Positions 1 through 64,000 of a stretch of 64,000 nt of DNA are shown in pieces (position 1 is the stretch's first letter; each line of letters starts with the position of its first letter). The stretch comes from Hysterium pulicare CBS 123377 (taxonomy: Eukaryota > Ascomycota > Dothideomycetes > Hysteriales > Hysteriaceae). The stretch spans positions 59,727 to 123,726 of the forward strand of contig AJFK01000549.1 of the NCBI GenBank assembly GCA_000467715.1, read 5' to 3'. The translations under genes were made by a program, and so were the position numbers. The notes under the pieces were generated by a model. The model did no database searches and was not told where the DNA came from. It saw nothing but the letters and a program-made list of their open reading frames with translations.

Positions 1-540
1 AGCTTGGGGAAGTTGATAGTCTCATTAACAAGCAGACAGTCTAGCTTCTGTATCGATGTGACGAGATTAGCAGGGAATCGAGAAACTTATACAAAAAGTC
101 AAGATCCATTCATTAGTAAAGGCAGATATGAAAACTAGCCAATTTCTTCGGTTGCTGTACAATAGAAAACAGTACGAAAGGCATGGTGGGGTTAAGGTCT
201 TCGAGAGTGCGGCAACTACTCCGTTACCTTCTCCGCCCGGCTTCGGTGCCAGTTTGCCGCTCACCAGCCTATGATCCGCGGAATTAGCGCACACGCGTTG
301 GAAACCTCAAGGGCATAACTATAGCTCTGATGAGTTATAATGCCAGAACAGCAACAAACGTTAGTGTTTAGGGAAGAGATGATTGCTTGAAGAAGAGAAG
401 GACATCATTGATATCTAGGTAGGGGTTAACCGGCACGCTTGGGCCACCGGCTAAGCTACTTTCAACCACTCATTGTTTCCCCCTCGTTACCATAGTATAG
501 TCAAGCTACACAACACTGCGGCCCATATACACATATTAAA
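1..540. other. No gene recognised, left edge
   Basis: No reading frame here shows a recognisable domain or convincing splice sites. It lies downstream (3') of the minus-strand P450 and probably holds its 3' UTR plus intergenic sequence. Confidence 0.5.
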
Positions 541-2459
541 CTACTTCTGCCTGATACTTACTCTACAGTAGAAGTTACTCTGCTTCACGAACCATACATT
601 CTCCGTCTTGAGTTTTTCCTCCGGGTACGCAAGCGTGATGTCGAAAGTCCGTACCAGCTGGGGAATCAGCTTCGAGATCTCCATAAGGCTTACGTTCTTT
701 CCAATACAAGTGCGCGATCCGTGGCCGAACTGGACGGAATGACTCTTAGCAAACGCCTGTTCGGGCTGACTGGTGAGAGAACTCATCGAAATACTCACGG
801 TCAGGTAATAGCGCTCCATTCTCGAGGTACGCTCTTCGCTCTCAAGCCATCTCTCTGGTAAGAAGATATCTGCGTCTTCTCCGAAAATATCCTTGTTCGC
901 GTGAGCCACCCAACTATTGATCCCTACGACCGTCTGTATGCATATATCAGCATCTGAATGGTTTTAGATAGGGACGAGTAAGCAGCCTTACACCCTCGGG
1001 GAAGTGTTTGCCACAGATCATTGCTCCGCCTGTCGGCACAACTCGTGCCAGGGGCAATCCCGTCGCTGGGTGCATTCTTAAGCCTTCCTTAATAACAGCC
1101 TGCAGATACGGCATTTTTTGAGACTCCGAGAAAGTCACAGGATTGGATACCTCGCCTTTGGCCGCCTTTTCTTCTATCTCCGCTCGAAGCTACGGATTTT
1201 TGCCAAGTCAGTCTCGTCACCGAGAATAACCAGAGATAGTGAGCGGCATACCTTCTGTAATGAACTTGTGGACGTGATCAAATTATACAAGATCCCGGCA
1301 AGAGATATCGAAGTTGTGTCAGACCCAGCACCGATATTCGTCATGCATAGTGTACGGACTTCCATCATAGTGAACTTCTCAGGTGCCTCTTGATGCATTT
1401 GTAGCGCACGTGCTAAAAAATCGTCACCGGATCCAGACTTGCTTTCAATATCAGAGGCCTCTAAGCGTTCCTGAATCTGTGCATTCGTAAAGCCTATCAT
1501 GTGGCCCATTCCACTAGCTGAAAGCTTCATAAAGAGTTTGAATGCCAAATCGTGCCACTCAGAATATATACCCACGTTGGCAGAATAAAGAAGATAATTG
1601 TGGATGCTATGGAACATACCAACGTTATCTTCGCCCTTATCCAGGAAACCGAATCTTTTGGCGACCTAAGGAATCTTAGCAGGTGGATATCGAGACAACA
1701 CGCTGATTAAACCCCTTACCGTTATCAGACCTATGACATCGAAGGCATAGCATTGCAAGTAATGTTGCATATTGATTACGGACCCCGACCGAGCCACCTC
1801 GAGAAACCTTTCGATAAGTAGAGCTGTGCATTCCGACACGCATGGCTCCATCTTCAACAGGTTGGTTGTTGAGTAGAGAGCAGCTACTTTCCGTCTATTT
1901 GCAGCATGACGTTTGGCATTACGGTCGGTGAATAGATCGACTGCTTGATGGCTACCTGGTTGGCCTGAAGCGTAATACCATGGAGCCTGTTGGTTATGAG
2001 CAAAGTTTTGTTTATGAACCATTATGGATGCAATTGTATCAGAACTCATTGATGACATACCTTGGTAAAATTCGTGCCGTGGCCATAGATCGTCCTGACC
2101 GCGTCTAGATCATCGATGCTGTATTCATTCGGTGCAATTCGTACAATCGGACCTAGAAGGGGTTAAGCCACTTTCAAGATCTGATATGAGCGTTTCGGGC
2201 TCACAACAGTACCCAACGTACCGTATTTCCCATGAAGACGTCGATTAGTTTCTTGGAAATCCCGCCGCCATACGTTTCGCAAGTACCACAGACGCGAAAA
2301 CCGTGCCGCAAATGGGCCTGGTACCGCTCCAAGTGGCGACAACAACGCGCGAATAATACATCTGAGAAGAACGAGTAGTAAGAGGCCGCAACTGCCTAGT
2401 ATGATGGCGTATAATGGCGAGACAGAGCTCAGCTTCACCCGTGTCAAAATCATTTGCAT
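541..2459 (-). CDS. Cytochrome P450 monooxygenase 1 (pisatin-demethylase-like)
   Basis: A heme-thiolate monooxygenase expected in the ER membrane, oxidising a small hydrophobic substrate with electrons from P450 reductase. Seven exons join in frame (2459-2222, 2152-2061, 1986-1720, 1665-1252, 1189-994, 923-799, 729-541) to give 506 aa, a normal length. Seen directly: an N-terminal hydrophobic anchor (about residues 15-40), a PGPF hinge, the I-helix AGSDTTS, the K-helix EGLR, and the heme loop FGHGSRTCIGKN with the cysteine ligand. Overall wording resembles the pisatin demethylase group (family knowledge), but the substrate cannot be read from sequence. All introns are GT-AG. It transcribes in the same direction as the downstream-numbered O-methyltransferase, a common oxidise-then-methylate pairing. 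The promoter side carries ATGTGGGG at 2593-2600, the element shared across the block. Confidence 0.9.
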
Positions 2460-2851
2460 ACGTGAAGTGCCAGCAGAATAATGTTAAAGTTCAAGTTTAG
2501 CCTGACATAAAACGTCAAGCTCGTATATGAATGACATCAAATAACGGAAATCACATGGGTAAACAAGACCGGAAGAGAGAGACAGATACCGGATGTGGGG
2601 TTGTGGCGTTTCCCCAAGTCACGGGGAAGCCGGCGGACATATACAAGTATGATTCTAAGGGATTGGGGCGAACGAGGTACCGGGCATACCTTAGCTGTGA
2701 CGCGGATTTCAATTGATACATAAAATCGAGGACACATTTCGGGAGATTTTCCCCCTCCTCGATTCTTTTGAGTTCCCCAAAATAAAAGTTCATAGTGTAT
2801 GCGATTTCAATATTGGTTTGAATGTCCATCTTCTGCATATATACGAGGTAT
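2460..2851. other. P450-1 promoter / O-methyltransferase 3' intergenic
   Basis: 392 nt between the P450 start and the O-methyltransferase stop. It contains ATGTGGGG (2593-2600) and an inverted pair TTCCCC...GGGGAA near 2610-2626. An open frame on the minus strand here has no recognisable domain and was not called. Confidence 0.4.
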
Positions 2852-4397
2852 TCAGAGCTTAGAAGCATTTTCACCGCTTTGAGGCAGCTCAAATTCGACA
2901 GTACCAGTGAACATCCTAAATTGGTGAAATTTAGAGAACTTCAAGCCAGCTCTCTCACCGATCTTGACTATATCAGCAAACGTCCTTTCTTTGCCGCCCA
3001 TGAGCACCATTGTGCTTAGAGACATCATGTGACATGTTGTTGGATACCCCAATTGAGCTGGTGGAAGCCGCCTTGAAGCAGGAGAATCCGCAGAAGTCGA
3101 CGGTACGATGAGGCTAGGGACAATGAGCTCGTTTACAAGGACTTTTGCTTTTGGATTCTTGCGCAAAGCAGGAACAAGCGCCGCTAGGATCTTAGCCGAT
3201 ACGTCGTCTTCGTAATCTCGTCTGGTGATTGTCAGTCTGGAGATCATATAAGGGAACGTGAAACGTACACGACGCCTCGAAGCCAGTAGACGTCTGCCAC
3301 TGTTTCTTGCGGGGTGTAGTAGTCATGAACCTGTATCTCGAGGTTCCCCTTTTCCAGATCTCTCTCGTATCCTTTAAATGTCCGAAGACGTCAGCTTAGA
3401 AGAGCATACCCCAGCTGCTACTGCATCTTACCTCTTCAATGATAGGTACCATTGGTTTGAGGTCTTGGCAAACGATCTTCAGGTCGGGATACTTCTTTTT
3501 CACTTCCAACATTACGCCACCGGGCCCACAACCAACGTCGCAGACCGTTGTTCCGTATGCATCCCAGGGTAAGTCCGTTCGCGTAGCTACTACAGTGATG
3601 CCTGAAAGCCAAAGTACGCCGATAGAAAATTTATGCAGCAAATTGGCACCTTCCGGGGTACCTAGCCATGGCAGCACGCCCATGTCCACGCCAAATTCCT
3701 CTGCAAAGGCGCCCTTACCGGGATCGATCTCGTGCATCTTTTGTGGGTTTTTCATTGTTGGTAACCAGCCAAGACCAGCCTTGTAGCCCTCTTCTGTCCT
3801 AACTTCGTCAGCTTAGACATTGACTTGGGGTATGATGGTTGTACTCGATCAACATCATCTCCGATGCTCCAGTTTCTGACCGAAGTTCATAGCTGTGTCG
3901 ATTGTTGCGGAATACATCGGGGGCCACTTCGGTGAAGATGTGGCGCTGGCATAGCATATGCATGACCGAACCTTGAGAATGTGGCACTAACGTGAGGTTC
4001 CTAACACCGTTGTATATGGCGAATGAGAAGACGAACCAAGTTTGTGCTCATCAGTCTTGCAGACGCGAGAAAGATGGGCTAGAGTTGCTTCTCCGCCATT
4101 CTCTATTATCTTATCCGCAATTTTGAAATCAGCGGCCACTCCTAGTCCCACCGTGCTGTTGTTGCTGACGCACTCTGTAACGAGCTTGATCTTTGTTGGA
4201 GTAAGCAGAGCAACGAGCTGTTCGCAGTTGGCGATCAGTCTTTGAGAAAGCTCCCAAGCTGCTCTCGGTGGAAGCTCTTCATCGTACGTTTTCCACGGTT
4301 TTGGATCGAAAAGATGGCCGGTATCGTCTCTAAGGGACGCCCTGAGAGCGCGGCCTTGGGTGGTGATGTCATCTAAGAGATTTTCTAACAGCGACAA
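2852..4397 (-). CDS. SAM-dependent O-methyltransferase (fungal OMT type)
   Basis: Transfers a methyl group from S-adenosylmethionine to a hydroxyl of a small, probably aromatic, acceptor. Five exons (4397-4037, 3971-3845, 3798-3410, 3371-3269, 3221-2852) give 449 aa, normal for fungal OMTs that have an N-terminal dimerisation/winged-helix half. Seen: the conserved EEGYKAGLGWLP stretch before the catalytic half, motif I VCDVGCGPGG (SAM-binding glycine loop), then KIVCQDL, and VADVYWLRGVV-RDYEDD at the site where the family usually has LRHVLHDWPD. The usual catalytic His of LHDW is Arg here (VVRDYED), so activity may differ. Intron 3 is only 38 nt and is the only splice that keeps frame. It is divergent from the flavin monooxygenase with a shared 370-nt promoter. 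Confidence 0.85.
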
Positions 4398-4767
4398 TTT
4401 TTAAAGGCGTGGAACGTACACGTTACGCTTCGACAAGCTGCATCAAATTGCTGGCCTATTAATTCTATCAGCTGTGAATGGAGCTGGTAGATTGGATTGC
4501 TCAACACGTGACTCCGGCATCCACTCCGGCGTTGGTATGCGGGTGCTCAATTAGGGATTACTCCGCACTCCGGACACCACAAAGTCCCGGAATCAGTGGC
4601 CACGACCCTCTCTGCCACTTACCTGGGTATGGTCAAGATTATATTGGTTGCGATGTGCTAATCACGGGGTGTAAGACGCTCCCTATGTACTCGTTTTCAT
4701 ATGCAAATAGGACACCTTATCCATATCTTCGCATTCAGAGCTCCAAGGAAAGCCAACTAATTGTAAA
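4398..4767. promoter_or_regulatory. Divergent promoter OMT/FMO with ACTCCGG repeats
   Basis: Shared upstream region of the O-methyltransferase (minus) and flavin monooxygenase (plus). ACTCCGG occurs at 4511-4517, 4523-4529 and 4567-4573, with ACTCCGC at 4560-4566 directly abutting the last copy. CACGTG lies just before the first copy. CGG-containing repeats are typical targets of Zn2Cys6 factors, and one is encoded at 6600-8858. Binding is inferred. Confidence 0.5.
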
Positions 4768-6270
4768 ATGGTGGCTAGAATCAGAGGCGTTGGTCCTGAT
4801 GGGGTAGCGCAACCGAACTCATGTGGGATAACCGTTATAGTCATTGGACTGGGATATGCAGGTGCTGTGGCAGCTGTAGAATGTCATCGCAAAGGTCATA
4901 AGGTCATCGTATTCGAGCAGGCGCCAGAAATAAAAGCCCTCGGTATGGACAGCACCACTATAGCTGCAGAAAATAGCTAATTCGAAAGGGGACGTGATCG
5001 GAATTACCGGGAATGTTGCTCAGATCATCTCGAAATGGGGTAATGGCAAAGTTCACGATCAGTTTGAACCGATCCTCTGCGACTATGGCCGCATGAACAT
5101 TCATAATACCGAAGGGGAACTGCTGTGGAGCCACACTATGCTTGGGTATTCCGCGGGCTCAGGTTACGCCGCAAACCGAGGCGACATGGCCGTCATATTC
5201 TATAACCACGTTAAGGAGTTGGGAATAGAGGTCCATCTGGGAAAGATAGTGACAGAATACTTCGAGACGCCAGATGAGGCGGGTGTTGTAGTTGATGGGA
5301 ATCGTTGGTCAGCTGACTGCGTCCTGGCGTGTGATGGGGTCCACTCGAAGGCGCGCGGTTTCATCATTGGGAAGTTCGACTCTCCGCATTCGACTGGCTA
5401 CGCGGTTTATCGTGCTTGGTTCAATGGCGAGCATGCCTTGAAAGACCCAGATTTGGCTTGGTTGCTAGATGGCAACCGAGATAAAATGGAGACATACATA
5501 GGTCCAGACGTACACTGCATTATTGGAACCGGAAGACGGTGTAAAGATATTGTGTGGACTTGCACACACAAAGACGTGTACGATATCGCTGAATCGTGGT
5601 CATTCCCAGGGAAGATAGAGGATGCGCTCAAGGTTGTTGAAGGATGGGATTAGAAGATTGCTCAGGTGATCAAGAAGACACCTGAAGACCAACTGATCGA
5701 TTATAAGCTACTATGGAGAGACCCTCTGCCGGGATGGGTTTCAAAGCACGGTAGAATGATGCTGGTTGGGGATTCGGCGCATCCATTCCTACCAACGTCG
5801 GGTCAGGGGGCAGGCCAAGCGGTGGAGGATGCGGCGACAGTTGCAATATGTCTGGAGCTAGCTGGAAAAACGCATGTGCGCCTTGCCCTACGAACTTCCG
5901 AAAAGATCAGGTGAGTCACTGTCACGGGTGGTTGGCGGGCAGAGATACTGAGTGCCACTCTAGATACGCGCGAGCGACGTTAGCCCAGAAGATTGGCGTT
6001 GAGACGCGAGATGCCTGGCATAAAACTGACTGGGAGGCTGTCAAAAAAGACCCAAAGCTTCTCGAAATGCCTCGTCCGGACTGGCTGTTCGGGCACGACC
6101 CGCAAGAATATGCGTACGAGGAATTTGACACTGCGGCGCGTGCGGTGGTGAGCGGAGGCGAGTATACTCCGCGCAACATACCGCCTCCAGGCCAGTCCCA
6201 CCGAACAGGAGATTTCAGCGGCAAGAAGATGAAGGCATGGAAAGTGGCTCATCCAGTGGCGAAGCTGTGA
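4768..6270 (+). pseudogene. Salicylate-hydroxylase-type FAD monooxygenase, interrupted by in-frame TAG
   Basis: Family role: FAD/NADH-dependent aromatic ring hydroxylation. Exons 4768-4942, 4989-5910 and 5964-6270 join perfectly (46- and 53-nt introns; the first has a GCTAAT branch site) into 467 codons. Seen: the dinucleotide-fold VIGLGYAGAVAAVE with a terminal acidic residue (VIVFEQ), NRGDM, DGVHSKAR (DG motif) and GDSAHPFLPTSGQGA (second FAD motif). The lesion is a TAG at 5651-5653, between EGWD and KIAQVIKKTP, inside the conserved core and before the second FAD motif. Removing it as an intron would need a 33-nt intron with a poor donor (GTTGTT) and no branch site. The rest shows no damage, so the stop is recent, a sequencing error, or read through. 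Function if intact: likely the aromatic hydroxylase of the block. Confidence 0.8.
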
Positions 6271-6599
6271 AGTCGGCGTGCCGTGGTGCTAGGGGTTGAG
6301 AAGTCGTGTGTAAGCAGTATAAGAGGACGACTCTTCAGGTGTAATTTCGATGCAGGGACCTTAGAGCCTCGATTAGCCATCTCGTTCGTGCTTGACTGTG
6401 TGGTGCTGTAGATGTCGTGGATATGTACGCTTCCTCCCCGCAAGAGCTAAGTTCTACGCCCATCTTCGCGTCGCGTTTCCCCGCATGGGTCCACAAGCTT
6501 CTTCCCCACACCCCAATGTCACCTACAGCTATACTTCCAGATCTTCTTCCCTCCTGTTCGTCCTTGTTGTATTCCTAACGAATCGGATGGAACTGTCAA
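6271..6599. promoter_or_regulatory. Upstream region of the Zn2Cys6 regulator
   Basis: 329 nt between the monooxygenase stop and the regulator ATG. It contains CCCCGCAT at 6479-6486 followed by GGG, and another CCCCGC at about 6436-6441. These match the block-wide element. No coding sequence was recognised. Confidence 0.4.
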
Positions 6600-8858
6600 A
6601 TGTCGGATTTGGGCGCAGAACGTTTACGGTCGGGTCAGGCCTGTCTGGGTTGCAGGAAGCGTAAAAACCGATGCGATGGCGTACGTCCGCGATGCTCGGT
6701 TTGCAGCAAGAGAACTCTGGAATGCGAATACGCTCCATCCTCTCGCAAAGAGCTGATCAATGATGAGTATGCCGTCCGCCGATTGGCTAATGAAATTCGC
6801 ATCTGCTAACTCAAGTCGTGTAGATATGTTGCCGCGTTAGAAGCGAAAGTACGGAGACTTGAACGGGAGCTGCGCAGCTCTGTCGCTTGTATAAGTCCTG
6901 TGTCAAGCAACGGCAATGTGGACGGAAATCATCCTCCTCTAGTCGTCTCTGCGGACGTGGCAGAAGACTTGGAGTGCAGCAGTTCTGAAGTCCAGCCCGA
7001 GTCATTGGACGTTGTGGAATATGGTGCGTGTTATCGATACATATCCACTGCACGCCGTGACTCACTGAACTGCTTATAGACCAGGCATTGGTTCAAACAA
7101 CCCTTGCTGATTTCGGCCTTTCGCCCTGTGCCAACTCTTTAAAACGCAAGAGAACGGATTCGGACAGCCTATCCGATGTATACCGCCGCAAAACGAGAAT
7201 CGGAAGTGTCATTCGCGGTCGAGAAGAATTACATGGCGACAATTACATCCTACCGACTCGCGCATTGGCAAGCGATCTAATAGATCTATTCTTCGAGCAC
7301 GTCTTTCCGCTCTATCCGTTTGTGCATGAACCGACGTTCCGCAAGCGATTCGCCGCTACGTATGGAGATCATCTAGAAATGGATGTACCATGGCAGGCGA
7401 CGCTAAACCTCGTATTTGCCTTTGGTTGCGACTATTTAGAGCTCCCGCCCGATCAAATATTTGAGCTATCGCAGTTGTTTCACCGTCGGGGGTCTGAGTT
7501 AATACTCTCTGTTTGTTTTGACACTACCACTCTGGAAGTAATCCAAGCTCTGTTACTTCTCAGCGCCCACTTACAGAGTAATGCGCAATATAACAGGGTA
7601 TGGGTAAGCTTGGGCTGCATTGTTCGCTCAGCGCAAGGGCTCGGTTTGCATTTGGATCCGACGGCCTGGGACATTAGTACCATTGGTAAGGAGATGCGAA
7701 AGCGTCTCTGGTGGGGCATCTTCGCGCTCGACCGGTGAGTTAGACTTGAAGGCAGAGTAATTATTACTAATGCCCTCAGATTTCTGAGCCTTAAGACTGG
7801 CAGGCCGCCCGCTGTAACAGTAGAAACGCTTCCCGTAGGCCCCCCAACGACGGTCGATGATGATTGCATCACAGACACGGGAATTGTAGATGCGCAGATT
7901 CAAAAGTCCCCATCTCCAATTCATTTCTTCAATGCAACAGTCCAGTTGGCTCACATTGCTGAGACAATGCTCATATCAATGTTCAAAGAAGCGCCGTGGT
8001 GTCTACCCGGGAGAGTGGGACCGATAAAAGAATTGGATCCAATACACATAAATGTTCAGATCGGGCATGTCGTGGAGCAAGAAACGAAGCTTTCGATATG
8101 GCTTGCGAGCCTTCCAGAGCATCTCCAATTCAACACAGACAATAGTGACGAGAATATAAAGAGGCAGCAAAAAATGCTCCGGATTCGATATCTTCACATA
8201 AGGTTGATGAGTCATAGACCGAACCTGCTCTACGTCATTCAGCGTGCTCGAGATACGGCAACAGCGCTGGAGGATAGATTCCTGGTGTCAGTGTTCACTG
8301 CAAGTGTTGGGCAGTGCGTAGGCAGTGCCTGTGAAATTGTTACAATGGTCAAAGATAATACCGGACCGAAAAGAATGGGTCCTTGGTGGCATAAGGTGCA
8401 ATGTACGTATGTTTCAAATTGTTGTTGATGGAAGTATTGACAGTGAGGAAGTTCTCTATACTGCACTGAGCACCCTCTTTGCCGTTCAGTCACAAACGAG
8501 AATCTCGAAGCACATTGATGAAGACACTATGAATTCAGCTATCGACATGGCCATGGAATATCTCGATGAGTTGGGTGATGTCACTCCGATTGCTGCCAAA
8601 TGCCGAACATACTTCGCATCACGAAAGGCCCGAGCGGCAAACCAAAGCCCGCCTTCGGAGGGAGGCACATTGAATGGAATGGGGGTTCCAGCCTCTGTTC
8701 CAGCGGATACAAATACCGAGGGGGAGCCTTATCGAGACGCGATCGATGGAACTTGGCCTATGAACGATGATATTAACACAGATGTGCTGTTCAATCCAGT
8801 CTCAGACCTCTTCCTCGAACCGTTTCTCCCTGACTTATATGGGGATTTATTCAATTGA
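6600..8858 (+). CDS. Zn2Cys6 transcription factor with fungal_trans domain
   Basis: Nuclear DNA-binding regulator, likely pathway-specific. Exons 6600-6766, 6824-7023, 7080-7734, 7780-8406 and 8444-8858 give 687 aa. Seen: a perfect binuclear cluster starting at residue 15 (C-x2-C-x6-C-x6-C-x2-C-x6-C, basic RKRKNR in the first loop), then a linker and the short coiled-coil dimerisation helix YVAALEAKVRRLERELRSS created by splicing exons 1 and 2, then the middle homology region beginning near LFFEHVFPLYPFVHEP. The last intron (8407-8443) is only 37 nt, so that junction is the least certain part. It ends 45 nt from the convergent SDR stop. Nearby promoters carry CGG/CCG repeats that could be its targets. 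Some of the C-terminal annotation depends on the short intron. Confidence 0.88.
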
Positions 8859-8903
8859 GTCTTAAGAAGTATGTACACACAGGCCCATTACGTGGATCTT
8901 CTG

Positions 8904-9719
8904 CTAATGAAATGTAGCTCCTCCACCACAATCGAATATTTGGCCTGTGATGAATTGCGCTTCGGGGCTAGCAATAAAGTTGATCGTATGCGCAATGTCG
9001 TCAGGCCGTCCGTTACGCTTGACGCACTGTTTTTCAAGCAGCCGATCAAACAATGGGTGTGATCCGTCCGCTTTCTCATGCAGCTTCCAGACGGCTGGGG
9101 TTCGGATTAAGCCTGGCAAGATAATGTTTGCTGTCACACCTGACCCTGCCTCCACAGCGACGCTACGCGTGAAACCAACGATGGCGGCTTTCGATGTGAC
9201 GTAGGCTGAAAGGCCGGGCTCTGGTAATTGAAGCGTGCCGGAGGCTGTATTTATAAGCCGTCCGTATCCTGCCTTTTGCATATGCGGAAGAACGGCGCCT
9301 GTTAAGTAGAAGCAGGCGTTGACGTTGACATTCATGACTCGAAGAAAATCTTCAGTGGGGTGGCCAACAAATGGGATAAACGGGTACAAAGCGGCAAGTT
9401 GTACAAGCACATCGATTTTTCCAAAGGTGCCTATGACTTCTTCAACAAGCGAATTGACTTGGTTCTGCTCTCCGATGTTGCAGACTCGGTATGCCGCCCT
9501 TCCACCACTCGCCTCGATTTCAGACAGCACCTTTAGCAGTTTATCTTCCTGGATGTCCACCATTACTACTGTGGCTCCTTGTGATGCAAACAGCTTGGAA
9601 GTGACTTCTCCTATGCCCTGTGCGGCGCCAGTAATGGCAACCACTTGACCCTCAAACTTGTCCGGATAGACCTTTATGGGCGGAATTTTCGACCCGCTCT
9701 CGACTTCCCAACTCTCCAT
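8904..9719 (-). CDS. Short-chain dehydrogenase/reductase (SDR)
   Basis: Single exon, 271 aa, the classical SDR length. NAD(P)-dependent oxidoreduction of an alcohol or carbonyl. Seen: the cofactor loop TGAAQGIG near residue 30 with the acidic residue VDIQ at the end of beta-2 (favouring NAD(H)), NVNVNACF, the catalytic Ser in NTASGTL, YVTSK (Tyr-x3-Lys), PG-IRTP, and a glycine-rich C-terminus GQIFDCGGGATFH. It is convergent with the Zn2Cys6 gene and divergent from P450-2, with which it shares a 422-nt promoter. Its place in a pathway with P450-2 (oxidising a hydroxylated product) is inference. Confidence 0.92.
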   Translation of the reverse strand: MESWEVESGSKIPPIKVYPDKFEGQVVAITGAAQGIGEVTSKLFASQGATVVMVDIQEDKLLKVLSEIEASGGRAAYRVCNIGEQNQVNSLVEEVIGTFGKIDVLVQLAALYPFIPFVGHPTEDFLRVMNVNVNACFYLTGAVLPHMQKAGYGRLINTASGTLQLPEPGLSAYVTSKAAIVGFTRSVAVEAGSGVTANIILPGLIRTPAVWKLHEKADGSHPLFDRLLEKQCVKRNGRPDDIAHTINFIASPEAQFITGQIFDCGGGATFH

Positions 9720-10141
9720 TTTAGCAGCGGACTCCTAGGCAGGTCAGTAACGTGTTCTATAGACGGCATTCGTGTACGGCTTACGTGGATATGTGAGCCT
9801 GTTTGAAATTGCGCAGCGAAGAGCTTCAAGCGAGAGGACATGATGGTTTGCACGAGATAGGCCTGCCAACGAGTATCTACAGCGGCCCATATACAGCAAC
9901 TGCAGTCCGGCTTCGGACTTTACCTTCGAATATGCGATGAGGCAGCCGGACACAATTGGCTACTCTCTTACCCCACCACCGATCGAGCCGTACCACCACA
10001 TCCATACAGTGGGTCCGAAAGAGCCGCATATCGCCGTTGCAATCGGGCTGGACTCCGCGCCGCTAATTAAAATCGAGTATTATTTGTACAGAGGTTTGCA
10101 GATGATATTTGCAGTGGATGATATTCCTCCAACAAGGCAAA
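9720..10141. promoter_or_regulatory. Divergent promoter SDR/P450-2 with everted CCG-N4-CGG site
   Basis: Shared upstream region. At 9904-9919 there is a perfect inverted repeat AGTCCG-GCTT-CGGACT, an everted CCG/CGG arrangement of the kind bound by dimeric Zn2Cys6 proteins. No coding sequence was recognised. Confidence 0.45.
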
Positions 10142-11885
10142 ATGGCGGTATCGATTCCCAGCATCCTAGAAGGGCTCGACCCAGCGATAACGTTTGGTTG
10201 TAGTGTCACTGCTATTCTTATTCTCATTGTGTCTGTCGCGGGCAAAACGTACCAATGGAACCGCAGATACAAATTTCCTCCGAGCCCTCCAGGTCGACTC
10301 CCAATCATAGGCCATGGCCACTTGTTCCCCAAGCAGTTTACTGGAGACAAAGCTAAAGAATGGGGTTAGCCTACGATTCCAGTTTTTGAAAAGGAAAGTA
10401 CTGACTTTCACAGCGGATCAGCTAGGCAGCGATATGATGCACGTACGACTTGGTGGTACTGATTGGGTATTCCTTAACTCTTCGAAAGCTGTGGAAGACC
10501 TCCTCGAGCGGAGATCAGCCATATATTCGAGTCGGCCGGTATTTGCAATGGTGGGCGAGGTCATCTCTCACGGCAAGAGACCAGTACTTCAACCGTATGG
10601 TGAAAGGTGGAGAAAAGTTCGGAAATTGATGCATCAACTACTGACGGGGAAATCTGCGGACTCGTACAGGCCAATGCAGGTGGTGGAGTCACAGTTGATG
10701 CTATGGGAAATGCTGCATGCCCCAGAACAATGGCATCTCCATCTAATACGGTTCGCTGCTTCCTGTATGTATCCGTTGACTCCATCGCGTTCCTAACTAA
10801 CTATGGACTAGTCACAGTGAACATGGTGTACGGTCAACGGTTATTAGGAAGATCTGAATTATTCGACGCTGTCTCGGATGCACAAGATGAATTTCTGCGG
10901 AACAACATTCCAGGCCAGTGGCTTGTTGATACTTACCCACAGCTTCGCAAAATCCCTACATATCTTCAATGGTGGCGACCATATGGGAATAGATTGTTCC
11001 AGTACACGCGAAGCGCTTTCAAGGCCTATTACGATCTCATGCAGGAGAATATCAGCAAAGGGATCCAGAAGGAGTGCTTTGCAACAAAGTTCTATCGTGA
11101 CGAGAAAGATGATGATGTATTCGACTTCGACCAGAAACTGTTTGCCACAGGAGGGTTGATCGAGGCTGGGAGCGACACCACGAAGAACCAGCTGAACATG
11201 GTGGTTGCTGCAATGGCCGCCGATCCAAACACGTGGGTAGCGAAAGCACGCAAGGAGCTGGATGAAGCCTGCGGCCATAATGCCGAGCGCCTTCCCACGT
11301 TTGATGACTGGGACAGATTACCTTACATTCAGGCCATCATGAAGGAGAGCATGCGGTGGCGACCCAATGTTAATCCAACGGGTTTCCCACACGCGCTGAT
11401 CAAGGACGATGAGTACGAAGGCTATCGCCTGCCTGCCGGCACTGTCGTGACGATCAACAACTGGGCTATCTCGCTGAACCCGAACGAATACGAAAACCCC
11501 GAGAAGTTTGATCCGGACAGGTTTCTCAACGACGATTTATGGAATCATTTAAGGGGCCATTATGGCTACGGAGCAGGACGTCGAGCATGCGCCGGTTTCC
11601 GCGTCGCTCAGAACTCCATGTTCATCTTCTTCAGTAGACTTATATACTGTTTTGATGTAGACCAAGATCCGGTACGTGATCCAATCTGTTTTACTTCAGA
11701 CTGTTTTACTTCAGACACAAAGTTAATGCCGGTAGGACCACCCTATCGACACATACCATATCGCGCTTACACCACCTCCCGGCATGGCAAACGAACCTCC
11801 ATTCACCGCGAAGATCAAAGTGAGGAGCGAGGCACACAGGCAGCTCATTCTCCGAGAATGTTCTGGAGCTATGCATGAGTCCTAG
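10142..11885 (+). CDS. Cytochrome P450 monooxygenase 2
   Basis: ER-anchored heme monooxygenase. Exons 10142-10364, 10414-10764, 10812-11671 and 11736-11885 give 527 aa. Seen: an N-terminal membrane helix (about residues 15-35), the hinge PPSPPGRLPIIGHGHLF, I-helix EAGSDTTKNQ, K-helix KESMRWRP (ExxR), and heme loop YGYGAGRRACAGFRVAQ (Tyr where most P450s have the first Phe). The C-terminus after the last intron (DHPIDTYHIAL ... ECSGAMHES) matches the usual ending of this family, which fixes the acceptor at 11735. The long open frame that runs through that intron to 11878 would give a wrong tail. The last intron holds a perfect 15-bp tandem duplication with two decoy acceptors. The start is the ATG giving MAVSIPS; an upstream in-frame ATG at 10109 is less likely. 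Confidence 0.9.
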
Positions 11886-12503
11886 GGAATTGGAATAGCT
11901 AGATAGTTTAGACATGAAGACGTATCTGGTTCCTTAGCTGTAGATGACCTTTAACACCCAAGTGGCGGTATAGCTATGCATACATCATACTTTGCACAAC
12001 GACATGTTTCCCGCATTGAACCTGTAATACCATAAGACTAGGATTAGAACGGCGCCTTGATGAACTATTCAGTGGGACCCGGCTTGGATCCGGCCAGCTG
12101 TATGTTCAACCAACCACACAAGTGGTGGGGTAGCCATCTACAAGTAGTTTGCGGGGTTATGTCAGCAACTCCTTGTTCCCCACTCCTACCCCGGATTTTC
12201 ACTACCAAACGAATCTCCTCCAGTTGAATAGAAACAGTGTAGCTAGATCGTGCATATGCATGTTCAAAGACAACCATGAGAGATTTGATACATCCTTGAC
12301 CCCTTCGTGTAACTACCGAGCGAATATGGGTTCCGTTCAATTAGCGACCATGAGCGCCTTATCCTTCTTTTCGAAGGCTGAAAGGACGAATTCCGAGGCT
12401 GGCGATCGGGCCCAAGGCCATAGAAATAATCAATCCGCAAGACCTCAACTGGGTAAATTCATCCACACGACCTGCCACCTCGGTCTCTGACCCCATTCTC
12501 TTA
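11886..12503. other. Intergenic, no gene supported
   Basis: P450-2 3' region running into degenerate sequence before the transporter relic. Frames around 12149-12490 have no recognised domain; earlier exons of the transporter could not be identified here. Confidence 0.4.
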
Positions 12504-12675
12504 GGACCTAATCTACGCACGGATCTGGCGCGGCTCCAACATCGCCTCTTTCCTGGTTATGCTCTTCTTTCTTCCGGAGACGAATGATGGCACTCTGGAA
12601 GAAATCGACGAGATGCTCGGGAAGGGGGACGCGTGGAAGTTCAAGACTTCTTCGTGGAGAAACGAATGGTACTAG
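12504..12675 (+). pseudogene. Relic 3' exon of an MFS sugar-type transporter
   Basis: Directly after a CTCTTAG acceptor, one frame reads a final transmembrane segment (SFLVMLFFLPET) followed by NDGTLEEIDEMLGK and a short hydrophilic tail ending in TAG. The PET-x-GxxLEEID pattern is the diagnostic end of the cytosolic C-terminus of fungal sugar/quinate-type MFS transporters. No upstream exons with the other 11 helices were found within 1 kb, so this is a fragment. It may have been a permease of the block that was lost. Confidence 0.6.
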
Positions 12676-12856
12676 GATTGCCGGGCTGGTAGGAAGCAGG
12701 CGAATGAAGATAGGGTTTCAACGGAGTATAGAGAGGAGGTCTCTGAAATGAAATGAGTGGAGGCTAGTAGCTGGTTGGGAGATATCGTTCAGTCGTTGGA
12801 GGTTAATGCGCGATACTTTACATTAATGAAATCAAGATCTCTGGCTTTTTCAAGGA

Positions 12857-13523
12857 TTGTGCCTGCTCCTCCATTATCCTTCAATAATCCCATCGCCAGC
12901 CCTCTCATCCTCGACAACATCAACGCCATCATCGACCAGCTCCTCCCGGGCTTGTCAATCAAATCTGGTCATCAACGGTGGATTCGAGACAGGCGGTCTC
13001 TCTCCATGGACCTCAACCAATAGCGCAACGATGATAGAGAAGACCAATACGGGTTACGGGACCTCGGATACAGGATCTTATTTCCTTGTTACCTCGGATC
13101 CAAATGGGGTATTCTCCTTCACGATTCATCAAACGCTCACAGAGGTCACGGCTGGCACATCTGTGCAATGTGCTGCACGTTATAGGACATCGCACAGCGA
13201 CTGTTACTACTATACTATCAGTAAGTCCCTCGCCAATTATTCCTAACTCCGTTTTGAAGCCTTTCCCACTGATTCATCCGAACAACAGCCATGTCGATGG
13301 GATAGAGTGCGCAGAAACCGACGGCGACCTAGAGGAGATACCTTGGGACGACCTAAACAATAGTGGTGGGCCCATTACTGTCACGCATGATAATCCATTG
13401 GTCACGATTGTCTCTTCGTTCGTGAATTATGGAGCTGCTCCAGCGGCTCAGAGTATTTATTTGGATACTATCTCCGTCGTAAGGGCAGATGCGGATACCA
13501 CTTGTGGTACGCTAACTTATTGA
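12857..13523 (+). pseudogene. Damaged secreted-type protein with CBM-like beta-sandwich
   Basis: Two open stretches (about 12857-13215 and 13290-13523) are separated by an intron-like segment with a GTAAGT donor and CAG acceptor, but the frames do not join: the predicted splice runs into TAG in GGATAGAG. Seen: a Ser/Thr/Pro-rich start, then NLVINGGFETGGLSPWT, the start typical of carbohydrate-binding or adhesin-like fungal secreted proteins, and later DDLNNSGGP and QSIYLDTISVVR, typical of the end of the same fold. No clean signal peptide is present. Either it is a pseudogene or the true splice sites are unusual. Confidence 0.4.
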
Positions 13524-14556
13524 TCTGAATTTCTTGGGAGCGGATGGTATTGGACGGGATCTCGAGGGGTGTTTCAAGGCTTTGCTTGTATCGTACGTCC
13601 ATTTGAGCCCTATAATCGACACCTCTGAAGGTGTAAGACTTCTCTCTTTCCTTTGGACAGAGCTCTAAGAGGCGAAACTGAAGTCTCAGGAGTTAGAATC
13701 AAAGATATTAATATTAATCGCTTCACTAAGTCATTGTTTTCTTTCAATATTATTTTAATACTACTTCTTGCTAATACTAGTACTTTATAGTTATTTTAAT
13801 AAACAGTTCCAATAGAGCTGCTATTACCTAGCATGTTCTATTGCTGCTGTTATTATCGCTCCTTTTCACGGGTAGTTATTTCCCAACCTCTACCTTCCTA
13901 CCCCCTTACCCCCTTACCTCCCTACCGGTACCGGTAGACAGGTAGAGGTAGGGAGGTAGACAGGTACCGGTAGACAGGAAAGTTAATGGGATTTGGGTTG
14001 CCGCTTGTACTTCTTTGGAGTGCGCAGGGATCACTCTTCTTTAAGAAATGACATTGAGCAAATGCGATCGCAAGGTGCGTTACTGGAAAAGTTGACGGTC
14101 AGAAATCATCTGAGTGCTGCGCAAACTATTCAGTCCATAAAGAAACAGTTGCCTCCAATTCCAAGTGCTCGCTTCCCGAAATGATCAGAAAGAAGGTATG
14201 TATGAAAGCTGGAGCTTCATCACCACCTGATTTTGACATTGTTCTTTTGCGAGCTTACTCTTCTGTTCTACTTATGCACCACAAGTCCGAAGCATACTAG
14301 CAGATTCGTTAATGCCGCGCTCAAATCTCATCTTTGCGCCCATGGTATCCAAATTATGACCTCTGGCGGAAACGACCCTTATTCGCTTCTCTTACGATCT
14401 CAATACTGCTTAACATCCATCTCAGAAGCAACGCTTCCGAAAAGGATTCCTTCCGCTTAGATTTCAGAAACATGTCAGACGGACTGATCATCCATGCTAC
14501 CAGAAGCAAATTACAAATCATGGTTTTGTATTACTTCTTTTCCAGTAACGGCTGAT
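13524..14556. repeat. AT-rich intergenic stretch with strong palindrome
   Basis: From about 13690 to 13850 the sequence is very AT-rich (TTAATATTAAT-type). At 13885-13975 it switches to pyrimidine/purine blocks that fold on themselves: a 16-bp perfect palindrome CTACCGGTACCGGTAG at 13922-13937, nested in the inverted arms TACCTCCCTACC (13915-13926) and GGTAGGGAGGTA (13947-13958). From 13990 to 14500 small frames exist but none resembles a known protein. It could be a degraded mobile-element end. Confidence 0.5.
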
Positions 14557-15675
14557 CTACTTTCTTTCGCTCTCGTTCAGCCATTTGTATACCACTCTTG
14601 CATCTTTACCTTTGTATCTTTCATCATTCTTTGCCTCATTAAATGCTTCGAGGGTTGGCTTGTCCAATATCGTTCTCGCTCCCACCATTTCAGCTAGCTG
14701 GCTTCCCATCTTCAGTACTTTTTCGCATAACTCAATGCGGAATCCGCCCTCGTAGTCTCTTGAACTCGGGACATTCGCTTGAATTCCAGGTACCGGATTA
14801 CTCTTACTTGTGACCCAGCACTGTCCGCCGCTGACGTTAATTACATCGGTGAGCAGCTTCAGGTCGAGATTCATCTTGGCTCCAATATTTAACGCCTCAG
14901 ATGCCGCGAGCGAGGTTATAGCAGAGAGGTAGTTGTTGATCACTTTGAATGCGGTACCGGCACCAACATCCCCGCACAAGAACACACTACCCTCTTTACC
15001 CATATGGGCGAGGGTGCTTTTGACAGTTGGGAAGACGTCTTTCTTGTTTGTGCCGACCATGAACGTGAGTGTGCCATCTTGCGCTCCCATTGGACCGCCT
15101 GATACCGGAGCATCAACGAATGTGACAGAGGAGCTAACGCTACTTGCTTCCACGGCTTTGGCGACTTCGAGAATTATGGCCGTTTCGATGGTCCCGCATT
15201 CCATTATGATCTTTTTCTGCGACGAAGATTTTGCAGCTGCCTCTGCGCCGGCTAGAATGCCATTCTCAGGGCTGAGATAGACAGCTTTTACAGCTGAGCC
15301 ATCTGGTAGCATCGTTACCACCATGTTCTATGCTACGAGATCAGCGACATGTACTAATTCAGACGTACAACACCCAGTCAGAACAGATTTGCAGACTTAC
15401 CGATGCTTGCACGGCGTCGTAGCCGCTCTTAATCACTTCCACGGGTCCCTTTCCTTCCGAATCCTTCTGGAATTTCGCTATCGCGTCCTTGTTCACGTCG
15501 CATACTAAGACCTTGTAATCGGAGCTCAGGCCTTTTCGCAGATTCAGTGCCATAGGGTATCCCATCACACCGAGGCCTACAATAAAGTTACTCGAGCTCA
15601 TTCTGATGAGAGTAAGATTTATCATTGAAAACTTAACCTACCAATAAAGGCAACGGTCTTCTCTGGTGTCGACAT
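14557..15675 (-). CDS. 3-hydroxyisobutyrate-dehydrogenase-like oxidoreductase 1
   Basis: Member of the beta-hydroxyacid dehydrogenase family: NAD(P)-dependent oxidation of a 3-hydroxyacid, or the reverse. Exons 15675-15642 (34 nt), 15576-15401 and 15327-14557 give 326 aa. The tiny first exon supplies MSTPEKTVAFIG and splices into LGVMGYPMALNL, rebuilding the cofactor motif GLGxMG. Also seen: VTMLPDG, the substrate-binding signature DAPVSGGPMGAQDGTL, and the catalytic Lys in AFKVINNYLS. An alternative ATG in the second segment would delete the cofactor loop and is rejected. It is a clear paralogue of the gene at 20839-21881 and divergent from the permease at 16285, sharing a 609-nt promoter. 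Confidence 0.92.
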
Positions 15676-16284
15676 CTTTGAATTTGCTGGTTGTGTGATT
15701 GACCTGGTTTTGATGAGTCTACTTTGGGATTGCGCAGAAGCTTTTCGTCTTGAATAATTGAGGCGAAGGCTTCGACTTGCAGGTGCATGAGAAATCTGGA
15801 TACGTAGGAATGGATTAGGCTTCTTCCAACGTCTCCCTATTACCCCAACAGCGTTGGATTTACTCAGTCTGTGCCCTTGGCAAAGTGTTGTTGACTCAAG
15901 TTGGCACGATGGTCTGAATCGCCGAACGTTGTCATGCGTTATGGCACGTCTCCACATTGGAGAGGCTTCCCCGCATCTCCAACATTTGGGGTTCGCTTGC
16001 CACTCCCACGCACCTGGGCCCTGGATCATCACCTTTATTCCCGGCAATGGACTGGGTAGCTGGCTGGTCTTAATGGATGACAGGCCTAATTTTCCGTCCA
16101 AGGGAGTTCACTCCCCGCTTTTTACCCTGGACTATGCGATTCTTGGTATGGAACGTTGATCCTTCCAACGAGGCCGTTCCGCATCATGGCCATGATGATG
16201 ATAAGAAGGGATAAAAAGACCTTTTCATCAGCCTTTACCTCTGTTAGACCGCTTCTATCTCATCTCTGACGAAAATAGGTCAAT
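15676..16284. promoter_or_regulatory. Divergent promoter HIBADH-1/permease with CYCCRCAT elements
   Basis: It contains CTCCACATTGGAG (15950-15962, half-sites CTCC/GGAG around ACATT), CCCCGCAT (15969-15976) leading to GGGG at 15988-15991, and CCCCGC near 16113-16118. The spacing and core recur in other promoters of the block. Confidence 0.55.
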
Positions 16285-17992
16285 ATGGAAACCCCAATCG
16301 ACGAAAAAGAGCAGCAGATTATCCGCGAGTACCTTCAGCAAGATGAGTCTCCAGAGTCTATTGAGTTCAGGAAAAAGGAGGCTGCATTGGTGCGAAAACT
16401 GGATTGTTTCGTCGCCCCGGTCATGATGCTGTTGATGCTCATCAGCTACCTGGATAGAGGCAATATTGGATTTGCTGCAACGCAAGGCATGACGAAGGAT
16501 ATCAAATTGCAAGGATCGCAGTTGAATGTACGTATTTCTGAACAAAGATCATGTGCTTTGCTAACTGTTCACAGACTGCTGTATCTGTTTTCTATATCTT
16601 CTATATCCTTGCAGAGGTAACTTTCACACTTTCCAACCCAGGGGCACGTGACTTACTAACTCTCATCAGTTCCCAACCTCACTCCTCGTGAAGAGGCTTC
16701 AATTCAACCGAGTCATCCCAGCTATTACTTTTGGGTGGGGCGTTGTATGTCTATGTACAGGATTCGTTCAAAATTTCGGCGGCCTTGTCACCACCCGTAT
16801 TTTCCTTGGATTCTTTGAAGGATGTCTGTTTCCATCGATGACACTCTTCCTCTGTAACTGGTACACGCGCGAGGAGCTGGGTGTCCGTGTCGCGTATCTA
16901 TTCAGTATGGTTGCTTAGCCCTGGAACATGCGGACTATACTAACATTATCCCAGTTGCATCGGCCCTTTCAGGAGCATTTGGCGGACTTCTAGCATGGGC
17001 AATCTTGCACATGGACGGCACTGCTGGGTATCCCGGTTGGCGATGGTATGTCACGTCACCCATCAATAGTTTAATCTCAACTAACCTTTCACAGGCTCTA
17101 CATACTGGAAGGCATCATCACCGTATGCTGGGCAGGAGTCTGCATCTTCGTCGTCCCCAAGAATTACGAAACAGCCTACTTCCTCGCCCAAGAAGAAAAA
17201 GCTATCATGCGCCAGCGAGCTGAGCGCACTGAAGCATACAGTGGAGGATCAGGCCATTACTCGAAGAAAGACATCAAGGAAGCGGCGAACGATGCAAAGA
17301 GCTGGATGCATGGTATCATTCAGATTGCTGTAGTAACAATTCTATACGGGTTCGGAACGTTCCTACCTATCATTATCAAAGACGGATTTCACTACTCCAC
17401 CGTCCAGGTACGTACGATCAAATACTCGCGCATCTGGCCATTCCTAACATGAAGTTCCAAGGCTCAATACTTGGTCATCCCCGTCAACATCTGGGGTGCT
17501 ATCGTCTACGCCATCGGCGCCTACCTCTCCGATCGCTACCATACACGCTTCCTACCGCTCATCGTCTGTGCTCCATTCGGTATCGCCGGCTACGCCATTC
17601 TCCTATGCAACGTCTCCGCCGGCGTACGTTACTTCGCCACCTACCTAATCTCCACAGCCTGTTTCCTCTGCACGGGAGGCAACATCGCCTGGCTATCCGG
17701 CAACTGCGCCCCTGACGGAAAGCGAGCCGCTTCGTTAGGGATCTTGCTGACGCTGACGAATATCGGAGGTGTGGTGAGTGGGCAGATCTATCAGACGAAG
17801 TCAGCGCCGAAATTTACGCTGGGGCATGCGTGGAGTCTGGGATGTCTTGGGTTTGCGTGGTGTGGATGGTGGATTGTGAGGTTTATGTATAGGAGGAGAG
17901 AGGCTGAGAAGGATAGGTTGTTGGCTGAGGGACCTGTTGTGAGGCAGGGGGAGTATACGGATCGGGCACCTGATTTCAGGTACCAGATTTGA
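16285..17992 (+). CDS. MFS permease, anion:cation symporter (ACS/Dal5-like) family
   Basis: Plasma-membrane proton symporter for an organic anion (family members carry allantoate, nicotinate, pantothenate and aromatic acids). Exons 16285-16527, 16575-16616, 16670-16904, 16955-17045, 17095-17407 and 17462-17992 give 484 aa, the standard length. Seen: a hydrophilic N-terminus, the family signature SYLDRGNIGFA in helix 1, VFYIFYILAE then FPTSLLVKR, RIFLGFFEG in helix 4, GWRWLYILEG after splicing, and a C-terminal half with YLSDRYHTR and GNIAWLSGNCAPDGKRA. The substrate is unknown; its location suggests import of the compound handled by the block. It shares its promoter with HIBADH-1. Confidence 0.92.
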
Positions 17993-18348
17993 TTGAATAG
18001 AATTTGGCAGAGATCATGACATAGAACGGCGAAAGGAGCAAGGTGGAAGACATGTGCAGGTGGTAGCAAAGAGCGACTTGGACAATTCTAACTTCAGCGA
18101 TATTCCCCCAAATTGGGAGAGGAGAGAATGTATCCATCAAATGCTTATAGAATGTCATGTTCTAAAATGTCTTACATAGCTTGACTACCTTGAGTCAGAG
18201 GACAGACGTGTATTCCGAGCAAGTGACTTCCAGCAGAAGACTCTCTTGAAACCCCAAGAATTACTTTTCTACAGTGCCTCGCTTACCCAAACCATACTTC
18301 CCTCCCTATCAACCTCCAGAAACCAACCCACTCCATCCCACCTCCCCT
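17993..18348. other. Convergent intergenic region
   Basis: 3' regions of the permease and the CMD-1 gene. No gene or distinct repeat was recognised. Confidence 0.5.
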
Positions 18349-19131
18349 CTACACCTCTTTACTCTTCTTCACCTCCTCCTCCAAAACCGGCAACGCCTCA
18401 AAAAGCGTATGCAAACTCAACAGCGTCGCCAACTCCAAAACCTCCATAATCTCCTCCGGCGTGCCCCCCAACCCCAGCACATTCTTCATATGCAATTTCA
18501 ACCCCGGCTGATAAAGATGCGTAGCCGCCGTATCAAAAGCACAATAAATGAGTTCCTTAACCTTAGGCTCCAGAACCCCTTTACCATGTCCATCCTTGCC
18601 CCCCGTCCACGGCACAGACGAAAACTCAACATACGCCCCGAAAAACTCCTTGTCGAGCCGCAGGAAGTCTTCCCAGAACGAATGCCAGTATCCGCGCTTC
18701 TGCGTGAACTCTTCTTTTAGCTTTAAACTGTCTTCGTCGAATCCCTCCGTCCCTCGAGGGACTTCCATCCCCGCCTCCCGCATCACCTCCACTAGAAGCG
18801 GAACCCCGATATTACATGCATGAATCCCCAGCGTACTCGATAGTTCCAACGTCTCTATGATTTCTGCGGGCGAGGCGCCAGCGGACAGCGCTTCTCGTGT
18901 GTGGGTTCGAATGCCGGGCGCGTAGAGGTGTGTTGAGTTTGCGGAGACGGCGAGGGAGATGAGGGATTGGATTTTTGGGGACAGGTGTTTTTTCTTTTTG
19001 GGTACGCTGGCGAGGTGAACGCTTGCGCGGAAGGTTTCTGGGGAGTGGGCGAGGAGGCTCGCCCAGCCTGAGTGGTATGCGGACGAGCCGAGCGATTGGT
19101 CGAATTCTTCTTTTAGGAATTCGGATGTCAT
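18349..19131 (-). CDS. Two-domain carboxymuconolactone-decarboxylase (AhpD-fold) protein
   Basis: Single exon, 260 aa. Two tandem AhpD-fold units are visible: residues about 40-115 (LSPKIQSLISLAVSANSTHLYAPGIRTHTREAL...GASPAEIIETLELSSTLG) and about 170-245 (LEPKVKELIYCAFDTAATHLYQPGLKLHMKNVL...GTPEEIMEVLELATLLS). Both units keep the helical spacing and the xHxxxAL-type histidine, but neither shows the CxxC of peroxidase AhpD. The best reading is a CMD-type lyase/decarboxylase or a binding protein. The start is the ATG giving MTSEFLKEEF; upstream in-frame codons look like leader. A single-domain relative is at 22190. Its promoter carries a perfect CCCC-GCATT-GGGG element. Confidence 0.85.
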   Translation of the reverse strand: MTSEFLKEEFDQSLGSSAYHSGWASLLAHSPETFRASVHLASVPKKKKHLSPKIQSLISLAVSANSTHLYAPGIRTHTREALSAGASPAEIIETLELSSTLGIHACNIGVPLLVEVMREAGMEVPRGTEGFDEDSLKLKEEFTQKRGYWHSFWEDFLRLDKEFFGAYVEFSSVPWTGGKDGHGKGVLEPKVKELIYCAFDTAATHLYQPGLKLHMKNVLGLGGTPEEIMEVLELATLLSLHTLFEALPVLEEEVKKSKEV

Positions 19132-19249
19132 GGTGGAGAGTCGGGACTGTTGATGCAATGAATGGATTCTGATCTGGATGAATGTTCTGTGTTTGCTTTC
19201 GTAATGATCATTCGTGACTATGGTATACCAAAATAATGGTTGTTGCTTG

Positions 19250-19271
19250 CCCCACATTCCCCGCATTGGGG
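19250..19271. promoter_or_regulatory. CCCCACAT + CCCCGCATTGGGG element upstream of CMD-1
   Basis: CCCCACAT at 19250-19257 is immediately followed by CCCCGCATTGGGG at 19259-19271, about 120-140 nt upstream of the ATG at 19131 (minus strand). The architecture equals the CTCC-ACATT-GGAG element at 15950-15962. Confidence 0.5.
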
Positions 19272-19414
19272 TAGCACATCACGCATCTACGACGGCGTGT
19301 ATGCCGAGCAGAAGAAAGCGACTCGTATGTACCATCACGCCGACTCCGGAGATGTATCCCTCAACGCCTGAATGCTATGCAAGCTCACATGGTGCCTCAG
19401 GCTGCTGAAAATTG

Positions 19415-20444
19415 CTATGCACTCCCTCCAAAAAACCTCTTCCTATTCCCCTCATTGTTCTCCCACTCGACATCATGCGCAAAAATCACCTCAACGCCTT
19501 CCTTCTCCAACTTTCTGATTCGGTCAATTGTCGCCTCTGCCGTCTTTCGATTCGCGTGAATGCAACATATGTGACCTTCTGCATCATTCCATTCCCCTAT
19601 TTCCTTTTCGCCGGTTAAGATCCTCCGGTCATGGCATGCGTCTCCGCCTAGATAGACCCATTCTGTATCAGATGTTCTGGCAAGGAGGTTGATGTGACCA
19701 GGTAAATGGCCTGGTGCATCGACTATGTAGAGGCTTCCGTCTTGGAATATGTCGAGCACATGTGGGAGGTTGAGATAAGGTGTCCATGGTTGGGAGAGAC
19801 TCAGTGGTGTGGGTTTGTGCGTTCGAGAGTCTGAATCGATGCCGGGTCGGGAAAGCTCGATAGTTCTGTCCGAGGGAAGGAGATCGGATTCAAAGAAGGA
19901 ATGCCCACCTCGTAGATGGGATGATGTTCCCGCAAGGAGGGAGAGCGCACCGTGACCGACGATGAAGGTGCTTTGAGAGAAGTCTCTAGGCTCGCCTATA
20001 TGATCCCAGTGGACCTACGCTCATGAGTACTATGATACAATCCCAGGTGAAATTGTTCCATGAACATACATGAGAAAAAATAATAAAATCAATATCAGCC
20101 GGCTTTAATCCCCCTCTTGCTAAACTTTTCACAACGTCCGGATCCGTACTCAGTGGTTGTCGGGTTGCAACATGTCGCTGAATAGGTTCTGCGTATCGCT
20201 TTACGTCCCTCCTTAGACCCAGATCAAACACTATTCGTGTGAGTTGACCAGTTCCTAGATCGTGATGTTGAATAAGAAAAGCAAGTGAGGGTACAGTCTT
20301 GCGCGCCGACTCGGAGACCGGATGGACGAATTGATACTCTGGGAGTGTGAGGTGACCAGCTGAAAGAGCATGCACTTGTACTGTTGCTTTTTCTATAGGC
20401 GGAGATGGTGGAGCGGTCTGCTTTACAAACACGCTTGAAGACAT
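19415..20444 (-). CDS. Metallo-beta-lactamase-fold hydrolase 1 (lactonase-like)
   Basis: Zinc hydrolase; the closest functional group by motif is the AttM/AhlD-type lactonases. Exons 20444-20070 and 20014-19415 give 324 aa. The 55-nt intron sits inside the metal motif: SH|VHWDH is rebuilt only after splicing (HxHxDH), proving the junction. Also seen: VFDLGLRRD, IDFIIFSHV, DAPGHLPGHINLLAR (later metal His region), VYLGGDACHDRRIL (bridging Asp) and a final His in VIFAHDVEW. It is strongly similar in wording and order to the intronless protein at 27298-28308, so the two are paralogues. It is divergent from HIBADH-2, sharing a 394-nt promoter with CCCCGC and GTGGGG. Confidence 0.9.
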
Positions 20445-20838
20445 GGTATGTACCAGAAAACTAAAGCAACAAAGAGCCAAAATGCAAAATAGACTAGCAA
20501 TCGAAAAGACAACAAGCAGACATGACCGAGGCTGTGGAATAGACTATTCTTTACGTGACAAGCGGGCCGGAGTACCTACATGGTCCGACTACATCTACCG
20601 ATTTGGGGGAAGGCTTTCGGTGTTGGAAGCCGGGTTGGCCTTCCCCGCTTGAGATGCCGTGGTGGGGTGGAGTGTGGCGGATTTTGGAGATGGCTGATCT
20701 AAATCTGCAGCGTTAGGACTTAGCGACAAAGACGGTAGACTTCGGACGGAAACTTCTATTTTCTCGTGATTAGAATCTTTTCAGTATTTCGAGGGTTGTT
20801 CATCATAGTTGAAAGAACACGGCGCTCGTCGAAACACC
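20445..20838. promoter_or_regulatory. Divergent promoter lactonase-1/HIBADH-2
   Basis: It holds CCCCGC at 20643-20648 and, 13 nt later, the inverted GTGGGG at 20662-20667. No coding sequence was recognised. Confidence 0.45.
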
Positions 20839-21881
20839 ATGAGCGGCTCTTTCGATTTCAAGACCCTGGGCTTCATTGGCCTGGGGGCGATGGGAAAACC
20901 AATGGTTGTTCATTTGGCAAACAAACTCCCACCAGAATCCCGAATCTATGTTTTCGATGTCGTCTCTTCGGTGGTGGACGAGCTATGTTCTCAATTTCCG
21001 GATCGAGTTCTGAAGGGTTCCAGCGCGAAGGATGTCGCTGAACATACAGTAAGTGCTCCTCACTTTGCTCAACGGCTACTATCAATGATTCAGAGCGAGA
21101 CAAATCTGACTTCTGCAAGGAAACTATAATGACCATGGTACCAGAAGGAGCGCACGTGCGATCTGTATACCTCGATCCCCAAAGCGGCGTTTGCAGCAGC
21201 GACATTTCCGGGAAACTCCTCATTGATTGCTCAACGATAGACACTGCAACGAGTCTCGCGGTGAAGGATCATATTGCGCAAAACTTCCCAACCGCATCAT
21301 TTTACGATGCGCCTGTTAGTGGAGGTGTTGTGGGTGCCGTGAAAGGAACGATTGCTTTCTTTCTCGGCTGTGCCGAGTCGGATCCAAACGTTCTGCGGCT
21401 TACACGCTTGCTCAGTATGATGGGAAAGCAAATCATACCTTGTGGTGGACCATCGTTAGGGCTTGCATCGAAGTTGTCTAATAACTATCTGTCAGGAATC
21501 ATCGCCATTGCTTGCTCGGAAGCGATGGATATGGGCATGCGATCTGGACTGGATCCCAGGGTTCTTGCAAAAGTTTACGCCGCCGGGACAGCACAAAACA
21601 CTATATGCGATCGATTCTGCCCAGTACCAGGAGTGTACCCAGAAGCGCCTTCTTCTAAGGGGTACAAAGAAGGCTTCAAGGTTCAGCTGATGAGGAAAGA
21701 CTTTGCACTAGCGGTAGACATGGCGGAGAGAGTTGGCTCTCAGAACGTGCTTGGAGATGTTGGTTTGCAAACATATGATGGAGCTAGTAAAGATCCTAGA
21801 TGTCGGGATTTGGACTCCCGAGTTGTATATCGGTACCTTGGCGGAAAGGAGGACTGGCAATCTAACCAGAACGGATCCTGA
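20839..21881 (+). CDS. 3-hydroxyisobutyrate-dehydrogenase-like oxidoreductase 2
   Basis: Second beta-hydroxyacid dehydrogenase family member. Exons 20839-21048 and 21120-21881 give 323 aa. Seen: the cofactor loop GFIGLGAMGKPM, TMVPEGAHV after splicing, DAPVSGGVVGAVKGTI, catalytic Lys in LASKLSNNYLSG, and the C-terminal helices. It has the same architecture as the 14557-15675 gene but clearly diverged, and only one intron position is comparable. The ATG at 20839 (MSGSFDFKTLGFIG) was chosen because the cofactor loop then starts at about residue 11, as in the family. Confidence 0.92.
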
Positions 21882-22189
21882 TGTAGAGCGGTAACTCCCA
21901 AGATAGATTCAGACTGTGTATATGCCCCATTCACCAATCATTTCCCATCTTCGTGGTTGGGTGACGAACTGGTGTTGGAGAAGGTGGGGTAGAGGGGCTT
22001 TCTCCAACTCTCCTGACCCACATGGAGGGGTAAGTGTGCCTTTCCATCCGGACCAGCTTCAATTGTAGACGGGTTATTTTCTTTTCAACATCATCAGACT
22101 CCGTCACTGCTCGGAAATACTGACTTTTATCTCTCTACCAAGCCTAATCCTCACTGAAACTCCATCTTCGCTTCGATCTCATCACCACA
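21882..22189. promoter_or_regulatory. Upstream region of single-domain CMD gene
   Basis: It contains GTGGGG at 21984-21989 and CCCACATGGAGGGG at about 22017-22030, variants of the block element. Confidence 0.35.
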
Positions 22190-22636
22190 ATGTCTACCGA
22201 TCCGAAGTTCGATGACCTTCATAAACAGCTCTTCGAAGAAGGGCTTAAGATGCGCCGAAGTGTCGTAGGAAACGAATATGTCGATCGAGCATTGGCTAAC
22301 GGTTCAACCGAATTCTCTCGCGCCGGCCAAGAGCTTGTCACCGAATGGTGCTGGGGTTACGCATGGACTCGACCAGGCCTGGATAAGAAGCAGAGGTCGT
22401 TACTGAACATCGGCATGCTGATGGCCTTGAATCGAGCGCCAGAACTAGCTGTGCACGTCCGAGGGGCAAGGAATAACGGTCTTTCCGAGCTCGAAATTCG
22501 CGAGGCCATCCTACACGCAACGACATACTGCGGAGTCCCAGCGGGGGTGGACGCCATGAAGACGGCGGAGAAAGTACTGAACGAGATGGCCGAGAAGGGA
22601 GAGATGCCCAGAGAGATGGCAAGCAAGACCACATGA
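22190..22636 (+). CDS. 4-carboxymuconolactone decarboxylase-like protein
   Basis: Single exon, 148 aa, the normal length of a one-domain CMD protein. In the beta-ketoadipate pathway this family decarboxylates 4-carboxymuconolactone; many members act on other ring-cleavage products. Seen: [20 protein letters not shown] at the N-terminus (a hallmark of true CMD proteins), [73 protein letters not shown]. This match is closer to genuine PcaC-type enzymes than the two-domain protein at 18349. Confidence 0.92.
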
Positions 22637-23078
22637 AGGACTGCGGAGGATGAACGGGTGCCGTACGCGTCTATTGGCTGAATCTGTGACCAAGCAGCGG
22701 TGATGGAGATTCTACATGTTGATAGGAGCCGCAATCCCTACAAGGCAGAACTCAGACCGTAGCAGAGCAAAAGAATGAAAAAGCGAAGAACTACATATGC
22801 TTGAATCAAGTCGACGTGAAGAAGCTGACTGACAACGCGCGGGATGTGCCCATGGAAGGTCCAAGCTTGCCCGCTAAGACCAAGCCTTACCTGGAGTTTC
22901 ACTAGCCGTCTCCACATGTCCTGGCGTTCTCCTCTCCGCATTCCTCTCCGCATTTCCTTCCTTCTGCCCCAACTTCATGCTCCAATATCACGAAGTCCTT
23001 GAACCTTTCTCCGATTGTTGCACTTCCTGCATGTCCCCAATGTTGTAATAACTACTGCTAAACCGTGCCGAATGCCGA
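22637..23078. promoter_or_regulatory. Upstream region of C2H2 regulator with tandem CTCCGCATT
   Basis: CTCCGCATT occurs twice, at 22934-22942 and 22946-22954, 12 nt apart, within a pyrimidine-rich stretch. Both fit CYCCRCATT. GTCCCC lies at about 23033, near the start codon. This arrangement would allow autoregulation, which is inference. Confidence 0.45.
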
Positions 23079-25774
23079 ATGGAGTCAAGCACTCTGACGG
23101 ACCAGGCTCCGTCGACAGGGAAAAAGCAAAAACGATTCCAATGCAAGCACTGTCAACGGCTATTCGCCCGTCTTGAACACCTACAGCGACATGAAAGGAT
23201 TCATACTCAGGAGAAACCGTTCCATTGCGCTTTGTGCAACTACTCCTTCACCCGTAGGTAATGAAACACCCAGCCCTCATTCTATAGGCCACTGAACTTT
23301 CGCTAAATCTGATAGCGATCTACTCGTTCGGCACGAGAGGTTAACTCATCATAAAGATAACGGCCAAAGGATTCATTCTAGTCCTAGTGATGCGCAAGAA
23401 TCTGCAGACTCGAGACCGATCAAACGAGTGCGCCACAGCATAGATGAGGGACCTGGAGGTCCTGCTGTATCCGCTGTATTGTTATCACCCACAGCAAACT
23501 TCAATGCTGATTTCCGGAGTTCTTCGGTTCCCAACCCTCCCAGCTCCACAGTTTCCTTGAGTATTCCACAGAATGATGAGTTCTCGCTTGCCGCACTCTC
23601 CATGGCAGCGGAATATCAAGCTTTGCAAGGGACTATGACCAACGGTGGAAGCCAACATCACGAGCAGCCAATGGGGATTGTAGTAAATCAAGATGAACAT
23701 ATGGTACCCACAGCTGCCACTGTACCCTCGGCTCCAGATCAACTCCAGGGACCTAGTTTTGGCGACACGCTTGATAGCCTTGCTGTCTTCCTTGATAACG
23801 AGCCACTGTCTTCATATCATTTTCCATCTTTTATCAATACTGAACAACCTATGCCATTCTTCTCCCCCGAGTCTCTAAGCTACAACAATGATTTCCTTCC
23901 GCACTCAGACACGCCAGGGGCGGCAACGGTCGGTCCAGGCCACTGCCATGGCCAATCGCATGCCGAAGACCCTAACTCCTTTTCTCGTTTCGGATCAAGG
24001 CTTCCATCTCTCCAACCTGAAGAATCTCCATCTTTCCAGGCTTCTGAGCGCCGTCCCATGTCTGACGTCTCCTACGACGATAGACAAAGGATCATGGCGC
24101 AGCTGAATGACTTCGCTCCTGTACTTCCAACAGATTTCCGGCTTCCCTCGAAGTTGGCATTATCACGATACATTACTGCATACATCAATGGCTTTCATGA
24201 ACATATGCCCTTTTTGCATCTTCCAACAATGTCAATTGAGAGCTGTTCAATTGAGCTCATTCTCGCTATAGCTGCGGTTGGAGCTCAATACACATTCGAA
24301 GGAGAGAAGGGGGTAGAGCTCTTCAACGCAAGCCGAGCGGTAGCGACTTATCGTATACGGAAGAGAGATGCTAGGCTGGTTGAGTTTCACCGACGAGCAG
24401 AATCAGAAGCTTCGTCCGCTTCTCGGGATATCGAAGGATCTTCGACCACTAGAAGTCCCCCAAGAACTTGCTCAACATCCGGTCCCCTCGGATTACCATC
24501 GGAGGCTGCTTCCCTCCAAGTGGACCTTATGCAGACTGCGCAAGCTTTATTTTTGCTCATGGCCCTGTCAACATGGGCTAAGCATAAAGAGATTCTCCGA
24601 GAAGCACTTGCGATTCAAAGTATATTGGCCACATTGATAAGGGATGATGGTCTCTCGCACGACCCCGTCCATGAAGGCATATCTTGGGAGGACTGGATCA
24701 AATTCGAGACAACAAAGAGGACAAAGTTCCTCGTTTTTGCTTTCTTTAATCTGCACTGCATTGTCTACAACATTCCTCCACTTATTCTCACATCCGAAAT
24801 CAAGTTGACGATGCCTTGTAGTGCAGCAGAGTTTAAGGCGCCCAGTGCCAATGCTTGGAGAGAGGTAAGACGAAGAGGAGCACCCGAAATCGGATTCCAG
24901 GAAGCTTTACAGCGGCTGTTTTCAAGAGGCGGTCGAGATATCGCCGAGTTCAATTCTAGCCTGGGCAATTATGTCTTAATCCACGCACTAATACAACAAA
25001 TTTTCTTTGTGCGTCAGGTCGCCAAATGTCGCTTCGACGGCTCAGGAGACTTGACCGCAGAGGATCACTCGAGGCTAGAACATGCGTTAAGGAATTGGCA
25101 GCTTGGATGGAAGAGTAATCCTGAAAGTTCCTTGGATCCAATGGATCCAAACGGGCCTGTTGCATTCAATTCAACTGCTTTGCTTCGCCTGGCTTGGATT
25201 CGGCTCAATGTTGACACGGCTGGCCGCGCATTGGACACAAGAGATCCGGTACAAATTGCGAACGCGATTCGCGAGGCACCCGCCATCAAACGCAACCAGA
25301 AATTGATCCGACCGGCATTGCATGCTGCTCACGCATTGAGCATCCCTGTCAAGATTGGTGAGTCGTTAATTCGGTTTGGCGAGTGCAAAAGTAAATAGCT
25401 CACATCTAGTTGCAGGTATCCGTTTGGTAGCTAGGACGCAAGGCTTTGTATGGTCCATTCAACACTCGCTCTGTACACTTGAATGTGCATATCTTCTGAG
25501 TAAATGGCTCGAAGCTCTTTCAGTACCGAATCCTGAACCTCCGATAACGGAAGATGAGCGAAGAATCATCACCATTGTAAAGACTTTGATGGATGAGACT
25601 GAGTTTGCAGTACCGCCTGAGGTTCCCTTGGACTCCCCCGCATATACCAAATACCTTTCAGCCGGTGTGCTCAGAGTCTGGGCTACTATCTTCAAAGGGG
25701 GCCAAACCTGGGCGATTGTGGATGTCATTGGCAGTTCACTGAATCTGTATGCGGATATGCTCGAAGCTGGATGA
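23079..25774 (+). CDS. Two-finger C2H2 transcription factor with fungal_trans domain
   Basis: Nuclear regulator. Exons 23079-23257, 23316-25357 and 25416-25774 give 859 aa. Finger 1 (residues about 21-41) reads CKHCQRLFARLEHLQRHERIH. Finger 2 is completed by splicing: FTR|SDLLVRHERLTHH. The linker HTQEKP is close to the canonical TGEKP. Recognition residues are R-E-H-R (finger 1) and R-D-L-R (finger 2); CreA/Mig1 has R-E-H-R and R-D-E-R (family knowledge), predicting a G-N-G-G-G-G-like site. A Ser/Pro-rich middle is followed by a fungal_trans domain from about residue 240 (LSRYITAYINGFHEHMPFLH). It sits centrally in the second metabolic block whose promoters are rich in GYGGRG, so it is the best candidate pathway regulator. 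Confidence 0.92.
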
Positions 25775-25848
25775 TACTCATTTTGGTTAAAATAGTGCAA
25801 TTTATTTCACCGGTTGAAACACCACGCGCGCCTCGGCCTACGGCCTGC

Positions 25849-26985
25849 CTAGGGTTTTTCGAGAGACATATCGATCACCAGCTTTCCTCCATCTCCCTTG
25901 TGGTATTCTTCTACGAGTTCGTTCAACCCAGACAATGGAAACGATCTTGAAATTGCTCGGACCTGATTTTGGGCCGCAAATTCCAGCATCTCTCTCAGAT
26001 TCTTATTGCTACCTACCAGACTGCCGATGATGGAGATATCGCGGAAGACAACATCGCGAGCGGAAATGTGGAATCCTTGATCCGGAAAGGACACCACGAC
26101 ACATTTACCGTGTGTCTTCAGCAACAACATTCCATAATCGAAAGCCTTCTGGCTCTCCGGCAGGATGATCACAGCATCAACACCCATCTCGCCTTTGTCT
26201 TTCTTGTCATCTTCGGAACCAAGTTGTTGAACAATATCCTCCGCTTTCTCGGTTTTTGCATCCACAATCCTAGCTCCGGTATTCAAGCGGCGTGCCAGCT
26301 GCAGAGGACCTTCCGCAACATCAACGCCCAGTACACGCAAACCCATTTTCGTGGCGAATTGCAGACCAAGATGGCCAAGACCACCGCCACAGCCCATTAT
26401 TCCCACTCGCTGACCCGGCTGCAGTTGACACCTCTTGATAGCTGCATATATGGTGATGCCTGCACACATAAGCGGGGCTGTCTCCACCGCGGTCATGGAG
26501 TCTGGTATTGGAGCCAATTGCCTAGCATCAACCACGGCATACTCGGAAAACCCACCATTATGGCTGATACCATTGTTTTCGGCGTGTGCACAGTATACCG
26601 AGTAACCTGACGGATCAGAGCTGACGGGGTCGTTCGATCCTTTGCATTCGAAACATGTCCCGCATGGATGGAAGGCGCGTCCTGGTACTCCAACTCTGTC
26701 ACCAACTTTGAAGGCGCTGGCTGGTGAACTTGGTGATTGATGATGCGATACGATGGTCCCAGCAAATTCGTGGCAACCGATGTGCGGGAAAGATTTGGGT
26801 AAGCCGGGCATCTGTCCATCGGCGAGGACTGCATCCGTGTGGCAGTACGATGCAGCATCAACTTTGATCAGCAAGTCGTGAGGAGATGTGAGCCCCGGTA
26901 ATGAAACTGAACGAAGAGCATAAGGTTTCTTGAAAGCATCTAAGAATTGAGCACGCATGGTTTTGGGTATTTGGTGGATTGCCAT
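25849..26985 (-). CDS. Zinc-dependent alcohol dehydrogenase (MDR family)
   Basis: Single exon, 378 aa from the ATG giving MAIHQIPKTMRAQ. Oxidises a primary alcohol to an aldehyde or the reverse, with NAD(P) and zinc. Seen: catalytic Cys-His (SYCHTDAVLADG), GCHEFAGTIVS, GDRVGVPG, structural-zinc Cys set (HPCGTCFECKG ... VYCAHA), Rossmann loop GIMGCGGGLGHLGLQ, then VVSFPDQGFHISARDVVFRDISIIGSLVGS. Another 59 codons upstream (to 27162) are open in frame but look like promoter rather than protein. It is divergent from lactonase 2. It plausibly feeds the aldehyde dehydrogenase at 28944. Confidence 0.92.
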   Translation of the reverse strand: MAIHQIPKTMRAQFLDAFKKPYALRSVSLPGLTSPHDLLIKVDAASYCHTDAVLADGQMPGLPKSFPHIGCHEFAGTIVSHHQSPSSPASAFKVGDRVGVPGRAFHPCGTCFECKGSNDPVSSDPSGYSVYCAHAENNGISHNGGFSEYAVVDARQLAPIPDSMTAVETAPLMCAGITIYAAIKRCQLQPGQRVGIMGCGGGLGHLGLQFATKMGLRVLGVDVAEGPLQLARRLNTGARIVDAKTEKAEDIVQQLGSEDDKKDKGEMGVDAVIILPESQKAFDYGMLLLKTHGKCVVVSFPDQGFHISARDVVFRDISIIGSLVGSNKNLREMLEFAAQNQVRAISRSFPLSGLNELVEEYHKGDGGKLVIDMSLEKP

Positions 26986-27297
26986 AGTGTTGATGTTAAG
27001 AGAGCTTGACGCGAAGTTGAATTTGGCATCAATAACCCAGACAGCTGCTTGTTCGCATACGTCAATTCCTATCTGCACGACCACTTGTAGGAGACCATCT
27101 CGAAAGACATTCACATTATTGTCGATCCACACGAACCCCGCTGCGGGGTACCCTAGAAGCAAAGGTGGGGCTGCCCTTTTCCAGCTTTCTCCAAGCTCTT
27201 CTCCAACAAATCAATCTTACCGTCCACTACCATCAATCACGACGAAACAATAGTATCAATTCACCCTCCAGGTGCACTGCATCAACCAATTCTCAAA
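26986..27297. promoter_or_regulatory. Divergent promoter ADH/lactonase-2 with perfect CCCCGC-T-GCGGGG
   Basis: A perfect 13-bp inverted repeat, CCCCGCTGCGGGG, lies at 27136-27148. It consists of two inverted GCGGGG sites one base apart. A GTGGGG follows at about 27161-27166 and TTCTCCAA-type repeats at 27184-27205. Confidence 0.55.
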
Positions 27298-28308
27298 ATG
27301 TCCACTGATGAAACCATCATTCTCCCATCATCATCGCCAAACCAAGCCTACGTGACCATCTCTGCCCTCGAAGCCGGGCATCTCACTCTCCCCGAGTACC
27401 TCTTCGTGACGGATGCAGACCCCAACAAACGCACCACCGTACCATCCCTCTCATTCCTAATACAACACCCATCACAACCTCCCTCCCGAAGCTCAAAAAC
27501 AACTAATCTTGTCTTCGACCTTGGCCTCAAGCGCGATTTCAAAGGCTACAGAGACGCACAACAACACCACATTTCGCAGCGCCAACCAACAACCATCTCT
27601 CCCGACGCGCGCGAGAGCCTCCTTAAGGGCGGCCTAGATCCCAAAGCCATAGACTACATCATCCTTAGCCACGTGCACTGGGACCATGTCGGCACATCCT
27701 CGGACTTCCCGACCGCTGAATTTGTAGTTGGTAGCGGAACTTTGCATCTCCTCGCAAACGGAGGCGGGCCCCTATATCCCGCTGAAATCTTCACAGCAGA
27801 CGAACTGCCTCAATCGCAGACGAAAGAACTACCCCCTGTGCCCTCTAGGCCTAGCGACGGGACTCGTGCGGCGAAACCCGAGTCTCAGACTAAGCACAAG
27901 TGGAAAGAGATGGCGCCTTTCCCGGCTGTGGTTGATTTCTTCGGGGATGGCAGTTTGTTCGTCATAGATAGTCCAGGACACTTACCCGGGCACGTGAATC
28001 TGCTCGCGAGGACAGGGCCCAGGAAATGGGTTTATCTAGGCGGGGACTGTTGCCATGATGTAAGGATCTTGAAGGGGGAGAAGGGGATTGCCATGTATGA
28101 CGATGGGAGGGGTGGGCTGAGAAGCGTGCACGTTGATACTGGGGAAGCGAAAGATACGATTGGACGGATTGGGAGGCTGTTGAGGAAGGGGAGGGTGGTT
28201 GAGAGTGAGGGTAGTGGGGAGGTTGAGGCTGAGGTGGAGGTTGTTGTTGCGCATGATAAGGGGTGGAGAGAGTCGAATGCGGAGAGGTTTTGGCCGGGGC
28301 GGTTGTGA
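27298..28308 (+). CDS. Metallo-beta-lactamase-fold hydrolase 2 (lactonase-like)
   Basis: Intronless, 336 aa. Same order of motifs as the 19415-20444 protein: ISALEAGHLTLPEY, TVPSLSFLIQH, LVFDLGLKRDF, LSHVHWDHVG (HxHxDH zinc motif), DSPGHLPGHVNLLAR, VYLGGDCCHDVRILKGEKG, and a C-terminal AHDKGW. It is longer because of an inserted Pro/Ser/Lys segment (about residues 170-200) and a Glu/Val-rich stretch near the end. The two genes are paralogues; one either gained or lost the intron in the metal motif. The likely role is ring opening of a lactone, with substrate unknown. In Fusarium a related-fold enzyme opens benzoxazolinone (family knowledge, not evidence for this gene). Confidence 0.9.
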   Translation: MSTDETIILPSSSPNQAYVTISALEAGHLTLPEYLFVTDADPNKRTTVPSLSFLIQHPSQPPSRSSKTTNLVFDLGLKRDFKGYRDAQQHHISQRQPTTISPDARESLLKGGLDPKAIDYIILSHVHWDHVGTSSDFPTAEFVVGSGTLHLLANGGGPLYPAEIFTADELPQSQTKELPPVPSRPSDGTRAAKPESQTKHKWKEMAPFPAVVDFFGDGSLFVIDSPGHLPGHVNLLARTGPRKWVYLGGDCCHDVRILKGEKGIAMYDDGRGGLRSVHVDTGEAKDTIGRIGRLLRKGRVVESEGSGEVEAEVEVVVAHDKGWRESNAERFWPGRL

Positions 28309-28943
28309 AGTGTAGAATTAGCCGTGTGTATAGCAGAAAAGAGTATAGATTTGATGTTTTGAGAATGATCATTCAGCGTGTCAAGACCAAACAAGAAAGA
28401 AAACATGTTCCAGACTATCCGCTTCGTCAAGCGCTATCATTTACTACGGGAAATGTTGGCAGACAACGCTTACAGGAAGATGGTTACTTACTGCAGTGAG
28501 CCGACAAGAAGCAGAGTCTCAAGCCAGCTTCTCTTCTGAGGGATTCTACTTCGACTATGAAAGAGAGATGAAAAGATATTCATCATTCTTTCAGGTGCCG
28601 TCGCACTGTGCAAGCTTCGACTGAAGCAGAAGATACCGCTACCATGACGATGCATCTGCACTCCAAGACCCATGAGCCGCTAGTGGCCGAAAATAGTTAG
28701 CAAAAGCGGGGCCAGCTCCCTGTCAAACCGAGGCATGGCAGGTCACGAAAGTCGAGCCGTGAATGTTGCGAGTGCTCAGAGAAAGACCTTGCTCCATCGT
28801 TCTTGTTACTATTTGTCCTTTCTACTAATACCCACAGCTCCTCGCCAGCCTCATATACGACTGACATCTCCCAGCTCATTCGTCCTTCCGTCGGGAGGAC
28901 CATCAAGAACTCTGAAACTCCAGAGCTTCCCAGAACTTCAATC
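28309..28943. other. Intergenic, ALDH promoter side
   Basis: 635 nt without a supported gene. A GCGGGG occurs near 28706. Long minus-strand frames at the left end are shadows of the lactonase gene. Confidence 0.4.
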
Positions 28944-30781
28944 ATGGCGGGAATACCTCCTTTCGAGCATACACCCATCGATGAGATTCCTGAAGTCGTC
29001 AATGGTTTACGCAAAACATTCCTCTCGCATAAGACGAGGCCATTGGAATACCGTCTTCTTCAGTTAAGAAAGCTGTATTGGGGGTAAGCTATTAAGAAAT
29101 CCTCACTCTACGTTTCGATTGCAAACCCTTTTCTCTTCTGGTCGACGTTGCTGACATTTCCGTGCCTTTCAGATTGAAAGACAATACAGAACTCATCCTA
29201 GAAGCATGCAAGAAAGATATCGGAAAGTCTAGCTTTGAGACCTACCTGACCGAAGTCGGATGGTGCATGAACGATATTGTATTTATGTCCCAAAACCTCG
29301 CCCGCTTTGCGAAAGATGAGAAGCCAGATGATATCGCCCTTACAAACAAGTTCTTTGGGCCTAGGATTCGAAAGGACCCATTGGGTACTGCCCTCATCAT
29401 TGGGTATGACTATAGCTGCCCTTTGTTCAATCGAGATTCATGCTGATCTGAGTTTCTAAATTCTAGAGCCTATAACTTTCCGATTCAGCTGTCCCTCGGT
29501 CCTCTCATCGGTGCCATATCCGCCGGCTGCACTGCCATTCTTAAGCCCTCCGAATCAGCGCCTCATGCGGCCGCCGTTATGCAAAAGATTATTGCAGAAT
29601 CCCTCGACCCGTCCTCCTACACCGTCATACAGGGCGCTATTCCAGAGACATCTTGCCTGCTAGATCAGAAATGGGACAAGATCTTTTATACGGGATCAGC
29701 GAGCGTTGGAACAATCATCGCGAAGAAGGCCGCAGAGACTTTGACACCGGTGACATTGGAGCTTGGAGGCAAAAATCCAGCGATTATCACGAAACATGCG
29801 GATGCAAAACTTGCTTCGAGGAGATTACTCTGGGCGAAGGTGCTGAATGCTGGACAGGTTTGCGTGTCACAGAATTACACCCTTATTGATAAGGAGATCG
29901 TGCCGGCATTTATTCAAGGCTTGGAAGCTGCGTTGCAAGAATTCTACCCTCAGGGCGCACGCAGTTCGCCAGACTATGGTAGAATTATCAATCAGAAGCA
30001 GTTTGCTAGGTTGAAAAAGATGCTGGACGAGAGCAAGGGAAAGATCCTGCTGGGCGGCACAATGGACGAGCAAGACCTATTCCTTGAGCCAACTGTGGTG
30101 CAAATCGATAGCTTGGAGGACAGCCTAATCATGGATGAGAGTTTCGGCCCTCTAATCCCCATTCTCCCTGTCACGGATTTGGATGAGGCAATCAAGATCG
30201 CGAACGAAATACACGATACACCTCTAGGAATCTATCCTTTTGGCAACAAAGCAGAGATGGAGAAAGGTATCATACCATTTCCCCAAATCCCATCTACATC
30301 CCGACGTTATTAACACCTCATAGTCCTTTCCCAAACCCGCTCCGGCGGTGCCTCCCTAAATGACGGCTTTTTCCACGCCTCGATCCCCACTCTCTCTTTT
30401 GGCGGCGTCGGCTCCTCCGGCCAGGGTGCCTATCGTGGCCGCGCTTCCTTCGATGTCTTTACGCACCGTCGCTCTGTCACCACGACGCCTGCATGGATCG
30501 AGGGTATGCTAGATATTAGATATCCACCTTACACGGCGAAGAAGCAGAAGAAGTTCATGGGTATGAATGAATTGAAGCCGGATTTTGATCGTGAGGGGAG
30601 GATTATAGGGTGGAGTGCTTGGTTGAAAGGTTTTCTTGGAGGCAAAGGAGGATTGGGACTTGCGGCTGTGATTAGTAAGTGACTTTGATCGTAGATTTGC
30701 GAGAGTGTGATATGGTTGGCTGACTTGTTGGTAGTTGCGGTTGGGGTGAGGCTGTATCTCCAGCGTAGGGCCAAGCTTTGA
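28944..30781 (+). CDS. Fatty-aldehyde-type aldehyde dehydrogenase with C-terminal membrane anchor
   Basis: Oxidises aldehydes to acids with NAD(P) (ALDH3/FALDH-like). Exons 28944-29083, 29173-29403, 29467-30266, 30324-30674 and 30735-30781 give 522 aa. Seen: YNFPIQLSLGPLIGAISAGCTAILKPSE, YTGSASVGTIIAKKAA, the general base Glu in TLELGGKNPAI, the catalytic Cys in LNAGQVCVSQNY, ESFGPLIPI, and GGVGSSGQGAYRG. The last two exons add a hydrophobic stretch (GLGLAAVIIAVGVRLYL) followed by QRRAKL, as in ER- or peroxisome-anchored fatty aldehyde dehydrogenases. It likely takes the product of the neighbouring alcohol dehydrogenase. Confidence 0.93.
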
Positions 30782-31631
30782 AGGCGTGGGTTGAGATGTT
30801 GATGGGATGGTAGGATTGACAAGATAGGATTAGGTAGAATAGCTGCGATACCCTCTTCTTTTGTTTTCATACTTCAGGGCATTTGAATAATCTTTCGACG
30901 GGCCTAAGGACTTTGTGGATGCCAAAAGGTATTTGTTTGAGGCTTATTACTCTCCTTTTTTGGCCTTTGTATATGTCTACGAAAACATATTCTGGATTAT
31001 TAATGAGGATGATATTCTTACAAAGTAGATTTCAATACTGATATCCTGGAAGAAATGCTTCATCTATTGTCGCGTGATCTAGCTTGCTCCATATCTGAAG
31101 ATAAGAATAGGGCATGGATTACGGCTGGCAGGATATGCCATCCGATCCAAGAGATTCCCAAATGTCATGCGTGAAGGGCATGTCTGTTGAGCTTTGCTTT
31201 GTCAAACGACACGAAGGCTGTAGTCGTTTCCGCGAAGCTTGGAGAAATCCTTCTGAAACACCGCAACGATTGCTTCAAGTTCTTGTCTCCATACACCGTG
31301 TTTTCACGATCCTTTGGGGTAGTGGAAAACGTGGAGGTTGTTTTGGTGTTGGTCGTAGCTTGTCCATTCTAAGACATCTTTGAAAAGAATGAAGTTGTAT
31401 AGTTGACCCACGTTCAGCAAACACGAAGCCTTTGTATAGTGAGACATTGTGCGAAGATTCTAGGCATCGAAGCAGCCTCTAACTTGTGGGATATAAGAGA
31501 AGTAGGATTGGAGTTTTGAAGCAAGATAATGAACTGGCTCACAATCAGTCTTCTACTCTTCACCCAAAACCACCGCAACAACATCCTCACTTTCAATCCA
31601 ACACCCCACCGAACCCCCCCTCGCCACCAAA
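30782..31631. other. Intergenic, no gene supported
   Basis: 850 nt with only short frames lacking domain similarity or convincing splice sites. It probably contains the ALDH 3' UTR and the promoter of the next gene. Confidence 0.5.
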
Positions 31632-31991
31632 ATGTCCTTCCACGTAACCCAATCCATCCACCTCTCCCCTTCAGACCGAAAACCCTGCAGCTCCTCCCCG
31701 TACAGCGACCACCACCATCAAACGCGAATCGAGCGGCTGGAGTCGGATCTCAGGCGCCTGGCACAGAAAGATCGCAGATGGAGCGCGGAGTATCGCGTTC
31801 TGGAAGGGAAGGTGGGGGTGCTGGAAGAGAGGGTGAGGGAGTTGGGGGCGGAGAATAAGAGGCTTAGGGGGGAGAGGGATGAGGTTCGCAGGTTGGTGGG
31901 GAAAGGGGAGAGGGAGAGGGAGAGGGAGTGGAAGGGGGTGGTTTATGCGAGTAGGAGGGAGAAGGAGGAGAGGTTTTGGGTGTGGAGTTGA
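31632..31991 (+). CDS. Small coiled-coil protein, uncharacterised
   Basis: Single exon, 119 aa. The ATG has a good context (CCACCAAAATGTCC). Residues about 30-100 are a strongly charged heptad-like coiled coil (RIERLESDLRRLAQKDRRW ... VLEERVRELGAENKRLRGE). The N-terminus is Ser/His-rich. The codon run late in the gene is GGGAGAGG-rich, so an expanded purine tract may contribute. No family was recognised. Confidence 0.5.
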   Translation: MSFHVTQSIHLSPSDRKPCSSSPYSDHHHQTRIERLESDLRRLAQKDRRWSAEYRVLEGKVGVLEERVRELGAENKRLRGERDEVRRLVGKGEREREREWKGVVYASRREKEERFWVWS

Positions 31992-33244
31992 GGGGATGGG
32001 AGGGGATGAGGATGTGAGGGATGGAATGAGGATGGGGCAGGGCGCGATGAAGATGGGGAAGGAAAGTTGAGAATGGAGGAGGGTGGTGATCCGTTGTTTG
32101 GGAAGATGTGGAGGTGAAAATTTCTTCTGATTGTTTGGTTCATCTGTCATGGTTGTGGGTTTCATATGGATCAAAATCTTGGGATTCTTTTCTGGTTAGG
32201 AATGTGCCGTTTCTTATCGCATGATTCGGCGCAATTGGAGACGAGATGACTTCGTAACGGTTGAAGTGTGCTTTTTCTTCGTTTTGATGAATGGAATCGA
32301 TGGCCTTCCTCAGATGTACCTGCCGTTATGCATCAATAGATCGTTGTTACCACAAGGGGTGTCATAATTGGTTGTTTTCGGGTAGGTCTTCTCCTATCAC
32401 CATTTTTATCACTGCCTACAAAGTCGAGTCTGACTCTTAGAAGAGCAATAAAAGCAAGTTGCTATCCTTCATGTTAGTCAGAAGATAGTATATGGAATGG
32501 GTTCTTCCAGACTTGTACCTTCAAAGGAGTTCACAGTACGACAAACAATGACATCCATCGCATCCTATACTCTTCAGTCTAATGTTTAGACTTTCTTTGC
32601 TCTTTTGTGATTAAAGCACTGCCGACGAGCGCTGGAAGATGTGACCAAAACATCAAGGGATTACAACCGGGATGAAAGTCGCAAGATATCGAATATGAAC
32701 GGGATGAAAGTCGTAAGGTATCGAAGCTGAGGTGGAGGTGCGCGTGATTGGCGCGTCATCCCGATGATCACCCAAAGTTTCGGTAGGTGACTTTTCGTGG
32801 GCGTCTATTCAGCCTTCTATTAGATTCGACGACATCTCATCGTCACGTTCGATTTTTCAAAAGACTCTCCAAGCGATGAGATAGATCTCTTCAACAAGTT
32901 GATTGGTCAAGACAGAAAAGCGCATGCGCATCAATATACATGCCACCTCGATAACGCCAATCTCCAGGGCTTCGAAAGTCACCAATACTCCGCTCGCTCT
33001 GCTAGGGAAGATGTGCCGCCGAGAGTTGAACAGAATGAAGATAGGGGTAGATGAGGAGTAACAAATTTTCCAGTACGCCGAGAAGAATTTGAAAAAGGCC
33101 ACCTTCAGAGACGACGTGCCTCCAAGTCAATAACGCCGAGCCCCGTGCAATCCTGAAAGAGTCAACGACCAAGAAAGAAGATGGTCGTTTTGTTCTCTGA
33201 TGATACGCCGGTAGTGAAAGTGTTAGACCCATGGAGCGACGTGG
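31992..33244. other. Intergenic stretch with tandem repeat
   Basis: Purine-rich start, then no supported gene. It contains the two-copy 32-bp repeat listed separately. Confidence 0.45.
32668..32731. repeat. Two-copy tandem repeat, 32-bp unit
   Basis: Unit begins CGGGATGAAAGTCG and contains AAG-TATCGAA. Copies at 32668-32699 and 32700-about 32731 differ by transitions (CGC/CGT, AGA/AGG), and the second copy drifts at its end. Confidence 0.75.
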
Positions 33245-33654
33245 TCACGAACTTCGTCGTACCCTCGATCCGACAGGCACGGGTTGGTTAACGAATACGT
33301 CGTTGTTGCTTTCGCCTCGACGCGCTTGTTTCTCTTCGTAGTCTCTGGACGCATCCTTGATGTCTTGGATTTGGGCCTGACAAGGTCAGCTCGAAGTCAT
33401 GGATGCAACGGATGAAGGTGAATACTTTTGTGAGAGAGGGACCTGATGTTGTCACCAGAAACCCGTCACGACCCTGCATCAGAAGTCAGTATTGCTGGGA
33501 GATGTTGACCTGTCGGGATGATATTCACGCATCTTACCTGATGGGTGTATGGCCTCACTATTGCATCTGGCCCGCAGTGATACCGGATTTCGGCCTGGAT
33601 CACCGCTCTTGAGATGCCAAATCCAGGTACAAAGTAGCTGTTCTGAGCTGCCAT
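33245..33654 (-). CDS. Small conserved-type fungal protein, three exons, 98 aa
   Basis: Exons 33654-33538, 33473-33426 (48 nt) and 33376-33245 join in frame through 64- and 49-nt GT-AG introns. The product begins MAAQNSYFVPGFGISRAV, continues YHCGPDAIVRPYTHQ, GRDGFLVTTSGPSLTK, then a charged helix DIKDASRDYEEKQARR. The pattern YFVPG-x-GISR-xVI ... LG-DA-VRP ... GR-GF recurs in many short fungal proteins of unknown function (from memory of the family, not searched). Each exon alone is too short to be noticed. The gene is isolated, with a gene-free region upstream. Confidence 0.75.
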
Positions 33655-36600
33655 TATGTATAACGTATTGAGATTGGCAAAGGAAAGAAACGTATGGTTC
33701 AAGTCTATCTCAACTTTAGGGCACGTATTAAAATATACTGACAGTTCCTGCTGCAGTTCGTAGTCTCGAGTCGTGAACGTGGAGGCAACCGGCCGCCTCA
33801 AACCTGTTATAAGCACGGAGGCTGTAGCACGATTTTGGTCTTGACAGCTGACGGCGTGTGTAGTCCTTGCGTTGATCGTGAAGCCGGAGCATGGCGGCAT
33901 GGTTGGGCACAGATGAGACCTGACCGCCTCATTCCCGCCCTATGAATCCATTGGCGCCCGACAAGGCGGCGCTGGCCCAGGAAGATCAAACCGCCCTGTC
34001 GTACGAGTTGCGGGCCTCGTTGAGTATCGGCTGAAGCAAAGGCCCTGGGGGCTGACGATAGTCGAGATGGCGCGCAGCCTATTCCAGCAGACCATCTCGG
34101 TGCAGAAATTGATTGATGAAGAACAACGCATCGCGACGTGGCCAGCGTTTAGGGCAACACCGGACGACTATCTTTCTATAAGACGGCGCATTTTGCCACA
34201 CGGGTGCGCAGAAGATCAGAAAGAATCCCTCCGTCCTTTGCGTCTTCTTCAGCGTGCGGCACATTGTGGCCGTTGTGACGAATGCCGACCTCGATGGTGA
34301 AGAATGGTGGGTGGCATTTTGGGGTTAGCGCAGCATCTGGGGTGACGGGTCCTTGGTCCATGAAGCCAGCAACAACATGGGTCTGTTTTCTTGACGATCA
34401 CCACCTAACCAAAGCGCATGCCGGCAACGTCGCATCCATCAATTGCCACAATGGGAGTTGACAGTTGGGAATTCGTGCATTATTGGGCGCATCATCACTT
34501 CTTGCAATCTCCCCCAGCAAAAGTCGGTAAGCTGGCCAATTCAAGGAAGCCCCCTTCCATGGCCTATGAGCTGGGCGTATCACTGACTTTAGGGCACCTT
34601 TGCATCGCATTGGCCTAGACATATACACTCGTCTTGCAGGACAACGTCCCCTAACCATTTTCTACCCAAGATTCGCTCCTTCTGGCAACTTAGGGATCAG
34701 GCACGTTTGCAGCTCTGCTTTTCAAGGATCCTGCCTGGACAACGAACGACTACCTCTGTCCAGCCGATTTACCCTAGCCACTCCAGGTACATCGGCCGTC
34801 GAGCTCCACATCATCTCCATGAGACACGCGGTAAATTCTATCGGAATGCGCGGTAGCACTAGAGAAATACGGTCTCAAGAGATGCTGTTTCAATGGTGAT
34901 ACTGGTTAAATGATGCTATGACCCCGAAAGTGAGGCTTTGCGCTTGTGGTTCTGTCCCTACAGCGTATACTGAAGGTCGATCAATCAAGACGAGGTCAAG
35001 GATCGCATGACTATTCTACCAAACTGTGGGATCAATCAAAGGGTCGCGGACGAACATCCCAAAGGCTCACGATACAGCTATACCTTGAATGGACCGAATT
35101 GGACATGGCGGACCTCTCTCCGTTGCTGTTGTACTCATAATATCTACTTTCATCAATCAAATGCACCTCTTGGCAGATATGGTACTTCCAAGGTACTCTG
35201 GCTTTAGGATTTACGAGCATCTCCGTTTCTCCAAGTGAATCAGGGTCCCACACCACTCCGCTCCGCGTGTCATGAGCCTGTTGCCACGACTACAGCATGT
35301 TCGTAGTGTTCCGCTTCTCCCTGCAAGCCACTTGGATTAAATTCAGGTCATCATCCCACCATCGTGTATAATTTCAATAATAAGCGATGTACAAATGCCA
35401 TGAAGCGGTGACCTCACTAAAGAAAAACCCGAGGGTCCGTTTCTGCCACGTTGGCAGTTTGTCACCAAGGAACTTGGGCTTCTCGAACTCATAATCGTTG
35501 CAGATCTCCCTTTCCATGCATGTGGACCCAAATTAGACGGTTCGGCGCGGTACGTACCCAAGCGAATCCTTTAGACCCACCGGACAGCCATGGAGCATTA
35601 TCGATAACTCAGACCACTGGCATCTTTCGATGTCCCTCCCTGTTCCTCATCCCAAGGCTATTCGTTTCTATAGACCTACAACATTCAAATTTTGAGAGAA
35701 GTCTCGGAAAGAGAACAATTCAATGTTCTCTCAATAAAAAATTCCACAAAATTTCAGATAAAGTTCTTCCGTCTGTATTCTTCGGGATCGACCCGGTTAT
35801 TATGAACATAAATAATAACGAGCTACACGCCAACCGAACGACGGCAACGGACGAAACTCGAAGGACGTGCGGTACCCGAAACCGCCGAACGATAGATCCG
35901 AGGTTGGCTTGAACAAGACAGTCGGCTGGATGACGGTGGCGGCGTAATTTGATGATAGGGCACGGACAGAATCTAAGAGAGAGTCGTACGATTGCACGCC
36001 CAGAATAATGAAAAGATGTCGCTTAGGGCGCATCTTTGGTTTCTCCTAAGGGCCCCATGGACAACTTATCGAGTCATCATCTCTCCGTTGTTCGGTCCCT
36101 TCACGACGGTCATTTTACCCCTGGGTCTTTCAACCCCTTCAGCCTCATTTTACGAACTATACGCGAGTTCATTACAACCCAGCATATCCATAACTTCAGA
36201 CATATCTTCTCGGATGACGGCCGAACACACTGCATGGTCAGCTGGTCCGCTAGTCATCCGTTCCGAAGCCTATCGATGATCCGACCATCCAAATACGGCC
36301 AAGGGAGCAATTATAAACGAATGGTCCGGGAATAATACTCATGGAGATGTCGTGGCTGGGGGGGAACATGGCTATGCAAAACCCGTCCGAGCGAGAGCAG
36401 TCGTACCGCTCGAGGCGGTAGGAATGAATGCCCGCTGCCTAGATCCGTCTGGGATCACGGAAGTTTTCCACTTGGTCCATGTGACCCGTCGTGTACGTTC
36501 GAGATAGTGCTGCTTACGACTTGACATACCCTCAATGCGTAGGTACGGTGTGCCATAGGCTACAGCTACGAGGCCACAAGCATGGGCAACTCAAGAATCG

Positions 36601-37809
36601 AATATGCAAGCTGAAGCAAATACGCTTCGACCGAGTAAGGAACGTCAGCGTGAACCTCACCCCACTTCTCGTCTCCGCCTACCCCCTATTTGCCGCTGAC
36701 GAGTCTCAAAGATGAGGCGCTGGCGCATGTTGCAAAGAAAATGCGATCATCATGCAGGACAAAGGCTCATCTCTCGCTGGAAATCACTTCTCTCGTTCCA
36801 TTTCCGGGCGACCGACTCCGGACCGACCCAAAGTTCTGAAGTATCAAGTTCAGCTCTATCGCTTGGCTGTACCGATAACAACCCATGGACACTCAGCATG
36901 CATACCGCGGCAGCCGTATTTGCAGGATGCGTGTTCCAGAGCCCCTTTACTGCCTCCACAGTGTTGGAATGTGAGGCGGAGGATCTATTGGATACCAATC
37001 ACCAAGGACCTTCGAGGGGCCTGACCGGAACTCTATTGTGATCTGAGTTATTTTCATCCCTCGGTATCTCTTTCGTCCCTCAACCCATATTCAAAAACAG
37101 AGGTGAAGTTTAGGGCGTCGAATCACGGCACTTTAGGAGCTATCCAGCGAGCGTGGGTAAGCCGGTGGAATGTCAGCACCGACTTCTTCACTTGTTTCAC
37201 GGTTTTAATGCCTTCATAGAGGCATCTTTCATCTTTTCGAGGACAAGCAAAACCGCATTAGCCCAAGTGTAGTCACTCTTCATGGCAGTCTCTCACTTTT
37301 CATTTGGCGCCCAAGCGACGGTGCTCACTACTCCCCAGCTTCTCAAAATGTAACGCCTTGCTTATATCTCATACCTACTCAGGTCTCTGGTGACACGAAG
37401 TAGACGGTATGCAGTGCGTTGGGTAACAAGAAAACCATTATACCGCCTAGGCCGCCTTGTGCTTGCTTCCCATAAGCTATCTGATCGATAGCGTGAGATG
37501 AGGCGCAGAATATGTTTCGTACAGACGAGAGAACTGTTGCGAAAAGATAACGAGCATTCACGATCGCTTTCTAAGACAATGGAGGTATCTGAGAACAAGA
37601 TGGAGAGATGGGTGAAGGTTTCCATTTCGTTGGTTTCAGCGCTAAGTCTTTTCGCCAGACTTCTTCACTTCACTTCACTTCACTTCACTCACTCACCCAC
37701 TCACTGCCTCAACCCGTCAACCTTGCATCTTCAGGGACGACTCGTTCAGCGAGACGCGTCCGCGGGGCCGATGACCTTCAAACATCACGGACCCTAATAA
37801 ACCAAGAGC
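33655..37809. other. 4.1-kb stretch without supported gene
   Basis: Only short overlapping frames on both strands. One plus-strand frame at about 33924-34300 reads a plausible peptide (PPYESIGAR ... LVEYRLKQRPWGLTIVEMARS ... DECRPRW) but has no start codon in frame and no known family. At 37665-37690 there is a (CACTT)n microsatellite upstream of the F-box gene. Confidence 0.5.
37665..37690. repeat. (CACTT)n microsatellite
   Basis: About five consecutive CACTT units, followed by CACT/CACC variants up to about 37707, roughly 120 nt upstream of the F-box ATG. Confidence 0.85.
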
Positions 37810-39309
37810 ATGATGGCTTCCTCTCATCCCACTGGGTCCGGCAGCGGCCTGGAGATGGACTCCGAGATGCAACTATCGCCTTTTCTCAAGCTTCCAGATG
37901 AGCTCCTACTACAAGTCGCGGCACATCTGCGGTTACCGGCCCTGCCCTGTCCCCAGCCAAACACTGGGAATCTTCGGCATTTTGCTATGGTTTGCAAGCG
38001 TTTTTCCAGAATTGCTCGAGAATTTTCGGTTCTATCACCGCGCTTCCCTTTGTACTTTAATTGGCCGGCGCATAACCATGTGTACCAATTCGCATCATTC
38101 ATTCAGCTCCTTCTACAGCATCCTGACTTGAGACGAAAAGTCAAACGCCTCTGCGTTGGAGAGCCATCATTTGTCCAACTCACAGGTGTCCTTCCAGAAG
38201 TCCGTGACGATATTGCCATTCGAGGAGCCGCATTTATACTAGAGAACAATCTTGGATGCGACAACATATGGAGGCATTGCCCGGAATCTGGTATGGTTAT
38301 GGCTTTCACGGCTTACTTTGGGCTCCTGGTTGCTCTAAGTCCAAATCTGGCCCAAATTTCGACGTCTGCACGCCTTTTGATACGTCTTCAGCGCGAAGCA
38401 CATATTCATGGGATCTCGTCTTTACCTGGGCTCTCGAGCTTGAGGCATCTGATCCTCCACGAAATGCATACAGATTTAGCCTCGGTGGAGTTGCCATCAC
38501 TGAAGACCCTTGAACTGCAATGGGACTATTCCGAAGGTTTTACGGTCTTTGATAAACCAAATCTGCCCACCGGCTTCTCCGCAGTCTCAGAACTACATCT
38601 TACTGTCAGTTTACCAGATCTCAACCCAGCGCCTGAGCGTACGTCACATCTCTATGTGAAGCTTGAAAGGTTTTTACGCTGGTTCCCGTCCCTCTCGAAC
38701 TTTCACTTATCTTTCTCGCGGCTATTTCCTAGCGAAAAGAGGGGGATCAAGAGATGGATCTATGGCGCACCAAAATGGTACCGAGAACGTCCCTGGTACT
38801 GGACATACTCAATGCTCGTTGACCATTTGCGGCCACTTTACGCCACTTTAGATACCCTTCAGCTAGATACGATGTGGAAACAGCCTATTTTCTTTCCTTT
38901 GAAAACTCTGGAGCAGTTCGAAAGCCTTCGATGTCTTGTCGTACCCACCGAAATTCTCATCTGCCGCTTGCATGAACACAACAAAGACTTGAAATGGTGC
39001 GATGAGTGCCATTTCATGATTCTTCCTAGCAAGCTTAAAGAGCTAAAGATTTTATTCACCGAATTGGACAGCCACACGCAGGGATATTTGGAATCACTCA
39101 TCGTGTATAGGGATTGGCATCCTGAGCTATGGCGCATCGAGCTCATCTTCGAAACTTCTGACCTAATGGAACATTTCTTAGAGGCGGAGGCGAACCTCAT
39201 AGTGAGGCTTGAAGAAACTAACTTTCACGTTCTTCTTCGATGTAATGAAGAGCAGTCAGAAGGTCGCTTAATCATTGATGACAATGATCATGACACCAAC
39301 AGCGAGTAG
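37810..39309 (+). CDS. F-box protein
   Basis: Single exon, 499 aa. The N-terminal F-box is at about residues 24-75 (SPFLKLPDELLLQVAAHLR ... LRHFAMVCKRFSRIARE): the LPDELL start, then a gap with an inserted Pro-rich loop, then VCKRFS. Such proteins recruit substrates to SCF ubiquitin ligases. The rest is leucine-rich, with repeated short L-x-L patterns (SLRHLILHEM, SLKTLELQWDY) typical of divergent fungal F-box/LRR-like proteins. The C-terminus is acidic. The start could be at either of two adjacent ATGs (37810 or 37813). Confidence 0.85.
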   Translation: MMASSHPTGSGSGLEMDSEMQLSPFLKLPDELLLQVAAHLRLPALPCPQPNTGNLRHFAMVCKRFSRIAREFSVLSPRFPLYFNWPAHNHVYQFASFIQLLLQHPDLRRKVKRLCVGEPSFVQLTGVLPEVRDDIAIRGAAFILENNLGCDNIWRHCPESGMVMAFTAYFGLLVALSPNLAQISTSARLLIRLQREAHIHGISSLPGLSSLRHLILHEMHTDLASVELPSLKTLELQWDYSEGFTVFDKPNLPTGFSAVSELHLTVSLPDLNPAPERTSHLYVKLERFLRWFPSLSNFHLSFSRLFPSEKRGIKRWIYGAPKWYRERPWYWTYSMLVDHLRPLYATLDTLQLDTMWKQPIFFPLKTLEQFESLRCLVVPTEILICRLHEHNKDLKWCDECHFMILPSKLKELKILFTELDSHTQGYLESLIVYRDWHPELWRIELIFETSDLMEHFLEAEANLIVRLEETNFHVLLRCNEEQSEGRLIIDDNDHDTNSE

Positions 39310-40959
39310 TGCGGGACTAGGTACAGTTTTGCCTTCCCGCTGTCATCGCTCCTTGGTTGAAATGAGATGTTCTCATCGAGACGCCCTACCTAAGTTTGAG
39401 AGGAGTTCCAGTAGCAACTGCATGGTTCCAAATTCCCACTAGGACGGAACCACAACAAGCTGTACAATACATAACTTCCCTTTGAGGCGATAAGCCTCTT
39501 CAATCAATTGAATGCTCAACTACTCTCATCATTCTACTACAATGCTGACCGACCTACTTCACTCGTTGACATATGTTGATCCCATGCGAAACACCATTCC
39601 TTCAGTTTGGCGGAAACCCAATCTTGCCTAGAACATGCTGACCACGTGCCAAATCCATAAACCTTGTTTCCACGATCAGACAGATACAAACCTCTATCGA
39701 CATCCAATGAAAAAGACGAGGCTGAGCAGTGGCCGAGAAGGTTCATCTGGAGGTTCTGGCCAAAGATATGTCGTAAGCATCAGCATATTTGCGAACTCTA
39801 ATTTCGAGAAGAAAAAAGGAATGAAACTCGCCTCCTGAAATCTCACGTAAATCCAGGGCAGCGAATCAGAGGCGGCGATCCCTGCTCGGCAGATCTGCAT
39901 TATGTCTTGCCGATGTTCGATGATGAGCATACGCGGACTGAGTGAAGATCATGAGTTTCAAGGCGGGATGGGAACGGGATATCGTTTCGGTTTTCGTCGG
40001 CGCCGATGTTTCGTGGATTGTTGAGCGCGTTGCAAGAGCTGAGGAGAGTCACCACCGGATTCAATGTTTCCCTCACGCCCTTCTTCGAACCTTGATTCGT
40101 TTGCACGAGTAGATTCACAATGTTCTCTGCTTCGGTTTTACGTCTTGCATCTACACAGTCCTCATCATGGCTCCTTCAAACCTTGGAAAACGCCCTTCGC
40201 AAATGACCGATGTTCGCTATCTGGCATACCGCTACGTCCCCAAAATGGCTTCTCCACAGCACCATATGTGGTTAGTAAAAGTCCATGTTAGTACTCCCAG
40301 ACTCCTTGCAAGCTATCATCGCAAAGTCAGAATATTATTTATCCCTTCTTCCTGTTGACTCGTTGAGGCCAACCTACTGACCTTTCTTGTGCAGGCAATA
40401 GGGCTATTGCTCCCGCTGACTTCATCGTCACTCGTGCGGCGTGCCGTCAACTTCGGATCTGTCCACCTTCTCCACCATGTCCTCCGTCATCGTAATCGTC
40501 TCAGATCAGTGAACGATGTTTAAGTACTCTGGTACATCTCCCGATATACTCTACAGCTACTTCAGTCCACAAAACAACCCTTGAGTAGTTGCCATCTCCC
40601 AGTCTTAAGAGCAAAGTAGCATATACCCCAAGCTTCTTTCCATCGATCTAAACGTCTTCCGAATCGTCACCGTAGACCTCGGAACCCACTTGCATATACT
40701 CTCATACTCTCCCGTATTCCTGATCAAAAGAGTAAGGTCATCCTCTGCGTTGGAAGACTCATTATCGAATATACGGGAAATAAATAGAGAATGGCAAATA
40801 TCAGATTTGCAACGAACATGTCGAGTATGACAGATTTCATATTCTGTGTAATTTGGTTTCCTAGCCCTTAACGACTACCAAAGCAATCTACCACTCGAAG
40901 GCTATTCAGCCTATCATTTGCCCACATACATTCATCCCAGCTACACCAACGACTCCTTT
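39310..40959. other. Intergenic with two possible very small genes
   Basis: No large gene. Two weak candidates: a 53-aa frame at 39951-40112 (starts MSFKAGWERDIVSVFV), and a two-exon frame, 40167-40286 plus 40395-40523 (82 aa, starts MAPSNLGKRPSQMTDVRYLA, phase-0 intron with a GTTAGT donor and GTGCAG acceptor). Neither resembles a known family. Confidence 0.3.
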
Positions 40960-42180
40960 CTAATCTCCCGGAAGGCGGCGTTTTCCTTCATCGCTTCTAT
41001 CCTCGCTACTTTTACCACCCTGAGCCGCGTCCACTTCATCAGCTGCACCACTGACCCGTCTATCCGCATTGTTTCCTTGAATGTTCCTTTCTAGAGTATC
41101 CATCCTCCGCAACACGTTGTCACGCTCAGCCTCCAGTTGCGCAATCCTAGATTCGTACGCTTCAACCTCCCTAATACGACCTTCTAGAGATGCCTCCGCT
41201 TCTCCCCGCACATTTGCTCGGCTTTCAGGCTCTGACCCTTGAAGTTCATTAGGCTGTCGTTCGGCCTCCAGCTGCGCTCTTTGTTCCCGCTCAAATTGGA
41301 TCTGATTCCGGGCCGCACTGAGTTGAAGCCCTGAAAGCTGAGCTTGCAAACCTGTCATCTGGGACTGCATGGAGGTGATTTGAGCTTGGAGCATCATTTC
41401 TTGGTTGTTATTGAAGAGTCTAAAGCGGAAGCCATGTTCATCAACCGGGAGATTCTCAACGTAGGGAGATGAACCTGTCTGATGCCCTGGATGGAAGGCT
41501 GAACGGGTTGCGGATTGTGCTGGATTAATGCCGCTGTCTTGGGTATTAGGATTGCGGTGCTGACTTCTTGCTTGTGTAACTGGAGGATTGATACCGGTCG
41601 GATGCAGGCGGTTCATTGTTATACCTAGCCTAGGGTTTGAAGCAGATGCCGCGCCCTGAGCCGTCTGGAAAGCGTCGTCTAGACGATGTCCAGTCCAGGT
41701 ATACGGTGGAGGATCAGCACTTCCTGCCAAAGCAGTACCAGATATAATTCCAGTGTCTACATTGACTCTATAGGGCGGCGCAGTCGGTAGTGGAACCTGG
41801 CGTTGCGGTACGGTAGTATCGCCGGTGTTAGTGGAAGAAATCCTCCCTCCGGATCTTTGAGGCAAGTGTGCTCCGAGCACGGAACCCAAGTTTGAGGTTG
41901 CTCTTGTAGTAGCTGCCGAAGTTGAACCCGAAGCAGTGGCACTCCCGACGATAGAGTCAGGAAATAGAGTGGGACTTTGAGTGCTCCCTTGTGCGGTAAG
42001 CCGCGGACCTGAGCCTGATGCTCTTGGATTCTGTGCTCTTTGGCCGGCAGGAACATTGGAAGCTACATGAGCAGACTGTTCGGGATTGGTTGTTGCAGAA
42101 GCCTTGCCTTTGCCTTTGCCTTTCTTACCTCGTTTGGCATTGGGAGGATTAGGGCGATCAGAACCATAATGGTCACTCAT
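40960..42180 (-). CDS. Disordered/coiled-coil protein, uncharacterised
   Basis: Single exon, 406 aa from the ATG giving MSDHYGSDRPNPP. Residues about 14-30 are a Lys/Gly run (KRGKKGKGKGK). A long Ser/Thr/Gln-rich disordered stretch follows, then Gln/Glu-rich coiled coil at about 275-380 (MQSQMTGLQAQLSGLQLS; EREQRAQLEAER; ESRIAQLEAERDNVLRRMDTLE), ending with a charged tail. No domain was recognised. The layout resembles the broken ORF at 43177-44099 (Asp-rich start, disordered middle, coiled coil, charged Gly/Ala tail), so they could be distant relatives. Confidence 0.7.
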   Translation of the reverse strand: MSDHYGSDRPNPPNAKRGKKGKGKGKASATTNPEQSAHVASNVPAGQRAQNPRASGSGPRLTAQGSTQSPTLFPDSIVGSATASGSTSAATTRATSNLGSVLGAHLPQRSGGRISSTNTGDTTVPQRQVPLPTAPPYRVNVDTGIISGTALAGSADPPPYTWTGHRLDDAFQTAQGAASASNPRLGITMNRLHPTGINPPVTQARSQHRNPNTQDSGINPAQSATRSAFHPGHQTGSSPYVENLPVDEHGFRFRLFNNNQEMMLQAQITSMQSQMTGLQAQLSGLQLSAARNQIQFEREQRAQLEAERQPNELQGSEPESRANVRGEAEASLEGRIREVEAYESRIAQLEAERDNVLRRMDTLERNIQGNNADRRVSGAADEVDAAQGGKSSEDRSDEGKRRLPGD

Positions 42181-43176
42181 GACTGTTGGTTGAGCCGGCC
42201 GGAAGATGATAAAGTACGTGAGCAAGAACTATCGATGGAATTGCACTAATATAATGAATGTAAGGATTCTTGAAAGGCGTAGATTGATCCATAGATAGAA
42301 ATCTACAAACCTATTTCAAACAACAAGCACAATAAGCATGCAAATCCAATGAAGACGCCAGAATCATCTAGTGCGGTGCGCCTTGATGAATCATAAATTA
42401 TTTTCATTCTTTTGGTTTCGAGCAGGAAATAGAGGGGAGGCACTCAGTCAACGGGACAAACCTATAACCTGCCGGTACCGTTTCTCCCCTCATTCTCAGT
42501 TTGCGGGTTTCCATATGTCAAAAAGACCTCCTCTGAGACCCTAAGGGTGATTTCCGTGATGAAGCTGGTTTAGTGAATGGGTAGGTATCAATTCTATTAC
42601 ATTTATCTCCACTATATCTCTGCTCTTAGGTCTGATCATCTATAGAATCTATCTAGCTAGCTATAGAATTTACCTGGCTGGTCATATATTTTTTCTGGTC
42701 GGCCATATACTTTATCTGACGGGCGATAAACCGGGATTCCCGCAAGCTAATAAACCCAAGCTAAGTTTGTTCTGAAAGAGAAAGGGCAGGGCGAGAGGCG
42801 TTGACCCCCAGAAGCCATAAGGTGTATAATTCTACTGCTCGGAGGGATTGGGAACTAAGAGTCGGAAGCTTAAATTTGCTTCTCGGACGATGCCCATCCT
42901 AGATGATCAACCCCGCAAAACTATTTATAAGGCATAATTCCTCAGGGAGTTCTACTTTAGAGGACTTTCGAAATAGTTTAAGCATAGTTGGAGGCTCACT
43001 CTGAAAGCAATAGCTTCTTTCTGTTCATTAACTTAGCCGTTATGGATTTAAAGTCATTTCTACCACTGCTACCTCAAATATCCCAAAACGCTAGAATCCA
43101 AACGCGAAGTTATAGTTTTAGGAATCTAAATTCACCACAAGTCCAAACACATCAAACGCGACCCAACCTAATCACC
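42181..43176. other. Intergenic with degenerate 21-bp repeats
   Basis: No gene supported; includes the fourfold repeat listed separately. Confidence 0.45.
42640..42724. repeat. Four degenerate tandem copies of a 21-22-bp unit
   Basis: Units at 42640-42660, 42661-42682, 42683-42703 and 42704-42724 follow the pattern CWTATAnWWTWTCTGGCnGG. The first two begin CTATAGAAT, the last two CATATA. Divergence rises along the array. Confidence 0.65.
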
Positions 43177-44099
43177 CTACCTGGGTTCTGGAGCAGCTGA
43201 ATCATCTCCAGCGGCTCTCCCACCGCCAGTCTTCGAGTCACCTTGATCATCTTCCCTTCTTTCCATTTCCGCTACATTCTCTCTACCCGTTCAATCCTCT
43301 CTTGCATCTCTCTCTCCAAATCTCTGATACACTCAACAGCATTTAGTGCATGTTCTTGGCTCTTAAGAGCCCACTCCTTACTATCATTCGCATCGTCCCT
43401 TGTCCGTTGCACCGCGTCTTGAAGAGTGAGCTGAGCTCCCGTTCCAGAGACCGTAGCGATATCTTGTCGAGTGTGGTTAAGTCGGCTATTAAGTTCTCCA
43501 ATGTGAGAGTACAGCCTGGTTATTTGCAAATTCAGATCCTGTTATTCGCTTCGTAGCGTGCTTTCAGATGGTGCCACGTTCTCAAACCTTGTGTTTCCAT
43601 GCGTACCTGTTCCGAAATTGGGAGTGTCTCGTTGCGTGTTGAACGGGTTTTGACCTCGACGGGCCGAGTTCATTCTTGGTATTGAGTCCGTGGCCAAACC
43701 TTTCGCCCTTGACCCTGACTTAGAACGATCGTCGGCGAACCAAGAGCTTGAATGAGGGACCGCGGTGGTTGTTGTTGTTGACGCCTCAAACTTTGCATCG
43801 CTCGCTTCATGAGGAAAGGTAGCGTTCCCTATGCTGCGTTCGTTCTTACTTGCTCCAGTTTGAGCTTGAGTGGCATCTTCAATGTTGTTCACGCCCCATA
43901 TAGCAATACTAGAAAACTCTGACGCCGCGGGATATTAGTTGCCGTGGGTACTTGAGGATGTATCATTCACAAGCTGACTTCCCTCCTTCTCGGTAGCACT
44001 AGGAGGCGCGTCCGAGCTTGAGATCTTGGGGATATTGGAGGAAGAATGATCTCCATTCTTGCCGTCTGCTGTTGTATCGGATTTTTCGTGATCCGTCAT
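43177..44099 (-). pseudogene. Broken ORF for a disordered/coiled-coil protein
   Basis: From the ATG at 44099 (MTDHEKSDTTADG) one frame runs for about 275 codons interrupted by TAA at 43935-43937 (after STHGN, before YPAASEF) and TAA at 43542-43544 (after TLRSE, before QDLNLQITRL). Both contexts would be Gln if CAA, so single C-to-T changes explain them. Near 43272 the frame ends in RVERM-stop, while the +1 frame continues as an Asp/Gly/Ala-rich tail to a TAG at 43177. Neither stop is removable with a good intron. The middle is Ser/Thr-rich and the end is coiled coil (LNSRLNHTRQD; CIRDLEREMQERIERVER). Confidence 0.6.
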
Positions 44100-44560
44100 G
44101 GCGAGATTTGAGGGACCAATGGGTTGAATAAGTCAGACGGTGGGTGTAGTGATGATTGATATACGTGGTAATTTCAAACGAGAATTAGCTGGATGCCACT
44201 GGATGGGAAAGCAAACCTTACTATTTGCACAGCAAGCAAGCATACTGCAACCAATCGGATACGTGTTGAACGGTCACAAATAGAAGACTCTCAGAGAATC
44301 AAAGAGTAGGCAAAGACTCGGTTCGTTCAATTGTTACACTCCTCTCGCTCCTGAAAGGCCACCATTGAACTTCGCTCTTAACCGCCTGGATACTCTCTTC
44401 AACACCGAACCATCTACTTCCTTTTTCGGACAAGCCTCCTCTTTTTCTTCCTGTCCACTGTACCCAGTTTTCGCCGGCCTCACATCAGCACTTCCACCAT
44501 ATGTTGTCTCAACTCCAATAACTCGCCAATTCCCTCCACTGAACCCAGCTTCCACAACCT
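44100..44560. other. Intergenic
   Basis: 461 nt holding the promoter of the broken ORF and the phosphoesterase 3' region. A minus-strand frame (44334-44576) overlaps the phosphoesterase stop and has no recognised domain. Confidence 0.4.
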
Positions 44561-45367
44561 TCACCTGAACTTCCATCCCGCCTTCCCCAACCCTGAATAC
44601 CCCTTCTGATTTGCAACAACTAATTTTCCTGTCCCTTCATCCCAGAACTCGCAATTCCAATGCGTATGACCAAACGCCCACATCTTGACCCTCTTACTCA
44701 TCCAACAAGGTTCATTCTTCAAATCCGTCACAAACCCCGAAGAGATCTCAGACTCTAGATGCTCCGGCCTATTAGCTTTAGGATCCGATGTCGGAGAATG
44801 ATGCGTCACAATCACGATTTCCCTTTCTGGTTCTTCTTCCTGGATTCTCCTAACCTGTTCATTCAACCATCTCAAATCTTTTTCGTGTTCGGAGAGGTGG
44901 GACTCTAGATCCCATTCTCTGATACCACGTTCAGGATGGAAATCCGTGAGACGTCGGTGGACAGCAGCTGCTTGGTCTGCGCGAACACGTGACCAGAGCG
45001 TGCATCCTAGAATGGTAATTTTCGGGCTAAGATCATAGCGATCACGATGAAGGAAGAAAAATCTCTCCCCATACTCTGTTCTCATCTTCTCCTCGAATTC
45101 TCGCAATTTTTGCGCGGCGGCTGAGTGGGTGATTTGGTATGCCTCGTGGTTTCCTAGGAGGTAGAATATCTTTAGTGGTGGGTGGGACTCTAGTAAGTGT
45201 TCGAGGAATAAGAAGAGTGCTGCATCTTTGATGAGACCGATGTCTCCGAGGAGGAAGAGGTTGTGGGCGCGGACGTGGAGGGAGAAGGTTAGGTATGAGG
45301 GGGAGGTGAGAGGAGTTTCGAGGTGTAGATCGCTGTGGATTTGGAATTGGGTGGGGAACAGTGACAT
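44561..45367 (-). CDS. Calcineurin-like metallophosphoesterase
   Basis: Single exon, 268 aa. All five metal motifs are visible in order: SDLHLE (D-x-H), LGDIG (GD), GNHE (GNHD/E), VTHHSP (the first variable His) and GHTHWN (GHxH). It therefore should be an active binuclear-metal phosphoesterase of the cytosolic YkuE/fungal Ser/Thr-phosphatase-like type. The substrate is unknown. The intact stop follows GWKFR; a spliced extension is possible (a GTGAAG donor overlaps the end) but not needed. Confidence 0.92.
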   Translation of the reverse strand: MSLFPTQFQIHSDLHLETPLTSPSYLTFSLHVRAHNLFLLGDIGLIKDAALFLFLEHLLESHPPLKIFYLLGNHEAYQITHSAAAQKLREFEEKMRTEYGERFFFLHRDRYDLSPKITILGCTLWSRVRADQAAAVHRRLTDFHPERGIREWDLESHLSEHEKDLRWLNEQVRRIQEEEPEREIVIVTHHSPTSDPKANRPEHLESEISSGFVTDLKNEPCWMSKRVKMWAFGHTHWNCEFWDEGTGKLVVANQKGYSGLGKAGWKFR

Positions 45368-45603
45368 TGCTTGATAAGAATTGTGATCTGCAGTGAGAAT
45401 TCAAGTATCAGTGTCAATGTCTGTTGATGAAGGGAATGTACGAGGAAAGTTTTTGAGTTCACTAGAACCAAACTACGGTTTGGATATCCACGGTTCCATA
45501 AATCGCGCGTTCACATGAATACATCACATGACCTTCATTGTCCTGGTAAAACATTCTTATTCCATTAATTGCAGATCATCTCATTCTCAGAAATCGAGGG
45601 ACA

Positions 45604-47794
45604 TCAGTGATATGTATTCTTCTCGGCAAATTCATCATTCTCCAAGAACACCTCGATCTTCGCGTTCATCTTATGCCCGATATCATTGCATAATACGCAC
45701 GCGATAATCGCCAAGATTCCGAAACTCAAACTGGAGAGGGCAGTCACTCGTAGTGCATGTACGTATGCTTGCTGCAATGCAGCACCTCCCGCCTCGATGA
45801 TTTGAGTACTGATGCCAGGTACCTTGGCCAATGCGGCGGCACCAGACGGTAGGGCTGTGAGGAATGCCATAAGGGAAGATGCAGGTAGGCCAGCAGCTTC
45901 GACTGCGGGTGGAATAAGTCGGGCTGACCAGGTCGTGAGGGTGTTAGAAACTGGAGGCGAATATACATTAGCTTCTTGCAAAAGGGATATTCAACGATAA
46001 CTACTTACGAATAGTACTATAAACACTTATAGCAATTGCACCACCAGCAAATCTCGAGACTCCGGCCAGACCTCCTGAAATTCCCAACTCGACTTGTGGA
46101 ACTCCAAACTGGATGAAGGTGATCGAAAGCATCTGAGCCCATCCGAATCCTATCTGTGAAAGGCAAACGAAGACCATCATCATGGCTTTACGTTCCGGAT
46201 TCCCGAGGCCGAGGAGAGCGCCGAAGAAAACCATCATTACAACAGAGCCTGTTAGTGTCCATTTCCTGAAGTGGTGTCAGTGGTAGATGTGAACTGCAAA
46301 GATGGTTCGACTTACCAATGTCCACCTCTCCCAAGCCGCGTACCAAACAGCATCAAGAGTATTTCGCCAAATACAAGGCCGAGATTAGAGGGGAGAGACA
46401 TGATAATGGTGTCTTTCAATGTCGAAGTTGAGCCGGTGAAGAAAACGGCGATTTGAGTTGGGTACACGATGTTGGTCATGTACTAAGTCCATCAGCAAAG
46501 CTCCTTTGGATTGATCATATGTGACGCCAAGCTGGACTCACGTAAAACATTGTGACAACGAAGCCAACAATGAATGGGAATGTGAACTCTCGCCCTTTGT
46601 CCTTGGTGAAAACTACATTGAAGCTTAGCAGTGAAAGAGTGCGTTCATTTTCCATTTGGGAACTTACTATGAGTGGGTGTCAATGGCTGCGGCAAATTTG
46701 GCGCAAAGTGTTCGTAGAGTCCGAACCCAAGCAAGGTAGCAAATCCAGAAACGAGAAGGCCGATGACTTTTGGGGATTTCGAAGGTAGTATCTCAGTGTA
46801 TACGATACCAATGAGGATTAAAGTCGCACTAAGGATAAAAAGAACAGCACCGATGTAGTCGAGTTCTCTCAGGGCCTGCTTGAAAGGAAGACCGCGAGGA
46901 TGTGACGGAGGGTAATAGAGGAAAAAAAGTCCAAAGATCGAGAGGAAGGCTCCGACGGTAGGCGCATAGAACAGCCACCTCCAGGCATCACCATTAGCGA
47001 TAGCATATCTGCCGGCAATGGGCCTATAAACAAGTTAGTAATTTCCGATAGACAAGAGTGCTATAGTACTAACCCAACAACGACAGCAATCCAAGTACCT
47101 AGATCAGCAATCGTTACAGAAATATGTCGCCACTTGTTGGGCAGCAGCTCGGGCTAACGCAAAGTCAGCGAAAGGTGATCGAGGAGTATCTAGAACCTTC
47201 AAATCTTACCAAGGCGAAGGCCGCTAGCTAAGAGAAGTCATTATTGGGTTGATTCCTGGGTTAGATCATGGTATAAGAACTCACCTGGGCATTTCCGGCA
47301 CCAAATCCAATAAGCGCAAAACCAGCAATCATGGTAGTTCCATTCTTAGCCAATCCAGCCATCAGGTGTCCAACGAAAAGTAGCACATTTCCGAAGATAA
47401 GAAACCAACGGCGGCCGAAGAGATCTGAATTGGCACCACAGATCATGAAAGCGATCGCATTACAGACTGTGTAAAGAGAAGTAAACCAAACGCCAGCGGT
47501 GGGATCACCCAATTTATAGGCTACTTGTGTGGCACAGACGGCGATTGCAGGTACGATCCAAAAGGAGACCTGATTGAATTCGTTAGTAGCAGGAAATAGT
47601 TGTAAGTGACTTCATGTTATGCTTACCCCGTATGCCGAAGCTAGAATTGTTACGACTATCCATGTCTTGGTAGTTACAACGTAATCTTCATCCCTCAAGG
47701 GATACGCGGTACTGGGGACCGCTTTTTCTGAATCCGCCTCATGGGATCCATGGTCTCTTTCGAGGTGCTGAATGGTATCCTCTTTCGGGTCCAT
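45604..47794 (-). CDS. TRI12-like MFS efflux/siderophore-type transporter
   Basis: Plasma-membrane MFS drug:H+ antiporter of the fungal TRI12/siderophore (DHA-type, about 14 helices) group. Nine exons (47794-47627, 47569-47285, 47227-47210, 47153-47074, 47023-46668, 46612-46542, 46482-46316, 46265-46009, 45950-45604) sum to 582 aa. Exon 3 is only 18 nt, encoding LAAFAL, and is flanked by good GT-AG introns. Seen: NSDLFGRRWFLIFGN (MFS loop 2-3 motif), NKWRHI, YPPSHPRGLPFKQALRELDYIGA (the loop after helix 6, typical of the family), SVYSTI|LSNTLTTW near the end. The acceptor at 45951 was preferred over a nearer one because it gives a 58-nt intron with a branch site. Substrate unknown. Confidence 0.9.
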
Positions 47795-49275
47795 TATGAG
47801 AAGCTCACGTTGAAGAGGATTAGTAAATCCAGATACAAAAAGTCGAGAAGGCACAGGAAGAAAGAAGAGTGGAGATAACCACGACCATTATGTACCTCCC
47901 CATCTTCAGAACCCCATAGGTCTTCGGGCACTAATCATGCCGTCGAAACGCCGAACCAGATGGTATTCTATCGGTCCAGACCCATCTTGCATAGAGAATC
48001 ATGATATCTGAGGGCCACGCGAATCGCCCAATTCCTGGGAATGGCCGTGCATACCCCGCAGATCCACCCTATTCTGGAGAAGTGGAACACCCCAGACGCT
48101 GAGACGATTCCCCGGGTTTTGGTTAGCTTTTTCACAACTGTTAATCCATTGCGGAGTCTCGGTTCCAGTCGACGGATAATGAAGTCCAAGTCCGGGAATT
48201 CGGAAAAGGATTACCGCAGTCACGTGCTCGCTCAGGTCCCTACCTATCAAAAACAATAATTGTGTATCATGAACAAATAGTGGAAAAGCAACTCAATGAG
48301 GAATAAAAGAAAATTCAAATTAATGAGCAACATCAGTCTTAGATTCGACTAAGTAGGTTGTATTTCCTTCGGGAGTAAGACGGGACAAATGAATGCATCA
48401 TTTAGGGTGTATAACAAGCAACAGCGGGATAAGAAGTCCAGAAAACATATTCCAGCTCAATCTATTTGTTATATGTTTCTTCGAAGTTATCTTATGGCTG
48501 GTGAAAGGTCAAATATCTTACCAAATCCGCGACTGCCCGAGCCGTAAATGTCGAGGTACGCTCACCTAAAGATGTTGAAATACGAATTTGAAGACGCTAT
48601 GATAATATTGTCACCATTTGCATCACCAAGCTCTAGCTCCTCTAGTCTCAGGGGTTTATGACTCCGAGCGTAGATTGACGAGACGATGAGTGGCATATAA
48701 GATCCAGATCCTCTGACGCCGATCTTGATATCAGTCATCCACTTACCTGCCCACGTGAGAGGTACTCTCACAGGTTGAGTTGAATGGGAGTGCTAGCATG
48801 GTTACGCTTCCGCTCGAATTTTCCGACTCTGTAGATCTGACACCAAAAATTGCCTGCTCCCTGTAACCTAGTAGTCTTATTAATTAAGGCCTGAACTACT
48901 TTCTCTACAGCCTTAAGCCAGAAAAAGATCGCGGAAAGACGGGAGAATAGTGAGTGGGTTGCGAACTGGCTTTATCTGCACTCCCACAGCTGGTTCGTTC
49001 TATGCAACGGACGGCTAATTCGAATGATACCAGAAGGTATGTGAAAGAAAAGGCCGATACGGGTTTTAATGATCTTGAGTCAAATTAGTTCACTCATGAA
49101 AGTATTTCAATGGTCCGAGGCAATCTACATAGCTCATGGATCACCCTGAATGGCCGCGCAATAACCGGAATCCAAAATCATTGAAACAGACCAGCTGCAT
49201 GTCAACATGCTAGGGTATACGTACAATAACTTACACACAACAGGTCGTTCTTCGCTCCTGCTCCAGGCCACATCC
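47795..49275. other. Intergenic, no gene supported
   Basis: 1.48 kb of promoter and intergenic sequence with short frames only. It includes TTAATTAA near 48880 and no recognisable domain or RNA gene. Confidence 0.5.
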
Positions 49276-49977
49276 TCAACTGCCTCCCACAGGTACGCCC
49301 ATAGTCAACAAGCCACCCCAGTTTCCAACTACGCCAGCCACACTATTGGCCTTCTTTCTCTTTTCCCTACTCCTCTCCTCCCTCGCATATGCACAAACTG
49401 CTGTCAGAATAACCAGTCCGCAAAATTCCTGATCACCAGCCAGCTGCGGATTATACACTTCCAGTAGCCCAAACTCGCTAATACCCGACGAAGCGCCGGC
49501 AAACCTTGCAACAACCTCTCCAGATCCCTCTTCTACGAGCTTCAAGCGACGGTCCGAAGATGTCCGTCCACCGATAGAATCGAGATCGTGTGCCCAGCGG
49601 AGAGTAGGTCGGTTCGGGACTTGGAGGACATATGATGCTTTATTAAGGTTATAGTTGCTTCCCTCTCGATCAAACTTTACATCCGTCCCGTATGAATCGA
49701 ACCGGCATTGCTGGAATTTCCCGGCAGCGACTTGGATGTGGCAGTGGCCCACGACATCGGAAGACGTCTGATAGTTTGAATTGATGGAGCGGTGAACCGC
49801 AACTTCGATTGTCTCGCGAAAGGATTTCGGTTTATTCAATGTGATAGAGTAGGCATAGTAGTGTGGTGGTTGAGAGGTTACACTTAGTTTTCCGGAGAGG
49901 TTTTGGGCTATGTGATAGGTGACGACTGGGTCGTGAGAGACGGGTGTTTGCTGTTTCGACCTCTTGAACAAGCCCAT
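49276..49977 (-). CDS. Uncharacterised fungal protein, 233 aa
   Basis: Single exon with a clean start (MGLFKRSKQQTP). The body alternates short beta-type segments (YYAYSITLNK, EVAVHRSI, HCHIQVAAGKFQQCRFDSYG, SYVLQVPNRPTLRWAHD, RLKLVEEGSGEVVARFAG) with a helix before the C-terminus (FCGLVILTAVCAYAREERSREKRKK). The pattern (a beta barrel closed by a hydrophobic helix, W-x-H motif) is reminiscent of Tubby/LURP-one-like folds, but this is only an impression. No enzyme motif is visible. Neighbours give no functional hint. Confidence 0.75.
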   Translation of the reverse strand: MGLFKRSKQQTPVSHDPVVTYHIAQNLSGKLSVTSQPPHYYAYSITLNKPKSFRETIEVAVHRSINSNYQTSSDVVGHCHIQVAAGKFQQCRFDSYGTDVKFDREGSNYNLNKASYVLQVPNRPTLRWAHDLDSIGGRTSSDRRLKLVEEGSGEVVARFAGASSGISEFGLLEVYNPQLAGDQEFCGLVILTAVCAYAREERSREKRKKANSVAGVVGNWGGLLTMGVPVGGS

Positions 49978-50676
49978 GTTTATTGAAGGTTCTTCAGGTG
50001 TTTGGCTCAGTAATTGAAAATAGGCGGTTGCAAATGTCTTGGTACAAATTGGAAATGGTAGATTGTCGCTGTATGCTGTCGTGGTACCAGCTGGGAAGAC
50101 GCTCGGCGGCCATGGTCATGTTATATTGCAATGTGAGGCGGTGCTTGTGACGTGAAGGATGGACAGATTGCAAGGTTCGGAACTTGGTCGTGGTCCTGAA
50201 ACATCGGGATTCGCACTTCATTGCCCGATCGGGGAATCGAGGCTTAAGCGTTGACAGCGAAGAGGCATGATGAGGTCATACCTATTATTCTCGCAAATGC
50301 TCGGGCCAAGTCGCGCATCAGTCCCAAAATGGAATAGCAGTCGGCCAACTTATATAGTGCGTGCCAGGGTCCCAATCCTAATCCTATTCGTCTTAACTGA
50401 CTTTCGAGATTGTCACCGAACGCATTTCTATCTTGGTACCACCTGGAAAAGGCGTACATTCCTTCTCCATATATCCGATTAGTTTTAGTTGGACGGCTCC
50501 ATTATGCTCTTGCAGTAGTGAATTGAACAGTAATCACTGGCAAGGCTTGGCACGTAGCAGAAAATGCTTTCATTAATGCTTAGAGTCACTGAGAGTCTCG
50601 ATGCTGATGTGAAACCCTCAAACTCCATGTCCAAACGGGTATACCCAATCTCATAGCAATACTACGCCTGATCCTT
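49978..50676. other. Intergenic, no gene supported
   Basis: 699 nt between two minus-strand genes; no recognisable coding sequence or repeat. Confidence 0.5.
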
Positions 50677-53590
50677 CTATTTCCCCTCCGATTTGCCTTC
50701 GCCACTTGGTTTCGGCGTTTCCTTCTCTCTCTCTCTCGACTTCTTATCTGTTCTTCTCTTACGCCTAACCGGTTGATATACGTCGTTGAAATTCATGACC
50801 ATCGCCAACCACCTCATATCGACATCCGGCTGATGAGCCAAGTCACCCAGCAGCACATTCACTTTAGCCCTGAAATCCGTTATCAAGTTCGTTAACCTTA
50901 TCCTCAGCGCTGGAAGAACATCGTCTTCGTTTCCGCCCGCGGGTTGCAACTGAAGAAGAGGAGGAAAGGGCGAGTCTAACTCTGTCGTTCGCGATTTGCG
51001 GTGCTTGTGCTGTGCAAAAGGATCAGGCGTGGGAGCCTCTGACCCTATGTTATCCTTCTCTGATAGGCCCCAACGGCCTTCTGCAGTCCTCGTTTCTATC
51101 CTGGCAGCCTGCTCTTGACGTCGTGTGAACTCTGCAACAGAGAAGGAGTATAGTCCATCCACTGCATCTTTATATGCCAGCATCGTTTTCAAGAGCTCAT
51201 GAAGCTGGCCTGTGAAATCCGTGCTCTGGCTTCCAAGAAGCCCCTTCCGGGTGATGCTGTTAAGGTATTTCGCATGCGCTTGAATCAAGTCATCCAGCGT
51301 GCTTTCAGGCTTACGCAAGGCCTCTTGTAGCTCGTTCCAGGAAGACTCGATGACCTCGAAAAGAATGTAGTATTGGAGTTGGTTGACAAAGTGAATCATC
51401 TCCGCGACGGCACATCGAGCTTTCTTCCAATCGGCGCCCACTTTGTCGGATACTGTGCCTAACACCCCTCGGGCTCCAGTCATGCAACGACGCCAAGTAG
51501 ATCCCAACGCGAACTCGACTCGTTTGACACGCCACAAGAAATTGAAGACTTTTAGATATTGTTTCGAGCCGAAAGGTGTTACGATGACATCTACAGGTGC
51601 GTCGATCTTGTATTCGAGAGTAAATACATCCCATCCAATTTCGCCATGAGAGAGTTCCAACATTCGGGAGTCGAGGCGTCGAAGAACATCTGGGGAATCA
51701 AATTGAGCGTTGGAGTTTCGGACAGCATGTTCGAGCTGCGCGGTCAAAGTGTGGCGGTATTGCGTGTTCGCAGGTCGATCCAAATTGGCAGAGAGTGACT
51801 CCATGAGCACTGCAATGAAGTCGCCAGCGCCAAGAAGTATATACTTCTTCAAGGCCTGAAGGTGTTCAAAAAGTTTGAATTTGTTTGCCATGAGATCGAT
51901 GAGACGGGCCATTGTCGTTTTGTAGGCATCCCCGATCGATTGTTCTAGGTTGGCCGTATCACCGTATCGAAGCTCTTTGGACGCTTCTTTCGAATAGGTG
52001 TCCACCCACGCAGCATCACCGCATCCATAGCGGATGAAGTTTAAACTCTTGCCAATCAGGAAAACCTTCCTGGCAAATTCTTCAGTGATGATGCTTGGTA
52101 TCATGCGATCGTTCAGTTTGTATTTGTCCTCCCACACGCTGGTAGCGCCGCCTTTCCCTTCCTTGCCGTTCGAGTCGCTCATTTCGTCCTCGTTCTGCTC
52201 CGAAACAAAGAACTCCCCAAAAGGATCTGCGAGTTCGCCATCGTATATCCATTGCCTTAGCATATCGTAAAATGGACGGGTAACATGCGAAAGAAGACGC
52301 TCGGCAAATGTTCCGACATATGGATCTCCGTGTGTTAATGAAAAAGAATGTATCTGGGATATTAACTCCCCTCCCTTCTTACCTATGCAAAGTCAGTATA
52401 TGCGCGGAACTTGACCCAATAAACGAACCTTTCGACTCTTCTACCATTAGACTCATCAATCGTAAACCCATCGTAGCTTCTCGTGTCCAAATTACACAAC
52501 GCTTCAAAGTCACCCCTGCTTTACCAATACCTTGGCGGGGTTGTGATTCGTCGAGCATTGCTAACGCCCGTCTTATCTGACCTTCTAATGTAGCGACCAA
52601 CCCTAGATAAGATCTCAGTTCTCTGCCCAATGCTGACCGAAAGCTTTGTCCAACTAGTCCCCCTTCAGACGACTCGACGAATTCTGAGAGTCCGCGATAT
52701 AGAAGTGAAGGTTCAGCGAGTGTGTGTAAGAGACTTATGAGGGGAACCGGGAGAGTTGTAGGGAGTTTGAGAATAGTGGAGGAGGGAAACGTAAGGTTGG
52801 TTGAGGAGAGGCCTTGAAAAGTGAAAGGTAGATCTCGTAGTAAAGCGGGTTCGGAGGGGTCCATAGGCAGGTACTTTCGTTCTGTTGGTTGTAATTCGCC
52901 ATCCATCTGATCAATTGCTGTGTTTGATGTCTTCTTTTCTCTCTTTTCAGGATTGTCAACAAGACGGGGCCGTGGTGAGGGTTTAGGCGATCCGTCATTG
53001 ACAGGTATTTGGGAAAGACCAGGTTGGGAGAATGCCTCGTTGAAAGCTGGACTATCAACTTGCCGTGGTCTGCCATGCTGATGCTTGGTCGGCGTTGCCG
53101 GGAGACGCATCTCATTATCCCCGCTAAGAGCGCTCGAAGTGTCCGCGCCGTGTGGAAGATCCGACAATTGGTACAAAAAGTATAGCATTGACCATTTCTG
53201 GTTCAAGACAGGCTGCGTTACGAGTTTGGAGAAAAGATTGCGGAATTTCGAAGCTTTTCGGGAATCGCCATGGTCATTGACAACTAGCACCATATATTAG
53301 CACCTCCTCAGTTTATAGTTTTCTTCGTCGCGTACTTTTCCTTTCGATTAATGCCGAAACATGGTCGACGTCTGGGACAACGGCGGGATCGCCAGCACTA
53401 TCCGATTGTTAGCAAAGTGCGCAAAGGAGCCCTTGATTACTTACTTAGCAATTGTTCCGAATGCAACATCGAAAGCATCTTCAAATCGCTGGTCTGCGGT
53501 TGCTTCATCTTCGTCGGGGTAGGATGGTAACATGCGATTTAGGAGCTCTGTCAACGCGTGTTCGACGCGTTCTTCGGTTGACTTCGACAT
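50677..53590 (-). CDS. SPC98: Gamma-tubulin complex component GCP3/Spc98
   Basis: Core subunit of the gamma-tubulin small complex; nucleates microtubules at the spindle pole body. Exons 53590-53445, 53397-53336 (62 nt), 53283-52429 and 52382-50677 give 922 aa. The true start lies upstream of the long frame: MSKSTEERVEHALTELL. GRIP1 region: KGGELISQIHSFSLTHGDPYVG spans the exon 3/4 junction, followed by RQWIYDGELADPFGEFFV, the family hallmark, and WEDKYKLNDRMIPSI, KVFLIGKSLNF, which fit GCP3 rather than GCP2. GRIP2 region: LLGAGDF, FTLEYKIDAPVDVIVTP, YLKVFNFLWRVKRVE. The C-terminus is a basic, low-complexity tail (KRRTDKKSREREKE). Essential housekeeping gene; no damage seen. Confidence 0.95.
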
Positions 53591-54359
53591 TTCGACGCCG
53601 TATTATCATCGTTGCACTGCAAAACTGGTTGTTGTTGACGCGTACCCCGCTGCGAAAGGAGCTGGGGTTGGGTTCAGTACGGCAAGTGCCGTTCTCCCTT
53701 CGGCTCGCCAAGCCTTCTCTCTCAACACCATTTCACTACCGTGACCCGTTGACCTCAGTATGATCATCCAAAATGGGGATACCTCCTACTCGCTATCTTT
53801 GCCCTGAGCAACTTATTGCTTTGAAGGGCTTGTACCGAGTTCAACTCGACTATGTAGACCGGCAGCAAAGCTGTTTCGGGAACCATGCACATCATCGTCT
53901 TCCCTCTCACTACTTGATGACTTCCTCAACTTTCACTCTGACTCTACCACTCAATATGAATGCTATCCCTCTTCTCCTACCTTCTTCCTTACAACTACAT
54001 ACATTGATCTTCCAGACTACGAAAAGCTTGACGTCTCATACTGACACAACCTCTCATTTAACTCTGCTTCACTACAATCTGCGAATAGCCCTTGTTCTTG
54101 CATTACTTCATCTGAACTTCGATCGATCGCAGCTTCAGAAAGAATCCTGCAGCCAGCTTACCGTCTGCTAAACAAGCCAACTTCACTACAATTCTACTTA
54201 TTTACAAGTCTATTTAGATCATTCCCTTCGTATCTTTCATTCGAACTACTTTCACCTACAAATCACACCATCTATCCAATAGGAACTGTGGCCCTGGAGC
54301 AGATCCGTACTTCTCAAATCGACACCCTTCATCTAGAACGATCATTTGACTGCCTCTCC
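53591..54359. other. Promoter/leader between GCP3 and BTB-like gene
   Basis: 769 nt. From about 53900 it is C/T-rich with many CTTC and ACTCT runs, as is common in long 5' leaders of ascomycete regulatory genes. A 132-codon frame here reads a Leu/Thr/Ser-rich peptide without domain and was not called. Confidence 0.45.
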
Positions 54360-55934
54360 ATGGCTCAAACAAGTACACCGGACCCTACGAAGGTCTCTAT
54401 TGGTGCGACTGGTGATTCAAACCGCACACCAGTTCCACCCACGTTTTCATCTTCCCCAATGACAGATGAGATTCCAGTCGGCGTTTTCGAACAGTCTAAT
54501 GCGCTGGGCAATCGTCCACCGGCAGCCATGGTCTTTGACTTAGCTTCTGAACAGAATGACGAATACGCCGCAGATCCTTCGCATATCTCCGAAACGAAGA
54601 CTGAAGAGAGATTTTTACCTAGCACAAACCAGCACATCAAAACAGAGATGACTTGCACGGATGTTGTCTTGACTGGGACTCGGAAAGGCTCTGAATTGAA
54701 ACCACCTCAGCCTACCCCAGAACCAACGAAGCCTGAAAAGTTCCGGTGAGTTCGAGAATCCTTCATCTGGCTCTAAACTAATCCGATTGGCCTAGTTTCA
54801 TGTACAAGACCATCATTACTGTCAAATGTGGGCCGAAGATGGACATCGAACGCCCAATCCACAAGGAGCTTGCATGTTCGATGAGCCCTACTATTGATAG
54901 ACTGTGTGTCAAAGCCATTCCGCTCGCAAAGCAATACTCTGAAGTCATTTCTATCCGGGATGAGATCGTGCAACTGGTCAATGTCAAAGATATGCAGGGA
55001 TTTGATGACGCAAAGGTAATTGTAACACAAAATTTCCTAGGTATTTTTTCACTAACGTATTCTGTTCGTGAAGGGGATCGACATCCTTCGAGAATGTCTT
55101 ATCCGTTTTCCCATCCACGAATACCAGGGCCAAGTGAAACAAGCTTTGAGGGGCCCAATCTTCACTCATTTTAATAATTCCAAAAGGCGGGCTGGATCCC
55201 GAGGCAACAAGCAAACGCCAGCCCCAGAAGATATCGTGACTCGTTTGGAACTTCTTTTCCCTACTTCCATACAAGACGTTCTGAATGCCCTGCTTCAAAC
55301 TGTTTCGGAGATTCTACGATCCGAGCTTAACAAAAGCACAAAATATGTTACGTACGCTGCAGCTCACAACAAGCTACTTTTTCCAAAAACCAATCACCGG
55401 ACCATTCAGTTATGGATCTCCTGGATGTACAGTCTGAAACTACAATACGAGTCGGCAACCGACCTCGCCGAGTTATATAGCCTAGCGCAAAGACTAGAGT
55501 CCATGAAACTGGCTAATGAGTGTTTGGATCTCCTCGTAAACTCGATTTTCGCGGAAGCGGAGCACACCAAGGCAACATATAGCGACATGGCCAAAGTTGA
55601 ATTGGACGGAACCATCAGTACTATTCAAGCTGTCCTGGCCAATGTGCACCACAAGGACAGCCCGTCCACTCTGCTCCGCAGCCTCGCAAACGAGGCTTTG
55701 GCCTGGATTGGAGATTGTAGAGCCTTGGACCAAGTCTCTGATGTGATGGATCTTCCAGCTTCTAAGGAGCTTTGCCGCATCCTCCTGATGCGAAACCACG
55801 AGCTGAGGGCTGGTATGCCAGAGATCAGCTTGCAAGAGCGATACGTAGATCTGAGACTGATGCATATCAAGAAATTGGATACCACCGACACGCAGTATGG
55901 TCAGTCTCAGAATAGCCATGCGATCGCTCCTTAA
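54360..55934 (+). CDS. BTB/POZ-like domain protein
   Basis: Exons 54360-54745, 54796-55015 and 55074-55934 give 488 aa. The first ATG is at 54360 (MAQTSTPDPTKVS); the open frame upstream begins only with GTG. Residues 1-130 are disordered and Pro/Ser/Thr-rich. A BTB-like unit follows: a beta strand ITVKCGPKMDIERPIHKEL-ACSMSP (where BTB domains have V-HK-L---SP-F), and after an insert, NHRTIQLWISWMYSLKLQYES and LAELYSLAQRLESMKLANECLDLLVNSI, the typical end of fungal BTB domains. These proteins often act as adaptors for cullin-3 ligases or transcription complexes. The insert between halves is unusually long. Confidence 0.75.
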
Positions 55935-56290
55935 GGAGGAAGGTGGACGTTACCAGCGACATTATGATACCGAGCTGGATCTGTATGGAAAGTTGTTTCT
56001 CTTGTTTTATTTCTTCCTTTGGAGTCTGAAGTTTTTGTTCTTTTTTTTCTAAGGCATGCTTATCTAGGAATTTGGGCATAAGCAAATATGCGCTACTCAT
56101 CCTATGTCCACATCCTCTCGACAGGCTTTCAGCAGTCAGGTACAAGTCTGACGCATTCATCAGGTCTCGGCGTTTGCAGGAAACTTTGCATTTCTCTCAT
56201 CCTTTTTTCAAGTTTTACAATCACTTTATCTGAACTGAGAGTATCTACACAAGGAATTTATACCAAATTGATATCATCCATTATGGTTGA
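55935..56290. other. Intergenic
   Basis: 3' region of the BTB-like gene, including a T9 run near 56041. Nothing else seen. Confidence 0.4.
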
Positions 56291-56986
56291 AGCCATGATA
56301 GACTTTCGGGACCGTGGAATCTTTTCTGCCGTTTTGACAATCAGTACTCTTTCTCGCCCACGGTAACCAATACCTCTCTAAACCTATTAGCATACTACAG
56401 TGCTCTCGTAAAATCGGAGAGCAGCGAGCGCGGGTTTCCAAGTCCAGATGTAAAGAAAATGATGGAGCTGTACATCAGGATTTGCGTGGAAGATGTATGC
56501 CAGCCTACCACGTTTGAGGGGCGCGAGGAATCCATTTGAACCTGGAGGTCTACCAGATATGATATCAACCACCCGAGCACTTCTGAATACCACGAAGCTA
56601 TGGAGAGACAGCTTCTCACAATCCGAAGTAAGGCCGCCGAACAAATCGAAAAACAACGACTGTCAGAATCAAGAGTGGAGTGAAAGCAACGTGTCAAGCA
56701 AGCCATACAGCCGCTAATCATCTTGGAAGCGTTCAGGTATACGCTAGTGCCGGTAGTGGAGAGGCTGATATGGTGGGCAAGGTTACGAGCAACAAAGCAG
56801 AAGGCTAGGCGGTGCAATGTTCAGCCTCCTACGGCAATGCTACGGTTCAACCCTCGAACTAGGAGACTGAGAGGTATCTTCTTGGTAACTACTAACGAGG
56901 TAGAAGTCCGGATTCCGCGGTTTACGAATATACTCTTCTTTCTCATAGCTAGGCACCCTTCACGCGGCGAAACAAGCCTCCTCTGA
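56291..56986 (+). pseudogene. Unidentified protein-coding relic with in-frame TGA stops
   Basis: One frame reads continuous protein-like sequence from 56291 to 56986 except for TGA at 56537-56539 (after GREESI) and TGA at 56681-56683 (after SESRVE, before KQRVKQ). Pieces include PSPDVKKMMELYIRICVED, EYHEAMERQLLTIRSKAAEQ, and a Trp/Arg-rich stretch PVVERLIWWARLRATKQKAR. The helical amphipathic content and steady frame across both stops argue for a decayed gene. No family was recognised. Both stops could derive from TGG or CGA by a single transition. Confidence 0.45.
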
Positions 56987-57585
56987 ATCTTGTACAGTAC
57001 GACACATGTCACACAGCCTCTACTTACCCCAAGGTAATTTGCTTGTCTGCCACTGTGCATATCGCTAGCCACATTAAGTCGTCGGCTGAATCGCAGAGGA
57101 ATAAGACGAGCAGGGTAGAGTAGTAGATGGGAAGACCTGGAAAACCGGGACCGGGACTGTGGAACTTCTTAGTGACAAATCAGATGCTAAGAAGCGCATC
57201 AAACCCCCGTTTCAACTCTAGTTTCCGAAATTCCTACTAAATGTACATAAATTGACAGCAAAGAAGTGGACATCTCAAACATGAGTAGAGAAGAAAATGA
57301 ATGACATGTGATTGAAGGACCAGCTGACAGTGATAATAAATTGGAGTGGATAGAAAATGGTAGTATCATTGCAGCACTAGTCAAGAGAGTTGTCGTTGTA
57401 GTATTCTCGCAGTTGGAGTAAAGGGCGACGAGACCGTTTGTAGAGCATGTAGAGAAGAGGCATTTGATTAGACAGTACAAACGCTTGAATGAATGTTCAT
57501 TACCCCAGGTATGAAACATGAAAACCATCCTTCTCATTGCTCCTCACTGAGAACCCTGTGGAAATCGAACCCAGCATGGCTACTC
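56987..57585. other. Intergenic, no gene supported
   Basis: About 600 nt between two pseudogenes; no recognisable domain or repeat. Confidence 0.45.
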
Positions 57586-60500
57586 CTATCCAGATAAGCT
57601 GCGAAGGTCAGGGAGTATTTCATCTTCTATATCTAGCTCGCCTGTTCCACCATATCTCTTGAACGACTTTAGGATCCTGCTTTTATTGTGAAGGTCAGAC
57701 ATGCGCCGGCATACCTTGAAGCATTCCTGCGGAGTGTGGCCTTGGCCATCGATTATGCTGAGGTTATCTCCATGGAGCAGTAGCTCCTCGACTACAGCAT
57801 CATTGTTTTGAGCTACGGCAAGATGAAGCGCGGTTTTCCCATATGCATCAGTCACGTCAATGGGACTTCGATATGTGAGTAACTCGTTGGTTGTAGAAAC
57901 TTGATCAGAATCTTCGTCTCCCTCTCCATCGACTACCGTCCAATGCAACGCCGTTTTCCCAGTTTTGTCTGACATGGTGACTATAGCTCCATGGTTGAGA
58001 AGTAACGCTATCGTTTCCTGGTAAACTGTAGATGCAGCATGGTGAAGAGGAGTCTTTCCGTTGTTGTTCGCTGCATCGATATTGGCGCCTTTCTCAGGAT
58101 AGATCTTTACCCTATCGTCCAAACCATTTATAGCGGCCCAATGAAGCGGAGTCTCACCAACTTGTTTGTGACGTTCACGTTTGCCCCTTTCTGTAAAAGA
58201 AATTTGACAATGTCAATGCCGTCTTTTTTAACGGACGTATAGTGTAGTGCTGTCTCCCTGTCTGCCGATCTAGCGTCGACGTCAGTTCCATGAGTGAGAA
58301 AAGCTTCCACAATTGCTGTACTTCCGTAATACGCAGCTCCATGGATCGCTAAGGGGCCCTCGAACCGCGAAGAAACGTCTCTCACATTTACGTCGGCATG
58401 ATTATCCAACAATATTTGCAATATCCTTTCATGGCCTCATTCAGCTGCCAAGTGCAAGGCTGTTCCTGATCCAGAATTTTCGTTAATGTTTGCGCCTTTC
58501 TCAAGGAGAAGTTGGAGCAGTGGCTCGTAGGCCCCTTTGCAGCCCAGTGTAGCGCTGCGAACCGATCTTCAACCCGGCTAGATTCTTCGAAAATGGTGCT
58601 GTGCATGTCGACGTCGGCACCGGCCTTCAGTAATCTTTCAACGCTTTCCGTGCGGCCTTTGTTCGACGCCGCTAGGAGTGCCGTGCCATACTGACCACAA
58701 AAGGCATTCACATCCGCACCCGATTTCAATAGCATCTCCAAAACTTCTTGGTGGCCTTTGTGCGCTGCGCACTGTAATGCGGCGCCAAAGTGACCGCAGC
58801 GCACATTTACATCCGCACCAGCTTTAATCAGTTCGTCCACTACTGCGACATTGCCCCCAGCGCATGCCGCCTGCAGCGCACTCCCGAAGTATCCTTGGTA
58901 CGTGTTGACGTCTTCATCCGCGGTGTTGACTAATTGATGCACGGCTTGAACCAAGCCAAGGAGCGATGCATAATACAGCGGATTGGGGACTCTTTTTCGT
59001 GATTTTGTAGGATAGTTGGGCGGCTCAACGTACGCAGGGTCATCTACGAGGCGAAAAGCGTTGAAAAAATTCTTCAGAAGGCGTTCTACATGCCCAGTGC
59101 CACTAGGCTCGGGATCGTAAATTCTAAGCCAGTTGATGTAGGCAGTATCCTGACAAGAGAATAACTTTAAGACCAATTGATTCAGAGCCGGGGAATCTGA
59201 ATTGGCTGTGCGTGCATGACGACCCCAGAATTTTGCAGAGTACCGAGCTAGGCTTGAGTACCTGACGAGCTCGTTACGGGTTGAGTTGGGATCCTGAAAT
59301 TTGAGAAGGTATCTTAGACAACATTTGGCAACGAAGGCGTCGCCATCCAATTCTCGCAAGCTGAAGGAAGAAGCAGGCCCTTGTCGTATACGGGATGACC
59401 GAAGATATTCCTTCACAGAGTAGTGTGCCAGGAAAATGAAAGACGAGGAGGCTTTGGCAACGGAATCTCCTTCAGAGGAGCTGTCATCTCCGCCGAGACT
59501 GTCTTGACCGCTTGTAGCTTTGGCCTTCTGAGAAGCGATTATCACGAGACTTCCACAAAGCCTCAGTATGTCTAAGGGATCTTCAAAGACTTCTTCTTTT
59601 TCGAAGCCAGAATCTTGGTCGGGGTCTATGGCCACAGCCTCCGCAACTTCGGATAAAAGAAGTGGCCGGGTAGCGAAAGTTAACCATCTGAGCATTCTCA
59701 AGGCATACTCCGAGTACTCCTCTCGTATGGCAAGCAGAATCCTATCGTACGTTTCATCGAGCGTTCGAGGTAGACTTTCCAAAGCCTTTCGTAATTGCGA
59801 CTGATTAAGACATTTTCCAAGCACTTCAAGTTGGCATGCGGTTTATCGGAACATACCATCCGACCCTCTCACTAATGATGTCTCGATTTGCTGGCAAAGC
59901 TCGGAGTGTTTGCGCCATTTCTTAAGTTCGTTGTCTACCTTTAATCGATATTGTACGTACTTTCTTATATCGGCATCCACAAGGTGGGTCTGAAACGCCA
60001 TACTCTTGCCCAAAGGTCGAAGTGAAGTCTCGATGTCTCGCTTATTCCTGCTGGTTACGAGAATACACACATTCTTTAGTTTCCAGTTGACTATCTTTAA
60101 GATGGTGTCAAGCAGCTCTCGACGACCTTGATCGTAGCATTCGTCAAGCGCATCTACTACGATGTAGAAGCGAGCAAACCCAATGACCATTTTCCGCAAA
60201 ATACCCAATAACGCATCCAGAGGAGGCTGGTGCGCGCCGTTTTCGCAATAGCCATGCATCAACATTAGATCTCGCGGAATCTGGTGTAAGAGTTGGGTAA
60301 CAATAGATTTGATCATTTGATCCACCTTCTGCACGCGGAAGTCATTGAAACGGAAAATGAAACAAGTGACGAATTTTGCAGAGTTGCTTTTGCAGGTTTT
60401 CTCCAGATCCTCAATTATAGTCGAAGTCAGGATGGTTTTTCCACACCCTGGAATCCCATGCAGCCAGAAAAATGGCCATTGTCCTTGTTCTAATGAGCGA

Positions 60501-61091
60501 TATTCAGAACTCTCGAGGAACCACCGCCCGGTGTTACGGTAGCTTTGCTTTTTCGCTTCTAAAATCAGCGGAGATGGGTCTGGAGCTGAAAGCCAGGTAT
60601 TGATCTTGGCTAAGTCCTCTTCTAAAATCATATCAGATCAAGTCAAATCTAACCTCAAAGATGGACCTACCTGCAGAAGTCACAGCAGCTTTGTAGGAGA
60701 TCGATGCTTGAATGGTATTCCGGATGCCAGATGCGATTTTCTCGATTGTTTTTTCCTGCATCATACTCAATAGTAATCGCTTTGATTTCGCAGCTAAGGA
60801 TTCGTTCGGTTTCGCCGACATATTGCTCAATGCTAAATGAAGTGATTCTATGTCTTCCCAACAACTCACAATGACGGGTATTAGAATGCTCATGGCGTCT
60901 TCATTCATTCCCCTTACTTCAATGGCTTCTTGTGTGTCAATAAGCGACTGACGAAGGACTGGTAGCTCTTTGATGACACGGTCCAAATTCCTTGGCATCT
61001 CGGCTCCTTGGGATCAAAGTCCTTCGAAACGAGCTATTACTCTAGTTCCGAAGTCTATGAGCGTGATAATTGCAGCAGGTGCTTCTGCCAT
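57586..61091 (-). pseudogene. NACHT-ankyrin (NLR-like STAND) protein, decayed
   Basis: Fungal NLR-type receptor architecture. N-terminal helical STAND domain (starts MAEAPAAIITLIDFG), then after a good 49-nt intron (60622-60670) a NACHT NTPase with Walker A HGIPGCGKT and Walker B IVVDALDECYD, then a winged-helix-like linker (LRKALESLPRTLDETYDRIL), then about ten ankyrin repeats (e.g. TALHLAVAQNNDAVVEELLLHGD). Lesions seen: TGA at 61014-61016; TAA at 59843-59845 in MFR-stop-TACQLEVLGK, where relatives have Trp-Ala; a 1-nt loss near 58532-58535 (run of Gs); TGA at 58437-58439 (HLAAE-stop-GHERIL); a frame change near 58153-58162. Homology resumes immediately after each. It cannot encode a full protein. 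It could be a presence/absence incompatibility or immune-type gene that died here. Confidence 0.88.
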
Positions 61092-62316
61092 AATGGGAAG
61101 GACATTTCGCAGAAGCACGTTGCCCAAAGGATTTTCTAGGAGAGTCCAGGTATAAATACTCATTGTTCCATGCTAGATTTTGTATCCACGTTTGATAGAG
61201 TACATCTCGCTAAAAGCAATCCACCGAGGCAGCCATGTGGAGCAATCAAACTCTAAGGGCTTCCACGTGCCCAAATAATAACCGTTCTCGCTTGCCAGTA
61301 CTAGATGCTGGAGGTACCGGCTTTGAAAGAAAGCGAGAATGTAAGAATTTCCTTTCACGGTGGTTCCGCATTTGCTACAAATCTGAGCTTCCCTCGTCTG
61401 TCCATGTGCAAGTTTGGACACGATCTCAGCTCGAACAAGCTGCAGGAAGACAACTTCCTTCAATTCTTTGCAGGGTGGCTAAATTGTCTGCAGTAGCAAT
61501 GAGATTGCTACAGAAGGACATTGGCTCTGATGACCTTGACTGATGAAAACGGCCTGACGCATGGCCGATGGTCGAAGCCTCTGGAACTTTACCGCGTTCA
61601 CAACTCATCCTGGTTATTGGGAATGTCAATGATTGTCCAGGGTACAGCGCATGCAGACATGCTGTCGTGTTAGGTTGCTTATTTTATGGTTGAAAGATGT
61701 TGCAAACCAGCGATGAGGTGTGCGAAAAGTCTTCGGGACTCTATTCAGGAGAAGATTGGCTAACCCTTTTAGTCGTAGTACATCTCTAGCACAACGACCG
61801 CATTCGGCACGTCCTATCTTCCATTATCAATAAATCATACAAGTGTGACTGGGCGATTAAAGCGATGCGATCTTATGTCAAGTTGTGATTCAACAGTTTT
61901 GAGAACGAATAACGGGAATTCAGATCTGGCTTCATATGCAAAGGCCATGTACCTTGCACATCAATACAGGCAGGCAAGATCAGGATGTTAGTCCTTAGCA
62001 GAGCCTTTGAAGAAGTCTTCTTCGCTCTTGAATAGACTAAGCACGTTTCAGACTCTGGCATCTAAGTATTCTGTTGCACCAATGGCCCGTACTGGAGCTT
62101 GGCAGGATGTGCACCTTAAAGCGGAGATGCTGAATAATACAATTTCCACTAGCATAAGTATAGCCTCAGCACTCAGATCTTACTTAGGAATGTTGAGTAC
62201 ATAAGTAGCATTTCCCTCTTCCATCACGTTGACGAAAATCTGTTCTTACACCCACCTATCTTCAGGTATTAATTCTCCATAATAGCACATTCAAACGATC
62301 ACCTCCAAGGCACAAC
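61092..62316. other. Intergenic, no gene supported
   Basis: 1.2 kb with short frames only (one of 102 codons at 61235-61543, no domain). It is the promoter region of both flanking divergent genes. Confidence 0.5.
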
Positions 62317-63431
62317 ATGACTCCTAAGATATTCATGTAACACAGTCTTTCCTCAAGTCCCATGAGCTCAATTACTAAATCATTTAGAACTGGAGGCACA
62401 GGCTTTATTGGCGGCTCAGTTCTCGACACCATAGCCTCCAAGCATCCCGATTATGATATTACCGTCCTCCTCCGCAACATCCCAGGAAAATTCCACGAAA
62501 AGTATCCCAACGTCAAGATCGTAAAAGGTGACTACGACAGCTTCGATACCATCGCCTCCGCCGCATCTCAAGCAAACGTCGTTGTCCATAACGGCAATTC
62601 CGACCATGAGCTAAGCATCAAAGCGCTCATCACTGGACTTCTTAAACGAGATGAACTGGGTTTCCTTATTCATTTGAGTGGAACTGGCATTGTATCTGAT
62701 TACATGGAAGAGAAGTATCTAGGAAAGCTCAACCCAAAAATCTGGTCAGATATCAAGGACATCGACGAGATCACGTCTTTGCGAGATGATGCTCTTCACC
62801 GTAATGTGGACAAGATCATTCAGACTGCTGCGGCGGAGCATGGTGAAAAGTTAAAGACTGCGATTGTTTGTCCGCCGGATATTTATGGACCGGGGAGAGG
62901 ACTGGCCAGAAACCAGAGCGTGTATTTACCAGTTTTCCTTGAAGAGATCAAGAAAATTGGCGCACCATTTTACACTAACGAAGGCACAAATACCCGGGGT
63001 TGGGTGCACATTGAGGACTTGATGACTGTATACCTAAAGCTAGTCGAGGCTGCGGCTTCCGGAGGCGGAGATGCTGGTTGGGGTAAAGAGGTAGGCTTCA
63101 TCCTCTTTCGCATGCAATTTACTCCACTAATCCTCTCCAGGGCTATTACTTCGCAGCCAGCCAAGAGACATCCCAAATTGACATCGCCAAAGCCGCAGGG
63201 AAGATCCTAAAGAAGCATAATCTCATTCAGGACGAAGTGCCGAAACAAATATCAATCGAGGATTTAGACACCATGATGGCGAGGTTTGGCTACCCTCGTA
63301 TTGCACGGTATATGTTTGCGTCGAATTCGAGAACAAGAGCGGAGAGAGTAAAGAAACTTTTTGGATATGAGCCGAAGGCACAGACTCTATTTGAAACCAT
63401 GGAGCAAGATTTTCTGGCTGCGAAAGTTTGA
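62317..63431 (+). CDS. NAD(P)-dependent epimerase / NmrA-type atypical SDR
   Basis: Exons 62317-62336 (20 nt), 62388-63090 and 63141-63431 give 337 aa. The tiny first exon MTPKIF splices to I-TGGTGFIGGSVLDTI, restoring the extended-SDR cofactor motif TGGTGFIG; starting at the later ATG would break it. Also seen: ITVLLRN, KIVKGDYDSFDTIASAASQANVVVHNG, HLSGTGIVSDY, VCPPDIYGPGRG, GWVHIEDLMTVYLKLVE. The classical YxxxK is not obvious, so it is probably of the nucleoside-sugar-epimerase-like/regulatory group. The C-terminal extension is helical. Function unknown. Confidence 0.88.
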
Positions 63432-64000
63432 TGTACGAGTTGCTGGTAGTGCTGTGATCGTCCAACCTAAGAGGCAACTATAGTAGTATGCAAATACGAT
63501 CATCTTCGCCAATTCAGCATAACTCCTGGCACTTGTTAAAGAATACTCCATCCATAATCTTCGTTGATAGCTGTCATTTTAAATGATCTGAGCTTTGTAA
63601 AGTGACTCTAAAGGAGCAATTTACTTGAAGTCTTCCAAAAGTGAAGCCTATGGACATGATCAGCTTCTAGGAGAACAGGAAAAATGTTAAGCTCCCATGC
63701 CAACAATTGCGTCCCCAATAGGAAAGCTCCAGGTTGTTGAACATTGAAAAGGTTCGGAAAAGGTTAGTAAACGAAGCTTTCCAAAAGGTTCTGCTTCGAG
63801 AATAGGTTGAAAGACGATTGAAAAATGTTAGAGAAGTACCGCGTTGTACTGGCTTTTGCCCGACACCCCCCTTTTGCCCGAAAAGAACACCAAAATCTAA
63901 CTTTTTCCTATCAAGTCTATTTCTTATAAAACCTAAGAGTATAGTTTAATATATTCTTCTACAGCTTCTATTAAATTTGCATCTAAATTAGAGTAGTATA
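63432..64000. other. Right edge, no gene; repeated TTTTGCCCGA
   Basis: TTTTGCCCGA occurs at 63854-63863 and 63872-63881, separated by a C-rich spacer, and is followed by AT-rich sequence to the window end. This could be the boundary of a mobile element continuing outside the window. Confidence 0.35.

What the first reader, a model, noticed from the sequence alone, without database searches (positions are those of the whole stretch)
541..30781. 30-kb oxidative gene cluster with permease and two regulators but no backbone synthase
Seen: two P450s, an O-methyltransferase, a salicylate-hydroxylase-type monooxygenase, SDR, two HIBADH-like enzymes, two CMD-fold proteins, two lactonase-like hydrolases, ADH, ALDH, an ACS permease and two transcription factors, nearly without unrelated genes. 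From family knowledge, CMD, ring hydroxylase and lactonase belong to aromatic ring degradation. Inference: a catabolic or detoxification cluster for an imported aromatic or lactone compound, possibly plant-derived, with the ADH/ALDH/HIBADH enzymes handling the side chain or ring-fission acid. I do not know of a described cluster with this gene set, but I could not search.
Basis: partly seen in the sequence, partly recalled or inferred. Interest (0 to 1): 0.75.

Follow-up and report, generated by a model that had tools for sequence, protein, structure and literature searches.

The report
Fungal lactone-breakdown gene cluster
A stretch of a fungal chromosome carries ten neighbouring genes that probably import and break down a lactone or hydroxy acid; two of them are also neighbours in other fungi, and the same kinds of enzymes sit together in many bacteria, but the compound they act on is not known.

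Summary
The gene list is real, but the "30-kb cluster" is best read as two neighbours. Right block (14.56-30.68 kb): two HIBADH-like dehydrogenases, anion permease, tandem CMD protein (CMD1), PcaC-like CMD2, two MBL hydrolases, ADH, ALDH, regulator. Left block (0.54-11.89 kb): two P450s, O-methyltransferase, FAD monooxygenase with an in-frame stop, SDR, Zn2Cys6 regulator; 2.7 kb with apparent gene relics lies between.

Right block: in 9 of 10 named fungi present in both homolog lists, MBL2 and CMD1 orthologs share a contig (locus tags 4-6 apart in the three that show them). Around bacterial CMD1 relatives (about 50% identical; 80 of 198 loci read) lie MBL in 74, HIBADH-like in 72, CMD2 in 57, ALDH in 29. 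Against: only CMD1 is a demonstrated cross-kingdom ortholog; the fungal MBLs as queries found none of the 80 at 1e-8; ADH matched 4 and the permease 1.

Best reading: a catabolic module for an imported lactone or hydroxy acid, substrate unknown. No ring-cleaving enzyme is in the right block, though its ALDH is nearest a benzaldehyde-dehydrogenase profile (below cut-off). New variant of a known kind.

The parts
14557..15675 (-). HIB1: beta-hydroxyacid (HIBADH-like) dehydrogenase, 3 exons; GLGVMG, DAPVSGG and K..NN motifs present
   Evidence: (TIGR01692 218.7 bits, cut-off 291.6)
16285..17992 (+). MFS permease (ACS type by its only solved relative, the D-galactonate transporter, 38.6 bits), 6 exons
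18349..19131 (-). CMD1: tandem two-domain CMD protein, no intron, no second copy found in the genome; solved relative 2q0t (named only as putative). My queries used 18352-19128, without the ATG
19415..20444 (-). MBL1: metallo-beta-lactamase-fold hydrolase, lactonase-like; HVHWDH, PGHLPGH, GGD, AHD motifs present; 2 exons
20839..21881 (+). HIB2: beta-hydroxyacid (HIBADH-like) dehydrogenase, 2 exons
22190..22636 (+). CMD2: PcaC-like single-domain CMD protein, no intron
23079..25774 (+). TF2: Fungal_trans regulator with C2H2 fingers (finger scores below Pfam cut-off)
25849..26985 (-). ADH: zinc alcohol dehydrogenase, no intron; 312-bp divergent promoter with MBL2
27298..28308 (+). MBL2: metallo-beta-lactamase-fold hydrolase, no intron; AlphaFold2 model mean pLDDT 91.3
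28944..30682 (+). ALDH: aldehyde dehydrogenase, 4 exons; best profile benzaldehyde dehydrogenase MdlD, below cut-off
541..2459 (-). left block: P450a, 6 exons
2852..4443 (-). left block: O-methyltransferase (Methyltransf_2; 5' end uncertain)
4768..6270 (+). left block: FAD monooxygenase with in-frame TAG at 5651-5653
6600..8858 (+). left block: TF1, Zn2Cys6 + Fungal_trans regulator (last intron uncertain)
8904..9719 (-). left block: SDR, no intron
10118..11885 (+). left block: P450b, 4 exons; 81% identical to a Coniochaeta ligniaria P450
12500..13523 (+). apparent relics between the blocks: MFS-transporter C-terminus by eye (about 12.50-12.67 kb) and CBM_4_9-like fragment (12.83-13.52 kb)

Best explanation
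The 14.56-30.68 kb block is a catabolic gene cluster. The permease brings in an organic anion or lactone; MBL1/MBL2 open a lactone ring to a hydroxy acid; ADH and ALDH oxidise a primary alcohol to the acid; HIB1/HIB2 oxidise a beta-hydroxy acid; CMD1 and CMD2 decarboxylate or rearrange the resulting beta-oxo or unsaturated-lactone acid so that it can enter central metabolism; TF2 controls it. Shown: the genes, the presence of the family motifs looked for, MBL2-CMD1 linkage in other fungi, and recurrence of several of the same enzyme classes around CMD1 in bacteria. Inferred: order of steps, reaction of each enzyme, control by TF2. Unknown: the substrate. The left block is a separate oxidative tailoring or detoxification block that adjoins it.
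For: Fungi: 9 of 10 named species present in both top-120 homolog lists have MBL2 and CMD1 orthologs on a contig of the same length; locus tags differ by 5 (Kalmusia), 6 (Mollisiaceae sp.) and 4 (Zalaria), against 6 gene steps in the window. The tenth, Parastagonospora nodorum, has different longest contigs in multi-strain clusters and is undecided. Bacteria: 80 loci read of 198 found: HIB 72, SDR 60-65 by query, CMD2 57, ALDH 28-29; with bacterial queries MBL 74, GntR 57, MFS 27. 56 of 80 have HIB+MBL+CMD2 besides CMD1; 66 of 80 have two or more HIB; 23 of 80 have two HIB plus MBL, CMD2 and ALDH, 15 of them also the MFS. Background for a HIB-family place in such a stretch is about 0.024. Plasmids Sodalis pHS1 and Acidiphilium pACRY02 carry annotated versions, checked by tblastn. 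Own genome: CMD1 single match, both full MBL matches here, 2 of 4 CMD genes here. Motifs present. The 25 fungal CMD1 rows chosen form one group, 100/99 support, unrooted.
Against: Only CMD1 is a clear cross-kingdom ortholog. The fungal MBL1/MBL2 found 0 of 80 bacterial loci at 1e-8, ADH 4, ACS 1, TF2 0, so the bacterial MFS is not the same transporter type and the MBL likeness is at fold/core level. Two MBLs occur in only 8 of 80 loci. Bacterial cluster HIBs match another fungal HIB (C391) best in 101 of 116 cases, the window's in 1; CMD2 is split 24 window to 17 C171 of 41; one bacterial MBL matched C433 (28.9 bits) slightly better than MBL2 (26.3). The likeness may be convergent. HIB, CMD2, ADH, ALDH and ACS linkage in other fungi was not tested. 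No promoter k-mer shared beyond shuffles. No expression data. Two more distant CMD1 relatives (28% and 38%) sit in other contexts.
Confidence: 0.65

Rival explanations
1. One 30-kb catabolic cluster: the left-block oxygenases attack an aromatic or polycyclic compound and the right block degrades the side chain or ring-fission lactone.
For: Adjacency; P450b's named relatives include 3-hydroxyphenylacetate 6-hydroxylase, patI and yanC at 40-46%; the monooxygenase piece is near a MAK1-like enzyme; the ALDH's best profile is benzaldehyde dehydrogenase MdlD, below cut-off; bacterial loci often contain an SDR, and with one bacterial SDR as query the window SDR ranked second of 79 own-genome places.
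Against: Over 69 bacterial SDRs the window SDR was best only twice among 17 compared; 2.7 kb with apparent relics separates the blocks; P450b orthologs (67% or more, 12 rows, 3 named species: Coniochaeta ligniaria, Exophiala viscosa, E. xenobiotica) are in none of the named species of the MBL2/CMD1 top-120 lists; the monooxygenase is interrupted; P450b and OMT matched 0 of 80 bacterial CMD1 loci (P450a, the monooxygenase and TF1 were not tried there).
Confidence: 0.2
2. The left block is the remains of a secondary-metabolite cluster that lost or never had its backbone gene; the right block is unrelated to it. (This is about the left block and can hold together with the best explanation.)
For: OMT closest to gedA (73 bits) with lepI further off (43), monooxygenase closest to CtdE, P450s, Zn2Cys6 regulator, stop codon in the monooxygenase, apparent relics beside it.
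Against: By eye no backbone gene in 40 kb upstream or in the window frames printed; equally fits a detoxification block.
Confidence: 0.4
3. The MBL enzymes are quorum-quenching AHL lactonases and the rest of the right block uses the released acid.
For: AttM/AHL-lactonase is the best NCBIfam match of MBL2, and N-acylhomoserine lactonases its best solved relatives.
Against: 53.7 bits against a cut-off of 390; AHL breakdown needs no CMD or HIBADH-like enzymes (general knowledge).
Confidence: 0.06
4. Accessory branch of the protocatechuate/beta-ketoadipate pathway.
For: CMD2 is PcaC-like (TIGR02425 134 bits); an A. niger PcaC orthologue rises about 240-fold on 3,4-dihydroxybenzoate (PMC10406623, passages).
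Against: That A. niger deletion did not impair growth; CMD2 is below the PcaC cut-off; no ring-cleaving dioxygenase or cycloisomerase domain among the proteins scanned; HIB has no role in that pathway (general knowledge).
Confidence: 0.08

Closest known systems
Bacterial CMD1 loci (Sodalis praecaptivus pHS1; Acidiphilium cryptum pACRY02; chromosomes of actinobacteria, pseudomonads and others); no published name found in ten text searches
   Same: Tandem CMD (about 50% identical), PcaC-like CMD, HIBADH-like dehydrogenases, an MBL-fold lactonase-like protein, an MFS, sometimes ALDH; pHS1 has 2 MBL, 2 HIB, 1 ALDH, 1 CMD2, 1 MFS, 1 CMD1
   Different: Bacteria often add cupin, GntR, SDR, sometimes NIPSNAP; the fungus adds ADH and a zinc-finger regulator; HIB and SDR are not best matches, MBL and MFS are alike only distantly; two MBLs in only 8 of 80 loci
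Fusarium FDB1/FDB2 benzoxazolinone clusters (PMC4726666 and PMC10512309, passages)
   Same: Fungal degradative clusters with an MBL-fold hydrolase (HxHxDHxG), transporters and regulators
   Different: FDB has NAT1, amidases and dienelactone hydrolases; none seen here. No CMD or HIBADH-named gene in the passages and tables I saw; supplementary tables not seen
Fungal degradative gene clusters defined by 13 core genes (described in PMC10735191, passages; the original Gluck-Thaler and Slot 2018 is not held)
   Same: Clustered catabolic genes with transporter and regulator
   Different: By Pfam the right block has none of the 13 core genes; the left block has only a loosely salicylate-hydroxylase-type monooxygenase
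Itaconate/2-hydroxyparaconate locus of Pseudomonas (PMC9875883, passages)
   Same: Lactone opening by a dedicated lactonase in an operon that also has an MmgE/PrpD protein, which 9 of 80 bacterial CMD1 loci also have
   Different: Its lactonase is a 127-aa Rdo protein; no CMD or HIBADH-like gene in the passages read

Membership tests
Bacterial CMD1 locus | Ortholog of the tandem CMD protein | tested here: met
   45-56% identity over most of the length; 2q0t by profile, E 1e-104; fungal group 100/99
Bacterial CMD1 locus | PcaC-like CMD2 nearby | tested here: met
   CMD2 lies 3.1 kb from CMD1; 57 of 80 bacterial loci have it; best-match test split 24/17 with the C171 copy
Bacterial CMD1 locus | Orthologous HIBADH-like dehydrogenase | tested here: not met
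   Class present twice, but bacterial HIBs match fungal C391 best in 101 of 116
Bacterial CMD1 locus | MBL lactonase of the same subfamily | tested here: inconclusive
   Fungal MBLs find 0 of 80 loci at 1e-8; 22-34% over 53-186 residues; C433 28.9 vs MBL2 26.3 bits for one bacterial query
Bacterial CMD1 locus | Same transporter type | tested here: not met
   ACS permease matches 1 of 80 loci
Bacterial CMD1 locus | Orthologous SDR | tested here: not met
   Window SDR best for 2 of 69, among 17 own-genome SDRs compared
FDB benzoxazolinone cluster | MBL-fold hydrolase with HxHxDH motif | tested here: met
   MBL1 and MBL2 motif HVHWDH; likeness to Fusarium Mbl1 itself not tested
FDB benzoxazolinone cluster | N-malonyltransferase NAT1, amidase, dienelactone hydrolase | tested here: not met
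   None among Pfam hits of the 19 proteins or pieces scanned
Fungal degradative cluster with one of 13 core genes | A core gene in the right block | tested here: not met
   Judged by Pfam of the ten genes, not by the BLAST rule of PMC10735191
3-hydroxyisobutyrate dehydrogenase (TIGR01692) | Score over curated cut-off | tested here: not met
   218.7 and 223.8 bits, cut-off 291.6
4-carboxymuconolactone decarboxylase (TIGR02425) | Score over curated cut-off | tested here: not met
   CMD2 134 bits, cut-off 155.7
AHL lactonase AttM (NF045700) | Score over curated cut-off | tested here: not met
   MBL2 53.7 bits, cut-off 390
Benzaldehyde dehydrogenase MdlD (NF045701) | Score over curated cut-off | tested here: not met
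   ALDH 338.7 bits, cut-off 550, but clearly its best profile
Salicylate hydroxylase | Closest solved relative is a salicylate hydroxylase | tested here: not met
   CtdE 231, MAK1-like 181, salicylate monooxygenase about 52 bits (N-terminal piece only)
Any catabolic pathway | Growth on, or induction by, the substrate | not testable with these tools
   No expression or growth data

The most novel reading that the evidence does not exclude
An unnamed catabolic module for one widespread lactone or branched hydroxy acid exists in both kingdoms: bacteria carry it as an operon-like locus (also on plasmids) and Pezizomycotina carry it as a gene cluster built around a tandem CMD protein that fungi gained once, with the other enzyme classes recruited from fungal relatives. 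The tandem CMD (2q0t) family would then be the diagnostic enzyme of the pathway.
Probability: 0.4. Interest if true: 0.65.

Novelty: new variant of a known kind. Interest (0 to 1): 0.5.

Why it matters
CMD-family proteins, HIBADH-like dehydrogenases and MBL 'lactonases' are usually named by family without a tested substrate. A gene set that recurs together in many bacteria, and in part in fungi, gives a direct way to find what they do: one substrate screen in a tractable bacterium would assign several families at once, including the solved structure 2q0t that is named only as putative, and would name the compound that these ascomycetes can feed on or neutralise.

Tried and rejected
Tried without result: shared promoter k-mers in seven right-block promoters (no better than shuffles); literature search for the gene set (no listed title or abstract start describes a cluster of MBL + HIBADH-like + two CMD genes; one search returned 0 papers); SDR as a bridge between the blocks (looked promising, second of 79; with 69 bacterial SDRs against the window SDR and 16 others did not support it); a repeat element as the border (short matches at one other contig only). 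Considered and rejected or rated low: quorum quenching as the main role, protocatechuate branch, FDB cluster, single 30-kb unit. Not tested: linkage of HIB, CMD2, ADH, ALDH and ACS in other fungi (all 3 protein searches used); species of the genome (CMD1 groups beside seven rows whose named species I recall as Pleosporales, weak evidence). The source names '3-hydroxyisobutyrate dehydrogenase' for an Alternaria MBL (P0097) and 'Beta-lactamase-like' for a Neofusicoccum CMD (P0150) hint at adjacency but prove nothing; P0097 as printed is an MBL.

Full report
What was checked. The window is bases 59,727-123,726 of contig C409 of a 37.2-Mb fungal assembly. The Zn2Cys6 regulator, not obvious in the six-frame list, has its zinc cluster just after 6.60 kb.

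Corrections to the observation. The FAD monooxygenase at 4.77-6.27 kb carries one in-frame TAG (5651-5653) in a stretch that looks coding on both sides. It is either a young pseudogene or a sequence error. Its N-terminal piece is closest to CtdE and a MAK1-like enzyme, not to salicylate hydroxylases. Between 11.9 and 14.5 kb I found no cluster gene, only what looks by eye like the last part of a sugar-type transporter and a CBM_4_9-like fragment below Pfam's cut-off. Upstream of the window lie a PepX/S15-type hydrolase, a regulator with a Fungal_trans domain (C2H2 fingers by eye) and a further FAD monooxygenase, so the oxidative genes go on beyond the window edge.

Two blocks. The right block runs from HIB1 (14,557) to ALDH (30,682). 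Three of its gene pairs are divergent (HIB1/ACS 609 bp apart, MBL1/HIB2 394 bp, ADH/MBL2 312 bp; coordinates). CMD1, CMD2, ADH and MBL2 have no intron in my models. MBL1 and MBL2 are 45% identical, HIB1 and HIB2 34%. The genome search found four CMD-family (PF02627) genes, two of them here; CMD1 has no other match; MBL1 and MBL2 are the only full-length matches to MBL2, with two weak partial matches elsewhere. Rough chance estimates are about 8e-4 for the CMD pair and 4e-4 for the MBL pair.

Linkage in other fungi. The homolog searches with MBL2 (1021 proteins, 120 listed) and CMD1 (2498 proteins, 120 listed) give contig lengths. Ten named species occur in both lists by exact name. In nine the two proteins come from a contig of the same length: Lojkania, Kalmusia, Mollisiaceae sp., Zalaria, Acephala, Aaosphaeria, Decorospora, Glonium and Alternaria panax; two unnamed contig lengths (79,904 and 24,621) also occur in both lists. 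The Glonium contig is only 48.5 kb. Parastagonospora nodorum is undecided. Locus tags differ by 5, 6 and 4 in Kalmusia, Mollisiaceae sp. and Zalaria, against 6 gene steps in the window. These species span Dothideomycetes (Zalaria, Lojkania) and Leotiomycetes (Acephala). Only the MBL2-CMD1 pair was tested; the other eight genes were not.

The bacterial counterpart. CMD1 has bacterial relatives at about 50% identity. A scan of prokaryote genomes with the alignment found 198 loci and returned the best 80, 22 of them shorter than 20 kb. Fungal queries at 1e-8 matched: HIB 72, SDR 65, CMD2 57, ALDH 28, ADH 4, ACS 1, and MBL1, MBL2, TF2, OMT and P450b none of 80. Bacterial queries taken from three of the loci matched: MBL 74, HIB 72, SDR 60, CMD2 57, GntR 57, ALDH 29 (either of two queries), one kind of MFS 27, NIPSNAP 14, MmgE/PrpD 9 of 80; a cupin family recurs in 28 loci (Pfam Cupin_2). 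56 of 80 have HIB, MBL and CMD2 besides CMD1; 66 have at least two HIB; only 8 have two MBL; 23 have two HIB plus MBL, CMD2 and ALDH, and 15 of these also the MFS. The genes are mostly on one strand and within 6 kb of CMD1; the commonest order, MBL-SDR-CMD2-HIB-GntR-CMD1, is found in 7 loci. As a background, ten of these genomes hold 73 HIB-family places in 62.2 Mb, cluster copies included, i.e. 0.024 per locus; no such background was made for MBL, SDR or CMD2. Annotated plasmids show it plainly: Acidiphilium cryptum pACRY02 has GntR, CMD2, HIB, MFS, MBL, SDR, HIB, cupin, CMD1, NIPSNAP, with IS genes not far on either side; Sodalis praecaptivus pHS1 has MBL, MBL, NIPSNAP, HIB, ALDH, CMD2, MFS, HIB, cupin, CMD1, GntR. 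The HIB genes are annotated there as NAD(P)-dependent oxidoreductases; tblastn confirms the kind. Two more distant relatives (28% and 38%) sit in other surroundings.

How far the likeness goes. I tested whether the fungal partners are the orthologs of the bacterial ones. Apart from CMD1 this was not borne out. Bacterial HIBs prefer another fungal HIB gene, C391, in 101 of 116 cases among seven own-genome places; the window SDR is best for 2 of 69 bacterial SDRs among 17 own-genome SDRs compared; CMD2 wins 24 of 41 against its C171 copy; the MBLs are alike only over parts of the chain. The fungal CMD1 rows I chose (25) form one well-supported group apart from 76 bacterial rows (100/99; unrooted), so a single gain by fungi is possible but not shown. 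The honest statement is: several of the same enzyme classes, one shared ortholog.

Mechanism. From the families: permease (only solved relative the D-galactonate transporter), lactone opening by MBL1/2 (metal-ligand motifs present; confident model), oxidation by ADH and ALDH, oxidation of a beta-hydroxy acid by HIB1/2 (cofactor, substrate and lysine motifs present), and decarboxylation or rearrangement by CMD1/2. The meaning of these motifs is recalled family knowledge. HIB1/2, CMD2 and MBL2 fall below the curated cut-offs of HIBADH, PcaC and AHL lactonase, so the textbook substrates of these names should not be assumed. The ALDH's best profile is benzaldehyde dehydrogenase MdlD, also below cut-off, which leaves an aromatic aldehyde possible. 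The order of steps and the substrate are inference.

The left block. P450b is 81% identical to a Coniochaeta ligniaria protein and 72-74% to Exophiala proteins; all other named rows of the 120 listed are at 48% or less (one named source row at 77% bears no species). Such a patchy spread fits a block that moves or is often lost. Named relatives include 3-hydroxyphenylacetate 6-hydroxylase, patI and yanC (40-46%). The block could be an aromatic detoxification block or the remains of a biosynthetic one.

Known work. FDB1/FDB2 (PMC4726666, PMC10512309; passages) are the nearest studied fungal clusters with an MBL hydrolase that I know of; their other named genes differ except for general classes such as transporters, regulators and a salicylate-hydroxylase-named gene in FDB2. 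[quoted passage not shown] Fungal degradative clusters are defined by 13 core genes (PMC10735191, passages), none of which I see by Pfam in the right block. In A. niger a PcaC orthologue rises about 240-fold on 3,4-dihydroxybenzoate without a growth defect on deletion (PMC10406623, passages). Pseudomonas opens the lactone 2-hydroxyparaconate with a different kind of protein (PMC9875883, passages). No title or abstract start listed by ten searches describes this gene set; apart from the six papers named here I saw only listings, and the library omits most subscription journals.

Verdict. A real catabolic module, conserved at least in part, with an unexplained substrate, plus an oxidative neighbour for which I found no tie. 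Interest 0.5.

Noticed in passing
window 5651-5653: In-frame TAG in an otherwise coding FAD monooxygenase of the left block: young pseudogene or sequence error.
   Followed up: partly
window 12500-13523: What looks like the C-terminal end of a sugar-type MFS transporter and a weak CBM_4_9-like fragment, apparently relics.
   Followed up: partly
window 13880-13985: Palindromic repeat rich in ggtag/ctacc words, with short matches at only one other contig, C488.
   Followed up: partly
L009:3800-9685 (C409, just upstream of the window): FAD monooxygenase, regulator with Fungal_trans domain and PepX/S15-type hydrolase next to the left block; the oxidative stretch is larger than the window shows.
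   Followed up: partly
window 57589-60637 (-): Three adjacent frames that look by eye like a NACHT-type NTPase with ankyrin repeats, an NLR-like gene; not scanned.
   Followed up: no
L128 (Acidiphilium cryptum pACRY02): The bacterial version sits on a plasmid with IS genes not far on either side, so it may move as a unit.
   Followed up: no
P0241 and P0242-P0243: P450b is 81% identical to Coniochaeta ligniaria and 72-74% to Exophiala P450s while all other named rows listed are 48% or less: a patchy spread across classes.
   Followed up: no
G000:C391:6467-6871: Another HIBADH-like gene of this genome is the best match of 101 of 116 bacterial cluster HIBs.
   Followed up: no
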